From Deuterostichococcus epilithicus (lineage: Eukaryota; Chlorophyta; Trebouxiophyceae; Prasiolales; Stichococcaceae): DNA of 64,000 nt. Every line of letters begins with the position of its first letter. The stretch's first letter is position 1. This document shows, piece by piece, positions 1-64,000 of this stretch. A program made the position numbers and the translations under genes. Below the pieces are notes generated by a model, which did not search any database, was not told the origin of the DNA, and worked only from the letters and a program-made list of their open reading frames with translations. The stretch spans positions 2,454,530-2,518,529 of the forward strand of contig JAVTLE010000023.1 of the NCBI GenBank assembly GCA_033439295.1. The letters run 5' to 3'.

Positions 1-311
1 GCGCAGCGGCGTCAATGCTTTCCAGCTTCATCGCCAGCCGCGTGCGCTTGGCGGTGCACTTCCGGGCTGCAACGCACCGTCTTGCGGCGTGTGTCGTCGC
101 CGATCTCGGGCCCGAAGGCGACCAGAATGGCATATGTGTACAAAGCAATGGGTTTGACCATGCAGATTGCTGGCGCTGCACTGAATGCAAAGACACTCAC
201 CAATCTGCAGCGCCCTGTCTCGCTCCTCCTGCAATGCTGCCAATTCTGACCGTGCCGAGCTGTGCGGTGCTGACCTGCCTGCAGACCCCACATCGTCCCT
301 CATTGCTCTGA
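1..311 (-). CDS. Partial coiled-coil protein, unrecognised
   Basis: The gene runs off the left edge of the window. One minus-strand exon (about 311-201) encodes a helical, charged stretch containing LAALQEERDRALQI and ends at a strong GTGAGT donor. The next exon starts at 66 after a GCAG acceptor and continues in phase with ARKCTAKRTRLAMKL, which extends the same amphipathic helix. The two exons join in one open frame, which is the main support. No family was recognised; a coiled-coil or cytoskeletal protein is possible. The ATG at 311 or 299 is only a candidate start, because an upstream exon may exist. The gene is head-to-head with eIF3e. Confidence 0.4.
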
Positions 312-315
312 CCAT

Positions 316-976
316 GCAAAGGAGCTAGACGCATGCATGAAGTTTTTGTTCATGCATGGAAGACCTACAGACCATACGAGACTGTAGGCAGCTGCTTCTT
401 GTCACCGCACCGGCGTACTTGCCCCCTTGGAGGTTGGCCACAGGTCGATATTGCCTGCATGCTTGCGCATGGTGCACCTGCGGCGTGCGCGGTGCAGGAT
501 GCAGCTCTGTTACACCAGTGAGTCCATGCACGACAGCCATGGGCGTTCAAGCATACAGATTGACCGAGAAGAGCAACACTGACTCGCTGACTCGCGTCTG
601 GTCAGGCTGCTGACGGGTATGCTTCCGAGGTCGAATTTCCGACACCAAATCTCTCCGTCTGCGGACCTGCCACCAGCAAGCGCGATCACATTTGTCATGT
701 CCGGACAAGTACGTTGAGCTTTTCATGGACGTGAGTGACGTATGCTGAAACGCAGCCAGGGACACCCCTTGTCCAAGGCCGGATCTCCGGCACCGATTGG
801 CTGTGGCTAATCTGCCTAACCGAACCAGGCGGCTGGTGAGCTTTGGGCAGCTCAAGATTGGCTTTGCAACCGGCTGCTCGACTCGCAAAGCTGGTCAGAG
901 ACGTCCAGTAGCGCTGTGCATGTTTGCCAGCAAGTGATTCTCCCTCCTCAAAGTTGGCAGCCTCACATCCTTCAGG
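316..976. other. Intergenic gap, probable divergent promoter
   Basis: This stretch lies between the minus-strand coiled-coil gene and the plus-strand eIF3e start. Reading both strands I find no coding stretch with family resemblance or consistent splice sites. It presumably holds the promoters and 5' UTRs of both neighbours. Confidence 0.4.
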
Positions 977-3900
977 ATGGCGGGTGCCACCGCAGGCGAC
1001 CTCACGCAGCAGCTGTCCAAATTCCTGGACCGTCACCTGGTATTTCCGCTGCTAGAGTTCCTCTACAACAGGCAGCTGTACGATGCGGACGACATTCAGA
1101 AGGCCAAAATCGCACTGTTGGGCAACACCAACATGGTCGACTATGCCATGGACATCCATGAGAGCCTCTACGGCAAGGGCAGCGTGCCGCAGGCGATGAA
1201 CGACCGGCGAGCGGAGGTGGGTGCAACCCGCTCTGCGCTGTGCATGCTCAAATGCTGAAATTTGTCTGCGCGGACACTAATTGGCGGGCGGCACTTGCAT
1301 CTGGCAGGTCATCGCGCGGCTCAGGACGCTGCAGGCGGACGCGGAGACCATCGTGGCGTTTCTCTCGAACGAGAGCTCGGTGAAGCAGCTCAAGCAGGAC
1401 AAAACATACAACCTGAAGTTTCTGCAGGAGGTGAGCCACCCCATACTGCGATGGGCGGTGCCTGTGTCTGTTACCTAAACGCAGCCTGACCACTGATGGC
1501 TATGGTATCTTTATATGGCACGGTGTGGGATGTCCTCCTGCATACTGCGGCCTGGCTTGCTGTCAAACCGGCCGACAAACCCGGCCCACGTTGGGTGGTG
1601 CAGGAGTTCAACATTGGGCCGCACCAGATCGACGCGCTGTACCACTATGCGAAGTTCCAGTTCGAGTGCGGAAACTACTCAGCGGCGTCGGAGTTTCTGT
1701 ACCACTACCGCACGCTCAGCACGGACGGCGAGCGCAATCTGAGCGCGCTGTGGGGCAAGCTGGCCGCGGAGATCCTGCTGCAGGTGAGGGCTGCCGAGGG
1801 TGCCAGACGACTGTCGCGAGGGGGGATTGTTTTGTCATTTGGGACTGTGGAGCAGCTGCCCGAAGAGGGCTTGCAGCGCGGTGTGTGGAGCCTCGACAGG
1901 GAGCGGGCTGACAGTGGGGTCGATCTTTGGAGAGCAGCCAGAGCAGCAGCGGCATTAGCGGCATGGACGCAGCGCGCACTGGGAGCAGTTGCATGCGGCG
2001 AGGAGAGGGGGGGGGGGAGCGCAACACGATAATGCTTGCACTCCAGAACGCCACGCTGGGTCGCTTGGCTTGTGGACAGCGTCCTTCTGCTGCGACATGC
2101 AATGCAGCCAAAGACCACATGGGTATGCGCTTGTAATCAGGCAGCCACCTGCCAGCAGTGCCACGGCAATGCCCCCGCGAAGCACTGCTGCGGCGTGCGA
2201 GCTGATGGTGCCGGCATCCACGTCTCAGCATCCATTGCCGCTGCCGCAGGACTGGGAGGCAGCGCTGGACGAGCTGATGAAGCTGAAGGAGCTGATCGAC
2301 AGCAACACCTTCATGCCGGTGCTGCAGCAGCTGCAGCAGCGCACCTGGCTCATGCACTGGGGCCTGTACGTGTTCTTCAACCACGAGAATGGGCGCAACC
2401 TCATCATTGACAACCTGTTCCAGGACCGGTGCGCTGCGCTGCCCGGCACCAGAAATTGGTGATGCCACTTTTTGAGAGATCATCAGCAGGGTGTGGACGG
2501 TGCGCGTGTGCGAGAAAGGGGAGGGGGTAGTGGCCACCCCGAACAGGGACCCCTTGCATGGTACGTTGCACGTCAGCGGTGCGGCGACCAGACACGGCTC
2601 ATACTGCCTTGCCGAGACTCCCCATGCCAATCGCCAACACGCCACACTGTCATGGCACGCAGGTATCTGAACGCGGTGCAGACGACCAGCCAGCACCTGC
2701 TGCGCTACCTGGCGGCGGCGGTGGTCGTCAACAAGCGGCGGCGTAACGTCATGAAGGACCTCGTCAAGGTCTTGCAGCAGGTGCTTCACCCCCACTCTTG
2801 TGCGTCAATCATTGGCCATCGCAGTGCTTGTTGACGCGTGCAAAGCCCCGGGTTTGTCCCTGCCGCAATCAGCGACCGCAGCATTGCGGGGCATTCCGTG
2901 GCGCACTCGTTCCGCCTGTCAGGAGCAGGCATCCCCCAGACCTTCAGACGTGTGATTGTCGGTCATTTACAGTTGGTCAAACGCTGACCATGTATCGTTC
3001 CTGCCCGCCAACAGGAGCAGTACGAGTACCAGGATGCGGTGACGCAGTTCCTGACGTGCCTGTACGTGGACTTCGACTTTGAGGGCGCGCAGCAGAAGCT
3101 GGCCGAGTGCGAGACGGTGCTCGACAACGACTTCTTCCTCACCGCCCTCAAGGTGCTTTTGCCTGCTGAGCAGCTCCCTTCAGCCACAGGGCGCTTTCTG
3201 CGTTGCCTACTCAACTTCCCTGTCGCACGAGGGCTGTACCTGCCTGTTTGAAATTTTGCCATGCGCATTGACTTAAATCAACATGAGATCACGATAACCG
3301 CAAGCCAAACTGCTCTCACGGCTTCCCTTGCGCAGGACGACTTTGTGGAGAATGCGAGGCTGCTGATCTTCGAAACGTACTGCAGGATACACCAGTGCAT
3401 CGACCTGCGCATGCTGGCTGACAAGCTCAATATGGACGCGGCGGTGCGCACATTCCGAGGTTCCTGTCATGACTCGAGAACTCAGAAATAATGTCATGTG
3501 ACACCTGCCTGGCGCTGCCAAAACCTCTTGTACGCCCTGCACAGGAACCTGTGTTGGTAGGCGAAACTCGCAGGCTGAACTAGCAGCTTCAACACACAAA
3601 GTCTTTGCGCGCAGGCTGCGGAGACATGGGTTGTCAACCTCATCCGTAATGCACGGCTCAACGCCAAGATCGACTCGAAGGTGTGTGCAACACGGTTCAG
3701 CGAGTCTTGCACGCCAGCTCGAACCACCAGCGCTGAATGCATCACAGCAGCCAGACGTTCGCACAGGTTGAGTTGTCCGACCAGCTGCTGAGACATGCAG
3801 CCCGCAAAGCTGAAGACTGACAGCATTTGCGTCGATGCCACATGCAGGCGGGCACAGTGGTCATGGGCACCAGCTTCCCGACACCCTACGAGGCGGTCGT

Positions 3901-4111
3901 CGACAAGACCAAGGGCCTGTCGGTGCGCTGCCGCCTGCGCACCGCGCATCTTTGCCCAGTCTCTGGACATGTTGCTCGTCCGCAATGTGATTTGGCGCCT
4001 TGCGGTGAGGGACAGTAATTCTGAGTGCTTGCAATTCGCTGCTCGCAGGTGCGCACATTCATGCTGGCCAATGCAGTGGTGGGCACGCAGCCAGCGCCGC
4101 AGCCTGCTTGA
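977..4111 (+). CDS. EIF3E: Eukaryotic translation initiation factor 3 subunit E (eIF3e/INT6)
   Basis: This is the PCI-domain subunit of the eIF3 complex, which loads mRNA onto the 40S ribosome. Ten exons chain in phase: 977-1216, 1308-1430, 1604-1783, 2250-2428, 2663-2780, 3015-3152, 3336-3443, 3615-3680, 3848-3922 and 4049-4111, giving 429 residues, the usual family size. Diagnostic stretches include [14 protein letters not shown] and [10 protein letters not shown] near the N-terminus. Others are [37 protein letters not shown], and the PCI region with [19 protein letters not shown] and LADKLNM. The start ATG opens directly on the conserved N-terminus. The C-terminus is short ([20 protein letters not shown]). 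All introns are GT-AG. It is divergent from the coiled-coil gene and convergent with paralogue A. Confidence 0.96.
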
Positions 4112-4490
4112 GCACTGCTTTGTTGTGTCTTCAATGACGACGAGGCTGCTGTAGAGCCTGGCCGTTGCGGAAGGTGGAATTGTTACCGAGCTTATTTTCG
4201 CTGGTTCTTGGGAGATACTTCACAGGAATTTTGGTTTGACTTTTGTGACTAAACTCGCAAAATATGTCATCGCTCAAACAAGAAGTCATCCCCGACATGC
4301 TTTCCTGCTTCTAAACGCACTTTTCACACGCATCGACCTGAACACAAACTCAGCAAATCGCATGTCGCGCAGCACGCTGCAAATCAGCCCCTATCCCTGC
4401 CAACCAGCCTCGACACCGGACAAAACAACAACCGTGCCTACGGGGTGCTGTGCAGCCTGAGGGCCAGGGTGTCCAACATCTCGCATGCCA
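4112..4490. other. Gap between convergent 3' ends
   Basis: The region holds the 3' UTRs of eIF3e (+) and paralogue A (-). It is less GC-rich than its surroundings and I see no coding exon in it. Confidence 0.5.
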
Positions 4491-7400
4491 TCAGCGACGG
4501 CGGCCGCGCTGGGAGCCGACCGTCGAATGGCTGATGACCAGGTGTCCGCCCGCCGCGTGCACGCCAGTCATCGTGAAAGCCCGTACCTGCAGATTCGGAT
4601 AACAATCACGCCACTTCACACGCTGCATAAGCGACTTGAGACACCGCTGACAACAACTCGAACTTGACACATGCAACAACAGCGTCGCAGATGCCTGATC
4701 AGTGGGGAAAGACCCTAGGGAAAAGGCTCGGCAGCACCCTCACCGCCTCCTCAGGCCTCTCGAACTCCACGAAGGCAAAGCGTTTGGGCACCCGGGTGTC
4801 AGGGAAGGTCGCCAGGCGGATGTCCTTGATGTTGCCGCAGCGGCCCAGCGCGCGCCGCAGCTCCGCGATGATGCCCTGGAGGCAAGTAAAACAAGTGCAT
4901 GTGTAGAGCCCGGAGCCCGCATTTGTGTCTGGTCTGTCCCTGCGGCCTCAGAAGGGGTGCACCCGCTTCTGCAGTAGCACCACCATGCAAGAGCGGCACC
5001 TCCTACGTCCTGGGCCACAAGCAGTCAAGCAGGAAATGCTGACAGCAAGTGTTGTAACCGCTGCCGGCGTCCTTCAATGCTGACAATGATGACGACTCAA
5101 AACCTGCAGACCGATAGGGTGCAGCGCAGCGCCCTGAGATGATGCGTTGTTGATGGTGGAGGCTGCTTTACACTGGTCTCATTTTCCGACGCACCATGTA
5201 GCCATAGGCCTGCTTGAAGCCAGTCACATGAACCGATGGGTGGAAGGCGCCTGCATCAATCATATGCCACTGCTTGCACTAGCCAAGAAGAGTGCTGCTC
5301 ACCCTTCCCAGGACAGCAGGCAGGATTGCGGTGCAGCTGCTGCAGCTGCATGAGAGGGGCGGCGCGGGCAAGGGCGCGGGACAGTGTCAACTCTTGCAGA
5401 GGCGAACAGCCCAAGCACCGCAAGCAATCGTACCCGCTGGGTGCTGGCCGGAAAATGCGACCGGCTCATAGCGTCGACCCGCATCTGCGGCAGCACAACG
5501 ACATGCTGTTGCATTGAGTGCCCCTCGCTCTGCAGCGCGTCGGCGGTGCGACCAACTCGGGACTGCTGTTTGACATCAAGCTAGCAGGCGCCGCCAGAGA
5601 GAGATAGATATAACACATCGATGGCGTTGCCGATCCCATAACAAGAAGCTTGCACGTTGACGAAGGGCGGCACAGGCACTGGCGCTTGTGGGCATACTAG
5701 GGAAACAGGCTCATAAATATAGGTACTGCCGACGGCAAAGTTTTGACTCACCGAAATTGGTGCGGGGACCGCTGGAGGGGCGGCTCCGGCTGCGGCTCCG
5801 GCTGCGGGTGCGGCTGCGGTTGCGGCGGCGGCGGCTGCGGCTGGCACTGCGGCTGCGCCGCCCTGAGGAGGACACAGTCCCCGAATTCTCGCCAGCGCCC
5901 GTCTCACGGGTGCAGCCATGTGGCCCACAGGTTCGGAAGTTTCCATGCAACATAGCCAGCGCGCCCTCGAGACTCAATAAAGACTCATAACACATTCTGC
6001 ACCCCTTCGCACACGCAAAACACAAACAAATTTCCAATCAAGCTCGTCACACCACCACAATGAGGCGCGCCTGTGCGTTGCCCGCTCCCCTGCCCTGCGC
6101 CAGCAGCGCCACCTCCATAGTCAGCCACGTCGGCGCTGCCAGGCCACGGCGGCGACGAGACCGGCGACACCGAGCGGCGCGACTGTGACAGCAGCGGGAG
6201 CAGAAGTTGAAACCTCTTGAGATGCAAGGTGATCTTGAGATGCAAGGTTCGAGTGAGCGAGGCGAGGCCGGGGAGGCAAAAGGCAGTTCCAGTGCAATGC
6301 CAAGAAGCAGCAAACAGAAGCGTTCTGTAACGAAATGCCGTGGAGGCGACAGTCTGGGATGTCAAGTCCGATGCTTCGAATTCGAACCCGAATTAAACGT
6401 TCCGCAGCTGACACCTCGGACACGGGCGACAGGTTGTAGTCCAGCATGAGCGAGGTGCGCTCCCCCGACTCGCGGGAAGTGGTCGGACGACCCGACAGCT
6501 GCAGGGCTGACGGCCGCACCGACTCTGCAGGCGGCCGTTGCGTCAGTGCCGCCGGCGCGTCAGCTGCAGCAGGCGGGGCGAGTGCTTGCGCCGGCGTCGC
6601 CACTGCAACTGCCGCCACCCCTATTTCTGCCAGGGCGGGGCCTGCGGCGGCGGCGGCGGCGGCGGCAGGCGCACCCGGCAGTGAAGCTGCAGGCGAGCCG
6701 GGCGGTGGCGGCGGCAAGCCGCCGTGCTCGCCGCTTGCGCCGGGCTTCGGCACATCAGGCTGAGGCAGCGACGGCGCTGGTGCGGCACCGGCAGCCTCAT
6801 CGTCTCCCGGCTTGCGGGAACCTGCGAATGCAGGCCAGCTGGAGGAATATCCTCGAGATGGTGCACCCCAGGGCCACCTGGCAGCACGGCAGCAAGGCAC
6901 CGCAGGAGCGCACACAGGGACACATGTGACAGGTCAAGCACACCTGTGCCGTTAAGCTGCCTCAGGTGCGGAGGGATGTGAAATGCCATGGCGCCTCCGG
7001 TCTGCTCGCCTGCCGCCTTGGCTCCCTCGGCCTTCCTTGCTGCAGCTGCACCACGAGCAACAACATGTGTCAGAAGCACAGGGAGTGTTGGCCGTTTGAT
7101 GCAGTGCCATGCACCAGACGAGCGATGCCAGTAGGGGTACAATGCACCGTACGACAGGCTATGCTGATCTCCGATCGACAATTGCTACATGGGTCGAGAC
7201 TTGGTCTCACCCATGCGGCGCTTGCGGTCCGCTCGAGCCCTGTCTCTGGCCTCCTTCTCGGCCGTGTCTGCGAAAAAAGACATGGCAACGGATTGTGCAC
7301 CTCGGGCTTCATGGCGCAGGAATTCTGCAGTTCATGCTGCTGATTGCGAGTCACGCCATTCGATAGTAATGATGCAAACTCAGTCATCGGCAAAGTCGTT

Positions 7401-8180
7401 GGCACTTGCCCTTGATGATGTCAGCCATCTCGCAGCTGCGGCTCCACAGCAGGCCAGCGCACTCAAAGGCGATGTACTTGTCCCAAATCCAAGGCGGTTC
7501 TGCGCCAGCAGCAGGCGTCAGATGAGGTATCCCGTCCTTGTTCTGGCGCCTTGCAATGGAGGCAATCCGCTGCCGAAAGTGCTGACCGTTCAGCCTCACA
7601 GCCAGCGGTTGCAGGCCAAATGTGCTGAGCGTGCGGGCTCACGGCCGGTGGCTGCAGATCATTTCCGATTGCAGCAGATTCAAAGCTGCAGATTTGGCTC
7701 CCAGCAGGTTTGGCAGGGCAGCATCCGCAAAGCATGGCGGCGCTGCACCCTGGAGCAGTCGCCACAGAGCAAGATCCGGGACAATACTGGGGCGCCATCA
7801 TCAGATGGTTTCAGGCTATCGAGGCTGTCAGCAGGCCACCAGTGCAGGATGAGCCGAGCAGCCAGAAGATCCCAGGCTGCTGCGTTCTGAATGTCCGAAA
7901 AAAAAAGGGAAAAAAAAAGGACCGCAGCTCCGGACCCACCGATCTCCCAGTGCTCGGCAACCGCCTGGATTGTCGGGAACAGGCGCCCGTGGTGACTGCC
8001 ACAGCCGGCAGGGGCGGCTGCGCCTTCAACGCCTACGTCGAGGCACTCGCTGCAGGAGCACTCAAACTGGACCGCCTCGTCAGGCGCCAGCTGCCGGCTC
8101 ACAGCCCGCTTCGCCACGCCGAAGATTCTGCCCAGCGCCATGCTGGGCAGCACCAACGACGACTCGTGTAAAGATGCCAT
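4491..8180 (-). CDS. Paralogue A: CxCxxC-domain, RS-rich and C-terminal RRM protein
   Basis: Ten exons chain in phase: 8180-7940, 7499-7410, 7267-7211, 7039-6944, 6821-6415, 6182-6053, 5862-5752, 5250-5195, 4875-4744 and 4586-4491, about 471 residues. The N-terminus has ALGRIFGVAKRAV, then FECSCSEC, AEHWE and EPPWIWDKYIA. An Ala/Pro linker with RESGERTSL follows, then an arginine-serine run (SRTRSRSRSRSRP). The RRM has RNP2-like VHVTGFKQAY and RNP1-like KRFAFVEF, and the chain ends in SQRGRRR. The order suggests an RNA-binding nuclear factor of SR type. The N-terminal domain resembles the SAND/Tify-binding class (CxCxxC then paired W/H), which is inference only. The intron after 7410 has GC-AG ends (GCAAGT). 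The gene is an inverted paralogue of 24538-28595 with matching intron phases, but is shorter and lacks the long Gly-rich tail. Confidence 0.8.
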
Positions 8181-8667
8181 CTTTGCCGCTGACCTAACCG
8201 CTGCCTTGACGAGCGCGTGCGTGCTCCATATGATGCAGCACCGCAGGCTGACCCAAGCTGCAGGTGCGGTCTCCGCGTAGCTGCAGAGTGTAATGGCTTT
8301 GTTGGGACGGCCTCGAACATGACGGAAGGTAACGCCGCCGATTAAAACCTAAGTGGTCAGAAAATACACACAAATTCCCCGAAGCTAACAAATTGCCTAT
8401 GCATCACCCAAAATGCTGAGAATCGCTCGCACACCACGAAAATTGCTGTCTTCACGTCTGGCAAACACAAAAACCTGGTGCGAGCGGCTCTACAACCGAG
8501 AAGTAAGTACGCAGCCCTGAACCTGGAAAATTAGCTGCAGCCTCGCTGTCAGGCTCGATCAAGCAAGGCTGCTCAAAACATTGTCTCACCATTAGTACAG
8601 GTGCGCGACAATACAGACGCGGGTGCGCTGATACAGCTGACAAAAGTTGGCGGCGCTGCCAGCGTCC
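8181..8667. other. Gap upstream of paralogue A
   Basis: This region lies between the stop of the NST1-like gene and the start of paralogue A, both on the minus strand. It probably contains the NST1-like 3' UTR and the paralogue A promoter. No coding exon is seen. Confidence 0.45.
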
Positions 8668-11600
8668 TCAGACCAGCATTGTGGGGATTGCCGTGCGCCC
8701 CATGCCGCCGGCACCGCCAAAAAGCGAGGCGAAGCCCGCCGGCATGGCACCGGACCAGGGGCTGCCGCTTGAGAGGCTGCGCTTGTCGGCGGCCTGCTGG
8801 TTGGCTGCCGCAGCCGTCGGGAAGTTACAAAACAGCGAAAACCCGGCGTCCAGCACGCCACCGCAGTTCCGTGCGCCGCCGAGGTCTTGTGCGCCGCCCG
8901 CGCCCGGCAGCGCCCCAAAGTCCTGGAAGAAGCTGGCCGGCGCCGCAGCCGGCGGGTGGGTGCCGTCAGGCTGCGGCCTGGCGACTGGGCCGATCGGCGG
9001 CATGCCCCCGATGCTGAGGCCGCCGGGGTTGAGGGGACCGGGGTGCAGGCCGCCAGAGTGTAGGGCGGCAGTGTGCAGGCCGACAGCGCTGTGACCCGCG
9101 AGCGGCGGCGAGCCGAAGGACATGTCCGAGACGGACGCCAGCGACTCGCGCGAGGCGGACAGGCTGAGCGCCATGCCTGACTCCTCGCCCCACAGGCTGT
9201 ACTCCGCGCTGCTGCGCCGGCTGGCGCCGCGGCCGCCGCCCTGCGTGTGACACGGCGTCTGCGGCTGGTGCTGCGGGTGCTGGCTTGAGGATTGGCCCAC
9301 AGAGAAGCCTGGCGGCGCCTGCCTCGAGAAGGGCGCCGCTGCCCCACGTTGCGGCTGCTGCAGCTGCGGCTGCTGCGCGGCAGACGGCGGCTCAGCCCGC
9401 AGCCGCGCCGGCCACGGCGCCGGCTGCACCGGCGCCAGCGCCGTCGGCGAGCAGGTGGCTGGCTCGCCATGCTGCGGCAGCGAGGGCGCCGGCACGGGCC
9501 AGGCGGCAGGCGCCAGCGGCTGACCTACTGGCGATGCCTCGTGCCCCGGCGCCGGCAGTTCGTGCCCTGTCACCTGTGTGCCGGCCGCACCCGCGACAAC
9601 GTCTGCCCACAGCGACTGCTTCGCGACGCAGCGCTGCTGCGGCAGCGGTGACGGCTGCTGCGGCGGTGGAGGCAGCCGCTCGGCTAGTGGCGGCGTGAGC
9701 TTGCCTGCTGCAGGCCCTGCATCGGCCGTGCCCGCCGAGGCAGGCCGCCGCGATGGCTGCGACGGCCGCCGCGGACCGGACTTGCGGCTGCGCTGCTGAA
9801 CCTCCCACTGCCCCTGCTCCTGCTCGCTGCCCTGCTGCCGCTCCCAGGGCGTCTGCTCGGCAGGTGACAATGACAGCACATCGCCGCTGTCTGAACTCGG
9901 CGTGCTGCGGCCGTCACTGGGTGCGGCGCCCCACGCCTCTTCAGCCGGATGGCGGCGCGTGCGCGGTGCTGCGTCTGCGGCTGCACCTGCCGCTGCCTCC
10001 CGCCGCTGCGGNCCGCCCGAGCCGGGGCGCCCGCCGCGGTGGCAGCGGCCGCCGCCGGCAGGGGCTCGCCCGCCTTGGTGGGCGTCGAAGGTGCCTCGGC
10101 ATCGCCGCCGCCGGCGTCCCGAGCTGGCGCCTTGGCTCGGATGGGCGGCAGCGCCGACGGCTCGGCAGCACACACGGGCTCGGCGGCAGGTGCCGGATCG
10201 GCTGCGGGCGACTGTGCGGCGGTGCTGCTCTTCTTGCGGCGGCGGCTGCGGCCGGAGCGGAGCGCAAGGCGCTTCTCGTCCTCGGCCACGAGCTCCAGCA
10301 GTTCCACCTGTGCAATGATGATCAAAGGGGTTCCTGCACGCGTTCAGTGGCGGGCGCAGAGTAGCGAGTGAAGCACATCCTGACTGCGACAGCCTGTTGT
10401 TCGTCGCACGTTGGCGATTTGTGTGTCTCGGCGGGGCTGACATGGTAGGTGTCACGCTTGGCTGTCATAGCAACAGCAGATGCCAGACTGATGTGGGACG
10501 CGCCTCAGCCTGACGGGCGTGCACGTCGAGGAAGGCGTTGCGCAGGCGCGCCTCCAGCAGTTCATGGCTGAGCGACACCAGCAGCAGAAGCGCGTTGTGC
10601 CCCGCCGTCTGTTCCCGAAATGCCACCTCCACCTGCAGACGAGGGATCATTGTATATTAAGCAACAACGGGAAGTCGTCCGATCTGCTGCCCACACCAGT
10701 CAGCAGTCTGCAGAACAGGGTCGGGCGAGAAGATCGCGCAGCAGCTTCAGAAAGCGCTGTCAGTCGACCCAGGGCTAGGCATGCCCTTCAAGTAGGTTTT
10801 GCTGTGCAGTGCATGTCTCGAGGCGGCAGGTGGGCAGTCACCTGCGCCTTGAAGATGAGGATGACGGCGTCGAGCAGCGCCTCCTGTGCCAGCTCTGGGG
10901 TCTCCGCATGGCGCACAGCGGCGGCATCGTCTCCCTGTCCATCTGCACCCTGTGCAAGTGGACGCAGCGAACTCTGTCATTGAAAGGACTGCACGTCTCA
11001 CAGACAACTAACAACGAACTGGCAAGCAGGTCGGACAGCTGCGGTGGGGGGCCGTGGGCCGGCTGTGCTTGTGCGCTCCGGATCATGAAGCAAGACACAA
11101 CATTCAGCTCGGCGGCCCTGCACGTGCCAGGTCAGCGGTTTTTGGGATCTGAGTTACAGGCGCACCTTAAGGTCCTCGATCTCTTCGGCCTCTTCCAGCA
11201 GCACTGCGGCGTCGGTGCCCACCAGCTGCACCGTCGCGTCTGTCACCGCAAGTGAAAAGCCCTCGCACACCGGCAGCAGCGGCACCGCCGGCGGTGGCAC
11301 CAGCGCCACCGCGGCCTCGCAGCCGCCGTCCATTGAGGCGCGGTCAAAGCCAGCGGCCCTGCGCCCCGCGGCGAGTGCCAGCTTGTACTGCGCGAGCACG
11401 TTGTAGCGGCAGTCCTTGCAGATGCGCAGCTGCAGGCTGCGCGCACAAGGGAAAAAGCACGTGTCAGCTCCAGCTTGCGCTTCAGACCGAAGGCAGCAGA
11501 ACACAACCAGCCATTCAGATTTGCACACAGCTTTAGGCACAATGCGACGAGGCATGCCAACTGCAGTGCACTGCCATGGACCTGGCACATTCCGGAGTAA

Positions 11601-13108
11601 AGCGACTTGTGACGGCGTGGTGTTGTGCTTGCGAGTCACCTGCAGCAGGAGTCCAGCTCAGCCTCGAAGTCGTGGCGCGGCAGGGTGAAGAGGGCCGCCT
11701 GGTGCTCCGACGGCAGCTGGCCCCAGTACGCCAGCAGCGTCTCGGGGGACACCCGCGTGGTGTGCAGCGCGCACACCTTGCCGCTGCGCCGCGCGTTGAA
11801 GCCGCTGCCGCACACGTCGCCTGCGCACGAGGACTCAGCCATGAGCATGTGAGTCGCAGTCCCGATTGCAACGCCAACGTCAGCGCACGTCTCAGCGTGG
11901 GGCATATCGAGCACCAAAACAGGACGTGCTGCTTTACGTGCTGCTTCACGAACTTTACCTGCTGTGCAGAACTGCAAGTTTCTTGACCGCTCCCTCGCCT
12001 TGCTCTGTGCAAACATTTCGAAGGGGCTGCCCTGCAGCATCTTCTCCTCCAACGACACCGCCTTTGCGTCTGCCGTCAGCCCCAGAAAAAAGTCCTGCAA
12101 GGTGACAGACAGGCGGCCATCAGGGCTTGACTTTCGCCTCAGGGGTATGTGTGCCAAGGCTCCTTGCTGCTTTGCATGGATGAACCTCATCGTCGTGTGC
12201 ATTGCTGGTGGCGTCCACGGCGCATCGCACACGGCATGTGTATGTATGTAAAGCACCTGGCAGGCTGGGCAGGCCTTGCAGGCCGCGCAGCCGTCGCCCT
12301 CCGGGGCGCCGTTGCTGCACCGCAGCTCCTCATACCTGCACGTGCAGCAGGGTGCATTTTTCTGAGATCGGATCTACTTCAGAAGGGGAAAAGCCATGCA
12401 AGCCCGCTCTTGAGACATCTCGATTATCTTCACGGCTCCAAGGTGCGGAGGTCGTCATTGTGTGTGCCTCCAGGATGGGTGACTCTGCCATGACCTCAGG
12501 TACAGCGCACGACCTGCATACTTGTGCTGCCAAGGGTGCATGCAAGTACAGCAGCCTGTAGCAGGCGGGCAGGCGCTTACCTGAGAGCGAACAGCCCGAA
12601 ACAGCGGGAGCAGTAGCGGTTGCGGATGGCCTCGAACCTGCAGGTTCGCGGTTGTAAGTGAGATCGTCCAACACATCAGGATGCATGCATTTACTGCTCT
12701 AGCGGGGCCGAGACTCTCATCAGCCTACATCGAGGCGAGAGGTTCATCCTGATATCGACCGAACGCGCAATGCAGCGCCTGTGGACGAACCGCAAACAGC
12801 ATGACAAATGGAATCAGACGAAAAGCTTACAATGTCCGGCGCGGGATAGTGCACAGCAGGCGCCGCCTGACCAGCGGCAGGTTATGCCAGAACGAAGCCA
12901 AAGCTTTGTCGTCTGCGGAATGCCCGCCCCCTTCCGCCGCCGTGCAGATGTGGGCACACTGGGCCGAGTGGCAACAAGTCGCCATAGGGGGCATCTCAAA
13001 AAGCTCTCGAAACCCGCATTTGCTGTCTGCAGCCGAGCATGCGAGGCAGATGCCGCCTTTCTGGCGGGGGCCAGTGCTGAAGCAAGCTGAGAGCGTCCCC
13101 GAGATCAC
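8668..13108 (-). CDS. Plant stress-response NST1-like cysteine-rich protein
   Basis: The family is land-plant and algal and of uncertain function. Exons: 13108-12831, 12637-12581, 12335-12257, 12094-11959, 11820-11640, 11436-11166, 10949-10842, 10632-10510 and 10307-8668. Matches to plant homologues are ASFWHNLPLVRRRLL, then TLFEAIRNRYCSRCFGLF and ICKDCRYNVLAQYKLAL. Further on come ELAQEALLDAVILIFKAQVE and FREQTAGHNALLLLVSLSHE, followed by a basic helix rich in R and K. Cys pairs (CSRC, CAACKACPAC, CKDC) suggest zinc binding. The last exon is about 540 residues of Pro/Gln/Ala/Ser-rich sequence ending TAIPTMLV, with short ordered motifs such as KQSLWADVV and SAEYSLW. An undetermined base at 10012 coincides with a change of open frame. 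The intron after 10510 appears to be GC-AG. The ATG at 13108 is the first in the open frame; a later one at 12994 is possible. The gene is head-to-head with CTR9. Confidence 0.85.
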
Positions 13109-13830
13109 GTCTCCAGGTCAAACGAGTCCGTGAACGAGTCAGAAACCCTCGAAACGCGAAAACGCTGGACGGCAATGTTGGATGGCTGCGATGTTATCGA
13201 GCTGCCCAATGGACTGACTGCGTCGCTGTGGCGCCGCTGCGCAGCTTCCAAGTTTGATTTGGTGCTTCGCGCGTGCGGGGCGGTTTAGGCGAATCTGTGT
13301 GTGGGACTACTCGGAATGTGGTCCCAATTCCGCAAACCCAAAGGGACATTATGCGGCTCTCATTCTCCTCTCATTCATCCCCCTGTACGCCATTGCTCAG
13401 GATGCTCCTCTTGATGCCTACAACTTTCTAAGCAGTGTCAGAGGTGTCATGGAATCATCCTCCTGCTGCTGCTGCTCGTGCTGTGCTGTGCGGTGGACAA
13501 GTTTCGGGAACTCACGTGTGTTTCAGCGGTCGCTGTAAAGCTCAACACCGAGGGCTTGTGGAGGCGCATCGTGTGATCTGCGATCGCCTTTGACCGACAT
13601 TCGGTGCAGCAGCAACATCGCTGTGCTGGAACACGTGGCGACGGGGCTGGCGCGGCCAGCGTGCCAGTGGCGGGGTCCGGCACTGCTGCAGCGCAGGCTG
13701 GGGAGCTCGCATGTCGCAGCCTGCGAGGGCAGGCTCCTCATATCCAACTTGGAGAGGGCGAGCGCCGGCAGCAGCAGCGGCAGCTGGGCCCTGAAGGCGC
13801 CCCTGGCGGCGGGCGCCCCTCGTCGGCAGC
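13109..13830. promoter_or_regulatory. Shared upstream region of NST1-like gene and CTR9
   Basis: This is a 0.7 kb gap between two divergent starts. It holds a comparatively AT-rich patch around 13255-13400 and a GCTGCTGCTGCT run near 13464. Open frames near 13590-13830 lack family resemblance and are probably CTR9 5' UTR. The promoter role is inferred from geometry only. Confidence 0.4.
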
Positions 13831-16133
13831 ATGGACGGGGAGACGATGTACATCCCTGTATTCGACAGCGAGGACGTCATCTCGGTCCCCATCGGGCCGG
13901 ACCATGCCGCCGACCCCGAAGAGGTCCGTGCGCCGCGGCCTGCCGCCATCCACAGCCTGCGCCTTTCATGGGCGCCGTCACCTAACAGCCACACGACGCA
14001 GTGAAAAATTTGCAGCATCCCTTGACTATGCATGAACGATGTAGGCAGCGTGCCTTGACAGGGCCTCTCCATCAAAGTGAGGGCACATGGACGCAATCAT
14101 CGTGCAAGCATTGTGTGCCATTTTCTACCTGCCTTGCGACACGGCTCCACATCTGCCTTGCGACACCATGTGCTGTGCGACATGTCCAGGTGCTGGAGTG
14201 CCTCAAGGCGGAGGAGGCACCTCTGGCGCTATGGCTGGACTTTGTGAAGGCGTACCTGGCGGCGGGGCACACGCAGCATGCCGAGAAGATGCTGCGCGAG
14301 GGAACCAGCACAGAGGTGAGGCCAGCTGGATCCGCGGAGTTTCAGCTGGAGGTGGAGGTGGTTGTCTGACGCAGCGCGGCTGCGTGATGCCGCGTGCTGG
14401 CGGGGCCACATGCACGGCTGCCGGATCCGCTCCACTCATGCTGGCACAGATCTTTGATGCCGTCCCTCCGGTCATCCGAATCCGAATGTCAGAATGGCGC
14501 ATTCGATTCAAATGCCCAGTGAAAACCTGTGGAACTCAGCCAAACAGGTGAAGAAGCACTTAAACAGCCAGGAGCGAAAGGAGGATTGCGCAATGTTGCC
14601 CGGTCTTCGGACCTTTGGATGATGATGAACCCTCATTGCGAGACTTGGGCAATCAACTCAGCCAGGTTGCGAACCCTGCCGCAGGTGGAGCAGCACTTCA
14701 GCAGCCAGGAGCGGGAGGAGGACCGCGCAGTGCCGCAGCGGGTGCAGCTGCTGTGCGCTGCGGCGGCGTTCCAGACCGCCCTCGGCCGCGGCGAGCGTGA
14801 CCGCGGTGCCCGTAATGAGCTCTTCGCCAAAGCCGCGGGGCTGCTGACCCAGGCTCGGGCTCTGGACCACCGGGAGCTGGCGCCCTACCTCGGCACCGCG
14901 CAGCTCGCGCTCGCCAAGGTGACCTTTATGTGTCTCTGATGTGCGCCGTGTGTGGGTGCCTTTCTGGAAGCTGGCGGCCCGCCTCGGCCCCGCACCAGCT
15001 CGCGCTCGCCAAGGTCTTGGCGACCTTTTCGTGTTTCTCTGCACCATGCGAAGTCTGTAAGGGGTGTTGGAGGCCATGCCCGTCGGTCAAGCTTGCGCGG
15101 CGGCAGGTCAGCGCGCCTCCCAGGCGCCATACCGCTGAGATGGTAGCGCCGCGCCCGTGGGCAGCGCCGCGCCCCTGAAACCATCGCACATCGCACGAGC
15201 GGTGCTGCAGCTCGTCCCAGCAATGCCCTGTGCAATCGAGCTGTCAGCTGGGCGAGAGGATCGACGGCTGCGCTGCTCCACCCTGGTGTGATCTAGGGGA
15301 CTGAGGACGTTTACACCTGCACTGCTTTCTGCATGCGCCAGGGTGACACGGAGGGCGCCAAGCGGGAGTACGAAAAGGCGGCCAAGCTGACGGCGGGCGG
15401 GCGGCCCAACATCGCGCCGCTGCTGGGGCTGGCCACCATCGCCTTCAACCAGGGCCGCTACGCCATCTCCCTCGCCATGTGCGCCTCCTGTAACAGTCAC
15501 ACCATAGCAAGTGCTCCTGACCTGTCAGGCTCGTGCAAAATCTTGTCAGAGACTCTTCAAAGTCAGTGCCCGGGGGTTGGTCAGCCAAGGCGCCTGACGC
15601 AATGCCGATTCGACATACAGTGCGCGCGTGCTATATTACCTGCAGGTTCCGCAAGGCGCTCCGGGACCACCCAGGCGCGCCGGCGGAGGTGCGGCTGGGC
15701 ATTGCGGCGGCGTCATTTCGGCTGGGACGGCTGGACGCAGCGCGCGCCGCCTTTGCCCGTGCGCTGCAGCTCAACCCGCGCTGCGTGCCGGCGCTCGCGG
15801 GGCTGGCGGTGCTGACGCTGCACGCGCCGCCCTCCGCAAATGTGAGCGCCGCCGCATCATGCGGCAGTGCTTGTGTTGCTCCGGAAAGTTCTCCCCGCGC
15901 GGACACGAGAGGCCTCGCCGCCAAGACGTCTGCAGATGTGAGCGCCGGTGGTCATGCGGCTTGGGATGGGCACCCGGGAAGCGGTGGTCAGTGCAGGAAG
16001 TTCAGGGCATTGTGGACCCGGACGAAGGCGGGAGCTCTGATCCGCACACAGAGCCAGCGACGGCATCAGCATCGGCATGGGAGCCGGAGTCAGATTCTGA
16101 GGCGCTGTTTTTTTGCATGCTGGCGCCGCCGCC

Positions 16134-16209
<76 letters not shown>

Positions 16210-19200
16210 CAGCAGCTGACGTTGTGCCTGCTGCCCTAACAGCGGCTGACGGAGGCGCTGCAGCAGCTGTGCCACGCGTACGACCTGGCGCCGGACAGCC
16301 CCGTGGTGCTCAACCTGCTGGCGCACCACTGCCTGCTGCGCGGTGACTACGACAAGGTGGACTATGTTGTTGCACCGTTTCTTGGGTGCCGTTTCGCCCG
16401 TCTTCCCCATCAGCAGCGCCTCGCATGCCTGCTGGGCAGTGGGTCAGCGCTGCAGGGCAGCCTTGCGCCCACCGCTGCCTGCTGGGCAGCAACTTGAGGC
16501 AGATGTGATACTACGTCTGTGAGGTTCTCGCTTGGTACAAGGGGATTTGGCACTGTCCCTGAACACTGGTCCGCTCTCCGAAGGTTTACGATCACGACAC
16601 CTGTGCGAGGCAGCTGACTGGACCTTGCTCAACCATGTGGCCAGGTGGCGGCGCTGGCAAAGTCGTCGCTGGAGGTCGCAGACTCTGACAGGGTGCGTGC
16701 GGACGCCGAGCAGCTGTTGGCGCGCGCGGCGCACGCTCAGAATGACTACCTCGGCGCATACGCCCACTACCGGCAGGTGGGCGGTGGACACTGAGACAGC
16801 GCTGCGCAAACTTGCCGTGTCGGTAGCGAGCAGTTGGACCCGGGCTCTGCCCCTCACAGCGAACGTCCTGCGGGGGCGCTCCTGCCAGCTGCCGGTGTCC
16901 TGCCCGGCGGGCCAGCCCGCAGGGTCACTGCCCAGCAGGATCGTAACGTGAGCAGTGCGTCGGATGTGCGCAGGCGCTTGCCATCGACGGGCAGCAGGCG
17001 GTGGCGCAGTTCGGCCTGGCGCAGATAACCCTGCTGCAAGGCGAGCTGACCAACGCCATCAGCCTGCTGGAGGCATCGCTAACAGCCGCGCCCGCCTGGC
17101 CAGATGCCCTCACGGTGTGCGCCCTCTGGTATACGAAGTTTTGCGCCAGTCCCTACCGTGAGCTGGGGAGTCCAGTCGTCGTCCTGCTTGCCGGCACTCC
17201 ATACCCGGACGCTAGCCGGGATTCGCACTGGGCACTGGCCACCTGTCGGCACTGTCATGCCCTGCAGCAACAACACCTCTCGCAGAGCCGCTGCCACCTG
17301 CCCTGTGCTGGGGGCCGTGCAGAACCGCAGGCTGGCTTGCAGCAGTTTGTGTTCACTCTTCCCAGCTCAGCGCCTGCGCCTCAGCTCAGCGCCGCTCCTT
17401 GCGCGCAACCACAGGTGCTGGCGGGGCTGTACCCGGCGGTGCCAGGCAAGCGCAGCGCGGCGGTGCCTCAGTTCCGGGAGGCGGCCACACGCCCCACCGC
17501 CTCTGGCGACGTCTGGTTCATGCTGGCCGAGCTGCTCGCGCCGACAGACCCCACAGGTCTGCTCACACGCTGGTTGTCAAGCCCGTCAATGTGTGGCGTG
17601 TTCGCCTGCATCATATCTTCCGCAATTTCGATGCATCATGCACCCCGCTGCGCAATGCCATGGCTCCGAGTTGCAGCGACCAAATGTCGAGCGGTCCCGT
17701 GTCAGCATGCGCAGTGGGTCTGTCATCAAACCGGTGTTTCATGCCGCAGGCGCCCTGAAAGCCTACGACAGGGCCATCGACCTGCACAGACGGGCGTCGC
17801 GTGCGAAAACGCTTGTCAACGGCTTTGGCGGCGCTGAGGACGCCGCCCCACAGCCGCCAGCGGTCCCTGTGCGGTTGCTGAACAATGCGGCGGTGCTGCA
17901 CCTGCGCTACGGCAACCTGCCGGCTGCGCTGCCGATGATGGAGGAGGCTGTCGAGGTGGAGATGCTTTTCGTCTTGTGCAGAGATCACCATGGCAGTCGA
18001 TGCCACGCGCTCCTGTGCCTGCTCTGAGCACTGACTTGGCCGCTCAACGGCTAGGCCATCAGGCAGGCTGCACTGGAACTGCAGCATCACGTCATCAGGC
18101 ACACAACTCACCAAGCAATTTTCGGTATTCGAAGCCCAAGTGACACAACCAGCAATCGCTTCCCCTGGACCTTTTTCCCATTGTCGCTGGCAGGGCGCGG
18201 CTGAGGGGCCAACGGCGGCGCGCCTGACGGTAGGCTTCAATATGGCGCGCATGCGGGAGGCCGCTGGAGACGTGCAGGCAGCTGCTCGGGAGTATAAGGT
18301 GAGCAAAGACGGATCAGCTTCTCCTCGCCTGGCTATGTTTGGACTGCGCCACACTTCCCGTGCAGTTGGCACCATCTATGTGTACTTGCCCCCCTCCTAC
18401 CTCTCTAACCTGTGACCCTTCCGCTGGGGCGACCATGCGGCATGTCAGACGCTGTAGCAACGAGCCAGACGTGCACAACGGCCATGTCACACCGTGCACG
18501 ATCAGCAGAGCCCACAAGCCGGAAGCTTCACCCACCAGGAGCCGCCCCGCCAGAAAACGCCTCGCACAGCCTGTGGCACCGCCGCGCGCAGGCGATGCTG
18601 AACAACTTTCCGGACTACACGGACTGCCTGCTGCGGCTGGCGGCCATCGCGGCGCGCTGCGGCAGGCACGCCGAGGCTCTGGGCCACCTGCGGGCGCTGC
18701 TCAAGCGGAAGCCAGGGGATGCCGACGCCCTCGCCTCCCTGGGTGATCATCTGGATTTGCTCGATTACAGGGTCCGCAGATAGACAGGCCTCTCTGTCGT
18801 TGGATATGTTCCTTTTTACAGCAGGCGAGCGTGTGAGGAGTCACTGTCAGCATCGAGGCAGAGAACACTGCCTCTGTCCGGACTGTGGGCGCCCTGCCAG
18901 CACGGTCGGCAGCATCTGCAGCATGCAACCTGTCTGCCAGCCACGCCGGAACGTCTCTTGTCATGCAACCCCTTTTCGTCATGCTCAGTGGGAACTTGAC
19001 AGACGAAGGCGAATTCGGAAGCCGGGGAGCCTTCGTGCAGCTGGTGGAGGCGCGGGTGGCCTGGAGGGCTGCTGATGCCCATTGTCATGCTCGTTGCGGT
19101 GCACATTGAGGTTTCATGCTGCCCCGCAGGCCAGCTGCACCTGCAGGCGAAGGAGTACTCTGAAGCGGGCGAGGTCTTCGAGCAGCTGGTGGAGGGCCGG

Positions 19201-22200
19201 GAGACGCGCGACGATGCCTACGGCCGCCTGGGCCTCGCCAACCTGGTGCTCGCCAGCGTGCCCGCCGACAGCAACAAGGTGCGCCGCCTCCGTGATTCAA
19301 TCAGGCACCTCTGCATGAAACCCCCAGTGAAACTCACAAAGTCTGACGTGGCATGTCCGAGCGGTGAGGCAGCCGTCTGGTCCCCCGAGGGAGGCCCCGG
19401 CAGGGCCGGGCAGTGGGGGCGACCGTCAGCGCTGGCAGAGACCCCTAGAGCACCTCATGGGAGTGGATGCCTCACTTGCGCACATGCGACACCCCTGCGC
19501 CTGGTCGCTCAAAGCCGCAGCAGCACGGAGCGGTTTCCTCGAAAGCCACATCGCCATGGTGTTAGGCTGCTGCCTGTTCCAGCAGGCTCGGCACCATCCG
19601 GTCCCAATTGGCTCGTCTCGCAGTCCGAGCCTGAAAGCTGCATGCCGTCGCAGGAGGAGGTCAAGGTCAAGCGGCGCACGCGACTGGCGCAGGCGCTGAA
19701 GCTGTATCGAGACATCCTTGCCCGCCACCCAGGCACGCTCGGACCTCAACTGCCTGGAGGGGACTGCTTCTGCTGCCGCAGCCCCTGCTTTCGCGCTGCT
19801 GAGATGGCTCCGCTGAGATTCTGAGGAGGTCCTGCAGGACCTGTCATTGCACCATCACAAAAGTTTTACAGCCCGCCGCTGGTCGACAGGCAACGTGTAT
19901 GCGGCGAACGGCGTCGGCGCCGTTCTGGCGGAGCAGGGCCGGCTGGCGGAGGCAAAGGAGGTCTTTAGCGAGGTGCGAGGCGCGAGGCGCTGGGCCGTTC
20001 CCCCCGTTTGAGTATGAAATTCCAAGCAACAGTCTTTCGAAGAGGACTGGTTTGTGTTCTCAAGTAACCAGTGCTTCACGTGCTCTGCTCAGAGCCCCCT
20101 GAGCCTCAGACACACGGATCCGAAGGAGCCTGCCAGGTGGAGTGGCTCTCACAGAGCACCGACTCTGGCTCCCGGGCCCCAACACAGCCCTCGGGGTAAG
20201 TACCATCCACTTACCCTGCGGACCGTAACATGCTCTGATACCATGCGCATTGTACGGCGGCAACAGGTGCAGGAGGCTGCGACGGCAGAGGGGCGGTTGC
20301 GTCTGCCGGACGTTTGGGCGAACGCCGGCGGCGTAGCGCTGGCAATGAACAACACCGACGCCGCGGTGCAGCAGTTCACGACCGCGCTGCGCCGCTTCCA
20401 CCACAACAGCGAGCACAGGCTGCTGTGGTGGAAGGCTAGGTGGGGCTACCCCCAAAGCGCGACCAGCTTGTGCTGTACTCTGCATCCAACTGTGCNAACC
20501 NCCCCTTGCTCGGCGGCGTGGTCTGCTCAGCCGCAGTGCTCACCAGTCCGAGAAAAAGCAGCAGGCAGGCAGGATGCCCTTGCTGCGATGGCCTCTCAGA
20601 TCAGTCTGTCAGGTCAGATCAGCCTGTCAGGTCAGGGCAGAATGGGGCACTGAACTCGCACTGCAGGGCCTTCTACGATGCGGACGACCTGCGGGAGGCG
20701 CGCCGGTGGCTGCAGAAGGCGCTGCACCTGGCGCCAGCGCAGCCGCTGCTGCGCTTCAACATCGCCGCCGTCATGCAGGTGGGCTGCTCCGCCCTCGGGG
20801 ACAGCTGCCAATGTCGTAGCGTCGTCCCCCGTCCCCAGGCCCGAGTTGTGGCCGCCACTTGTCGCGGTTTGCAGCTGTTGCAATGGTGATGAGTTTCTGC
20901 TTCGGTGCACCACTGCAAGCCCGCAGAAGCACTGCTGCCGCCGCTTCATTCAGCAGCTCGCGGCTGAGCCAAGATGTGGTATCGCGACCCATGGCGCTGA
21001 TGCTGGTCTGGCTTGCACGCTGTGCAATAAGGCACTGTGCTGCCCCGGAAAACATCAGCAGCCTTCACCTCGCCATGCCCGCCTGCTCCCTAGCTGTCCC
21101 ATCATGTAGCAAGGCGCGGTTGCGGGCACTGCGGGAGGAGCGGCCGACAACAGAAGCAAGGCGTATGCCTCCGACTGGGACTGTGACCCCCGCTCCCGCT
21201 GGTTCCCGCAGCAAGGCGCGGTGCGCACGCTGCGCAAGGAGCGGCCACCGGGCGACACGACCAAGCTGGAGGACTATGCCGCCGCGGCAGAGGACCTTAA
21301 GAAGGCGTACGACAGCTTCGTGCACCTGAAGCGGCTGCCGCCGGCGCGCAGCGGCATCGAGATGAAGAAGCTGGACGCGCACATCGAGTTCTGCTCCAAC
21401 ACCTTCTCCAAGGCGCAGGTGCTCGGCAGCGGCATGGTGGTCTCTTGGTTTGGCAGCTAAAGTTCACCCGAGTTGATGACATCGACATTGCGGGGCGGTG
21501 CGTGCTTGGGGGCGTGGGGAGGGGGACGCAACCACAGTCGCGGCATCCCGGGACCTGCAGCTTGCAGCAACGCCTGGGTGGCGGCAGCCGCAGTCACAAC
21601 AAGTGTCGGGTCGCATAGACAAGGCAAAGCAGATTCCCTGCTGCATGCCATCCCTTGCGGCTCCGCCTCTGCCCACCCTCCAACCCCAAGGCACTGAAGA
21701 TCCACAAAGGTAATACACATCGGGACACGTTCCGACCTTGTGCATCGGCTGCGGCGCAGGAGTATGTGGAGGCGGCGCAGAAGGAGCGCACCATCGTGGA
21801 GGCGCGCCGCAAGGAGCAGGAGCTGCGCATGCAGGCCGCTGAGGCCGCCAAAGCCGCCGGTGCGCGTACCGCTGCTCGGCTGGCAGCTCGATCATGCAGT
21901 GCCGCTAAGGGTGCACCACCAGACCGAAGGCCAGGCTGCACTTCTCTGGGTGCTCTAGAGGGTGCTTGACCTGCGGGCTGGCGAGTGCACACATGCCTCC
22001 TCTCAGCCTGCGCTCGCGAACGGCCCTCCCGGCAATCGCCCGTCTCTGTTCACACTGATCGATCCAAGGCCACATGCTCCTCCTGAACGCTGACCGAATC
22101 GTCAAGCATCAACCGGCGGTCTGGCACCCACAGAGGCGAAGCGGGCAGAGGCCATGGCGGCAGCGGCGCGGCGGGAGCGGGAGCAGCGCGCCTCGGAGAC

Positions 22201-24142
22201 GGTCGCCAAGCTGGAGCGCCTCAAGGCCGGCTGGAAGGAGAGCCACACGCTGCAGGCGGCGGCCGCCGCCGGCGACTCCAGCGCCGTCGGCAAGAAGAAG
22301 GTGGGTGGCGCACGCGCACAGCTGAGAGCACCATGCGTCGTCCTTCTGGTGTCGGACGAGCAGAGGAGGCACGGCCTTGATGGGGAACTTGTCTGTCTTT
22401 TGGTGAACCCCTTGCGGCTCTGGCTGCTGCAGGAGCAAATTTTGGCATGCAAGCAGTGTGCAGCTCAGCGAAGGATGCGCCAACGCCCTGGCGCAGCGCC
22501 CGGGGGCAGACGCCTTGACCTGCTGCACGGGGGCGCGCCGCAAGCTTCCTGGCGACTGAGCGGATTCGTGCCTCTCCAGCGGGGCAGCAAGGCGGATGCG
22601 GAGCTGGACGCGCCGTTTGGTGAGGAGTCGGGCGACTCCAGCGCATCGTGCAGAGCACGTTTTCAGGGTCTGTGGGTCCCGCCCCGCAGGGCAGCAAGGC
22701 GGATGCGGAGCTGGACGCGCTGTTCGGGGAGGAGTCGGGCGACGAGGACTACGACCCCTCCGCCCCCGACCCGCTGGCGACTGGCGGCGCCGGCGGCGCC
22801 GACTCCGGTGACGAAGGGGGCGAGCCGGAGTACGCCTCCGAGGGCGAGGCCGCGCGTGAGGAGCTCGCCGAGGTGCGCGCCCTGCCTGGCATCGCGTCAC
22901 CAGGCCCTCCTTGTGGAGGCTGACGCTTGTCGAGGTCCCTGGAATGTGGCTGTCTCCAAATGACTGCCTCGTGCGCCGAGGTTCCTGAGAGGCAGCTGTC
23001 CCGAGACGACTGACTGTGCCCTGAGGCTCCTGAGACGCAGCTGTCCCGAGACGACCGACTGTGCCCTGCTCGAGTTGGCCGAGGCACTGTAGCTTGGCTC
23101 AGCTGCGGTCATGTCGGGAGCGGCACCTGGACGCCACTCCCGGTGTTTAGCTGAGCTGCTCTTACCCTGCAGGCCGGCCTGCTCGCGGATGACGAGGACA
23201 CAGAAGGTGGCGTGTCGGGCAGCGAGGGCCGCGCCAAGGCCAAGAAGAAGAAGCGGAAGCCGAAAGGCGGCAAGGGCGTCGACAAGCAGGCGCGGCACGC
23301 CAAGCCGAAGCAGGGCAAGGCTGCGGCGGCCAGCCCCGGCGGCCGCCTCAAGCGCCACCGCGACACAGGTGCGACTCTGGCTGGTATTGGTCCCGGCATC
23401 TGCTCTTGGGCAGCCTGCTCATCGTTGCATCTGGTTTGCGTCCGTCCCCTGTTGACCTTCACCCTGCACCTCTCAGGCGCGGGCGCAGGCGACGGCACCG
23501 CAGCCGCCGGCCCGACCAGGAAACGACGGATGACTTCAGCCACCGGACCCCCACGCTGCATGTCCCTGAGTGCAGGCGCGGAGGACGGCGCCGCGGTCGC
23601 CGCTGGCCTGGAGGACGAGGAGGAAGCTGCGCCCCTGGCGGCGGGCGCTGGGCTCGAAGACGAGGATGAGGACGAGGACGCCGCAGGGCCCGCCAAGCGG
23701 GCGCGCAATGCGTCGCTGTTTGACGACTCGGACGAGGAGGCGGCGCAAGAGGAGGAGGCGCAGCCAGATGCGCACGCCAAAGCGGCAGGGCCGGCGGATG
23801 TGCAGATGGAGGATGCACCACCAGAGGTCAGGCAGTCAACCTGGTTCACGGAGCCTCGCTTTGTCTGGTTCGGGAACAAAACATGTCTCCGAGTCCTTTG
23901 GAGACTGCAAAGTCCTACTTGGAGAGATCCTGCACAGAGGCTGCGGCTGCAGCCTGGCTCACAGCAGTGCAAGCGCTCTTCAGTTTCAATGCCCCTGTGC
24001 TTGCTGTTGCGGTGGGCCGGCAGGAAGGCTCACGATTCGGCTTGTCTTGTGGCAGGAAGGCGCCGCGGCGCCTGAAGAGGAGAAGTCGCCACTGGACGAG
24101 GGACCCGGCATGGACGAGCTGTTTGGCAGCGATGACGAGTGA
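13831..24142 (+). CDS. CTR9: CTR9, TPR subunit of the PAF1 elongation complex
   Basis: CTR9 is the scaffold of the nuclear PAF1 complex, which travels with RNA polymerase II and promotes H2B ubiquitination and H3 methylation. I chained 24 exons in phase, from 13831-13923 to 24056-24142, about 1220 residues, normal for the family. The N-terminus is YIPVFDSEDVISVPIG, then tandem TPRs such as APLALWLDFVKAYLAAG and PNIAPLLGLATIAFNQGRY. Later TPRs include YAANGVGAVLAEQGRLAEA, VWANAGGVALAMNN and RARWLQ-type repeats near 20700. A charged helix (KRAEAMAAAARREREQRA) and an acidic/basic tail ending GMDELFGSDDE follow, as in other CTR9 proteins. The intron at 19733-19889 is GC-AG. Two undetermined bases (20496, 20501) lie in an intron. 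A TGTAA, the usual chlorophyte poly(A) signal, is at 24290. Several introns carry partial copies of adjacent exons. Confidence 0.96.
14548..14600 (+). repeat. Decayed copy of the start of CTR9 exon 3 inside intron 2
   Basis: The bases following CAG at 14545-14547 repeat the first ~52 bases of exon 3 (14685 onward) with about nine differences. The shared core is AGCCAGGAGCG followed by AGGAGGA. The spacing is 137 bp. The copy keeps an acceptor-like CAG but drifts in sequence. It looks like a local tandem duplication that has lost coding constraint. Confidence 0.7.
14980..15030 (+). repeat. Partial copy of the end of CTR9 exon 3 inside intron 3
   Basis: The exon 3 end, with its donor CAGCTCGCGCTCGCCAAGGT (ending 14920), recurs about 89 bp downstream as AGCTCGCGCTCGCCAAGGT. 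This duplicates the donor context within the intron. Confidence 0.65.
15834..15970 (+). repeat. ~94 bp tandem duplication at the CTR9 exon 5 donor
   Basis: The donor region (ATGTGAGCGCC then CATGCGGC) starting at 15840 recurs at 15934 with small changes. Two copies of the donor context therefore sit in tandem, and only the first is in phase with exon 6. Confidence 0.6.
16135..16203 (+). repeat. (CAG)23 microsatellite in CTR9 intron 5
   Basis: There are twenty-three perfect CAG triplets, followed by TAGTAG and two more CAGs. The run lies 39-108 bases upstream of the exon 6 acceptor at 16242. It is intronic because the flanking exons (ending 15841, starting 16243) join in phase without it. The reading-frame runs of Ser, Ala or Leu that it produces are artefacts. 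Confidence 0.9.
20594..20636 (+). repeat. Short tandem repeat in CTR9 intron 16
   Basis: The unit GATCAGTCTGTCAGGTCA recurs immediately as GATCAGCCTGTCAGGTCA. It lies in the intron that also contains the two undetermined bases, so the local assembly may be imperfect. Confidence 0.7.
21110..21149 (+). repeat. Decayed copy of the start of CTR9 exon 18 in the preceding intron
   Basis: CAAGGCGCGGT followed by a CTGCG..AGGAGCGGCC pattern repeats the first ~40 bases of exon 18 (from 21212) at an offset of about 102 bp. The copy is preceded by TAG rather than the real acceptor CAG. Confidence 0.7.
22583..22636 (+). repeat. Near-identical copy of the start of CTR9 exon 21
   Basis: The first ~54 bases of exon 21 (from 22690) recur 107 bp upstream with about three differences. 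The copy encodes GSKADAELDAPFGEESGD, against GSKADAELDALFGEESGD in the exon. It is preceded by an acceptor-like CTCCAGCGG. It could be an alternative exon or a recent pseudo-exon. The real exon splices in phase from 22300. Confidence 0.8.
22977..23075 (+). repeat. Two-copy ~49 bp tandem repeat in CTR9 intron 21
   Basis: The motif GCAGCTGTCCCGAGACGAC, with flanks GAGG(C/T)TCCTGAGA and TGACTGTGCCCTG, appears twice in tandem with few differences. Confidence 0.8.
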
Positions 24143-24537
24143 GGAAAGGAAGCTGTTGATATGGCGCGGCGCCGGGCTACACTTTGCAGATGCACATGTG
24201 TCGAGCCAGATGATTCATGTGCACATCTACGGCAATTTGGCCTGCTTTCACGTAAAATGAATGCTATATACTCAGTTGCCTCCTCAAAGTGTAAATGGTT
24301 TTATCAGGCCTCGATCAAAAAGATCCAATCCCTTGCCCACCTGCCCCTGCTACAGCGCCTAATCGGGGTAGCTCAGTATTGCAAGGTGAGCTTCCAACAC
24401 GGCAACTTCCAAGTCTGTCCGTCGTGCATGCGAATTGGCCGCAGCGCTCAACAGTTCGCTCAGCGCATTGCGGGCCCCCTCCGAAAGTGGCGGATTGATC
24501 GGCGGCGTTGGGAAAGGCCCGTCTAGCGGCAGACAGC
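24143..24537. other. Gap between CTR9 and paralogue B
   Basis: The gap contains the CTR9 3' UTR, with TGTAA at 24290, and then the probable promoter of paralogue B. No exon with family resemblance is seen. Confidence 0.45.
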
Positions 24538-27500
24538 ATGTCCGTCGTGCTGCCCGAGGTGTCGCGCGGACGCATTGTGGGTGTCATCAGCCGCGCTGTA
24601 GCCCGTGGCGATGGCAACGATGGCTCCGGCGAGCGCCACTTTGAGTGTCGCTGCAGCGTCTGCCTGTCTAGGGGCGCTCCGGAGGCTGGCGATCTCTCAC
24701 CAGATGGCTGCGAGTTCCCCAGTATGGAAATGATGGCAGAGCACTGGGCTGTGGGTATGGGCATCGTTGAACTAGGAAAAAAACCATTTTTCGAATTCCA
24801 ACTTGTTTCAAATTTCAACTGTTCCAAATACGCCCGATGGCACCTGAACAACTCACTCAGCTGCTCAATCACGATGAAACGGCTAGCCTTGTTCTGTCAC
24901 AACGTCCTGCCGCCGCCATGCAGAGCCGCCATGGATGTGGGATCTGTACCTGGCGACCGAGGACGCCGCGGGCGGTCTGTGGGGCCGAAGCCGCGAGATG
25001 GTGTCCCTCATCGAAGGTGCCGTGCGCCCGTGTGCTGCACGGCACAGGCTGGTTGCGGCATGCTCTGCACTGCCTGCGGGCTGGCTCCTCTTGACGCAGC
25101 TCCGTGGCTTCGCCAGCCCTCCACCTTCCGTTCGACACCTGCTGAACCCTGCAGCGCTGCCATCCTGCCTCATGACCTGGCCTGGCCTAACACAGCGCAA
25201 CCCCGCTTGGGTCACGCGGCCACGCCAAGTAAGGTGCACAGACAAGAGCAATATGCCAGCATGCTGCTGCCCAGGCATGGCCTGGCTCCGAGATACCCCA
25301 TGTGTGCCAGTGGCGGGAGATCCGCACTGCAGAGTGTGCCGCAGCAGCGCCACCTGCCGCATCACACATTTGCTGCCTGACCTCTCGCTCTGCATGCAGC
25401 ACGGGAGCTGTCCACAGCCTTCCAGCTGGCTCCTTTTCACTGATGGACTCCACACTCTGACAGGCTTGTACATTCCCGTTTCTGTAGCCACGAAGCGGCA
25501 TGAGGCCAAGTCAAAGCGCGGCAGCAGCGCGCCGCGGATCAAGGCACGCGCTGGTGCGCCTCGCGCTGATGACATGGGCAGCTCCAGCCGCGCGGGTTGG
25601 GCCGCAGACACAGCAGCTCGCAAAGCCGCTGGAGCGGCAGCGTCGGCGGCGGCAGCGGATGCGCCCAAAGACGCTGCTCCCGATGACAAGGCAGCACACG
25701 CAGCGACTCGAACCAAGGCCGCAGCCGCCGCGGCTGGCGAGGCTGCGGAAGTGTGCGCCCCAGTGGGCCCAGCAGACGCACGTATGGGCGCCACTCCCGG
25801 CAAGGCTGCAGAGGCAAGCGCGCCAGAGCTGAGTGCAGGCATCGCAGCTCCTCGCAGGGCGGCAAGCGCTGCGACCGGCAGCAAGGCCGCAGTCACAGCT
25901 GCTGCCAAGGCTGCGGAGGCTGATGCCCACAAGGCGCTGGACACTGCTGCCAGCAGCATGGCAGAGGTAGAGAAGGGCAAGACGGCAACCACGCCGGCGG
26001 TGCCTGAGCAGGCTGTCGGGCAGGCTGCGCCGCCGTCCAACGACAAGCAGCCTCAGGCTGCAGCTGGCAGCAGAGGCCCTGCTGTCGAAGGTAAGAGGCC
26101 AGCAGTCCTCAAGGTGCTGAATCTTGGTGGACACCGGATTTGCTGCCCAGTCCAGCTAGCATTGAGCATTCATTATGTTTTACATCTCCTCGTCATTGGT
26201 AAAGCAGAGGGGCCCGCCTGCGAGTGTCAGCACACCAGTGCACGTGGCGGGCATGGCCCAATGCGAAAACGCTCCCTTATACGTTTCCATTCCCCTTGCC
26301 TCTCATCAATGCAGGAGCACGGGACGCGGCGGCAGCAGCGGCACCAGGGCGGGACGACGTAAAGCGGGCTTCCTCAGCACCAGACATGCTCAAGAAGAAG
26401 TTGCCCTTTCTTGCCCCACAGAAGCTGCAGGGTGAGTGACGAAACAACAGGCAGCAGCATGCTTGTCCTCTTTGTAAGGCAGGTCCCTGCATAGTTCGCA
26501 GCTGCATTCACCAACCTTGGCGCTACTTGGCGCTCTCTTTGATTCTCCGTAAAATCTATTTACCCCAAGTGCTGCCGCTGGGGCATCAACTCCGCAATAG
26601 AGCTCCCGTGCTTGCTACTGGTTGTGATGCAACCGATGCACTGCTGCAGGGCTGATCGGCGCAGCAGGCTTCACCAGGAAGCCTTCAACAAGTTTTGCCG
26701 AGGCCGTCGCCAAGCCAGCCGCCGCCGCAGACGCCACGGCCGCTGCTGCTGAGGCGCCTGCTGCGCCCGAGCCCGCCTCCAAGACAGGCAGCGTCGCACC
26801 AGTTGAGGTAGTAGCGGAGGCTTTCAGCAAGCATCTGCCGGCGCCCGAGCCTCAGGATGGCAGACCAGAAGATACACCCGTGGCAGACGGGGTCCGAGCC
26901 GCAGTTGCAGCGCCAGCGCTTGTGCTGCGTCCCAGCTCTCCCGAGTCGGCAGCCAGCCCGCGGGGCAGCGCAGGCAGCCCGGGGCTGCAGCACGCGCCGG
27001 GACGGCTGCCGTCGCCGCCCCGCCGGCGCCGCCGCCTGCGCAAACACCACCGCCGCTCAGGTCTGCGCTCCTCTCTCTCATCGGCATTCAAAACAACTCT
27101 GGGGTCGCTCTCACGACAACCAGCTGCATTATCTCTTGACAAGCCTCAGATGTGGCAGCGCAATCGTGATTGGATGCGGCTCAAGTCGCAACACACAGCG
27201 CTGCTCGTCCGACACCGACGCTAGCATTTGATAGTGCAGTAAAGGCAAGTGCTTGTGGATGTGCAGGAGAGCGCTCGACAGTCAACGACGAGGAGGTGTC
27301 TTCGCCGCGCCGCCGCCACCGCAAGCGCAAGCGCCACAGCAGCGGCGGCGGCGGCAGTACCAGCCCTGACCGCCGCCCCAGCCGCAGCAGCAGCGTGCCA
27401 GCCGATGGCCGGTCAAGGAGCTTCGCAGGTGAGCGGCAGCCGCGGCGACCAAAACAAACACTACTCCATTGCTGCATATATGCCACCAGCGTGCACAGCC

Positions 27501-28595
27501 ATAGTACTGCTGTGCTTGCGGCACTCCTAGCGAGTTTGGTCGCATGCCGCTGCTTCTCGTTCCACAGGCTGTCCCGAGCTTGGCGTGTACCTTCCTGCAG
27601 GACTGCCGATCCTTGACAGGCGCCCGGGCCCGCCGCTGCACCGGCCCAACGAAACCTACTTCACGAGTGAGGTCACTGCATCACTCCTTGAGAGCCAACA
27701 GCTTCTGGCACTGCCTGCAATTGCTGCAAGGATGTGTAGATGAGATATGGATGCTTCGTTCGGCTGTTGGCTGCAGCCAAACCAGACACAGAGGCAAAAA
27801 CCATTCACGTGACGGGCTTTCAGCCAGCCTATGGCGCTGCGGTGCGTTACACACAACCAAACTGCTTCCGGCCCTGTCCCATGCCTGCCTCGACGTGCAA
27901 TGCGACTTTGGCGCTGCAGCTGCTGCTCATTAGGTTGTGGCGCTGAGGCGTACATGCAGACTTTGGGCCGACAGCAAGCTTTGAAAATTGGAGCAACCCC
28001 TGCAGCGCGCATACTGCCGCTGGCAATGCATTGTTGCGGCACTGATCGGTGCTGGTGCACCGCAGGCAATTGATGCGGCGTTGCGCGCGACATTCAGCCA
28101 GTGCGGCCGCGTGGACCAAGTGCGACTGTCCATCGACAACCTCCTCAACTTGCCGCGGCGATTTGCGTTCGTGCAGTTCGACACCCCCGAGGCCAAGGTC
28201 CGTTCGTTGAAACCCATTCCAGACTACGGCAGCTGCGTGCTGCCGCAGAATGCCTCAGAGTGCCGCTCGATCGCTACTGCGTGCGCTGCCATGAGTGCCA
28301 AGGCCAAGGATCGCTGCATATAGAGGAGCTTCACATCCTGTGCTTGTGAGCAATACTTTGTAAAGCGCCTTGCCTGCAGGATCAGGCGTTCAGGCTGGAG
28401 GGCACCTGGATGGCTGGAGGACGGCTGCGTGTGAGCGCTCATGTGGGATCGCGCATGGCTCCGCGACACGCGCAGTCGGAATTCGACCGCGGCGGCTACT
28501 GGGCCGCCGGCAATCGACATGGCAGTCCTGGTCGCGGCCGCGGCCCTCCTGGCCGCTTTGGAGGGCCGTGGCCCGCCCTCTCCGGTTGGCACTGA
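24538..28595 (+). CDS. Paralogue B: CxCxxC-domain, RS-rich and C-terminal RRM protein
   Basis: Ten exons chain in phase: 24538-24754, 24924-25016, 25488-26090, 26315-26431, 26650-27060, 27267-27428, 27568-27666, 27777-27841, 28066-28197 and 28380-28595, 704 residues. The N-terminus reads RGRIVGVISRAVARG, then FECRCSVC, MAEHW and EPPWMWDLYLA. A long Ala-rich low-complexity linker follows, then Arg/Lys/Ser-rich segments (SPRRRHRKRKRHSS, RRPSRSSS). The RRM has IHVTGFQPAYG as RNP2, RRFAFVQF as RNP1 and LRVSAHV as strand four. The tail is Gly/Arg-rich (GNRHGSPGRGRGPPGRFGG). Strong likeness in domain order and intron phase marks it as a paralogue of 4491-8180; the RNP1 exon is 132 bases in both. 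A role in RNA processing is likely from the RS and RRM parts. The N-terminal domain may be SAND/Tify-binding-like. All its introns appear to be GT-AG. Confidence 0.82.
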
Positions 28596-29039
28596 CAACG
28601 CAGCGGCGGACTCATTAATTGTGTGTGGGCCACCGGAGTTGGGCGGCCGGCGGTAAACGATGTTGGCGAGCGAGACTGGGCCGCCACGAACGGAGGAAGA
28701 CTGTAGTGCGGGGGGCAGCAGATGAAAGCATACTGAAGATTCAAGTGCAGGATGTGCACAACATAGGGCTCCTTGCTAACAGACGATTGCTGGTGTCAGC
28801 GTCCTCAAGGGGCAGGTTCTGCAGCTTCCTAATTCGTGTGGGCGCAGCGCTGTACGTACTAGCTTTGTTCATCAATGCGCTGCAGATACAAGCAGGTCAT
28901 CTCAGTAGGAGGTGTCTGTCGTCTTGTATTTTGCTGTTTCAATTCTTTCCAGGAGGTCTGCGCAGAGGTCGTAAACAGCAAAACCTTCTCTCTTGAGCGA
29001 TGTGCATCGGATGCACTGGAAGCAACGTCTGAACTCTAG
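28596..29039. other. 3' region between paralogue B and a minus-strand gene
   Basis: This is mostly the 3' UTR of paralogue B. An open frame at 28724-28996 (+) contains a hydrophobic stretch, but I see no family match and no splice support. Confidence 0.4.
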
Positions 29040-29973
29040 CGTTCCAGCAGGATTTATAGGACCCAATCATTAATAACTCCGGCGTGATGAGCACCAGGGG
29101 ACCGGTCGCAAATAGATCCAATACCTGCTCAGCCAGAATCTCTCGTTCTGCTTTGCGGTAGGGGTCTTGCATGGCAGGGACAGGTGGCGTGGGCAGCAGA
29201 GCTGCCCTCGAATAATCCGCAGCTGCCAGCGTGCTCTTTACTGGCTGGGGGTGCGGCATGCCGAAGTCCGGCTCAAACACTAGCTCGAAGCGCTATCCAA
29301 CGATTTTATGTGCGGCTGGCTGCAAGTGCGTGAACGCTCGCTTGAAATTGAGGGGCCCCACCCGGAGCAAAGGAGTCAACGCAAAAGCATACTGAATAAC
29401 GACTCTGGCCAGCTGGCGTGCCAGCGGCAGTGACTCGTTATTAGACTGCCCGACCTGCAAGCGGCTCTCTGTTGTGGCGAGGAGTGTGTCACCCACCATA
29501 AGTGCCAGGTTGAGATTGGCATGCGGCGCTGCAAGCGGTGCTTGCAGCTGGGATGCATGGGTCCAGCCACATGGATGCTAGCTTTGCAGCTGTACTCCTC
29601 CTGATGCCACCTCGACGAGTTCCAGCGGGCACTTCGTGATGCATATCGCAGGACTCCGCGTATATCGACATACACGTGGCGAATGTGACCACACTGCCAC
29701 CAGGAGCTACAGGAGCAGAACTGGCGCCGCCACCTGCGGCACAGCCCATGCCAGTAACAGAGGCGCAGCCATTCGGTCTGCAACTGCTCGGTGCATGTTA
29801 CATATGGGATGCTGTCTTGGATGAAATTGGGAATTACGCCAAGATATAAATCTTTCCCAAAGGTACTTGAGACGCCAGATTTCAGTGCCAATGCAGCAGC
29901 GTGCAGACGGCGACGGGGCTACAGTGGCCTCAGCTGCGGAGGAGACGCGGCAGGAGATGACGGCCGGCATCAT
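29040..29973 (-). CDS. Unrecognised small protein
   Basis: A candidate first exon begins with two adjacent ATGs at 29973 and 29970 (MMPAVISCRVSSAAEA) and ends GTEIWRLK at a GTACCT donor near 29864. Internal exons carry APHANLNLALM (donor GTGGGT), then RQLARVVIQYAFALTPLLR, then RFELVFEPDFGMPHPQPV continuing to DPYRKAEREILAEQVLDL. Splice phases between the last three segments are consistent. The 3' end is uncertain: the open frame runs to 28939. I do not recognise the family. Balanced composition and splice consistency argue for a real gene. A further helical, Arg/Tyr-rich stretch at about 30260-30145 on the same strand might belong to it or to a separate gene. Confidence 0.4.
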
Positions 29974-31087
29974 GTTGGCGGGTCGCACACAGGAAAACAC
30001 TTGCTACTGTGCATTTTGGTATGATTTATGATGACGACCGGTCAGGTCAAGAAGCAGCATGCCTGCGGTCGCGACAAAATTTCCTTAAACAAGCTGCACG
30101 ACCAAGGCTCAAGAGACCCCCGTTGAAATGCAGGTGGCACCCTGTTGGCGGCGGCCGGCATACTGGCGCTCCCAGCGCTCATACTGAGCGCGGTAGCAGT
30201 AGCGCTGGCAGTGCCGCGGCAGAGGCGAGGGCAGCAGCGGAAGCAGGAGCGTCGACATGTTGCTGCCAAGGATCTATAATCTCTGATCGTGAACGAAGAT
30301 GCTGCGAGTCCATCAGGAGAGCTCGACACAACGAAAGTTGCTGGCGATCAGCAGGTGGTCCATTCTACATTCACCCTTTCCTGCGCAAGGAGGGGACGGG
30401 GGTCTCCGCCATGCGCCAGGCTGAAACGAGGCTGCTTGTGTTTGCCATTCGTCGCACGGCACATGAACAGCAACAAATCTGCTGGGTAAAGCAACACGCA
30501 CAATCAGAAACAATCAGGAAACCACAACGCCAGACCCCGATCTCCACAATTGTGTTGGCAGAATCCAGGTTAGCTGTGCAAGCCATACGACTAGAAATGC
30601 AGGCGATTCAGTGCCGCCGCCACTGTATTACGCTGTGTTGAGGGCGCAGCAGGCTCTGCAGCATCGCCGCTGATACTGCGCTGACTGCCCGCCTGCAGAG
30701 GCCCATCGACTTCAGGCCACCCTGCACCGCATCAGACGTCGGTCAGCAACACAGAAGGACAACAGCAACACAATGTGAGCGCACCATGACGAAGCATTGC
30801 CGTGAGGTTGCAATCACGCACAGATCTCCAGTCATCCAGAGCAATTTCGGGCAATGCAGCTTCGGTCACAGCCCTGCAGCGAAAGCTGAACACGAAACGA
30901 GTGGCTCACACCTGTATCGCTCTGCGCCTGCCGTTGCTCTTCCTCGTTCGCGTGCTCCTCCTGCAGACAACAGAACGATTCCGGCAATGGAACTTTATTA
31001 GCTTGGTCCGACTCCTTGGGCTAGCGAGGACCTCAGAACGCTGCGGAGCATATCAGCTGGAACACCAGTCATGGCGCGTGACTGGTG
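29974..31087. other. Gap with possible weak coding patch
   Basis: The minus strand at 30260-30145 encodes YRAQYERWERQYAGRRQQ, which could be an exon. The rest shows no coding pattern I can support. It includes the VAC14 3' UTR at the right end. Confidence 0.3.
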
Positions 31088-34000
31088 TCACCAGTGTAAC
31101 TCATGCACCTGCCGCTGGACGAAGAGCTTCAGCAGCTTTTCGAAGCTAATCTGCTCTGCCGCCGCAGCCTGCACATCGAACTGCCAGCATGTCAGCAGTG
31201 AGCGGCGATTGCAGCGGATCCTGCAAATGGCCCCGGCCAGCCAACGAGCAGCCGCTAGCCTCATATACAAGCATGTGTGCCATGAGAGGGAAGCATGAGA
31301 GGGAAGTCCGCTGCATTCCCACAGTCGAGCCCTCTGCAGACACGATCGGTCGCACAGAGGCCCAGCTAAACGTCCCGACGCAGCAAAGGAACCGCCGTCG
31401 CGCCTCGCTGGGGGCTTTGCCGCCGGGCGCGCCGTTGCCGCCGGGGCCTCTGTCGTCCCGCGGCGCCAGCTGCAGCAGCGCGGCGGTGGGCGCCGCGTGC
31501 AGGCGCGCGTGCAGCGTCCTGAACGCGTCGCTCTGCGGCAGCAGCTGCAGCAGGCCGTACATCGCCCTGCAGATGCAACATGTGCACGGCGGCTCAAACC
31601 GACCGAGCAGGACTGAGCTGTGCACCTCCCTACAGGGGCGCATCAGGCCTGCTGACTGCCGCGAAACTGTGCCATGCTGTCTGATGTGAGAGATGGGGAG
31701 GGGGGGGGGCATGCGGAAGGGCAGCCAGGGTGGGGCAGGGCAAGGATGAAGGGCGCACTGCAGCAGGGCGGGGTGGCGGCCCGGCTGCAGCAGGTGGAGG
31801 CGCAGGAATGTGAATGGCGGTGTCTCCAGCAGCCCCACCAGCCGGTCCATCTGCGCCGTGGCAAGGGACTCATGCTCAGGCTTCTGACGTGTCACGGCAC
31901 CGTCGGCCGAACAGAGTCCACTCACAGGCGCCTCTTGGCTGACAAGTCTGAGCTGTCGTGCCATACGCCGATAGGGCCTGCGCCGACTTGTGCACATGTT
32001 GACTCTGCAGCAGGTGAAACTTCGTCCTTCTGGAGACGGGACGGCGCAGGCGCTTTGAGAATGACAATGCCTCGTGGAATGGCAAGGCGAAGCCCAGACT
32101 CGGCAGGCTCTTCGAGGGACAACGCCCTCCCTGGCGCTCAGGGCCGGACGCGCCTGCACGAGGACCTCCACGGTGACGGGAATGTCCGCAAACGCGGCGA
32201 CCACAGCAGCGGCGTGCTCGTAGGCACGCGCCAGCAGGCACAGCGACAGTGTGGCGCCCGCCGAGTGCGCCCAGCTGCGGTACAGCGCCGCAAACAGGCG
32301 CCCCCCCTCGGCGCTGCCCAGCGCCTTGCACAGCAGCTGTCGCAGCTCCGCCGCCTGCCGACCAGCCGACGTACTCATAGATATACTTAGATATACGCCG
32401 ATGACATGAGGTGGACACTCGAGTGACGTCCCTGAATGCGTCCTGCCAGGATGCATGCCGAGATAATGGGGAGCTGGCAACGTCATCGAGCCGGAGCCTG
32501 TCGTGCAGACAGGGCAAGCGGCGCACCCTGGCTCCAGGGACTGACGTCTGTTTCGTTCCAGGGCATCTGAAGACCCGCAAGGCACACGCTTGCCCTAGGG
32601 GGCAGCTCTGCAGGGGCGGCGCACCTCCGGCGCCGTGAGCAGCAGCAGGTTGAGCGCCTGCACCAGGGTAGCGGCGAAGCGCAGGTCCGCCTCCCGCTCC
32701 AGGGCCGCCGCCAGCGCGCAGAAGACGCGCTGGCCGCCCAGCCGCGCCGACAGCCCCCGCACCTGCCACAGGGTGGGGCACACAGAGGTGTGACCAGCAG
32801 CAACAGGGAATGCACTGTGTGAATGCATTGGGGCATGGATGCACCCTTGGCGCAGGGCGCCCCCCTGCGCACTGGTGACAACCACCGTGAGCTGTGGCCT
32901 TTGGGAAAAAATAACAAAATTGAACAATGATGAAAAAATCCGGTTCTGGGGGACCCGCACCACGGCGGCGCCGCGGCGGGCGAGGAGGCGTGCGCCGGCC
33001 GGGCCCCGGAACTGCGACACCAGCGCGTCCACCACCTTTTGGAACTGCTCTTCGTCCTCCGCCACCGTCGCCTGCCGCACCAGAAGCGCGGCGGCCACTT
33101 GCAGCCAGGGCATTGAGGACATCGATGGCAGCTGCTGCGGCTCCAGCAGATCTGAGGACAGGGGCTGGGCACAGGGTTGGGCTGTGAGGGCGCCAGGCAT
33201 AGAAACCCAGATGGCGCACTCAGCAGGCACGAAGCCACTCTACTCAACAAAGACACAAGACAGACACGGACGTGTATGACGGTGTCATAAATGTGGATGG
33301 GATGCGCTCGCGATGCGCACCAGCACACGGACGGCCTTGGTGGCGACGGCGGGCGAGGGCGCCGACAGCGCTGCCAGCAGCGGCGGCAGCAGCAGCGGCG
33401 TGTGCGCCAGGACAGGCCGCCGCGCGCGCCCCAGCAGCCCCGCCGCCCACGCCAGTGCTGCCAGCCTGGTGGCCTCCGCCTGCGCATTGGCGTGCAGGGG
33501 ATCCTCCGCCAACCGGTGCTGAAATGTCAAGGTGGCATGTGACATCTGACGGATGCACGATGGCCATGGCCACCCCGCCGGCCGTGCCAGTGCTGCCACC
33601 AGGAACTCCTGTCTGCCCCTGCTGTAAGCATCGGTTCCATAGGAGGTTGCCGTCTGGCCAGGCACGGCACGGCGCCTGAGCATGCATTTGGACTGCAGAG
33701 AGCCGGCGCCTGGCATCCCGCTCATCACACGCGGAGCGGCGCATCGAGGACCTGACCTGGCCTCTGTGAGCCGACTCACCGGGCTGCTGAGTTGGCCGCC
33801 GATGACGAGCAGCAGGTCTGCCACCTCCAGCTGCTCCACGTCCGCATCCGCCGCCGAGGCCACCAGCGCCAGCAGCTCGCCATCTGCCTCCTGCGCCGCC
33901 TGTCGCAGTGGGGTGGCACCACCTTGTTGTCAGGCAACCAAACAAAGCCAGCAGCCTGCGGCATTCGCAATGGCGGCGTGGCAGGCTGTCAGCAGGAGAA

Positions 34001-36548
34001 GGCCAATCTCTGGGCGAGGGTACCGAGGGATGGGTGGGTGCATGTGTGCCGGCCACGACGCGAATCATCGTATCAGAGGTATGAGTCAGGTCTGCACCTG
34101 CCGAGGCAGCGCACCTGGGCGATGTCGGGGGCGGGGTGCGCCACACACGGCAGCACGGCTGCCAGGATGGGCGCCGCCTGCGGCAGCAGCGCCTCGCGCG
34201 CCAGGCCCACGAAGCCGGCCAGCCACCGCAGCGCGAGGGCGCGCGTGCCGCCGTCTGCGTGTGTGGGAAAGCTCATGCTGAGATGCGAAGTCTGCTCAAG
34301 TTTGCTGACCCAGGTGCGGCCCTCATACCAGCCAGGGTGGCAGGCGGGCTGCGGGGCTGCAACCTGCCGGATGGGTGTCGATGGACCAGATTCGTGGTTG
34401 CCAAAGCGCAAAGCAGCTTGTGCACAATGTCTTCATGCACTGGAGGCCGCCGTACCTTGTGATTGCGCATGGTCGACCAGGATGCGGGCGAGCGCCGCAA
34501 AGTCCACCCGCCGAGTCGCCTCTATTTCCACATAGAACTCCTGCAGCAATGAGATAGGCAACCCTCAGCAGCTCCACCCCCTGGGCAAAGCTACCGCCTA
34601 TGGCTCCAGCCAGCCCAGGCAGCCGCACCATTTCAGCCGAAGCAAACTGGAAGGCCGCACATGGCTCCGACCAGGGTGCAGCCAGGGCGCAAGCCGGTGG
34701 CATGTTGGACCGGCACCTGCAGCGTCTTCAGCACCGCCTGGCGCAGCTCCCGGTTGGGGTCCGCCACCATGGCCAGCAGCGGCCCCAGCAGCTGCGGCAG
34801 CGCCGGCAGCAAGTCCGCCTCTGGCACACTGCGCAGCGCCGAAACCATGTCTGAGCCGCCGTCAGAGGAGGCTGCCGAGGAGTCCTGCCGTCCCAGATTG
34901 TCAGAGAGTGCAGCTGCGCTGCGGGCCATCACAAAGCCGGCAGCGCCGCAGGGGCACGCCTCAGCAAGTGGCTGCATTTGCTTGCAGTGCCGAGCTCGCC
35001 TTGCAGTGCGACACCTGCCCTGTTCAGCAGATGCACTCGTCACTATGCTAAAGTTGTTCATACACTTCTGCCGGCCCACCTGTCAAGGACGGCCACCCAG
35101 GACACCAGAAACTGCCGCGCCAGCAGAAAGCGACTCAATGCGCTGGTGATGATGTGCACTGATTGCAACTCCGGACACGCGCCACAGACAGGCGTCGGTG
35201 TCAAACATTTCACCACACCCCAGACACACAGTCTGTCAAGATACCTGGCGCTTGTACGGGTTCACGACTGTGAGGTATTCCCGCAGCGCTGGCACAAACG
35301 CCGCCACATCGAAGCTGGGGCTGGCCGTAACGATGTCCTGCGCCATGCACAACAGGAATGCGCCGTCCTTCCGCTGGAGAGATTGGTTCTGAGTCCCGCT
35401 ATCCAAACGCAATGCCAGCATGTGCCACGGCTGTCCTGTCGAGCTGCCCGTGGACCTCAGGCGCGAGTGCCGTACAACGAGGCTTGCAACAACTTGACGG
35501 ACACGATCCGACGTGACCTCCTGCCAGAAGCACACCTTGATGAGGTTGTCCAGGAACTGTGCGGCGTTTTGGACGTTGCGCTCTGCGTCCGCGCACAGCT
35601 TGAACAGCGCCTCAAAAACCTCCGGAAAGAAGGCGATGAAGTCCTCCCGCGCCACCTTGGCTATGTTGTACAGTGCCTGTGGAGTGCGGCGGCACCAATG
35701 AGCATCGGCTGCCTGTCTTCGAGAGCAGGTGTACAGGAGGTGTGCAATGTGAAGGTCGTACACCTCCCTGCTGCCCACACTTCTACATTTGGGCGTGATC
35801 GAAGGAGGCGGATACGAACTCTGAACGGAGGGCAAAGGACACATGGCGCATGGTAAGGCTGCATGGTAAGAAAGGAGGCACCTCGCAGGCGTAGTAGCGC
35901 ACACGGCTGTCCTGGTCCGTGAACGAGTCCAGCACCGGCGGCACAATGCGCGGAAGGTGCGCTGCGCCGGCGTCGCCCAACCCCACCGCCGCCGCCGCCA
36001 GGCACAGCAGCCCGCCCTTGCGCTGGTTGGCCTGCGGGCTGAGCGCATAGTCCTGCGCGCACATGGATGAACCCTAAAGACCGAGAACATCACATATAAG
36101 AGGAAGAACCAATACTGCTGACTGTCGGTCACTTCTGTGGCATGCGGCGCTTCAGGCGGTGGTAGAGCTGACGTGGTGGCGGCTCTGTGGTCAAGACAGG
36201 GCGCGGGGCGTGATCACGCATCATATATCCATATAGTCAGTGCGTGCCTCTGCCAGCTTGTTGATGATGGAGCCGATGCGGGCGTCGTTGCCAGCGACCA
36301 CCAGCTTCTTCATGATCTGCACAGCGAACATGATCCGGCATGCAATCAAGCATCGGCCATGATTGAGCAGACGAGCATGTCAGTGTCGTAGCAACGCTGT
36401 CCATCACTCCGGTGACGTTGCCTGGCGAGGTTGAGTCAAGCCGAAAGGATCACACCTGCTCCACCTCCAGGGCAGCATGCTTGCGCTTGTCGTATAGCTT
36501 GTCGCCAATGCCACGCAGCACCGACTGCGGCAGCAGCGGGTCCGCCAT
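31088..36548 (-). CDS. VAC14: VAC14, scaffold of the PIKfyve/FAB1 lipid kinase complex
   Basis: VAC14 is a HEAT-repeat protein that holds FAB1/PIKfyve and FIG4 on the vacuole or endosome to control PI(3,5)P2. The start ATG at 36548 opens MADPLLPQSVLRGIGDKLYD followed by KRKHAALEVEQV, the conserved N-terminus. Later exons give MKKLVVAGNDARIGSIINKL, then QRKGGLLCLAAAAVGLGD, AHLPRIVPPVLDSFTDQDSR, VRYYACEALYNIAKVAREDF and RNVQNAAQFLDNLIKDIV. The C-terminal half has LYRSWAHSAGATLSLCLLAR, VTVEVLVQ, MDRLVGLLETPPFTFLRLHL and GLLQLLPQSDAFRTLHARL, all family hallmarks. The last exon (31180-31088) ends FVQRQVHELHW. Internal exon limits were not all fixed. It is head-to-head with the plastid-protein gene. 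Confidence 0.93.
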
Positions 36549-37048
36549 CCCGTGCGGGTCTGGTGAGGCCAATGTCTTCCCTTCAGGTGTTCCTCTGAAT
36601 GAGTGAAGTAGTCCGAGCGCCCCTAGGGGGTCATGCTGCGGCCTGCGGCATGCCGCACTCACTGCTACAGCTCACTGCTTCTGGGTCGAAAGTTCATTCA
36701 ACGCTTTGCAACCGACTGCAGAGTGACTGCCACAGCTTTGTCAAACGGCAATGAAGCATCAGTTAGCCTTGATAGTTGATACCAGGTTCCGAGCTCTGAC
36801 TAACCGAGATCAACTCTGATCGGCAGCTCAGCAGGAGCAGCAGGAACTCACTGCTGTCGGGACTTGATGTCGACGCCTTACTACAGTGCAACAGCGAGCC
36901 CACAGGCTGCACCAGGGCGCTGCCAGCTCCGGAGGTGTAAGCCAGTGCTGGTTCTGCCCCTCAAAATTCACACGTCACCGCCAGCTAAGCGGTAGAGGTG
37001 CAGGTGACATTGCAGTGTTTGTTTCGTTGTACCCGCCCGCAGTTCGAA
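36549..37048. promoter_or_regulatory. Shared upstream region of VAC14 and the plastid-protein gene
   Basis: A 0.5 kb gap separates two divergent starts. No coding exon is recognised. The promoter role is inferred from orientation. Confidence 0.4.
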
Positions 37049-38903
37049 ATGGCAAACTGCCCACAAAGCCACGCTTGCAGCGGCCGCCAAGCCACTGGCC
37101 TGCAACGCAAGTTGTTGACACCATGCACCGTGGCACACCCCTTCAGGCAACAGCAGAGGCACGCTCGCCGACCTCACGGCGTCGTGCGGGCGGCAGATGA
37201 GCCGCCAGCAGGTGGCAACGGATCCTCAGGCGGCGACCTGACCGAGGAGACGCTGCGGAGACTGGAGCAGGCGGAGGCGGAGGCGGAGGAGCTTCGAAAG
37301 CAGCTCAAGCTCGCCAGGCAGATGCAGGCGAGCCCATGTCCTGCTTAACGGTCCTCTGATCGTACAGCTCGAGTCTTGAGACGGTGCGAACCCCGGGTGC
37401 CCGTCGAGATGCTGCGCAGACGCAGAGGCGCTGCAGCCACAGCCCGCGGTGCGCGCGTCTGACAACAGAATCTGCTTTACCAGCGCTCCCTGACAGGGCA
37501 GCAATCGCTTTGCAGGAGGAGAGGGGTCAGCAGCCGGCGGCAGCAGCGGAGCCGAAGCGGCGGGGGTCGCGCATCGACGGCGCGGACATGAGGCGGGAGA
37601 CGATATTCGACTTGGGGTGAGATGCAGCACATCATCGCCAAGTGACATTGGCGTTCTGACACCTTGTGCCGTAAGTTGAGAGCTCTGCCCATCACGGCAC
37701 TCCAGTGCTGCGGCGGCCGACTTGACATCATGCGACATGTACAGGAAGCGGGGGAACTGGCTCCAGGAGCAGGATCTGGAATTCTTCAGAAATGCGACAG
37801 TCGGACCGCTAGAGGGCGGCGAGGCGGCAACGGCTGAGGAGAAGGCGACCGTGCAGGTGCACTGGTGGACTGCTGCTGGCTGCAAGCTTATATCTCAGCA
37901 TGGTTGAAGTTGTCATGGCAAAGCGACTACATGGCACGCTGGAGTTCGGATTGCGCATGTGGACGCAGTCTCCCTTGCAAATGCAGAGGCGGCTCATTTT
38001 GGGCCTCGGGTTGGCGGCGGTGGCTGGCGGGCTGGCGCTTGTGCCGCTGGACGTGCTCACGCCGACGCCCTCAAAGCCGCTGTTCTTCTACCTGACACCC
38101 CTCGTACGCGTTCAGGTAAGCCCTGTGGCCTGCGCTCTGCCCTCCCTGGGTCAGTTGCGTCAGCATGCAAGGCGGTCGGTTTGCAGCATTTGTTCCAGCC
38201 AGAGGTGAAAGCGGGACGCCGACATCAGATACGAGGCTGTGCTCAATGCAGGCGCTTTTGACGGAGGCCACCAGCATCGTGCAAGCTGCCAAGTGGGATG
38301 GTGAGTGTGGCATCGTCAGCAACCATGCTTCGTTGAGCCATACTGCAGTCTCGTTTTCAGGCATGCTGATTGGTCCCTGTAAGGCATGCTGACTCACTCG
38401 TGGCACCTGCAGATTTGCGTTACATCCTGACAAGGATACAGGGGCCGCCCAACAACATCAGGGAAAACCTGTACAGCGCAGCAGCAGGTGAGCAAGGCTG
38501 GGGCTATCGAAAGGACCCTCCAGCATTCTGAGGCGTGCTCTGCAGAAGCACGCCAAAAACACGGTTTCTTGTCATCACTCCTCCTGCAACCTGCACTCGG
38601 CCAAACCTGCGCCCCTCTTCATGTTGCGCAGCGATTAAGGACTCGGGCACACGGGACAAGGCAAAGGCGCTGGCAGCAGACATCCTGGAGTACGTCGCCC
38701 AGATCGACTTTGACAAGTACTTTGATACCCAAAAAGGGCGTGGAGGCGGCGCCGCCGGCGGCAAGCTCAATCAGGAGTTCGTCAATTTCTCGGCCTCGTC
38801 AGTGCAGGCAGCTCAGGCAAAATTGGCGGCGTTCCTGCGGCTGTTCCCTGCGGACCAAGTGCAAGCGGCCAGGGACCAGGCGGCGCCCCCGGTCTTCGAG
38901 TAG
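37049..38903 (+). CDS. Predicted plastid-targeted membrane protein
   Basis: Seven exons chain in phase: 37049-37327, 37516-37616, 37745-37856, 37987-38115, 38252-38300, 38413-38487 and 38632-38903, 338 residues. The N-terminus is rich in Arg, Ser, Gln and His with few acids (HPFRQQQRHARRPHGVVRAA), typical of an algal chloroplast transit peptide. A short coiled coil follows (RLEQAEAEAEELRKQLKLA), then LEFFRNATVGPLEGGE, then one membrane segment (LILGLGLAAVAGGLALVPL). The C-terminal part is helical, with KWDDLRYILTRIQGPPNNI, AADILEYVAQIDFDKYFD and FSASSVQAAQAKLAAFLRLF. This helical layout recalls small thylakoid proteins, but I cannot name the family. The first intron has GC-AG ends (CAG/GCGAGC). 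Confidence 0.85.
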
Positions 38904-39059
38904 GGCTCTGCTCGCAAAAGAGCGCATGTCGATGTGCAGACCGTGTGCGAGCTGTGATACCTGGTCAGTGGACGGACGTATGCACGTGCTGGCGCACTTG
39001 GCGGCTTGGCTTTGCCTTCTCAGGAGAGTTTTGCGGCGGCCGCACGACCGGAGCTCATT

Positions 39060-41345
39060 TCAGACCAGGGTTTCAGCAGGCCGACATAGATCGGGACAGG
39101 CATCCGAACGATCACGTCTGAGGAAGGAGTCAGGCTTCAACTTTATGGCCGCACAACAAATCGCCTGCCATGCCCGCATCAGGGTGGTGCATCGCCGCCG
39201 TCCCGTGCACGGCGGGTCATCCCGCCATGGGTTCGATGAGACAAAGTCTTTCGTTGTCACGTCTGCACCGCCAAGCAAACCGCTCTTGGTTCTGCAGCAT
39301 GCCTTGGTGACATCGTCGGCATACACTGAACATCGCACAACACACATGACACTAGGGAAGGCGCACCGCAAACAATGGAGAAGCAATGCCTGCGCCGAAA
39401 TAAACCCTGTGAGTTGTGCGATCTGTATAACGTAGAGATTGGCTGTGGCGTATATTCTTGAGGAGGCAGCTGGGCAGACCGCCAAGATGACGCGAACCCT
39501 CTGGCGCTGCATCTTCAAGAACTTGCGCACCCGCAGCCAAACAGCAGCAGGAGACAGAGGTACACGTAGATGGAATCTAGGCCCAGCAGCAGGTATGTGT
39601 CCGCCCGCCGCCAGGCATGTCTATGCCTGCATGTTGCACACAGTCGGACTTTACCTCAGATGGGTCGCTCGCACCTCCAGGTTTGGACGTAATGCACATG
39701 TTCTGAAGCGTGCTGTGGGATGGTGGCCACCTGAGATGAGCGTTGGTTACCTGATGAAGTGCCTGTGCAGCTTCAGCGAAGCGACCAACGCCAGCAACGC
39801 CGAGCAGGCTTGCAGCACCAGCAGGAAGGCTGCAGAGCACTACTCGCGTCAACCAATGCTTTCAGCACAAGCACGTGCTCACACACTACATGTGCAGCCT
39901 TGCATGGAGAGCACCCAGTGTTCACTGCCAGTGCCACTCGTCACCTGCAAAGAATCTGTGGTTGTCGTTCCCGATGCAATTACCGACGAGCAGGCAATGG
40001 TGGTCAAAGCGCCTCTGCGATGCCACCGGATTGGGGTCAGGACTGGAGATGCACCAGCAAGCGACGATGCCTAGCCACGCACGTTGGTCAACACACACGC
40101 CACGGCACAATGCATCAGCAAAGACAGCAGATCTACAATGTAAAAGGCATCTTTAAGCCTCCGGTGCGCATGACGACCATGTGAGGCGCAAGGGCCAAGG
40201 CCGCGCACCACGCAGACGCCGCAGATGTTGCAGTGGCTGGACCGCGGCGGCCGCCAGATCTTGCACGTCCGACACCACTTCGACCAGCCTGCAGCAACGC
40301 GAAGCCAGTCTCTGCAGTTGACCGATGGCGCAGAGGGGCTGCAGCATTTGTCGCAGCCTCGGTCTCGTGTCACATCTTAGGTGGTCTGAGGCAGGGGGTT
40401 GCACTCTCGCAGCTGCAAGCATGGAAGATGCTCGGCAGAGCCGGCCCCCACCTGCGGCATCATAGTCGTAGCGCATCCAGATCCCGCGCGCCGACTTCTG
40501 TATGGGGCCGTTGCGCTCCAGCTGCATGGTGCCCGAGTCCAGCGCCTCAACAAGCGCATCTGCAAGGGTTTGAAGAAGATTGCCTCGGATGTGACAGCAT
40601 GCACCATTAACTTCAGGCGGGACCTCCCTACTCTCTGAGGCCCTGAGCTCGGGGATGGCAGCATGAACGACGCAATTTGACCCGAGGCTTGAGAAGGCTA
40701 TCACAAGAGGCGATCGTGAGGCCACACTTCTGCAGCAGAGGCCGGATAGAAAGTGATTGACACCACCTGGATCCCCCGCAAATGCGATTGTGTGTGTGGG
40801 CTCTCAGGGTCTTGAGCGGCCTGAACCTTCAGCGGTGCTGGCACCCCTCACCTGCGGCAAAGCCGGGCGGGATGCTGCCGGGGTCCAGCTGGTTGACCAG
40901 CAGCAGCAGGATGAGGGAGCTCGCGACCGACGCCCAGAACAGCAGCTGGAACCACCACTGCTTCGACGCCAGCCTGTGGGCGCCGCAGACGTTGGCTGTG
41001 AGGCGGATTCAGCGGTGCTCAGCGGGGCGGCTGTGCTGTGCTGAACGTGCTTTCGCCACATGAGCATCCGCAGTTCGTGACGCTGGGCCATGATGTCCAA
41101 GACTCTGCGTATGTGACGCACCCGCTGAGGTAGCCGCAGGCAGCGACACCTAGGATGATGCCAGCCAGGCCCGCGGGGTACTGCAGGCTACCCTTGCGCC
41201 GCTCTGGCGCCGCCCTGGCGAAGAGGGCACCCATGCTGAGGCTGCGCGTCGGCGCGAGCAGCCGCTGCCGCTGCTCGCTGGCGGCGTCGCCACCTCTGCT
41301 GCTGCCCAGCCCCATCTCGTGCATCTCGCTGCCAGCGTGCGGCAT
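39060..41345 (-). CDS. DHHC-type protein S-acyltransferase
   Basis: This is an integral membrane enzyme that attaches palmitate to cysteines of other proteins. In order: a cytosolic N-terminus ([18 protein letters not shown]), a first membrane span ([20 protein letters not shown]) and a second ([19 protein letters not shown]) followed by the DPG motif [10 protein letters not shown]. The cysteine-rich domain has [20 protein letters not shown] and [21 protein letters not shown] third span is [18 protein letters not shown] and a TTxE-like element is VTTKDFV. The catalytic DHHC is intact, but the usual PW after it is LL. The 3' end (39060) rests on one open frame and is less sure than the rest. 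It is divergent from the small gene at 41810. Confidence 0.85.
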
Positions 41346-41809
41346 GTCCGCTGCGGCAGCTGCTGCAGAGGCTGTTGCAGATGCCTTTGGCGGTCGGAGG
41401 ATGTGTCAGCTGCTTTCACATGGTTCCCACATGCAGCCTGTTGCGACAAGATGATCAAACGTTCCAAACTTGACTGCACGCAGGACTGACAACTGCCTAC
41501 TGAAATCAACACCAACAGGTCGATCGCCGCAAATCCGCAATAATTACAGCGTCAGCAAAGAACATCTACCATGTCTGCACGTTCGTTCTGGGGAATTCGT
41601 CCCGCAAGTGCAGAATTTCGTGAATATTGGTGGCACGTGCAAGGGTCATTTGCTGGTTCGTGTGCACAGATGCCACGATCTCAGCACAACACAACACTCC
41701 TTGCGTACTTGTCATCCTGGCCATACCGAAGCCTGTAATCTTTCCTGCGCCTCACTATCGACGCTTCAACTTTCGCCTGTTGGTCTGTGGGCCAAGTCTG
41801 CGCTGCCGC
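41346..41809. promoter_or_regulatory. Shared upstream region, DHHC gene and small gene
   Basis: The gap between divergent starts is less GC-rich than its surroundings. No coding exon is recognised. Confidence 0.35.
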
Positions 41810-42305
41810 ATGTCAGCCCCTCGAACGTCTATGTTTGACCCAGACAGAATCCTACAAGCAGCAGAGAGTCAGATCGCGGCAACAGAGTACCGCACGGCGC
41901 TGCTGGAGCCGCCATGGGAAGGTGGGCAACTGCAGCGAGCGCGCATTTTGATGCCAAGAGGCCTGCACGCAAGCTGATATTGCATCTTGTAAAGCACAGA
42001 TAGCGCTTCCACATATGATTCGCTCAACACTGCAGGACACTGCGGGCTCGTGGCGCTGTGCGATGACGTAGAGCGAGACGCTTTGCCACCCTCGCTGCCG
42101 CAGCGGGCAGCTCGCTCCTACACGCCCTCAATGTCGGCATCGGAGGTGCGCCCGTCAAGTGCAAGAGCAAGAAACATATACCGGTTCATCTCGATGCCAT
42201 GCGCGCATGGGATCTGACAGATGCTGTGCATTGCAGGCGCCGAGCGCTACGACCCAGGCCAGCCCTGCGCGGCGGCACAGCCCCATGCCTAAGCCGAGAT
42301 CGTGA
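41810..42305 (+). CDS. Small unrecognised protein, 96 residues
   Basis: Three exons (41810-41921, 42036-42145, 42237-42305) chain in phase with GT-AG introns. The product begins MSAPRTSMFDPDRILQAAE, includes ALLEPPWEGHCGLVALCDD and ends in a Ser/Pro/Arg-rich tail (ARRHSPMPKPRS). It may extend: in-frame-looking segments such as EQLEPPSKTPNPSRLPG (about 42310-42370) and VCFRLDGDRRGELGTSLQSF (from about 42468) follow, so a longer splice form ending near 42570 is possible. No family was recognised. Confidence 0.4.
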
Positions 42306-42621
42306 TCAGCTGCGGAACAACTGGAGCCGCCTTCGAAGACGCCGAATCCAAGTCGTCTGCCAGGGCTTGGCCGGGTGAGTGACCAGGCTATGAGTCGTGG
42401 CAAACAGATCAGCATCAACATGTCTCTGATGCGCAATGCATGACTTGCTCCCGCTGCACCGTGCAGGTGTGCTTCAGGCTAGATGGGGATCGGCGAGGCG
42501 AGCTGGGCACCTCTCTTCAGAGTTTCCTTGCGCTAGCCCCTGTTGCCCCGTTTCGATGCTTGAGATCCTGATGTTTGGCAGAATTGCTTGCGGGACGCTT
42601 GACAATATCTGCAGGAAATAT
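42306..42621. other. Gap between convergent 3' ends
   Basis: This holds the 3' region of the small gene or its extra exons, and the 3' UTR of ERO1. Nothing else is supported. Confidence 0.35.
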
Positions 42622-45600
42622 TCAAGATGCGAATTGGCTGAACAGAGGATGGTTTTCTGTCACGGCCTCTATCGCGCCCAGCGAGGAATGCGAGGCCTGC
42701 TCGCCGTTGTCCAAAAGCTGCAGGCTCATCTGCCGCACGACCTCTATGGATTTTGACAGGCGCTCCAGGGTGTTGACCAGAGCAATGACCTCATTGCGCT
42801 CCAGCACGAGGTCGGACCGCGCGTCGTCCGCTGCGCCGCAGTCACTGCTGTCGAAAAGAATCTTCAGCGACGTCGCAATGCCTGCGAGTTCAAGGCAACA
42901 GTTGGTTACGATAGGCAGGGGTTGTCATGGGTTTGAGTGGTCATGCAGTGTGACGCCAATCAGGTCTTGCTAGGTAGGTTTCAGCATCAGTGCAATTTGC
43001 ACTGAACTGCACACGGCCTCGTGAGAGCAGCAATAGAACAAGGCAGCACCCATGATCTGCAGCTTGCCCCACAGCTTGCACTTCTCGCAGCCCACGCAGT
43101 CCATGATGCTGGTGATGTTGTTGAAGGACGCCTGCAGCTGCCGCCGCAGCGCCGGGGCATCCGCGCCCTTCCACAGCCGTCCCTCGTGGAAGGGAATGGG
43201 GCACGCCTTGAGCAGCGCCTCGCTTTTCACCTGCGGTTGCGGCGCAGCAAAGATCATACTAGATTTACAGCTGGTGGTGGTGATGCGGAGCTGGGCAGCG
43301 CATGGGCAGTCAAATGCAAGTTCACTGGTGTAGCTGGTTTTGTTGAACTTCAAACAGCAAGCACAGCCTGCGAGTCACGCTGCATCGTCGTTTACCTCCG
43401 CCAGCTCGGTTTACAGCTCATCAGCATCCAGGCCAGGACCTGGCGCCTGGCGAGAGAAACAGGCGCACCAGGCGGCTGACGAGCTGCGCGGTCTCAGAGT
43501 CCTCGACCGTCGAGCCGGAGCTGAACTCCAGCGACGAGAGCAGCGGCCCCGCCTTCTGCACCGCGCGCAGCGTGAACAGGTACGCAAAGTACAGGTTCTC
43601 CACACGCGACGCCACCTGCAAGCACACACATCCCTCGTTACAAACACATCTGGGAAATCGTCAGGGTAACGCTCCGGCAAGGAACCTGCAGCAGCGTCAA
43701 CCGTTGCACGGCTCTGGTGTGAGGTGCGAGCCAAGTGGATGCAAGCTGACTATGGTGGACCGAACTGATACAAGAGGTGATTCAGCGGGGAGGGAGCGCA
43801 CCTCGGGGTTGCCCAGCCGCCGCTCGAACTCGTCCAAGTTTTGGCCCCACCGCCCCTGGAACTCGTCCAGCAGGTAGTCGTTCGACAAGTGCGCGCTGAT
43901 CGACGCGTGCATGCCTGAGCGGTGCCAGACGAGGTGTTGGTGTTGGTTTTCATGAGAGCAGGTGCGAGCAAGGGCGAGCAGGCCTCGTTGCATCAGTGGG
44001 GCACGCTGTTGAGACCTAGAGTGTGCATTGCACGTGCTTTGAGGCGGGCCCCGACAGCAGATGATGATGCACAGCCACCGAGCAGGCGCCGGGCGGGTGC
44101 CCACCGGAGATCAGGCGGTAGAAGACGCGACGCTCCGTGCAGGTGTCGTTGTCGTGGATGTCGGCAAAGCAGCTCTGGGTGTAGATTGCGTTCCAGATGC
44201 GCTGCGCCGCCTCTCCCTGCCCCAGGTCAGCAAGGCAGGTTCTCGATGCTCGCCGGGTTTGCGATGGATTGAAGCCACAGAGCAGTTCCACCAGCATGCC
44301 CGGGCTGTCCCCACACCGGCCTGCCGTCTCGTCTGTACTCCCAGCTCGTCCGGGGACCACACTTGCAGCGCAGATGCAGTTGCTGATGCAGGTGCAGCGC
44401 ATTGTCCTCACCTTGTAGCCCGTGTACCGCTCCTGGTTTTGCTGCAGGTTGATGTACGAGAAGTCCATGTCCTCCTCGTCCACAGGCGGCATCCACGGGT
44501 TGTTGAAGCCGCGCCAGCCGCGGATGTTCAGCAGTCGCGCCCTCGTGCCCGCGTCGACCGTCTTGACCGAGGCGGCCGCCGCAGCCGAGTCTGCAGTCGA
44601 GTGGAGCGGGGCAGCTGGATTGGGGCGTCACTTGCGTGTGATTCTGGCTGCCATCGTCCAGGGCGCTGTGAGACCGGCAGGCCTCCTCGACGCGATCACA
44701 ATGACAACACGACAATGGCAGCAGCAGCTGCCGCAGCAGGCGGTGTGGTAGTCTTGGGGACGGTCAGAAGGCAGCATGCGCCCACCTGACAGGCAGCTGC
44801 CATTGTTGCTCGCCTCCGCGTCCTTCCACAGCTGCGGCACCTCGTCAGGCGGGCACTCGCACACGCTGCAGTCGCGCATGGCGCACATGCCGTCGTCCGG
44901 CCAGAAGGGGCAGTCGCAGTACAGGGTGACCTGTGGACGATCATGCACCCAGCGATCACGCGGAGGTCGCGGGGTGTGTCTCTGGCAGCAGATGGCGCAA
45001 CGTTTGCGCACGCAGCCGGCCATTTCCAGCATGCAGCTTCAGCGAGAGCAGACTGGCTCTAAGAAAAGTCTTGTGGCACACCATGATTCAGACATGACTG
45101 ACCTTGAAGTACCGCATGAACGGCATCTGCACCAGCCGCGTCAGCAGAGGATTGACAGTGTCACGATTGACTTGCTCGACCGACGCATAGTCACAACCTG
45201 CATGTGCACATGGCCTTCAATGGGTATACCAGGCAACGCTACAACATCTCGTGCGTTTCTATTAGCACGCATAGTGTCACAGCTCACAGGAAGAAGTGGA
45301 CTCACAGCAGTCGCGCACAGGGCCGGACAGCTGGCATGCTGCCGCACTGCTGCTTGCTGCCTGCATGCGGAGCCAAGATGTACGTCACGGTGGCATTCAA
45401 CGGGTGCCATTGAACCACGCCATGCCACGCAACACGAGCTCTGCACCCGCAATGCGCAGCAGGCATCCGCATTGTGCACTTGCACTCGCCTTGCAGCTGC
45501 ACGTGTCGTTCTCAGCTCCTGACGCTATTTCTGGCACCGCTGGTGCTTCTACGTCTGTGGCGTTCTGCTGCTTCTTGCCCAGGCGGGGCCGCTGCCACAG

Positions 45601-45753
45601 GCTGACTGCCGGCTGCAGCACGCTCCATGGCGCATTTCTGAGCGTAACGCCGTCCTCTCTGAGGTACTTCACCTCAAGCGTGAGCTTGTAGGTCAGGAAA
45701 CACAGTAGCAACACGTAGAGACTGATTCCCCACTCCCTCCTGGTCATGGCCAT
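42622..45753 (-). CDS. ERO1: Endoplasmic reticulum oxidoreductin 1 (ERO1)
   Basis: ERO1 is an FAD-dependent thiol oxidase of the ER lumen that re-oxidises protein disulphide isomerase. The N-terminus is a signal anchor (WGISLYVLLLCFLTYKL), starting at ATG 45753 or 45747. Then come TCSCK, LVQMPFMRYFKV and the shuttle-cysteine region (CPFWPDDGMCAMRDCSVCEC). These are followed by VDEEDMDFSYINLQQNQERY, NAIYTQSCFADIH and RWGQNLDEFERRLGNP. The core has VENLYFAYLFTLRAVQKAG and the active-site CVGCEKCKLWGKLQ (CxxCxxC). The C-terminus is LERNEVIALVNTLERLSKS. Order, motifs and length fit plant ERO1. Exon limits were not all fixed. It is head-to-head with eIF3i. Confidence 0.95.
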
Positions 45754-46340
45754 TGCCGGCGCATGCCACTGCAGGCGCCTTCCGCGCTGGCAGCAGCCAA
45801 TGAGTGCGTGAAGAGCGAAGAGTTCGTCAACTATCAACGACTGGTCGCGAAATACGGTATCTCAAATGATTTCTCTGCTGAGATCTCGCGCGCAGAGCTC
45901 ACGGAACGTCGTCAGTCCGAAGCTGCCAGTGACACGCACCATTCAGTTCGGGTCTGATGTTGCCGAAACTCTGCGAGCACGCTTGGCTGGGCGCAGACAT
46001 CAGGTCGGCACTGCTTTGAGCAGTTACACAGTCGTGATTTGACATGGCGTCATCGCGCGAGCATCGGCCATGCGGGGCGCGGCAGAGGATCTGCAATTTC
46101 TTGACATTTGGCAAGATCTTACGTGATCGCAGTCGCCACTTCTGCAGCACACGGCTTTGCAGCAAGCTCAAAACCTCGTTGCTGCAGAGAGGTTGCTGAA
46201 CCAGCTTCGAAGACATCCGCCCTGCACCGCTGCTACATTACACGAGCGCGCACGTCAGGATTTGAGCCAGCAGACAGTCGTCAGTTGCCAAAGGCCAAGG
46301 AGGGCAACCGGAGGCTTACAGCGCACCTGGACCGGCCAGT
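45754..46340. promoter_or_regulatory. Shared upstream region of ERO1 and eIF3i
   Basis: A 0.6 kb divergent gap with no recognisable exon. Promoter function is inferred from orientation. Confidence 0.4.
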
Positions 46341-48579
46341 ATGAGGCCGTATCTGCTCAAAGGACATGAGCGGCCACTGACACAAATCAAGTGAGCAGCC
46401 GGATGTCAGGAAACTGTTTGATGCCAGTTGATTCATAGGCATGCCTCACAACGGCCCTCAAGGCCGACTAGGGCTGTGCCGTCTGGTGCAGGTTCAACCG
46501 TGAGGGCGACTTGTTCATCAGCTGCGCAAAGGATCTGTCGCCAAACCTGTGGTACTCTGATGATGGCGTGCGCGTCGGCTCCTTCAACGGGCACAACGGA
46601 ACAGTTTGGACGTGCGACATCACATGTGAGGCACAGCTGTTGCACTGCCATTCAGCGTTCACATGGCGTGCATAGCCTGCAGGCAGAGCCTGTCGGATTG
46701 GTCACAGTATGCGTCTTCATTGCAACCTTCAATGACCACATGCGTCACCCATCGCAGGGGACTCGGCAAAGCTCATCACTGGCTCGGCAGACTCGTCTGC
46801 CCGGCTCTGGGACATGCAGACCGGCAAGTCGCTGCACACGTTCAAGTTCAACGAGCCGTGCCGCTCAGTCAAGCTTGCCGTCGGCGACGGCATGGCAGCC
46901 ATCAGCAGCGACCCCTTCATGGGCGTGCCAGCGTGCATCTACCTGGTGAGCTCCCCGTGTGCAACACGAAGAGCGCTGCAGGCTGGTGCGGCGGTCGCAG
47001 GGTTGGAAGGTCATGCTGTGCTGACGATGCGTGTGGGAGCACCGCTAATGGAGCAGGGGACCAGCGCTGCACTCACGCAGCTGACGGGCAAGGCTGCATT
47101 TGGATACATTACCAATCACATGCGCCTCTTGCCCCAACTTCGGACTTTGTCATTGTCGCAGGTGACCATTGCGGAGGACGCTGCGGAGCAGGACACCACC
47201 ATCCTGCAGTCGCTGAAGGGCCCCACCGGCAGGATACAGCGCGTGGAGTGGACGGACCTCAACCGCACGCTCATCTCCGCCGGCGAGGATGGCATCGTGC
47301 GGCGATGGGATGTCGAGGTGCATGCACGCTTCTCTCGGGTTCAGGCGCCATGCGGCAAGGTTGCTGTCTTTGCAGGTCTGGCCAGGTCCATGGGCCCGAT
47401 GCATGAAGCAAGCAACTCAAGGAGCTGCAGAGCGGTGCAGCGTGGTCTCGTTGGCATACTTTGGGTCGGCCGACTTGATGTAATGTACCATTGAAGCAGG
47501 TCCTGTCCTTGTTCTCAATGCAGACGGGGCAGGTGAAGGAGGAGAAGGAGGTGCACGAGAAGCAGATCAACGACCTGAAGCTGTCGCCTGACGGCACGCA
47601 CTTCATTACTGCCTCCGCCGACAAGACCGCCAAGCTGGTGGATACTCAGGTGCGTGAAAATTGCATTCCGTAGACACCCTTTTGCACCATTGCAGAAGCG
47701 TTGCAGCTCACTACTAATTGGCGCAGTGCACGCAAGGCACTCACGCCTGAAGTCTGTGCACCAGTGCGTGTGACCTGCGCGCCCTGCTGCCCCAGTCGTG
47801 CCTGCCACTCGTACCTACCACTGTGAGCAGATGCCTACAGCGTGATCTTTGTGCCATTGCATTCTGCTGTGCTGCGCAGACGCTGGAGGTGCTGAAGACC
47901 TACCAGTCGGACCGACCCATGAACTCCGCCGACATCTCGCCCATCTTCGACCACGTGGTCGTGGGCGGTGGTCAGGAAGCGTCGCAGGCGAGGCCTTCTA
48001 GTATCACGAGCTGCACGCTGTCCTTGTGATGTTCTCGCGAGCAACCCTGTACACTTCATCGCAGTTGTCAACGTTCTACTGCCCCGCGCATAACGTCTGG
48101 TCCCCTGCATTGGTGCCTCATAGCAGGGGATCCAGCCTCTTCAAACACTGATACACAGCAAGGCTTTCAAGGAACCTATAAGGCTTCAAGGAACCTCGAG
48201 ATGACGTGCTCCGCCGTTGCCTGCAGGTTACGCTAACCAGCTCGCGGCAAGGCAAGTTCGAGTCGGACTTTTTCCACAAGATCTACGAGGAGCGCTTCGG
48301 CAGCGTGCGCGGTCACTTCGGTCCTATCAACGCCATCTCCTTCCGCCCGGACGGCCGGGCATACGTCACTGGCGGAGAGGACGGCTACGTCCGGCTGCAC
48401 CACTTTGACGTGCGTCTATACTGAATTCGCCTTGACCAATCCTCTGACCAAATGGCCAACTTTCGAACGCAAAATGTCCTGTCGCTCCATCAACGGGACT
48501 ACAAGGTTGCAGTCAATAACAACTCACGGAATTTCCTCCATGATTACAGAACGACTACCTCACCAACCGCTTCTTTTAA
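46341..48579 (+). CDS. EIF3I: Eukaryotic translation initiation factor 3 subunit I (eIF3i)
   Basis: eIF3i is the seven-bladed WD40 subunit of eIF3. Eight exons chain in phase: 46341-46390, 46492-46625, 46758-46945, 47162-47317, 47524-47649, 47880-47987, 48227-48409 and 48550-48579, giving 324 residues, the family length. The start is MRPYLLKGHERPLTQIKFNR, followed by VGSFNGHNGTVWTCDIT, LITGSADSSARLWDMQTG and FITASADKTAKLVDTQ. After these come HVVVGGGQEASQVT, RGHFGPINAISFRPDGRAY and the ending GGEDGYVRLHHFDNDYLTNR. The intron after 47987 is GC-AG (CAG/GCGAGG). A TGTAA lies at about 48848. A second eIF3 subunit (eIF3e) lies 42 kb to the left. Confidence 0.97.
48162..48197 (+). repeat. Short tandem duplication in eIF3i intron 6
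   Basis: AAGGCTT(T)CAAGGAACCT occurs twice in tandem about 18 bp apart, just before the exon 7 acceptor at 48226. Confidence 0.7.
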
Positions 48580-49219
48580 GTCTCTGGGCGGCAGCTGATC
48601 ATGGTGCGGTTTGAGGCCGAGTGCTTTCCGCACATGGACATGTCTGGAGCGCTGCAAGACGAGTCGCTACGGTGGATCAGAACACTAGGTTGTGGTCTCA
48701 TTGGACGAAGCACGAGTTGATAGCTGCAGCATGCGGGGTCACAGCGGCCCTGGCGAGCTAGATGTTTGGCGAACGATAGCTTGAGGGGGTGATCACATGG
48801 CACGCTTTCATGGCGCCCAGATTATCTTGCTGAATGAATACTATCGGATGTAAAACGCTGGACGAAAGCGTCAAGGCCTGTGGCTGGCATGTCCCCCGCG
48901 ACAGCTCATGAGCTGTATCTGGGTAGAGCAGAGGAAAACGATCTTTGCAAAGCTTGATCAAATGCCCGCCCTGCAGCAGTTCATATGCATGTCTCGAAAT
49001 GCGCGTTGGCTCGATACCCAGACGTCGTTCTGCACATTTCTACCCTCTCTGGAAATCTCTTCGCTGCAGCCGTTCGGTAAAGACGCAGTTCGCAAGCATC
49101 TTGCTGGATTGCACTCTTTGAATTTGACTCGAGAGTCAGCGAGTTTGCAGCGGATGACCTGCAGCCTGGTAACCTGGGCCAACCTTTCTACCCAAGTATA
49201 GTGCACACGGACGCAGGGC
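48580..49219. other. Gap between eIF3i and the SAP gene
   Basis: The eIF3i 3' UTR and the probable promoter of the SAP gene. The stretch is less GC-rich than its neighbours and holds no exon I can support. Confidence 0.4.
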
Positions 49220-50327
49220 ATGGGCAGCCTGCTGAAGGACCTCCACAACCTTCCTTCCAGGCGCGCGTCCTTCACCAGCGCGGCAAGGAACTCCTTTTGA
49301 ACATTGCGGGACGTTGCCATATGGGGTCTCACATGCTGGCATTTCCTCTGCAGGGGCTTCTTTCCAGCGGAGGGCAGCGTGACAGTGTGCAGCAGGGCGC
49401 CAAATTATGTTGCCGCGCACAGCACAGAGCCGGGCCAGCGGGTCACGACAGACCCCACCAACCCGCTGGTCCGCACGCTGAAGCTGAGGAAGGCGGTCGG
49501 AAAGAAGCGCAAGGAGTCTCCAGCCTCAGCGTAAGCATGCTTCGCCAGCACCCCTCATCTCCCTAGCGGGTGCAACCGCCATCCATCCGGTTGCAGGGCA
49601 AGATATTCCCATGTCGAAACATTCATTCACTGATGCTCTGACAAGGCAACGTTTTGGGAAACGCAACGATTCTGGCTCCAGCACTGCCGCAGGGTGCCGC
49701 AGATGAACCTTCACAAATGTCCAGGTCATTTTTGCAGGAATGCTGGCAAGGGCGGCCATGCGCGCAAGAAGGCCGGCCCGTCAGGTGCTGCTCGCGCCAG
49801 TCTGCGTGGCTGCGGTATATCGTCCACTTGAAGCTGGACTGGTGCCAAGCGGCTGTGCGGTATCTGCAGGGTCTTCTGAGGCGTCAGCAAACCTGCGGTC
49901 GTACAGCAAACTGGAAATCTCAACGATGAGCCTGAAGGGGCTGCAGGTGTGCTGTCCTAGTCAAAGGCACCATCCCTGCATGGCTCTCTGCCTGCATCTT
50001 CTTTGCATGCACAGAAGAGAGAGTCGAGGCGGAGCTGTGAGTCGACCTTGCACCGATGTGCAACAAAGATGCGTGTGATTCAGCTGCGCCAAGGAAAGCG
50101 GAGTGGTAGCGGCTCGTCTTTTCTGCCCGCAGGACATACTTCGAGCGCACGGCGCACCCGTCAGCGGCCGCAAGGCGGTGCTGGTGGAGCGCATTTTGAA
50201 GCTGCAGGAGCAGGCGGCTGCACAAGGGGCCGGCGGCGGCAGCGCACCCAACAGGGGCGGCAGCGGCAGCGGGGGCGCCGAAGGCACGGAACCCATCGTT
50301 TTGAGTGAGGACGAGGCGGATGACTGA
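49220..50327 (+). CDS. SAP-domain nuclear protein
   Basis: Five exons chain in phase: 49220-49260, 49354-49530, 49738-49784, 49870-49946 and 50133-50327, 178 residues. The N-terminus (MGSLLKDLHNLPSRGFFPAE, then VTTDPTNPLVRTLKLRKAV) resembles the N-terminal block of small plant SAP-domain proteins. A basic linker follows (GKKRKESPAS, HARKKAGPS), then the SAP helix-turn-helix (MSLKGLQDILRAHGAPVSGR and KAVLVERILKLQEQ), which binds scaffold or AT-rich DNA. The acidic tail ends IVLSEDEADD. The first intron would be GC-AG (CAG/GCGCGC). The short first exon and its start are the least certain parts. A nuclear DNA-binding role is inferred from the SAP fold. Confidence 0.75.
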
Positions 50328-51343
50328 GACCTTTTTATCTGTGGGCCCTGGTCTGAAGGGTATGCTGAGAAGAAGAGGCTAAAGGAGTCCAGGATGTTGA
50401 GCAAGGCGGCGACATTGACCATCGGGATCATGAGAGAGGTAGCCCAGAGTCATTGATCCGTCCACCATCTCGTAGTCTTGCCAGTATTGATTGCATGGTC
50501 GCATCCGGTGGGGAAACACTCAGGAATGTGACGCCGTCTGACGATCCTGGCACGGCCGACCACCACTGCTCAGTCATCAGCAACATTGACGGCCCGATGC
50601 CATTGGCAGCAGTGCATTGGCCAGAAGGCAGCATGTCAGTCCCTGCCGAAAATGCAGTAGTCCATCCGTGTTGCCAGTCACAGGACTCTCCCATCAGGGA
50701 CTTCCTGGGACCCCCTGTAAACATCCGCCAGACATTCCGCAGCAAGTTTGAATGATCCCAGGACGCTTTGATTGCGTGCTCCTATGAGAAATGCCACCGA
50801 AAAGAATTGAGAAGCACAATCCATGCAATCTGTGCATGGCTTCTCATACCCTAGCTGCCTGCTGCGTGATGGCAGAGCAGGCAGAAACTCCCGCCTGCTG
50901 AAGGGTTTACAACACAGACATTTTTTGAGACTGCAGGCAGGGACAACAGTGCCGCGCCTCATTTAACACCTTACTCTTGTCGCCAACCAAGGCCAGACAG
51001 CCAGCAGGCGAGCAGGCTGCCATGGGCTGGTAGACGGCTAAAATGGTGTCTGCAGCCTGTTACTTGAAGCGCGGACTGTCCACTCACGTGACCTCAGGCA
51101 ACGGACTCGCCTGATACACGTCCAGATGCTCTGCAGGCCTGACGGCACAGCTGCAGGCACTTGTGCCAAAATCCAGAATGGCAGCGAGCATCTCTGCCAA
51201 GTGCGGCGACTTCAACTCCTTCTCCAACGTTTGCCGCCACCAGTATGCTCTGTGTGTCCCTGAACACTTGCTGGCGATGACCTGAAACTATGTAGGCTGG
51301 TGACTCGACTGAAGCTGGGCTATTATTTGTGGTCATCCAGGAG
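50328..51343. other. 1 kb gap with no supported gene
   Basis: Open frames on both strands are short and lack family resemblance or consistent splice sites. Upstream exons of the B3 gene could lie here, but I could not identify any. Confidence 0.35.
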
Positions 51344-52960
51344 ATGGAAGCAAGTGAGCTCGCCGGCGCTGGCATCTCACTGCCTGTACCGTTTCAGCAG
51401 CAGCACTTCACTGCCGCCAGCAGCGACATCACGCTGACGAACGAGCAGGGGGACCGATGGCCAGCCAAGGTCACCGTCAGTGCTGACATCATGACGGGCT
51501 GACGCAAATTTGCCCGGCAGAACGGCTTCCGGGAGGGCCAGGAGCTTCACTTCACGATGACAGCGGCCGATATGCTCCTGGTCACTCCTGCCGTTAACCT
51601 GGTTACTGCTGCGGCTGGCCCTGCACCGCCAGCCGCTCCGCTCTCAGGCAGTACGCAGCGGCCACCATGCCGTCAGCTGCAGCTGCTGTGGCAGCGAAAC
51701 AGACACCACCGTCCAGCTACGCTCTGCCGCCTCTTCCGCCGCTGCCGCCGCCCCCTGCGGGTCCTGCAGCTGGACCTGTGCAGCTGCCAGTGCCTAAGAA
51801 AAGAAAGAAGGCTGCGCCCGCAGCTGCGCAGCTGCCTTCCCGCCCAGCTGGCTGCGCCGCCATCACGCTGCCGGCAAAGCGCATGGCCGCCGCCGAGCGT
51901 GCGGCGGCAGCCAATGTCCCCAAGAAGCAGCGCACACGGCAGCCTGCAGCTGGCAGCAGCCGCGGTGCATCAAGCCGCGAGTCAGACCCAGCAGACGATA
52001 TGTCGAGCTCATGGGCCAAAGCGCGCAGCGAAGCCATGTCGCAGTTCAGGGACGTGACGGTCATGAAGGTGGGCTCCTGGATCACCTGACTGGTGCGCCG
52101 CATATACCTAAAGTTGTGAACATGCAAAAGAAACGCAAAGGCACGAACCATTGTCCCCGTCGTTGACCATGCGCGGAGGTGCTGATGCGGTGCAGCGGTC
52201 ACTTGCCCTTCCATTAGGGTGCCCTCAGATAGGTTTCTCATCCTTGCAGATGAAGAAGGGCGCCCTTTCGCAGTTGGGAGCGTTGCATATTGGAACAAGG
52301 AGCATTGTTGGCACGCTTCCAAGGTTTGTGGCAGTGTCGAAGTTCATGCTCAGGTGGCAGGACGACAGGACGACAAAGATGAGCCACGGCTCGCCCCTTC
52401 TGGGACTGCTGCTGAAGCGGAGCCGCCTGCCAGGCGTCACCATCCAGCAGGTGAAGCATATGCCAGGGCTAATGTCGCGCGAACTCCCTGACATCACCTC
52501 TCTGCTGAAGGGATTTTCTCAGCTGCTGGACACCAGGTGACAGAATTTTGTCTCGTGCTGATGATGATGGGCCGGGCACTTGTTTCAACATGTAAAATGC
52601 GCAGAGGCAGGACACGGGTGACGGGTCATGGCGCCGCCAGGCGGTGCAGCTCACAGACTATGACGCCGTCACGGGGAGCTATGCGCTGGAGACGGAGCAG
52701 GGCGCAGCTGGCTCCATCAGCGCCGCTGACGTTGTACAGGCGCTCTTCCCATCATACACACACCCCATCATCAGGCAAGTCAACTGTCCTTGCTTCCGCT
52801 CATGCAGTGTGAAAAGCAACACAAATGGTCCTGCCTCACACGCTGCGGGCAGCGTGCTCATTGGAATCATCTGCCTCCGCTCAGGTTTGCAGCCGATGTG
52901 GGAACGCTCAATGAGGCGACACAGGTGCTGTGCAAGAAACGCCGCCGCGGCGGAAACTGA
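51344..52960 (+). CDS. B3-domain gene with in-frame stop and Tudor-like C-terminus
   Basis: The first open stretch (ATG 51344) reads GISLPVPFQQQHF, ITLTNEQGDRWPAKVTV and then FARQNGFREGQELHFTM. This is the layout of a plant B3 DNA-binding domain, where a GW(R/K)KF motif is expected. The codon at the expected Trp is TGA (51500-51502), so the frame is interrupted. A basic, Pro/Ala-rich region follows in a different frame (PVPKKRKKAAP, NVPKKQRTRQP), probably a nuclear localisation part. Later pieces resemble a Tudor or agenet fold (GRPFAVGSVAYWNKEHCWHA; LTDYDAVTGSYALE), ending CKKRRRGGN at 52960. The intron after 52774 is GC-AG (CAG/GCAAGT). Exon frames between 51600 and 52650 could not be fully reconciled, so this may be a damaged gene or a region with sequence errors. 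Confidence 0.55.
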
Positions 52961-53638
52961 TAGCAGGCGTTTCAACACCCAAGAAACCATCATGAACATG
53001 AGGTCTACATGCCCCGAGGAACGCCGGCTGACAGACGGTGGTGCGGATGAAGAGACAGACCGAGCGTGCGTGCGAGGACGTGACAAATGCTACTGATGAG
53101 GCGCCGGGTGCATGACGCTTAACGACCTTGCTTAGGCAGCTCCTCATGTGCCTTTGCTGCAGTCGCGCTGCATACTGGGTAAACCTTGCCAGTCTAGGAG
53201 AGATCTGTGTAGTGGCTCTTGACCTGGATATGCCGCCGCTTATTCTTCATGACTCGATCGCCATTCCAAATTTGCCTCGATCAATCCTCCATCACCTTCC
53301 AAAAGATGCGCCTCGATCAAATGTCGATCACCTTTCCCGCTCCAAGAATTTGCCTCGATCAATCCTCAATTACCTTTTCACAAATTTGCCTCGATCTGTT
53401 GTGCTGGTCGATTTTCAAGTGCAATTAATTTCTTGCCAACAGACGAGCGTTTGCACACCTGCACAGCTGTTGCAGCGCAAGTGGTAATCACTTGACTTAG
53501 ATTGACCGACTCGAGGCAGACACACGTTGCAAACGGAGCGCACTCCTCTGCCATCGACCAATTAGCACAAGCTTTGGGATGGACTGCCCTGTGGACTGAC
53601 CAGCATTCGGTGGTCACGTTGCAGTCGACGTTGTCATA
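52961..53638. other. Gap upstream of CSN2, holding a minisatellite
   Basis: Between the B3 gene and CSN2. Apart from the repeat at 53270-53400, no gene or site is recognised. Confidence 0.45.
53270..53400 (+). repeat. Imperfect tandem repeat with GCCTCGATC core
   Basis: Four copies of a unit beginning TTTGCCTCGATCAATCCTC, or a variant such as TGCGCCTCGATCAAATGTC, are spaced 36-43 bp apart. Each full copy is followed by a TCACC or TTACC element and an AT-richer spacer. The array lies about 240-370 bp upstream of the CSN2 start. Confidence 0.8.
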
Positions 53639-56600
53639 ATGTCGGACGACGAGATGGAGGGTGCGCATGCGATAATGTTACATGTTGTCGAGCTTGATGC
53701 AAGTGATCTGCACGAGCCACAAGATACTGGCTCTGCTCGCAGACTATGGGTTCGAGTACTCTGAGGACGATGAGCCTGAGGAGGATGAGCAGATAGAGAC
53801 GGAAAACACTTATTACGGCGCCAAAGGTGGGCATCTGCTTGCATATGCACCTGATGGGCATGCGTCAAGGCGGGTCAATGTTCCAGCCCCGCACTCGCCT
53901 TGCAGCCGCTCTGGAGGGCGAAAACTACCAGGAGGCGCTGGAGGGCTTTCAGAAGGTGGTGGACCTGGAGAACAATGAGAAGGGCGAATGGTGCGTCCAC
54001 CTGCCGGCAATCCGTGTAGCAGTGGCGGAGTGCAAGCATGTCTAATTAAAGCTGCTATTGCACACTGTGCATCGAGGCTTGCGCAGGATAGAAGCTTATG
54101 GCATGCTCTTGGTTGGCTTCCTCTGGAAATCCTGTAAGTCTTCATGCAGGGGTTTCAAGGCCTACAAGCAAATCGTCAAGGTGCACTACCGGCTCGGCAA
54201 CACGGATGAGATGCTGCAGGCCTACAGGTGCAGACTCGAGGCATTCCATCGGCATGTCATGCTCAACGAGGCATGCAACCTTGCACCCAGGGCAATGCCA
54301 GCGTGCATCCAGTGAGTGTCAGTGCCGGACCATATGCTACATGAGCGACAATCGCTGAATTGTATCGGGTTCCCACCTGCGTTGCCGCGGCCCAGGGAGC
54401 TGCTGTCGTACACAAAGACGGCGGTGACGCGCAACCAAGGGGAGAAGAAGATCAACAGCCTGCTGGACAGCGTGTCCGCCAGCTCCGACATGCGCCTCCT
54501 GCAGGTGCCCACTGCAATGCTGACCTGCGACATTTTCACGTTTGATGCAGCTGCTGGCCCCTCCTCGATGTTCAAATCTTGTAAGACTGTTCGGTCTGCC
54601 TGATGCGGCTTGGTCATGATCGGTGGGATCCGCGGGGATGCAGCTGCAGGCATGTTGTGGCCGGAGGCTGGCAGGGAAACTGCTCCGGCCTGATCGGATG
54701 CAGACCTGTGGCGACCTGTCTCATCCTCATTGGCCGCAGGACTTCTACAAGATCACGCTTGACGCGCTGCAGGAGGCCAACAACGAGCGGCTGTGGTTTA
54801 AGACCAACCTAAAGCTGTGCGGCCTGTGGTTCCGCATGAAGGAGTATAGCCGCGCCATCCGCATCCTCAAGGAGCTCCACCGGTGAGGATTTCGAGAGTG
54901 CAGCAAGACTGCAGTGAGCCACCACCGAGCTCGCAAGTGCATGCTGACTGCAGCTGTCCGCTTTGAAGCACCTGCACATATCTGGGTGTTATGAGGCGGC
55001 ACACGGGATGGGCGACGCCTGCCGAACCTGCCCTGATTCCGTTCGCATTCCTATGGCATATCTCTAACGCAAGTAACCGACATGTGCTTGCAGGTCGTGT
55101 CAGAACGAGGATGGGGGCGATGACCTGAAAAAGGGAACACAGCTCCTCGAGATCTACGCGCTCGAGATCCAGGTGTGCAATTGCCTCTAGACTTGTAATC
55201 AACATGGCGGCTGCTGTTGGTGCATGGCTTGCAAACTCGACCGACCGGTTGATGCTGCTGACCAATGCAGCAGCTGGATGCGCAACATTCTGCGCTGTCC
55301 ATGGCCGCGTTCCGAGCATGCACTGCGCAGGGCGGAAAAGCTGGTACTGCTTGAAAGATCCTCGGTAACACAAAGGGCATCACGCTGCGCAGATATACAC
55401 GGAGCAGAAGAACACGAAGAAGCTGAAGGAGCTGTACACGCGGGCGTTGGCCATCAAGTCCGCCATCCCGCACCCGCGTATCATGGCCATCATCCGCGAG
55501 TGCGGCGGCAAGATGCACATGCACGAGCGCATCTGGTCGGAGGCCGCCACAGACTTCTTCGAGGTGTGAAACATCTTGATGATCCTGATCTGCGGAGCTG
55601 CACTGCGCCTAATCATCTGGGGAGGTGCCTGCACTGTCATGGACTTATTGGCCCGGCGGACAATGTAGACCGCCGCCTGCTTAGAGCGTGCGCTGAGCTT
55701 CTCCACGTTGCAAATGGATTACACGCGGCATAAAGCTGTCACTCGCGGTGCCCGCCTGACACAGGCGTTCAAGAACTATGACGAGGCGGGGGCGGTGCGC
55801 CGCATCCAGTGCCTCAAGTACCTGGTGCTGGCCACCATGCTCATGGAGTCAGACGTGGACCCCTTTGACGCCCAGGTGCCCAGCTTCGGGATCACATGAC
55901 TTCCTACTGCTCTCGTCATGTCGCCCGCAGTCGCATCGTTCACGCCAAGGGGTAGCAGCGCACACTGCGCATATATACAGCTCTGAGCAGGAGCCGAGAA
56001 GGCTGAATGATGTGGTGTGTACTTTGCACATGCAGCACTTGTTGCAAAGATAGAAGCCAGTTTCTCGAACGGCACCACTGCTGCCTCGGTATGCAGGAGG
56101 CAAAACCCTACAAGAACGACCCGGACGTGATGGCGATGACCAGCCTGGTGGACGCCTACCAGCGCAACAACATCAACGAGTTTGAGCGCACCCTCAAGAC
56201 CAACAGGCGCGTCACATGCAGGCTGTGTCTGTTATGTACACTTTCTTGCACTGCGATTGCTGTTTCAGCGTGAGGGCCGAGTGCAGCTGTTCTCCATCAA
56301 CCTGTTGTCCAAGGGTGACACGCGCGCATCACATGCATGTGCAGGCTTGATGCTGCAAGCTGGCTGACTTCTGTTGCTGAGGGTGATTCCAACGCTTTGC
56401 TGTTGTATATGAATCCGCAGGCGGACGATCATGGCGGACCCGTTCATCAGCCAGTACATCGAAGACCTCCTGAAGAACATCCGCACACAGGTGGGTTCTT
56501 TCTGTCCATCCCTCTGACCGAATTCCTGAAACCGCGCTTTTCCCGGCCAGCGTCGTCACCAATCACGCACAGCCTCTTGCACCCGTCCCAAGCCTGCTGT

Positions 56601-57110
56601 GCAAACTCCAATGTGCTTTGCTGAAGTGCACCTACGCAGTCTGAGACACCCTCCCCTCCCCCTCACCTGCTGCAGGTGGTGCTGAAGCTCATACAGCCGT
56701 ACACGCGCATCCGCATACCTTTCGTGTCCAAGCAGCTCAACATTCCGGAGCCCGATGTGGAGCAGCTGCTCGTCTCCCTCATCCTGGACGGCCGCATCCG
56801 CGGCTCCCTGGACCAGGTGCATTCTGCACGTTTCTCTTTGAAGCTTTCTTGTCTTTCTGTCTCCCTACGGCCTGCGAGTGCGGTGCGCAACCCTGCTGGC
56901 CAGCGGTTTCTGCATTCCTTGTGACGGGGGCGCCTCTGCTTATGAGCAAGCACGGCACAGCGCAGAAACTGCTTCCGCTTGCCGCCGCAGGTGAACCAAC
57001 TGCTGGAGCTGGAGGACCGACAGCAGGGCACCGAGAAGTATACCGCCATCTCGAAGTGGGCGGCGCAGCTGGAGGCGCTGCAGAACACGCTTGCAAACAA
57101 GCTGCTTTGA
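53639..57110 (+). CDS. CSN2: COP9 signalosome subunit 2 (CSN2)
   Basis: CSN2 is a PCI-domain subunit of the COP9 signalosome, which removes NEDD8 from cullins. Thirteen exons chain in phase from 53639-53660 to 56991-57110, giving 440 residues. The acidic N-terminus is [20 protein letters not shown], followed by [40 protein letters not shown] and [20 protein letters not shown]. Then come [38 protein letters not shown] and [17 protein letters not shown]. The PCI part includes [40 protein letters not shown] and [13 protein letters not shown]. The chain ends [10 protein letters not shown]. The intron after 56206 appears GC-AG (CAG/GCGCGT). The match to CSN2 is strong along the whole length. Confidence 0.97.
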
Positions 57111-57649
57111 TGTGTCATGATACGTTGGTCGTGCTGAGTGAGGCTAGTGGGGCAGCGGCGTGTGCCCTTGACAGGGTTTGAATGTTAGGAGGGGAATGAG
57201 GGGAGCTGCGACGAACGCAAGGTGTATATGGCTGCTCGCCACAAAAATTGTACACGAGATTTATAGAAGCAGTAGACCTTGTACATGCCAAAAGCGGTTG
57301 GACGTTCCTGTATGAACACCCTGCTGGTTCATTGGAGAGTGAGGAAGCAGGCTGGATGCAGGAGGCAACGCCTGCGCCTGTGAATTCCTGTCACTCCATC
57401 GATGCTCAGAGTGTCCATGTGCGAAGGCGCTGATCGGCGGGAACACCTGCATCAAAGCCGTCGATAAAACCGCAGTAGCAGCAATAAGGGGGCAAGTCAG
57501 GACACGCAGACGCTCCCGGCACAGATGTCCAAGCGCGAGCCCAATTGCGAGCAGCACTGTGCGGCCGGAATCCGATGCTTACATAGCCGCGAAGTGTCAA
57601 GAGACAAGACTGGCGCGAGGCGTTTGAAGGCAAAGAAGTGGAGGGTCAT
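57111..57649. other. 3' region of CSN2 and unassigned sequence
   Basis: No exon with family resemblance is seen here. It may contain the promoter of the doubtful gene that follows. Confidence 0.35.
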
Positions 57650-58500
57650 GGCTCGGACGCGCCGTGGTGGTGCACTTGCCATATTTAGCCCAACCTGCAA
57701 CAGGATTTGTTGCGGACTCGAGTGCATCGACCGGCACCACTGCAAGGTGAGAAGACCTTCAACAGCTGCAGACGGAGATTGCCAGCTTCAAATTGAAGTT
57801 CAGGCCGACTACGGCATGCCACCGCTGCGTCCAGGTGAGCGCAGATCTGCCGCAGACAACCGCCGCTGACCCAGTACTTTGCCTTAGAGGGGATCATCAA
57901 GTCGAGCAAAAGCAGAGTGGCTACTGCAGGCAATTTGGCATCAAGAGAGCCCAGGGAACTGGTGCGGCTGCGCATCAGCCGCTGCAGCCGTCTCACCCGC
58001 CTGTGCAGGTGAGAGGGTTGGGCGTGCACAAAGAAGTGGATGTGTACTACAACAGCAGAGGGGCTTGCGTTGTTGTGGGCCGACGATGAATGTTCCTTGC
58101 ACACGACCTCGATCTAGGATTGCGAAGCAACATGCTGAGCCGTTTCGCTGCCAGCGCAGGAGCAAGTGGGCGCCAACTTCCGATGGCTGCAGCTCATCTG
58201 AGGCGGCAGGAGCAGCTGGCAAGCATGCTGGTGGGATGCAGACCGGCCACTTTTGCAGTGCCGCGATCACAGCGTCATGCGGCTGTTGTCGTCATGTGAG
58301 AGCCATGCCATGCCTCAAATCAGCTTTGGGCGCTGCCTCGCTCTCTGAGCAACCGCACAGTTCGATGACCACTTGAATACAGGCACCCTCCTCCCAGTTG
58401 CTGGCGTGTTGACGCTGCCGTTCCTCGCCTTTGGCGCTGCACTTCTGGCGCTGACAGCAACACCGCGGAGGCAGAGGAATAAGCGGAAGCGGGATTCGTG
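57650..58500 (+). CDS. Doubtful small gene, possible C-terminal membrane anchor
   Basis: Consecutive segments show splice-like borders. MARTRRGGALAIFSPTC ends at a GTGAGA donor near 57747. LQTEIASFKLKFRPTTACHR has a CAG acceptor and a GTGAGC donor at 57836. IIKSSKSRVATAGNLASRE runs to a GTGAGA donor near 58011. A last open stretch (58371-58500) encodes a hydrophobic span (VAGVLTLPFLAFGAALLAL) followed by the basic tail RRQRNKRKRDS. The first three join in phase, but the joint to the membrane segment is unresolved. No family recognised. It could be a small tail-anchored coiled-coil protein or a chance arrangement. Confidence 0.28.
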
Positions 58501-59114
58501 ATTTCCTTTCCAGGCTTGCAGTGATCCTGTTCTAGAGGGTCCAGAACGCATACAATTCCACTCTGTCGCGAACGATGTTTGCCAAGGTTTTGTGACAGCG
58601 CGACTCTTGTCAGCGGTGACGAGCTTCAGAAAGGACACCAATGGCGCCATTGAACGCTGAGTGGACCTACGACCTTGCAATACCTCACGAGCTCAGCTCC
58701 CTCTACACAACATAAGTGATTTGACCTGCGACTAGGTAGACGCTACAAGCGCAAGCAGCGTCGGCGAAACCAGTACTACTGCACATACAGGAATGCGGCA
58801 GTGCGCATTCGTCAAAAGGTCCCGTGGCGGCCACGACACAGGCGCCATGATCAGTCGTGATGCACATTCAAAATTGGATCCGAGGCCCAAAATGTCGGCA
58901 GCGCCGCACAAAGCCGCTGACTGCCTGGCGGGATCACCGACCACTGAGTTGATTGTACATGCTGCACACACACGAAACCCTGTCGACATCTCCTCCGACA
59001 TCAGACGAAGCTGGCCAATGAGCTGTACAGAGCTCTGCAGTGGCTTGGCATGGCGAAGTGCAGCACATGCACGGAGAAGGGATCTCGAACTGTGCAAATT
59101 GCTGGCACGATTGC
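58501..59114. other. Gap between convergent 3' ends
   Basis: No supported exon. It contains the 3' region of the SWIM/RING gene on the minus strand. Confidence 0.35.
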
Positions 59115-62044
59115 TCACCTGGCGGCGTGGCGGGCATTGCCGCCGCGAGAATGGTAGTTGATCCACACTGCATTGGCCCCTGCATACCCACCACGCCGGG
59201 CTGCTGAGCGCCAATCTTACACGCCGCTTCAGAGGTGTTGAAGGCCATGTCACAAATTCAACCAGGAGGAGAGGGTTTGAAGAAACACCATAGAGCTCGT
59301 CCAGGGACTGCGAGTTGCGATGTTGATCCGAAAACTGGGACAGGTTGAGGTAGTTGCTGCCGCCGCCGCCTTGGCTCGCGGCTGCGGCCGCTGTGTCGAT
59401 CCACTTGGACCGGCAATAGACGCATGTCACTTCCAGGCCCTGCTGCCGCTTGGCGCTCGCCCACTTGCCGAAGCACTGCGCCACGAGAAGATGAGACAAG
59501 TGGTCAGGTGCTGCGACATCAGAGCTCTGGCGACACACAGCGCCTCAGGGACATGCCCAGGAGAGCAGCCCACAGAATGACCATGCACTGGCATTGAGGG
59601 TTGCAGAGGCATCGCGCCTACGATGAGGCAGCCAGAGACGCCTGTCAGGCTCCAAACGGCTGTCCATGGGACAGCAGAGGACCGCACCTCCTTGTGCAGG
59701 TGGTTGCCGCACGACTCGCAGGTGACGATGGCCTTTTGTGCCGCCGACATGCCATCCTGCCACCCAACATGAAAGGCAATATTGATGTTGCAAAATGTAT
59801 CCGCCTTCAACAGCCATGTTGACAAGCAGGAACAGCCACACGTCGCATGCTCAAGCAGCCATGCTGTGCAAGAGGGCGCTCGAACCTGCAGGTCGTCGAA
59901 GCAGATGGCGCACTCAGCGTCCTCGACTGGCCGCTTCGGGGCCTGGCTGCCGGCCGCATCCTGCGCAGGACACAGCGTGCTCTTGTTGATACCAGGTATT
60001 CCCACTTTGTGACTTGCCCAAGTGCCAGGTCCCAAGTGTGCCTGACGAGCCAAGGTGCGATAGCTCGGACAAGCTGCGGGATCTTGTTTTGGAAAGGTTG
60101 GACAGGAGCCAAACGGCGACCAGCAGACGCCTGAAGACATTTTGCAGTTCAGGCGCCTCAGCTGGTGGCGCACCTCTTCAGGCGCAGCCGCTCCTGCGGC
60201 CTGCCGATACGCCCGCTGCACGGCGTCGCTGGCGAGCACGCCCATGTCCGAGGCACGAGTGCTGCGGTTGCCCGACAGCACCTCCTCTGCCTGCACCCCG
60301 CGCCCACAACTTTCAACAATGGCTGGACCAGCTGCTGCGGTAAGCAGTGCAACAAAATCTGCAACATCCGCGAGGCGCAGCAGCCCGGTGTGGCACTGCT
60401 TTCTCAAACACAACTGAGAGGACGATGGCGGATGGCAATCCGCCACAGCGCTGTGGAAGAGATTGAGGCAGAGGCAGCAACGGCTCCAACCTCGGACTTG
60501 AGCAGGGCACGCTGCCAGACCAGCGGGTCGTCCTGCGCCAACCGCAGCACCCGCAGCATGACGAACTGTGCCACAGCATGATGCATCTGTAATCACAATG
60601 GAGTCGCCATCTTCAGAAGTTACGGCGTCATCGAAATCGACCTGCGCAGTGCTAAACGATGGATCGTCCCCATGCAATGGCAGTGGCAGCACATGGGATC
60701 ATCCCGGGAGCATCACCGGCGAAAAGGCGCTTGGGCTGTCTCAGCAGCGGCGACAGAGTCGCTTAGGCTGTCTCAGCATGATATTGGTTAGAATCCAAAA
60801 AGCTGCGCACCAGATGGTGCTTGCACAGGTTGCCCTTGGCAGCGTCCGGACACGAGCAGGTCGGATGCCGCCCAATCTTCACAGTATACACCGACCCTGC
60901 AGCGGACCGCCAGCAGTTGGAGCACATGGAGAGCAGGATACAAGCTGGCACCAATGCTGCTGTCACCATGCTGGCCGATCGACAGACGCTCGCAGTGCAT
61001 CGTCTGGCCAATGAACCAGGCACAGGTCGGCAGCAGTGTGACGAGAGGCCGGCGCACCTGTAGCGCCCAGGACCACCAGCTCCTCGACGGGGCCACCCTC
61101 AGCGCCGACCGGAGCCACCGTCTTGCGGCTGATGAGGAACAACCTGTGCCCAGAGCCTGCACAGCGTGAAGACAAAAGAGTTGTGAAGTGACGCTTGCCT
61201 GCAGGATTGAGATCTGCAGCCTGTCGCTCCTCACAAACGAGCTCGTCACACACAGAACGCAGCAGCAGCCCGCATTGCAGTTTCGCACGGCCCTGCACGA
61301 CTGACGCAACCTTTTGTGATGAGCGAGCGCCGCAGGATGCTTGCGGTAAGGGCAACTGGTCGGGGAGGGGCATGCCTGGCAGCGCGCGGGTCATCCGGTC
61401 CCTGACCTTCTGTGAGGGCTTTGCCGAGTACGGCACCGTGCGCCCATACTCGTTGGTCCGCTTCTCCTTCCCTGCCCTCTTCCTCTTCCTGCCTGCAGAA
61501 GCAAAGAAAACAAGATTGCAGCACGATCTGGCATTCAAGAAAGCGCAAGTAGCCTGCCCGATGGCTGCATGCTCTGCCAATTGCTGCAGCGATTTGAGTG
61601 CATGAGGGGCTCGGAAACCTGCAGCTACTGACTGATGGGCGGCATGCGTCTGTTCATGCCCACTTTCTAAACAGTGGGAATGCCCTCAACCATGTTGGGC
61701 GGAAGGCCCGAGATTGTCACCCTCCACCCGCACTCCGCGTGCACACACACTCATGACATAGGACAACCATGCCGCTCACCTGGGCTGGGCTCTGCAGCGG
61801 CAGTGGCAGCGACAGCGGCAGCAGCGCCAGATAGCTCGGGAACCTGTGCGGCTGCCACCCTGGATTTCCGCTTGCGCTTTGGCAGGTTGGCAGGGGAAGG
61901 CGCCGCCGCCGCCACGGCAGCCGGCTCATCGTCTTGCGTCAGGTCCATGACCTCGTGCGCCCCAGCACCAGCAGACTGGCTTGATGGTGCCACAGAGTCT
62001 GTGAGGTCCAGCACGTCGTGTGCCTGGGCCCTCCGCCGGCCCAT
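59115..62044 (-). CDS. SWIM plus RING zinc-finger E3 ubiquitin ligase (ZSWIM2/MEX-like)
   Basis: From the ATG at 62044 (MGRRRAQAHDVLDLTDSV) the protein carries two hydrophobic-acidic motifs, VLDLTD and VMDLTQDD, that look like SUMO-interacting motifs. A basic stretch (KRKRKSR; RKRKRAGKEKRTNEYGR) follows. The SWIM module includes HRLFLISRKT, VYTVKIGRHPTCSC and CPDAAKGNLCKHHL (CxC...CxH). Next is FVMLRVLRLAQDDPLVWQRA, found after SWIM in plant homologues. The RING has AECAICFDDLQ, CESCGNHLHKECFGKW and CVYCRSKW. The C-terminus is YLNLSQFSDQHRNSQSLDEL, then NAVWINYHSRGGNARHAAR with a stop at 59115. The intron bounded at 61376 appears GC-AG. A likely role is ubiquitin ligation, perhaps on SUMO-modified targets; the SUMO part is inference. 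It is head-to-head with ORC5. Confidence 0.85.
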
Positions 62045-62351
62045 TAGGAGGGGCCGATGACGTAGGTTGCTTCTGACTCAGAGACGGCCACCAGCAGGAC
62101 GATGACGCCGGCGGCCTCAGCTCATAGCGCAACGGTGCTTGCTCAGCCTGGCTTCGAACAGGTAAGCGTCAAGCGTCTCAGCTCTGCAAAGCGAGGTGCA
62201 CAGAAGCAAGGACAGCTCCGGGAGAGCATACGAAAACATGCTGAGAGTCTCCGTGCCTGCATGTTTGAAATTGGTTGAGACTTGCAACGAGACAGCATGC
62301 TTGCCGTCATCGAAATATTTTGCTGAAGATCAGCTTGTCGCTTTTGTCAAC
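62045..62351. promoter_or_regulatory. Shared upstream region of SWIM/RING gene and ORC5
   Basis: A 0.3 kb gap between divergent starts. The open frame upstream of the ORC5 ATG (from 62196) has no family resemblance and is probably 5' UTR. Confidence 0.4.
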
Positions 62352-64000
62352 ATGCGCACCCCCGCGGCGTCTCAAGAGAGGCATGCACCCTTAGGATCAG
62401 CGGCGCATGATGGCGCCCTGCAGCAGCTGCAGGGGCAGTGGCCTGGGCGGCAGGAGCAGCTGGCCAAGCTGTGGGAGTATCTGTCGGCGCGCACGGCCCG
62501 CAGGCCGCTGCTCATACACGGCGGCCCGTCTACTGGAAAGACCGGCCTGGTCAGGTGCGGCAGTGATATGCACGGCCATTCGACTCGATCTGGCCAGGAC
62601 GCTGCTGTGACAATGCTGGCACATATGAGCCGCTGATCCGAGATACGCAATGCATCTTGATGGATCGCAGGAGCATCCTGCAGGTGCGGCGCCAGCCGCA
62701 CGCCTACATCAATGCCATCGAGACCGCGAAGCCAAAGCCAATTGCACGGTCAATCCTCGACCAGCTGAAGGTGGGTCGGCGTCATGTGCTGCCCATTCTA
62801 GCACTGCAACTGGCTCCAGTGATGGTGCGCACTGTTCACATCCCATCATTCGAGGTGTATATGCAGGGGAAGCTGCGGCAGCGGGGAAGCGGCTATGGCT
62901 CCGAGACGCGCTGCGAGGGACTGGACGCCTTTGCTCCCGTCCTAGAAGGCGAGTCATGTAGTGGAGGCTGCTCGCAGCACTGCTGCATTCTTTGAGTGGG
63001 TGGGTGGGGCCAGGTTCCAGTGCTGATGTCTGACTGCTGAACACGTCCGTCCTGCGCAGCACACCCCCAAAACTCGCTGTTGTCTCGCATCATCCTTCCA
63101 GAGCTGTCTCCAAATGTTTCTGGCAGAACACGTATATCGAGGCTCTGCTTGGCATGCCCCGCAGCAATGTTCCCGGCAGGCGGGCCGCTCGCGTGTGTCA
63201 TCATCGACTGTGCGGACCGGCTACCCACCGCGCTGCTGGCATCGCTCATAACCTGCAGCGGCGCCAACGTCGCCTGGCTGCTGCTCACACAGCTGGCGCC
63301 GGGGACCAGCGTGTTCCAGACCGGCGGGAGGGAAATGCCGAGCCTCGACGCACTGGCATTTGACAGCTACACGCGGCAGACGCTCGCTAGCGTGCGGCTG
63401 CTGAGCTTGATCCCGTCCAACGATGCTCTGCAATGCCTCCAGGGCTGCTGAATACAATTCAGAGACAGGGTCGGTGGGGACATGAGATCCACGACCTCTG
63501 CATGGGTTGCGCAGCTGGTCGTTGCACGGGCATCCGTGAGCCGGGTCAGCAGAATGTGCGCATCACCTCACAGCCGCTTTCGTGCATGCAGGTGCTGGCA
63601 CCATGGCAGCCACGGGGCGACGACGCCGCGCAACGGCTGCTGGCGAACCAGCTGCCGTCGCTACAGCGGGTGTCGCGCAGTGCAGAGGACATCCAGCTGG
63701 CGCTGCGGCAGGTGCATGCGCACCGTGCTGCTCGATGCGCCTCGCAGGCTGGCGCACCAGAGCCGTCGAGCTGGGCATCGACGGCGGCAGGGAACCGACC
63801 TACGGCGGCGGCAGGAGAGGGCCGGGATAGCGGGCCAGCCAATGCGGCAGCGGCGGGCGAGCCTGGAAACCAGTCCCAGGGTGGTGGCGGCGGCAGTGTG
63901 CTGTCACCACAGCGCAGGCGGCTTTCGCATGGGCGGCGACTGTCCCTGGGTGCCGGAGGCGGCCGCGACAGCATGGTTGCTGACAGGCGAGACAGCCTCG
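62352..64000 (+). CDS. ORC5: Origin recognition complex subunit 5, 3'-truncated by the window
   Basis: ORC5 is an AAA+ subunit of the complex that marks replication origins. Exons 62352-62554, 62671-62770, 62867-62948, 63165-63391 and 63592 onward join in phase. Signatures: WPGRQEQLAKLWEYL, Walker A GGPSTGKTGLVR, PHAYINAIETAKP and SILDQLK. Then comes a Walker B-like ACVIIDCADRLP, followed by NVAWLLLTQLAPG and LAFDSYTRQTLA as in other ORC5 proteins. The last exon in view gives APWQPRGDDAAQRLLANQLP and then a Gly/Ser/Arg-rich, low-complexity insert (SPQRRRLSHGRRLSLG) that is longer than usual; the rest lies outside the window. The intron after 62948 is GC-AG (AAG/GCGAGT). The start is the first ATG near the conserved N-terminus. 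Confidence 0.85.

Follow-up and report, generated by a model that had tools for sequence, protein, structure and literature searches.

Diverged inverted paralogues in Deuterostichococcus epilithicus carry a conserved N-terminal Cys/Trp domain, an RS segment and a C-terminal RRM

We have found that two genes in a 64,000-nucleotide stretch of the D. epilithicus genome (the window) encode diverged paralogues of one architecture, arranged as an inverted pair. In both proteins, here called A and B, a Cys/Trp domain at the N-terminus (the N-domain) is followed by a linker that is demonstrably of low complexity, by a segment containing RS dipeptides and by a C-terminal RRM (Table 1). We lean towards viewing A and B as diverged copies of one RNA adaptor, nuclear and SR-like, whose N-domain possibly binds zinc; the copies would have arisen through a local inverted duplication around CTR9 and its neighbour.

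Table 1. Features of the A and B loci, numbered from the first letter of the window; splice models of A and B were built by hand from sequence alone
Feature	Coordinates	Strand	Description
Gene A	4491..8180	-	predicted, 11 coding exons, 490 aa
Gene A exons 1-6	8180-7940, 7499-7410, 7267-7211, 7045-6944, 6821-6415, 6182-6053	-	predicted
Gene A exons 7-11	5862-5752, 5484-5434, 5250-5195, 4875-4744, 4586-4491	-	predicted
A N-terminal Cys/Trp domain	7410..8180	-	about residues 8-112, mostly exons 1-2; BLASTP to B
A RS-repeat exon	5752..5862	-	16 RS/SR dipeptides in best 50 aa, residues 321-370
A C-terminal RRM	4491..5250	-	exons 9-11; Pfam RRM_1
12-base word ATCGGCGGCGTT	8331..8342	-	151-162 bases upstream of A start codon
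Gene between A and CTR9	at least 8.7-12.4 kb	-	pieces scanned match no Pfam family
CTR9 (PAF1 complex)	13831-24142	+	hand-joined first exons match CTR9 chains, E 7e-09
12-base word ATCGGCGGCGTT	24498..24509	+	29-40 bases upstream of B start codon
Gene B	24538..28595	+	predicted, 10 coding exons, 704 aa
Gene B exons 1-5	24538-24754, 24924-25016, 25488-26090, 26315-26431, 26650-27060	+	predicted
Gene B exons 6-10	27267-27428, 27568-27666, 27777-27841, 28066-28197, 28380-28595	+	predicted
B N-terminal Cys/Trp domain	24538..25016	+	about residues 2-105, mostly exons 1-2; BLASTP to A
B exons 5 and 6	26650..27428	+	diluted RS/R-rich segment at their end
B C-terminal RRM	27777..28595	+	exons 8-10, tail rich in Gly/Arg/Pro; Pfam RRM_1

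The paralogy of A and B is evident at both ends of the proteins. The N-domains are identical at 51 of 110 positions (BLASTP, E 4e-24) and the RRMs at 37 of 88 (E 1e-12), with alignment scores of 230 and 173 that lie far above the maxima of 55 and 45 reached in 1000 shuffles each. The original prediction, made from the letters of the window, had read the two genes as an inverted pair of paralogues sharing one architecture and had staked this on the N-terminal domains aligning above background, as they do. The linkers carry no such signal, their score of 116 falling inside that of 1000 shuffles (mean 99, maximum 156). At the DNA level the match between the two genes is slight (best piece 82 bases, 71% identity, E 4e-05), and since so little of it is left the duplication looks old. 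In the N-domain we estimate dN at 0.44 against dS at 1.24 (Nei-Gojobori, 100 codons) and in the RRM 0.61 against 1.00 (80 codons), figures that are rough, with dS near saturation in both. The sequences establish that the N-domain common to A and B is under protein-level constraint, and this constraint looks at least equal to that of the RRM. No third copy is present in the 64-kb window: at E<=0.1, tblastn queries with the two N-domains and the two RRMs hit nothing beyond the A and B loci, save for one match inside B on the opposite strand (E 0.023).

Our splice models were assembled from three-frame translations, with donors and acceptors picked to hold the frame and matched between A and B where possible, and their agreement is therefore partly by construction. 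Gene A runs from an ATG at 8180 to a TGA ending at 4491 and gene B from an ATG at 24538 to a TGA ending at 28595, with start, stop and motif positions in both genes where the prediction had placed them. Both models read through to a single terminal stop, and all introns are GT-AG except intron 2 of A, which has a GC-AG donor. An additional A exon near 5330 was excluded, as it would break the frame into the RRM (read from translation). The prediction of ten-exon genes holds for B, while A has one coding exon more. Intron phases are, in order, 1,1,1,1,0,1,1,1,0,0 in A and 1,1,1,1,1,1,1,0,0 in B, so that eight of the nine B introns find a phase-matched partner in A if the extra intron of A is assigned to the RS region. 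Phases had been expected to match at most positions, and in this pairing they do, but the match is not independent evidence, because the pairing was made by hand across an unalignable linker and the sites were chosen with the other copy in view. The exon carrying RNP1 is 132 bases long in both models, again as anticipated.

We considered whether the exons of the N-domain and those of the RS segment and RRM might instead belong to separate transcripts that lie together by chance. TGTAA is the poly(A) signal of chlorophytes, and one such site follows the CTR9 stop at a distance of 148 bases. Downstream of the A and B stops the nearest sites are 1.5 kb and 2.5 kb away, so that none lies within 1.5 kb of either, and sites do occur inside the genes (at 5172 in A, and at 26473 and 28359 in B); these positions, like the unalignable linkers, are what two transcripts might leave. 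Nevertheless, we judge this reading very improbable. N-domain and RRM keep their order and strand in both copies within 4.1 kb, and in the models the frame is continuous over 10 introns in A and 9 in B. In the models all three internal sites are intronic, lying in intron 9 of A and in introns 4 and 9 of B. With 28 and 27 sites found on the two strands of the 64 kb, one or two per gene are expected.

What looks new in the architecture is the N-domain. Its layout is C-x-C-x2-C, a fourth conserved Cys, H, W and EPPW.WD.Y, and then a segment ending LW.RS.EM (FEC, AEHW and EPPW are at residues 39, 75 and 81 in A and at 35, 67 and 73 in B). The four Cys and the His are invariant between A and B, which means little in a domain known from just two sequences. 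No Pfam or NCBIfam family matched the N-domain at E<=10, and no credible match was found among PDB sequences with either the N-domain of B or a two-sequence profile as the query. Viral envelope proteins made up 10 of the 11 PDB rows for the B N-domain at E<=10 (best E 0.022), and these we take as chance because they cover only the Trp-rich half and are missed by the two-sequence profile. The remaining row was a zinc finger (E 0.58), and the profile returned a single row at E<=10, a cytochrome (E 2.1). Structure prediction gave an unusable model for the exon 1 half folded alone (mean pLDDT 42.8) and a single helix for exon 2 as a lone 31-residue peptide, a weak result (mean pLDDT 93.4, pTM 0.46). 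Pattern searches for relatives of the N-domain gave 45 matches in viral contigs and 48 in prokaryote genomes, none of which was confirmed by tblastn, and these collections say nothing on other algae. The literature searches listed no paper on a protein of this architecture.

The original prediction had suggested that the N-domain might be a divergent SAND (PF01342) or Tify-binding (TDBD, PF16135) domain, which would make the protein a chromatin-RNA linker. There is a likeness to TDBD by eye, in that the N-domain presents C-x-C-x2-C, then P-S...H, then P with W or Y, the same order as in TDBD sequences. However, we could detect no statistical similarity to either family. TDBD and SAND sequences used as yardsticks match their own families, whereas nothing in Pfam is matched by the N-domain at E<=10. 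Its HMM scores lie within the range of shuffles: among those of 1000 shuffles per protein that received a score, 757 of 767 for A and 376 of 661 for B equalled or exceeded the real score against TDBD, as did 240 of 725 and 641 of 657, respectively, against SAND. With hhalign, 7 columns were aligned to TDBD and 10 to SAND, as empty a result as the control of RRM against TDBD; the query profile holds only two sequences and so has limited power against a very distant relation, and the comparison of TDBD with SAND, itself a weak control, gave 31 columns (P 0.001, probability 21%). The PPW.WD segment is also predicted to be helical, which speaks weakly against a strand. We therefore consider membership of either family unlikely.

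At the other end of the proteins the assignment is firm, and the C-terminal RRM that had been read in both genes is found in both. RRM_1 (PF00076, curated cut-off 20.7 bits) is matched by the C-terminal pieces of A (E 3.3e-08, 33.7 bits) and B (E 7.3e-08, 32.6 bits), and also by the whole proteins (E 3.4e-07, 30.5 bits and E 4.9e-07, 30 bits, respectively), in which no other Pfam family is matched at E<=1. Set beside the RNP1/RNP2 consensus, RNP1 in both proteins reads K/R-R-F-A-F-V-x-F and retains both aromatic positions, and RNP2 is non-canonical, with a His at a position that is usually aromatic (HVTGF and RFAFV lie at residues 404 and 447 in A and at 578 and 621 in B). Among the matches listed, PUF60, RBMX and SR-type factors are some of the closest chains of solved structure. 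Relatives of the RRM were sought by pattern in viral contigs, where none of 76 matches was confirmed by tblastn. An RS segment had been proposed for both proteins; it is strong in A and weak in B, where the best 50 residues (483-532) hold 6 RS/SR dipeptides and are 50% R+S. Neither protein has RS repeats C-terminal to the RRM.

The order of these domains had been thought unusual for SR proteins, and RS does indeed precede the RRM in both A and B. Canonical SR proteins are defined by an N-terminal RRM and a C-terminal RS domain (PMC3173450), so that A and B have the same two elements in reverse order; SR45, which resembles RNPS1, is described as RS-RRM-RS (PMC1868597, PMC6761909), and U2AF65 as having its RS domain at the N-terminus (PMC8635922). 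Because RS before RRM is thus already seen in SR45 and U2AF65, as also in RNPS1, the order is less odd than it had seemed, and A and B represent a variation on the known theme of RS-before-RRM proteins. The coupling of the N-domain to an RRM, for which the prediction knew no family, likewise becomes less singular: the N-domain itself is unmatched in Pfam, but a putative DNA-binding domain is joined to an RRM in the long form of Acinus, where this domain, SAP, lies ahead of the RRM and an RS-like domain is C-terminal. Having two such domains in one chain resembles the arrangement of A and B, although neither whole protein has a SAP match at E<=1 and their RS precedes the RRM.

SR45 and RNPS1, which are associated with the ASAP complex, are like A and B in having an RS-rich region N-terminal to a single RRM, and A and B may by analogy be presumed to be nuclear RNA adaptors as well. 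SR45 and RNPS1, however, have RS on both sides of the RRM, and A and B differ from them by a conserved additional N-terminal domain. It could be supposed that the protein is an SR45/RNPS1 orthologue in derived form, with an N-terminal domain acquired and the C-terminal RS gone, a reading that the shared order of RS and RRM would fit. The RRM of A and B may also resemble that of RNPS1. SR45 is reported to be missing from Chlamydomonas (PMC1868597), which leaves its place vacant in algae. We find this quite unlikely, given the lack of RS repeats after the RRM in either protein and the fact that no chain named RNPS1 occurs among all 43, the best 60 of 253 or the best 60 of 93 rows of the RRM queries, even though the RNPS1 RRM has a solved structure (4A8X).

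If A and B are indeed diverged copies of a nuclear SR-like adaptor rather than SR45/RNPS1 orthologues, the RRM would hold RNA, as we infer from the retention of both RNP1 aromatic positions despite the His in RNP2. The RS stretch and basic linker would provide putative nuclear localisation and contact with splicing factors. The N-domain may bind zinc and serve as a docking site for a protein or chromatin partner, which the adaptor would then bring to nascent RNA, as is thought for SR45/RNPS1 or Acinus. The steps assigned to the RRM and the RS stretch draw on general knowledge of RRM and RS proteins, and the partner step is one that we infer. A bolder reading, possible though doubtful, sees in the N-domain a zinc-binding fold that is new and restricted to one lineage, and through which an RS-RRM protein is tethered to chromatin or to the transcription machinery; the pair would then represent an algal adaptor for co-transcriptional splicing that has no plant or animal orthologue. 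The N-domain, conserved, attached to a standard RNA-binding module and not recognised when Pfam, NCBIfam and PDB sequences were searched here, makes a well-defined target, and the diverged copies yield a first list of constrained residues. The significance of the pair would rise if the N-domain turned out to have a new fold and a partner in chromatin or transcription; its structure and partner would tell whether chromatin or transcription is linked to splicing in this organism by a route of its own.

Along the window the gene order is A (-), the second bracketed gene (-), CTR9 (+) and B (+), and the inverted placement of A and B is as originally described. The two bracketed genes had been called unrelated to the pair, and tblastn bears this out, showing no similarity. 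When two ORFs of the CTR9 gene were searched singly, no PDB chain matched at E<=0.01, unlike the hand-joined first exons (Table 1). One local duplication and one inversion is enough to place A and B, and such a duplication with a single inversion would have set the copies on either side of CTR9 and the second gene. The 12-base word upstream of both start codons (Table 1) was weighed as a promoter element or relic of the duplication and set aside as weak, as a word of at least that length is also shared in 41 of 1981 pairs of 300-base pieces taken at random. Rfam and tRNA scans of the whole window found nothing. A Pfam scan of ten ORFs places eIF3e at 938 (+), the C-terminal domain of Vac14 at 31-32 kb (-) and ERO1 at 44 kb (-), whereas the matches to DHHC (40 kb, -) and eIF3i (47 kb, +) score below the Pfam cut-offs of those families.

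An identical 12-base word lies 5' of the start codons of both inverted paralogues, A and B, a match that exceeds chance by little; a version with one mismatch occurs at a third site, 38822. In the hand-built splice model of A, intron 2 appears to be of the GC-AG type, with a GCAAGT donor at 7410 (-), whereas its counterpart in B has a GT donor.

Two genes lie between A and B. The first exons of one, joined by hand, matched CTR9 chains (E 7e-09), and two single ORFs of the same gene gave no match to these chains. Pieces of the other gene matched nothing in a Pfam scan, and an N base lies within it at position 10012. The window also holds two possible eIF3 subunits.

Features in the window
Feature	Position	Strand	Remarks
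Possible eIF3e subunit	938-1255	+	PF09440, E 2e-28
12-base word 5' of A start codon	8331-8342	-	identical to B's
Gene with low-complexity and Cys-containing parts	about 8671-12373	-	
CTR9 (PAF1 complex) homologue	13831-24142	+	between A and B
12-base word 5' of B start codon	24498-24509	+	identical to A's
Vac14 C-terminal domain	31149-32594	-	E 4e-34
DHHC domain	40074-40376	-	E 7e-06, under cut-off
ERO1 domain	44019-44627	-	E 3e-16
WD40 ORF	46736-47491	+	top match eIF3i, E 9e-15, 55 bits, under the family cut-off of 200
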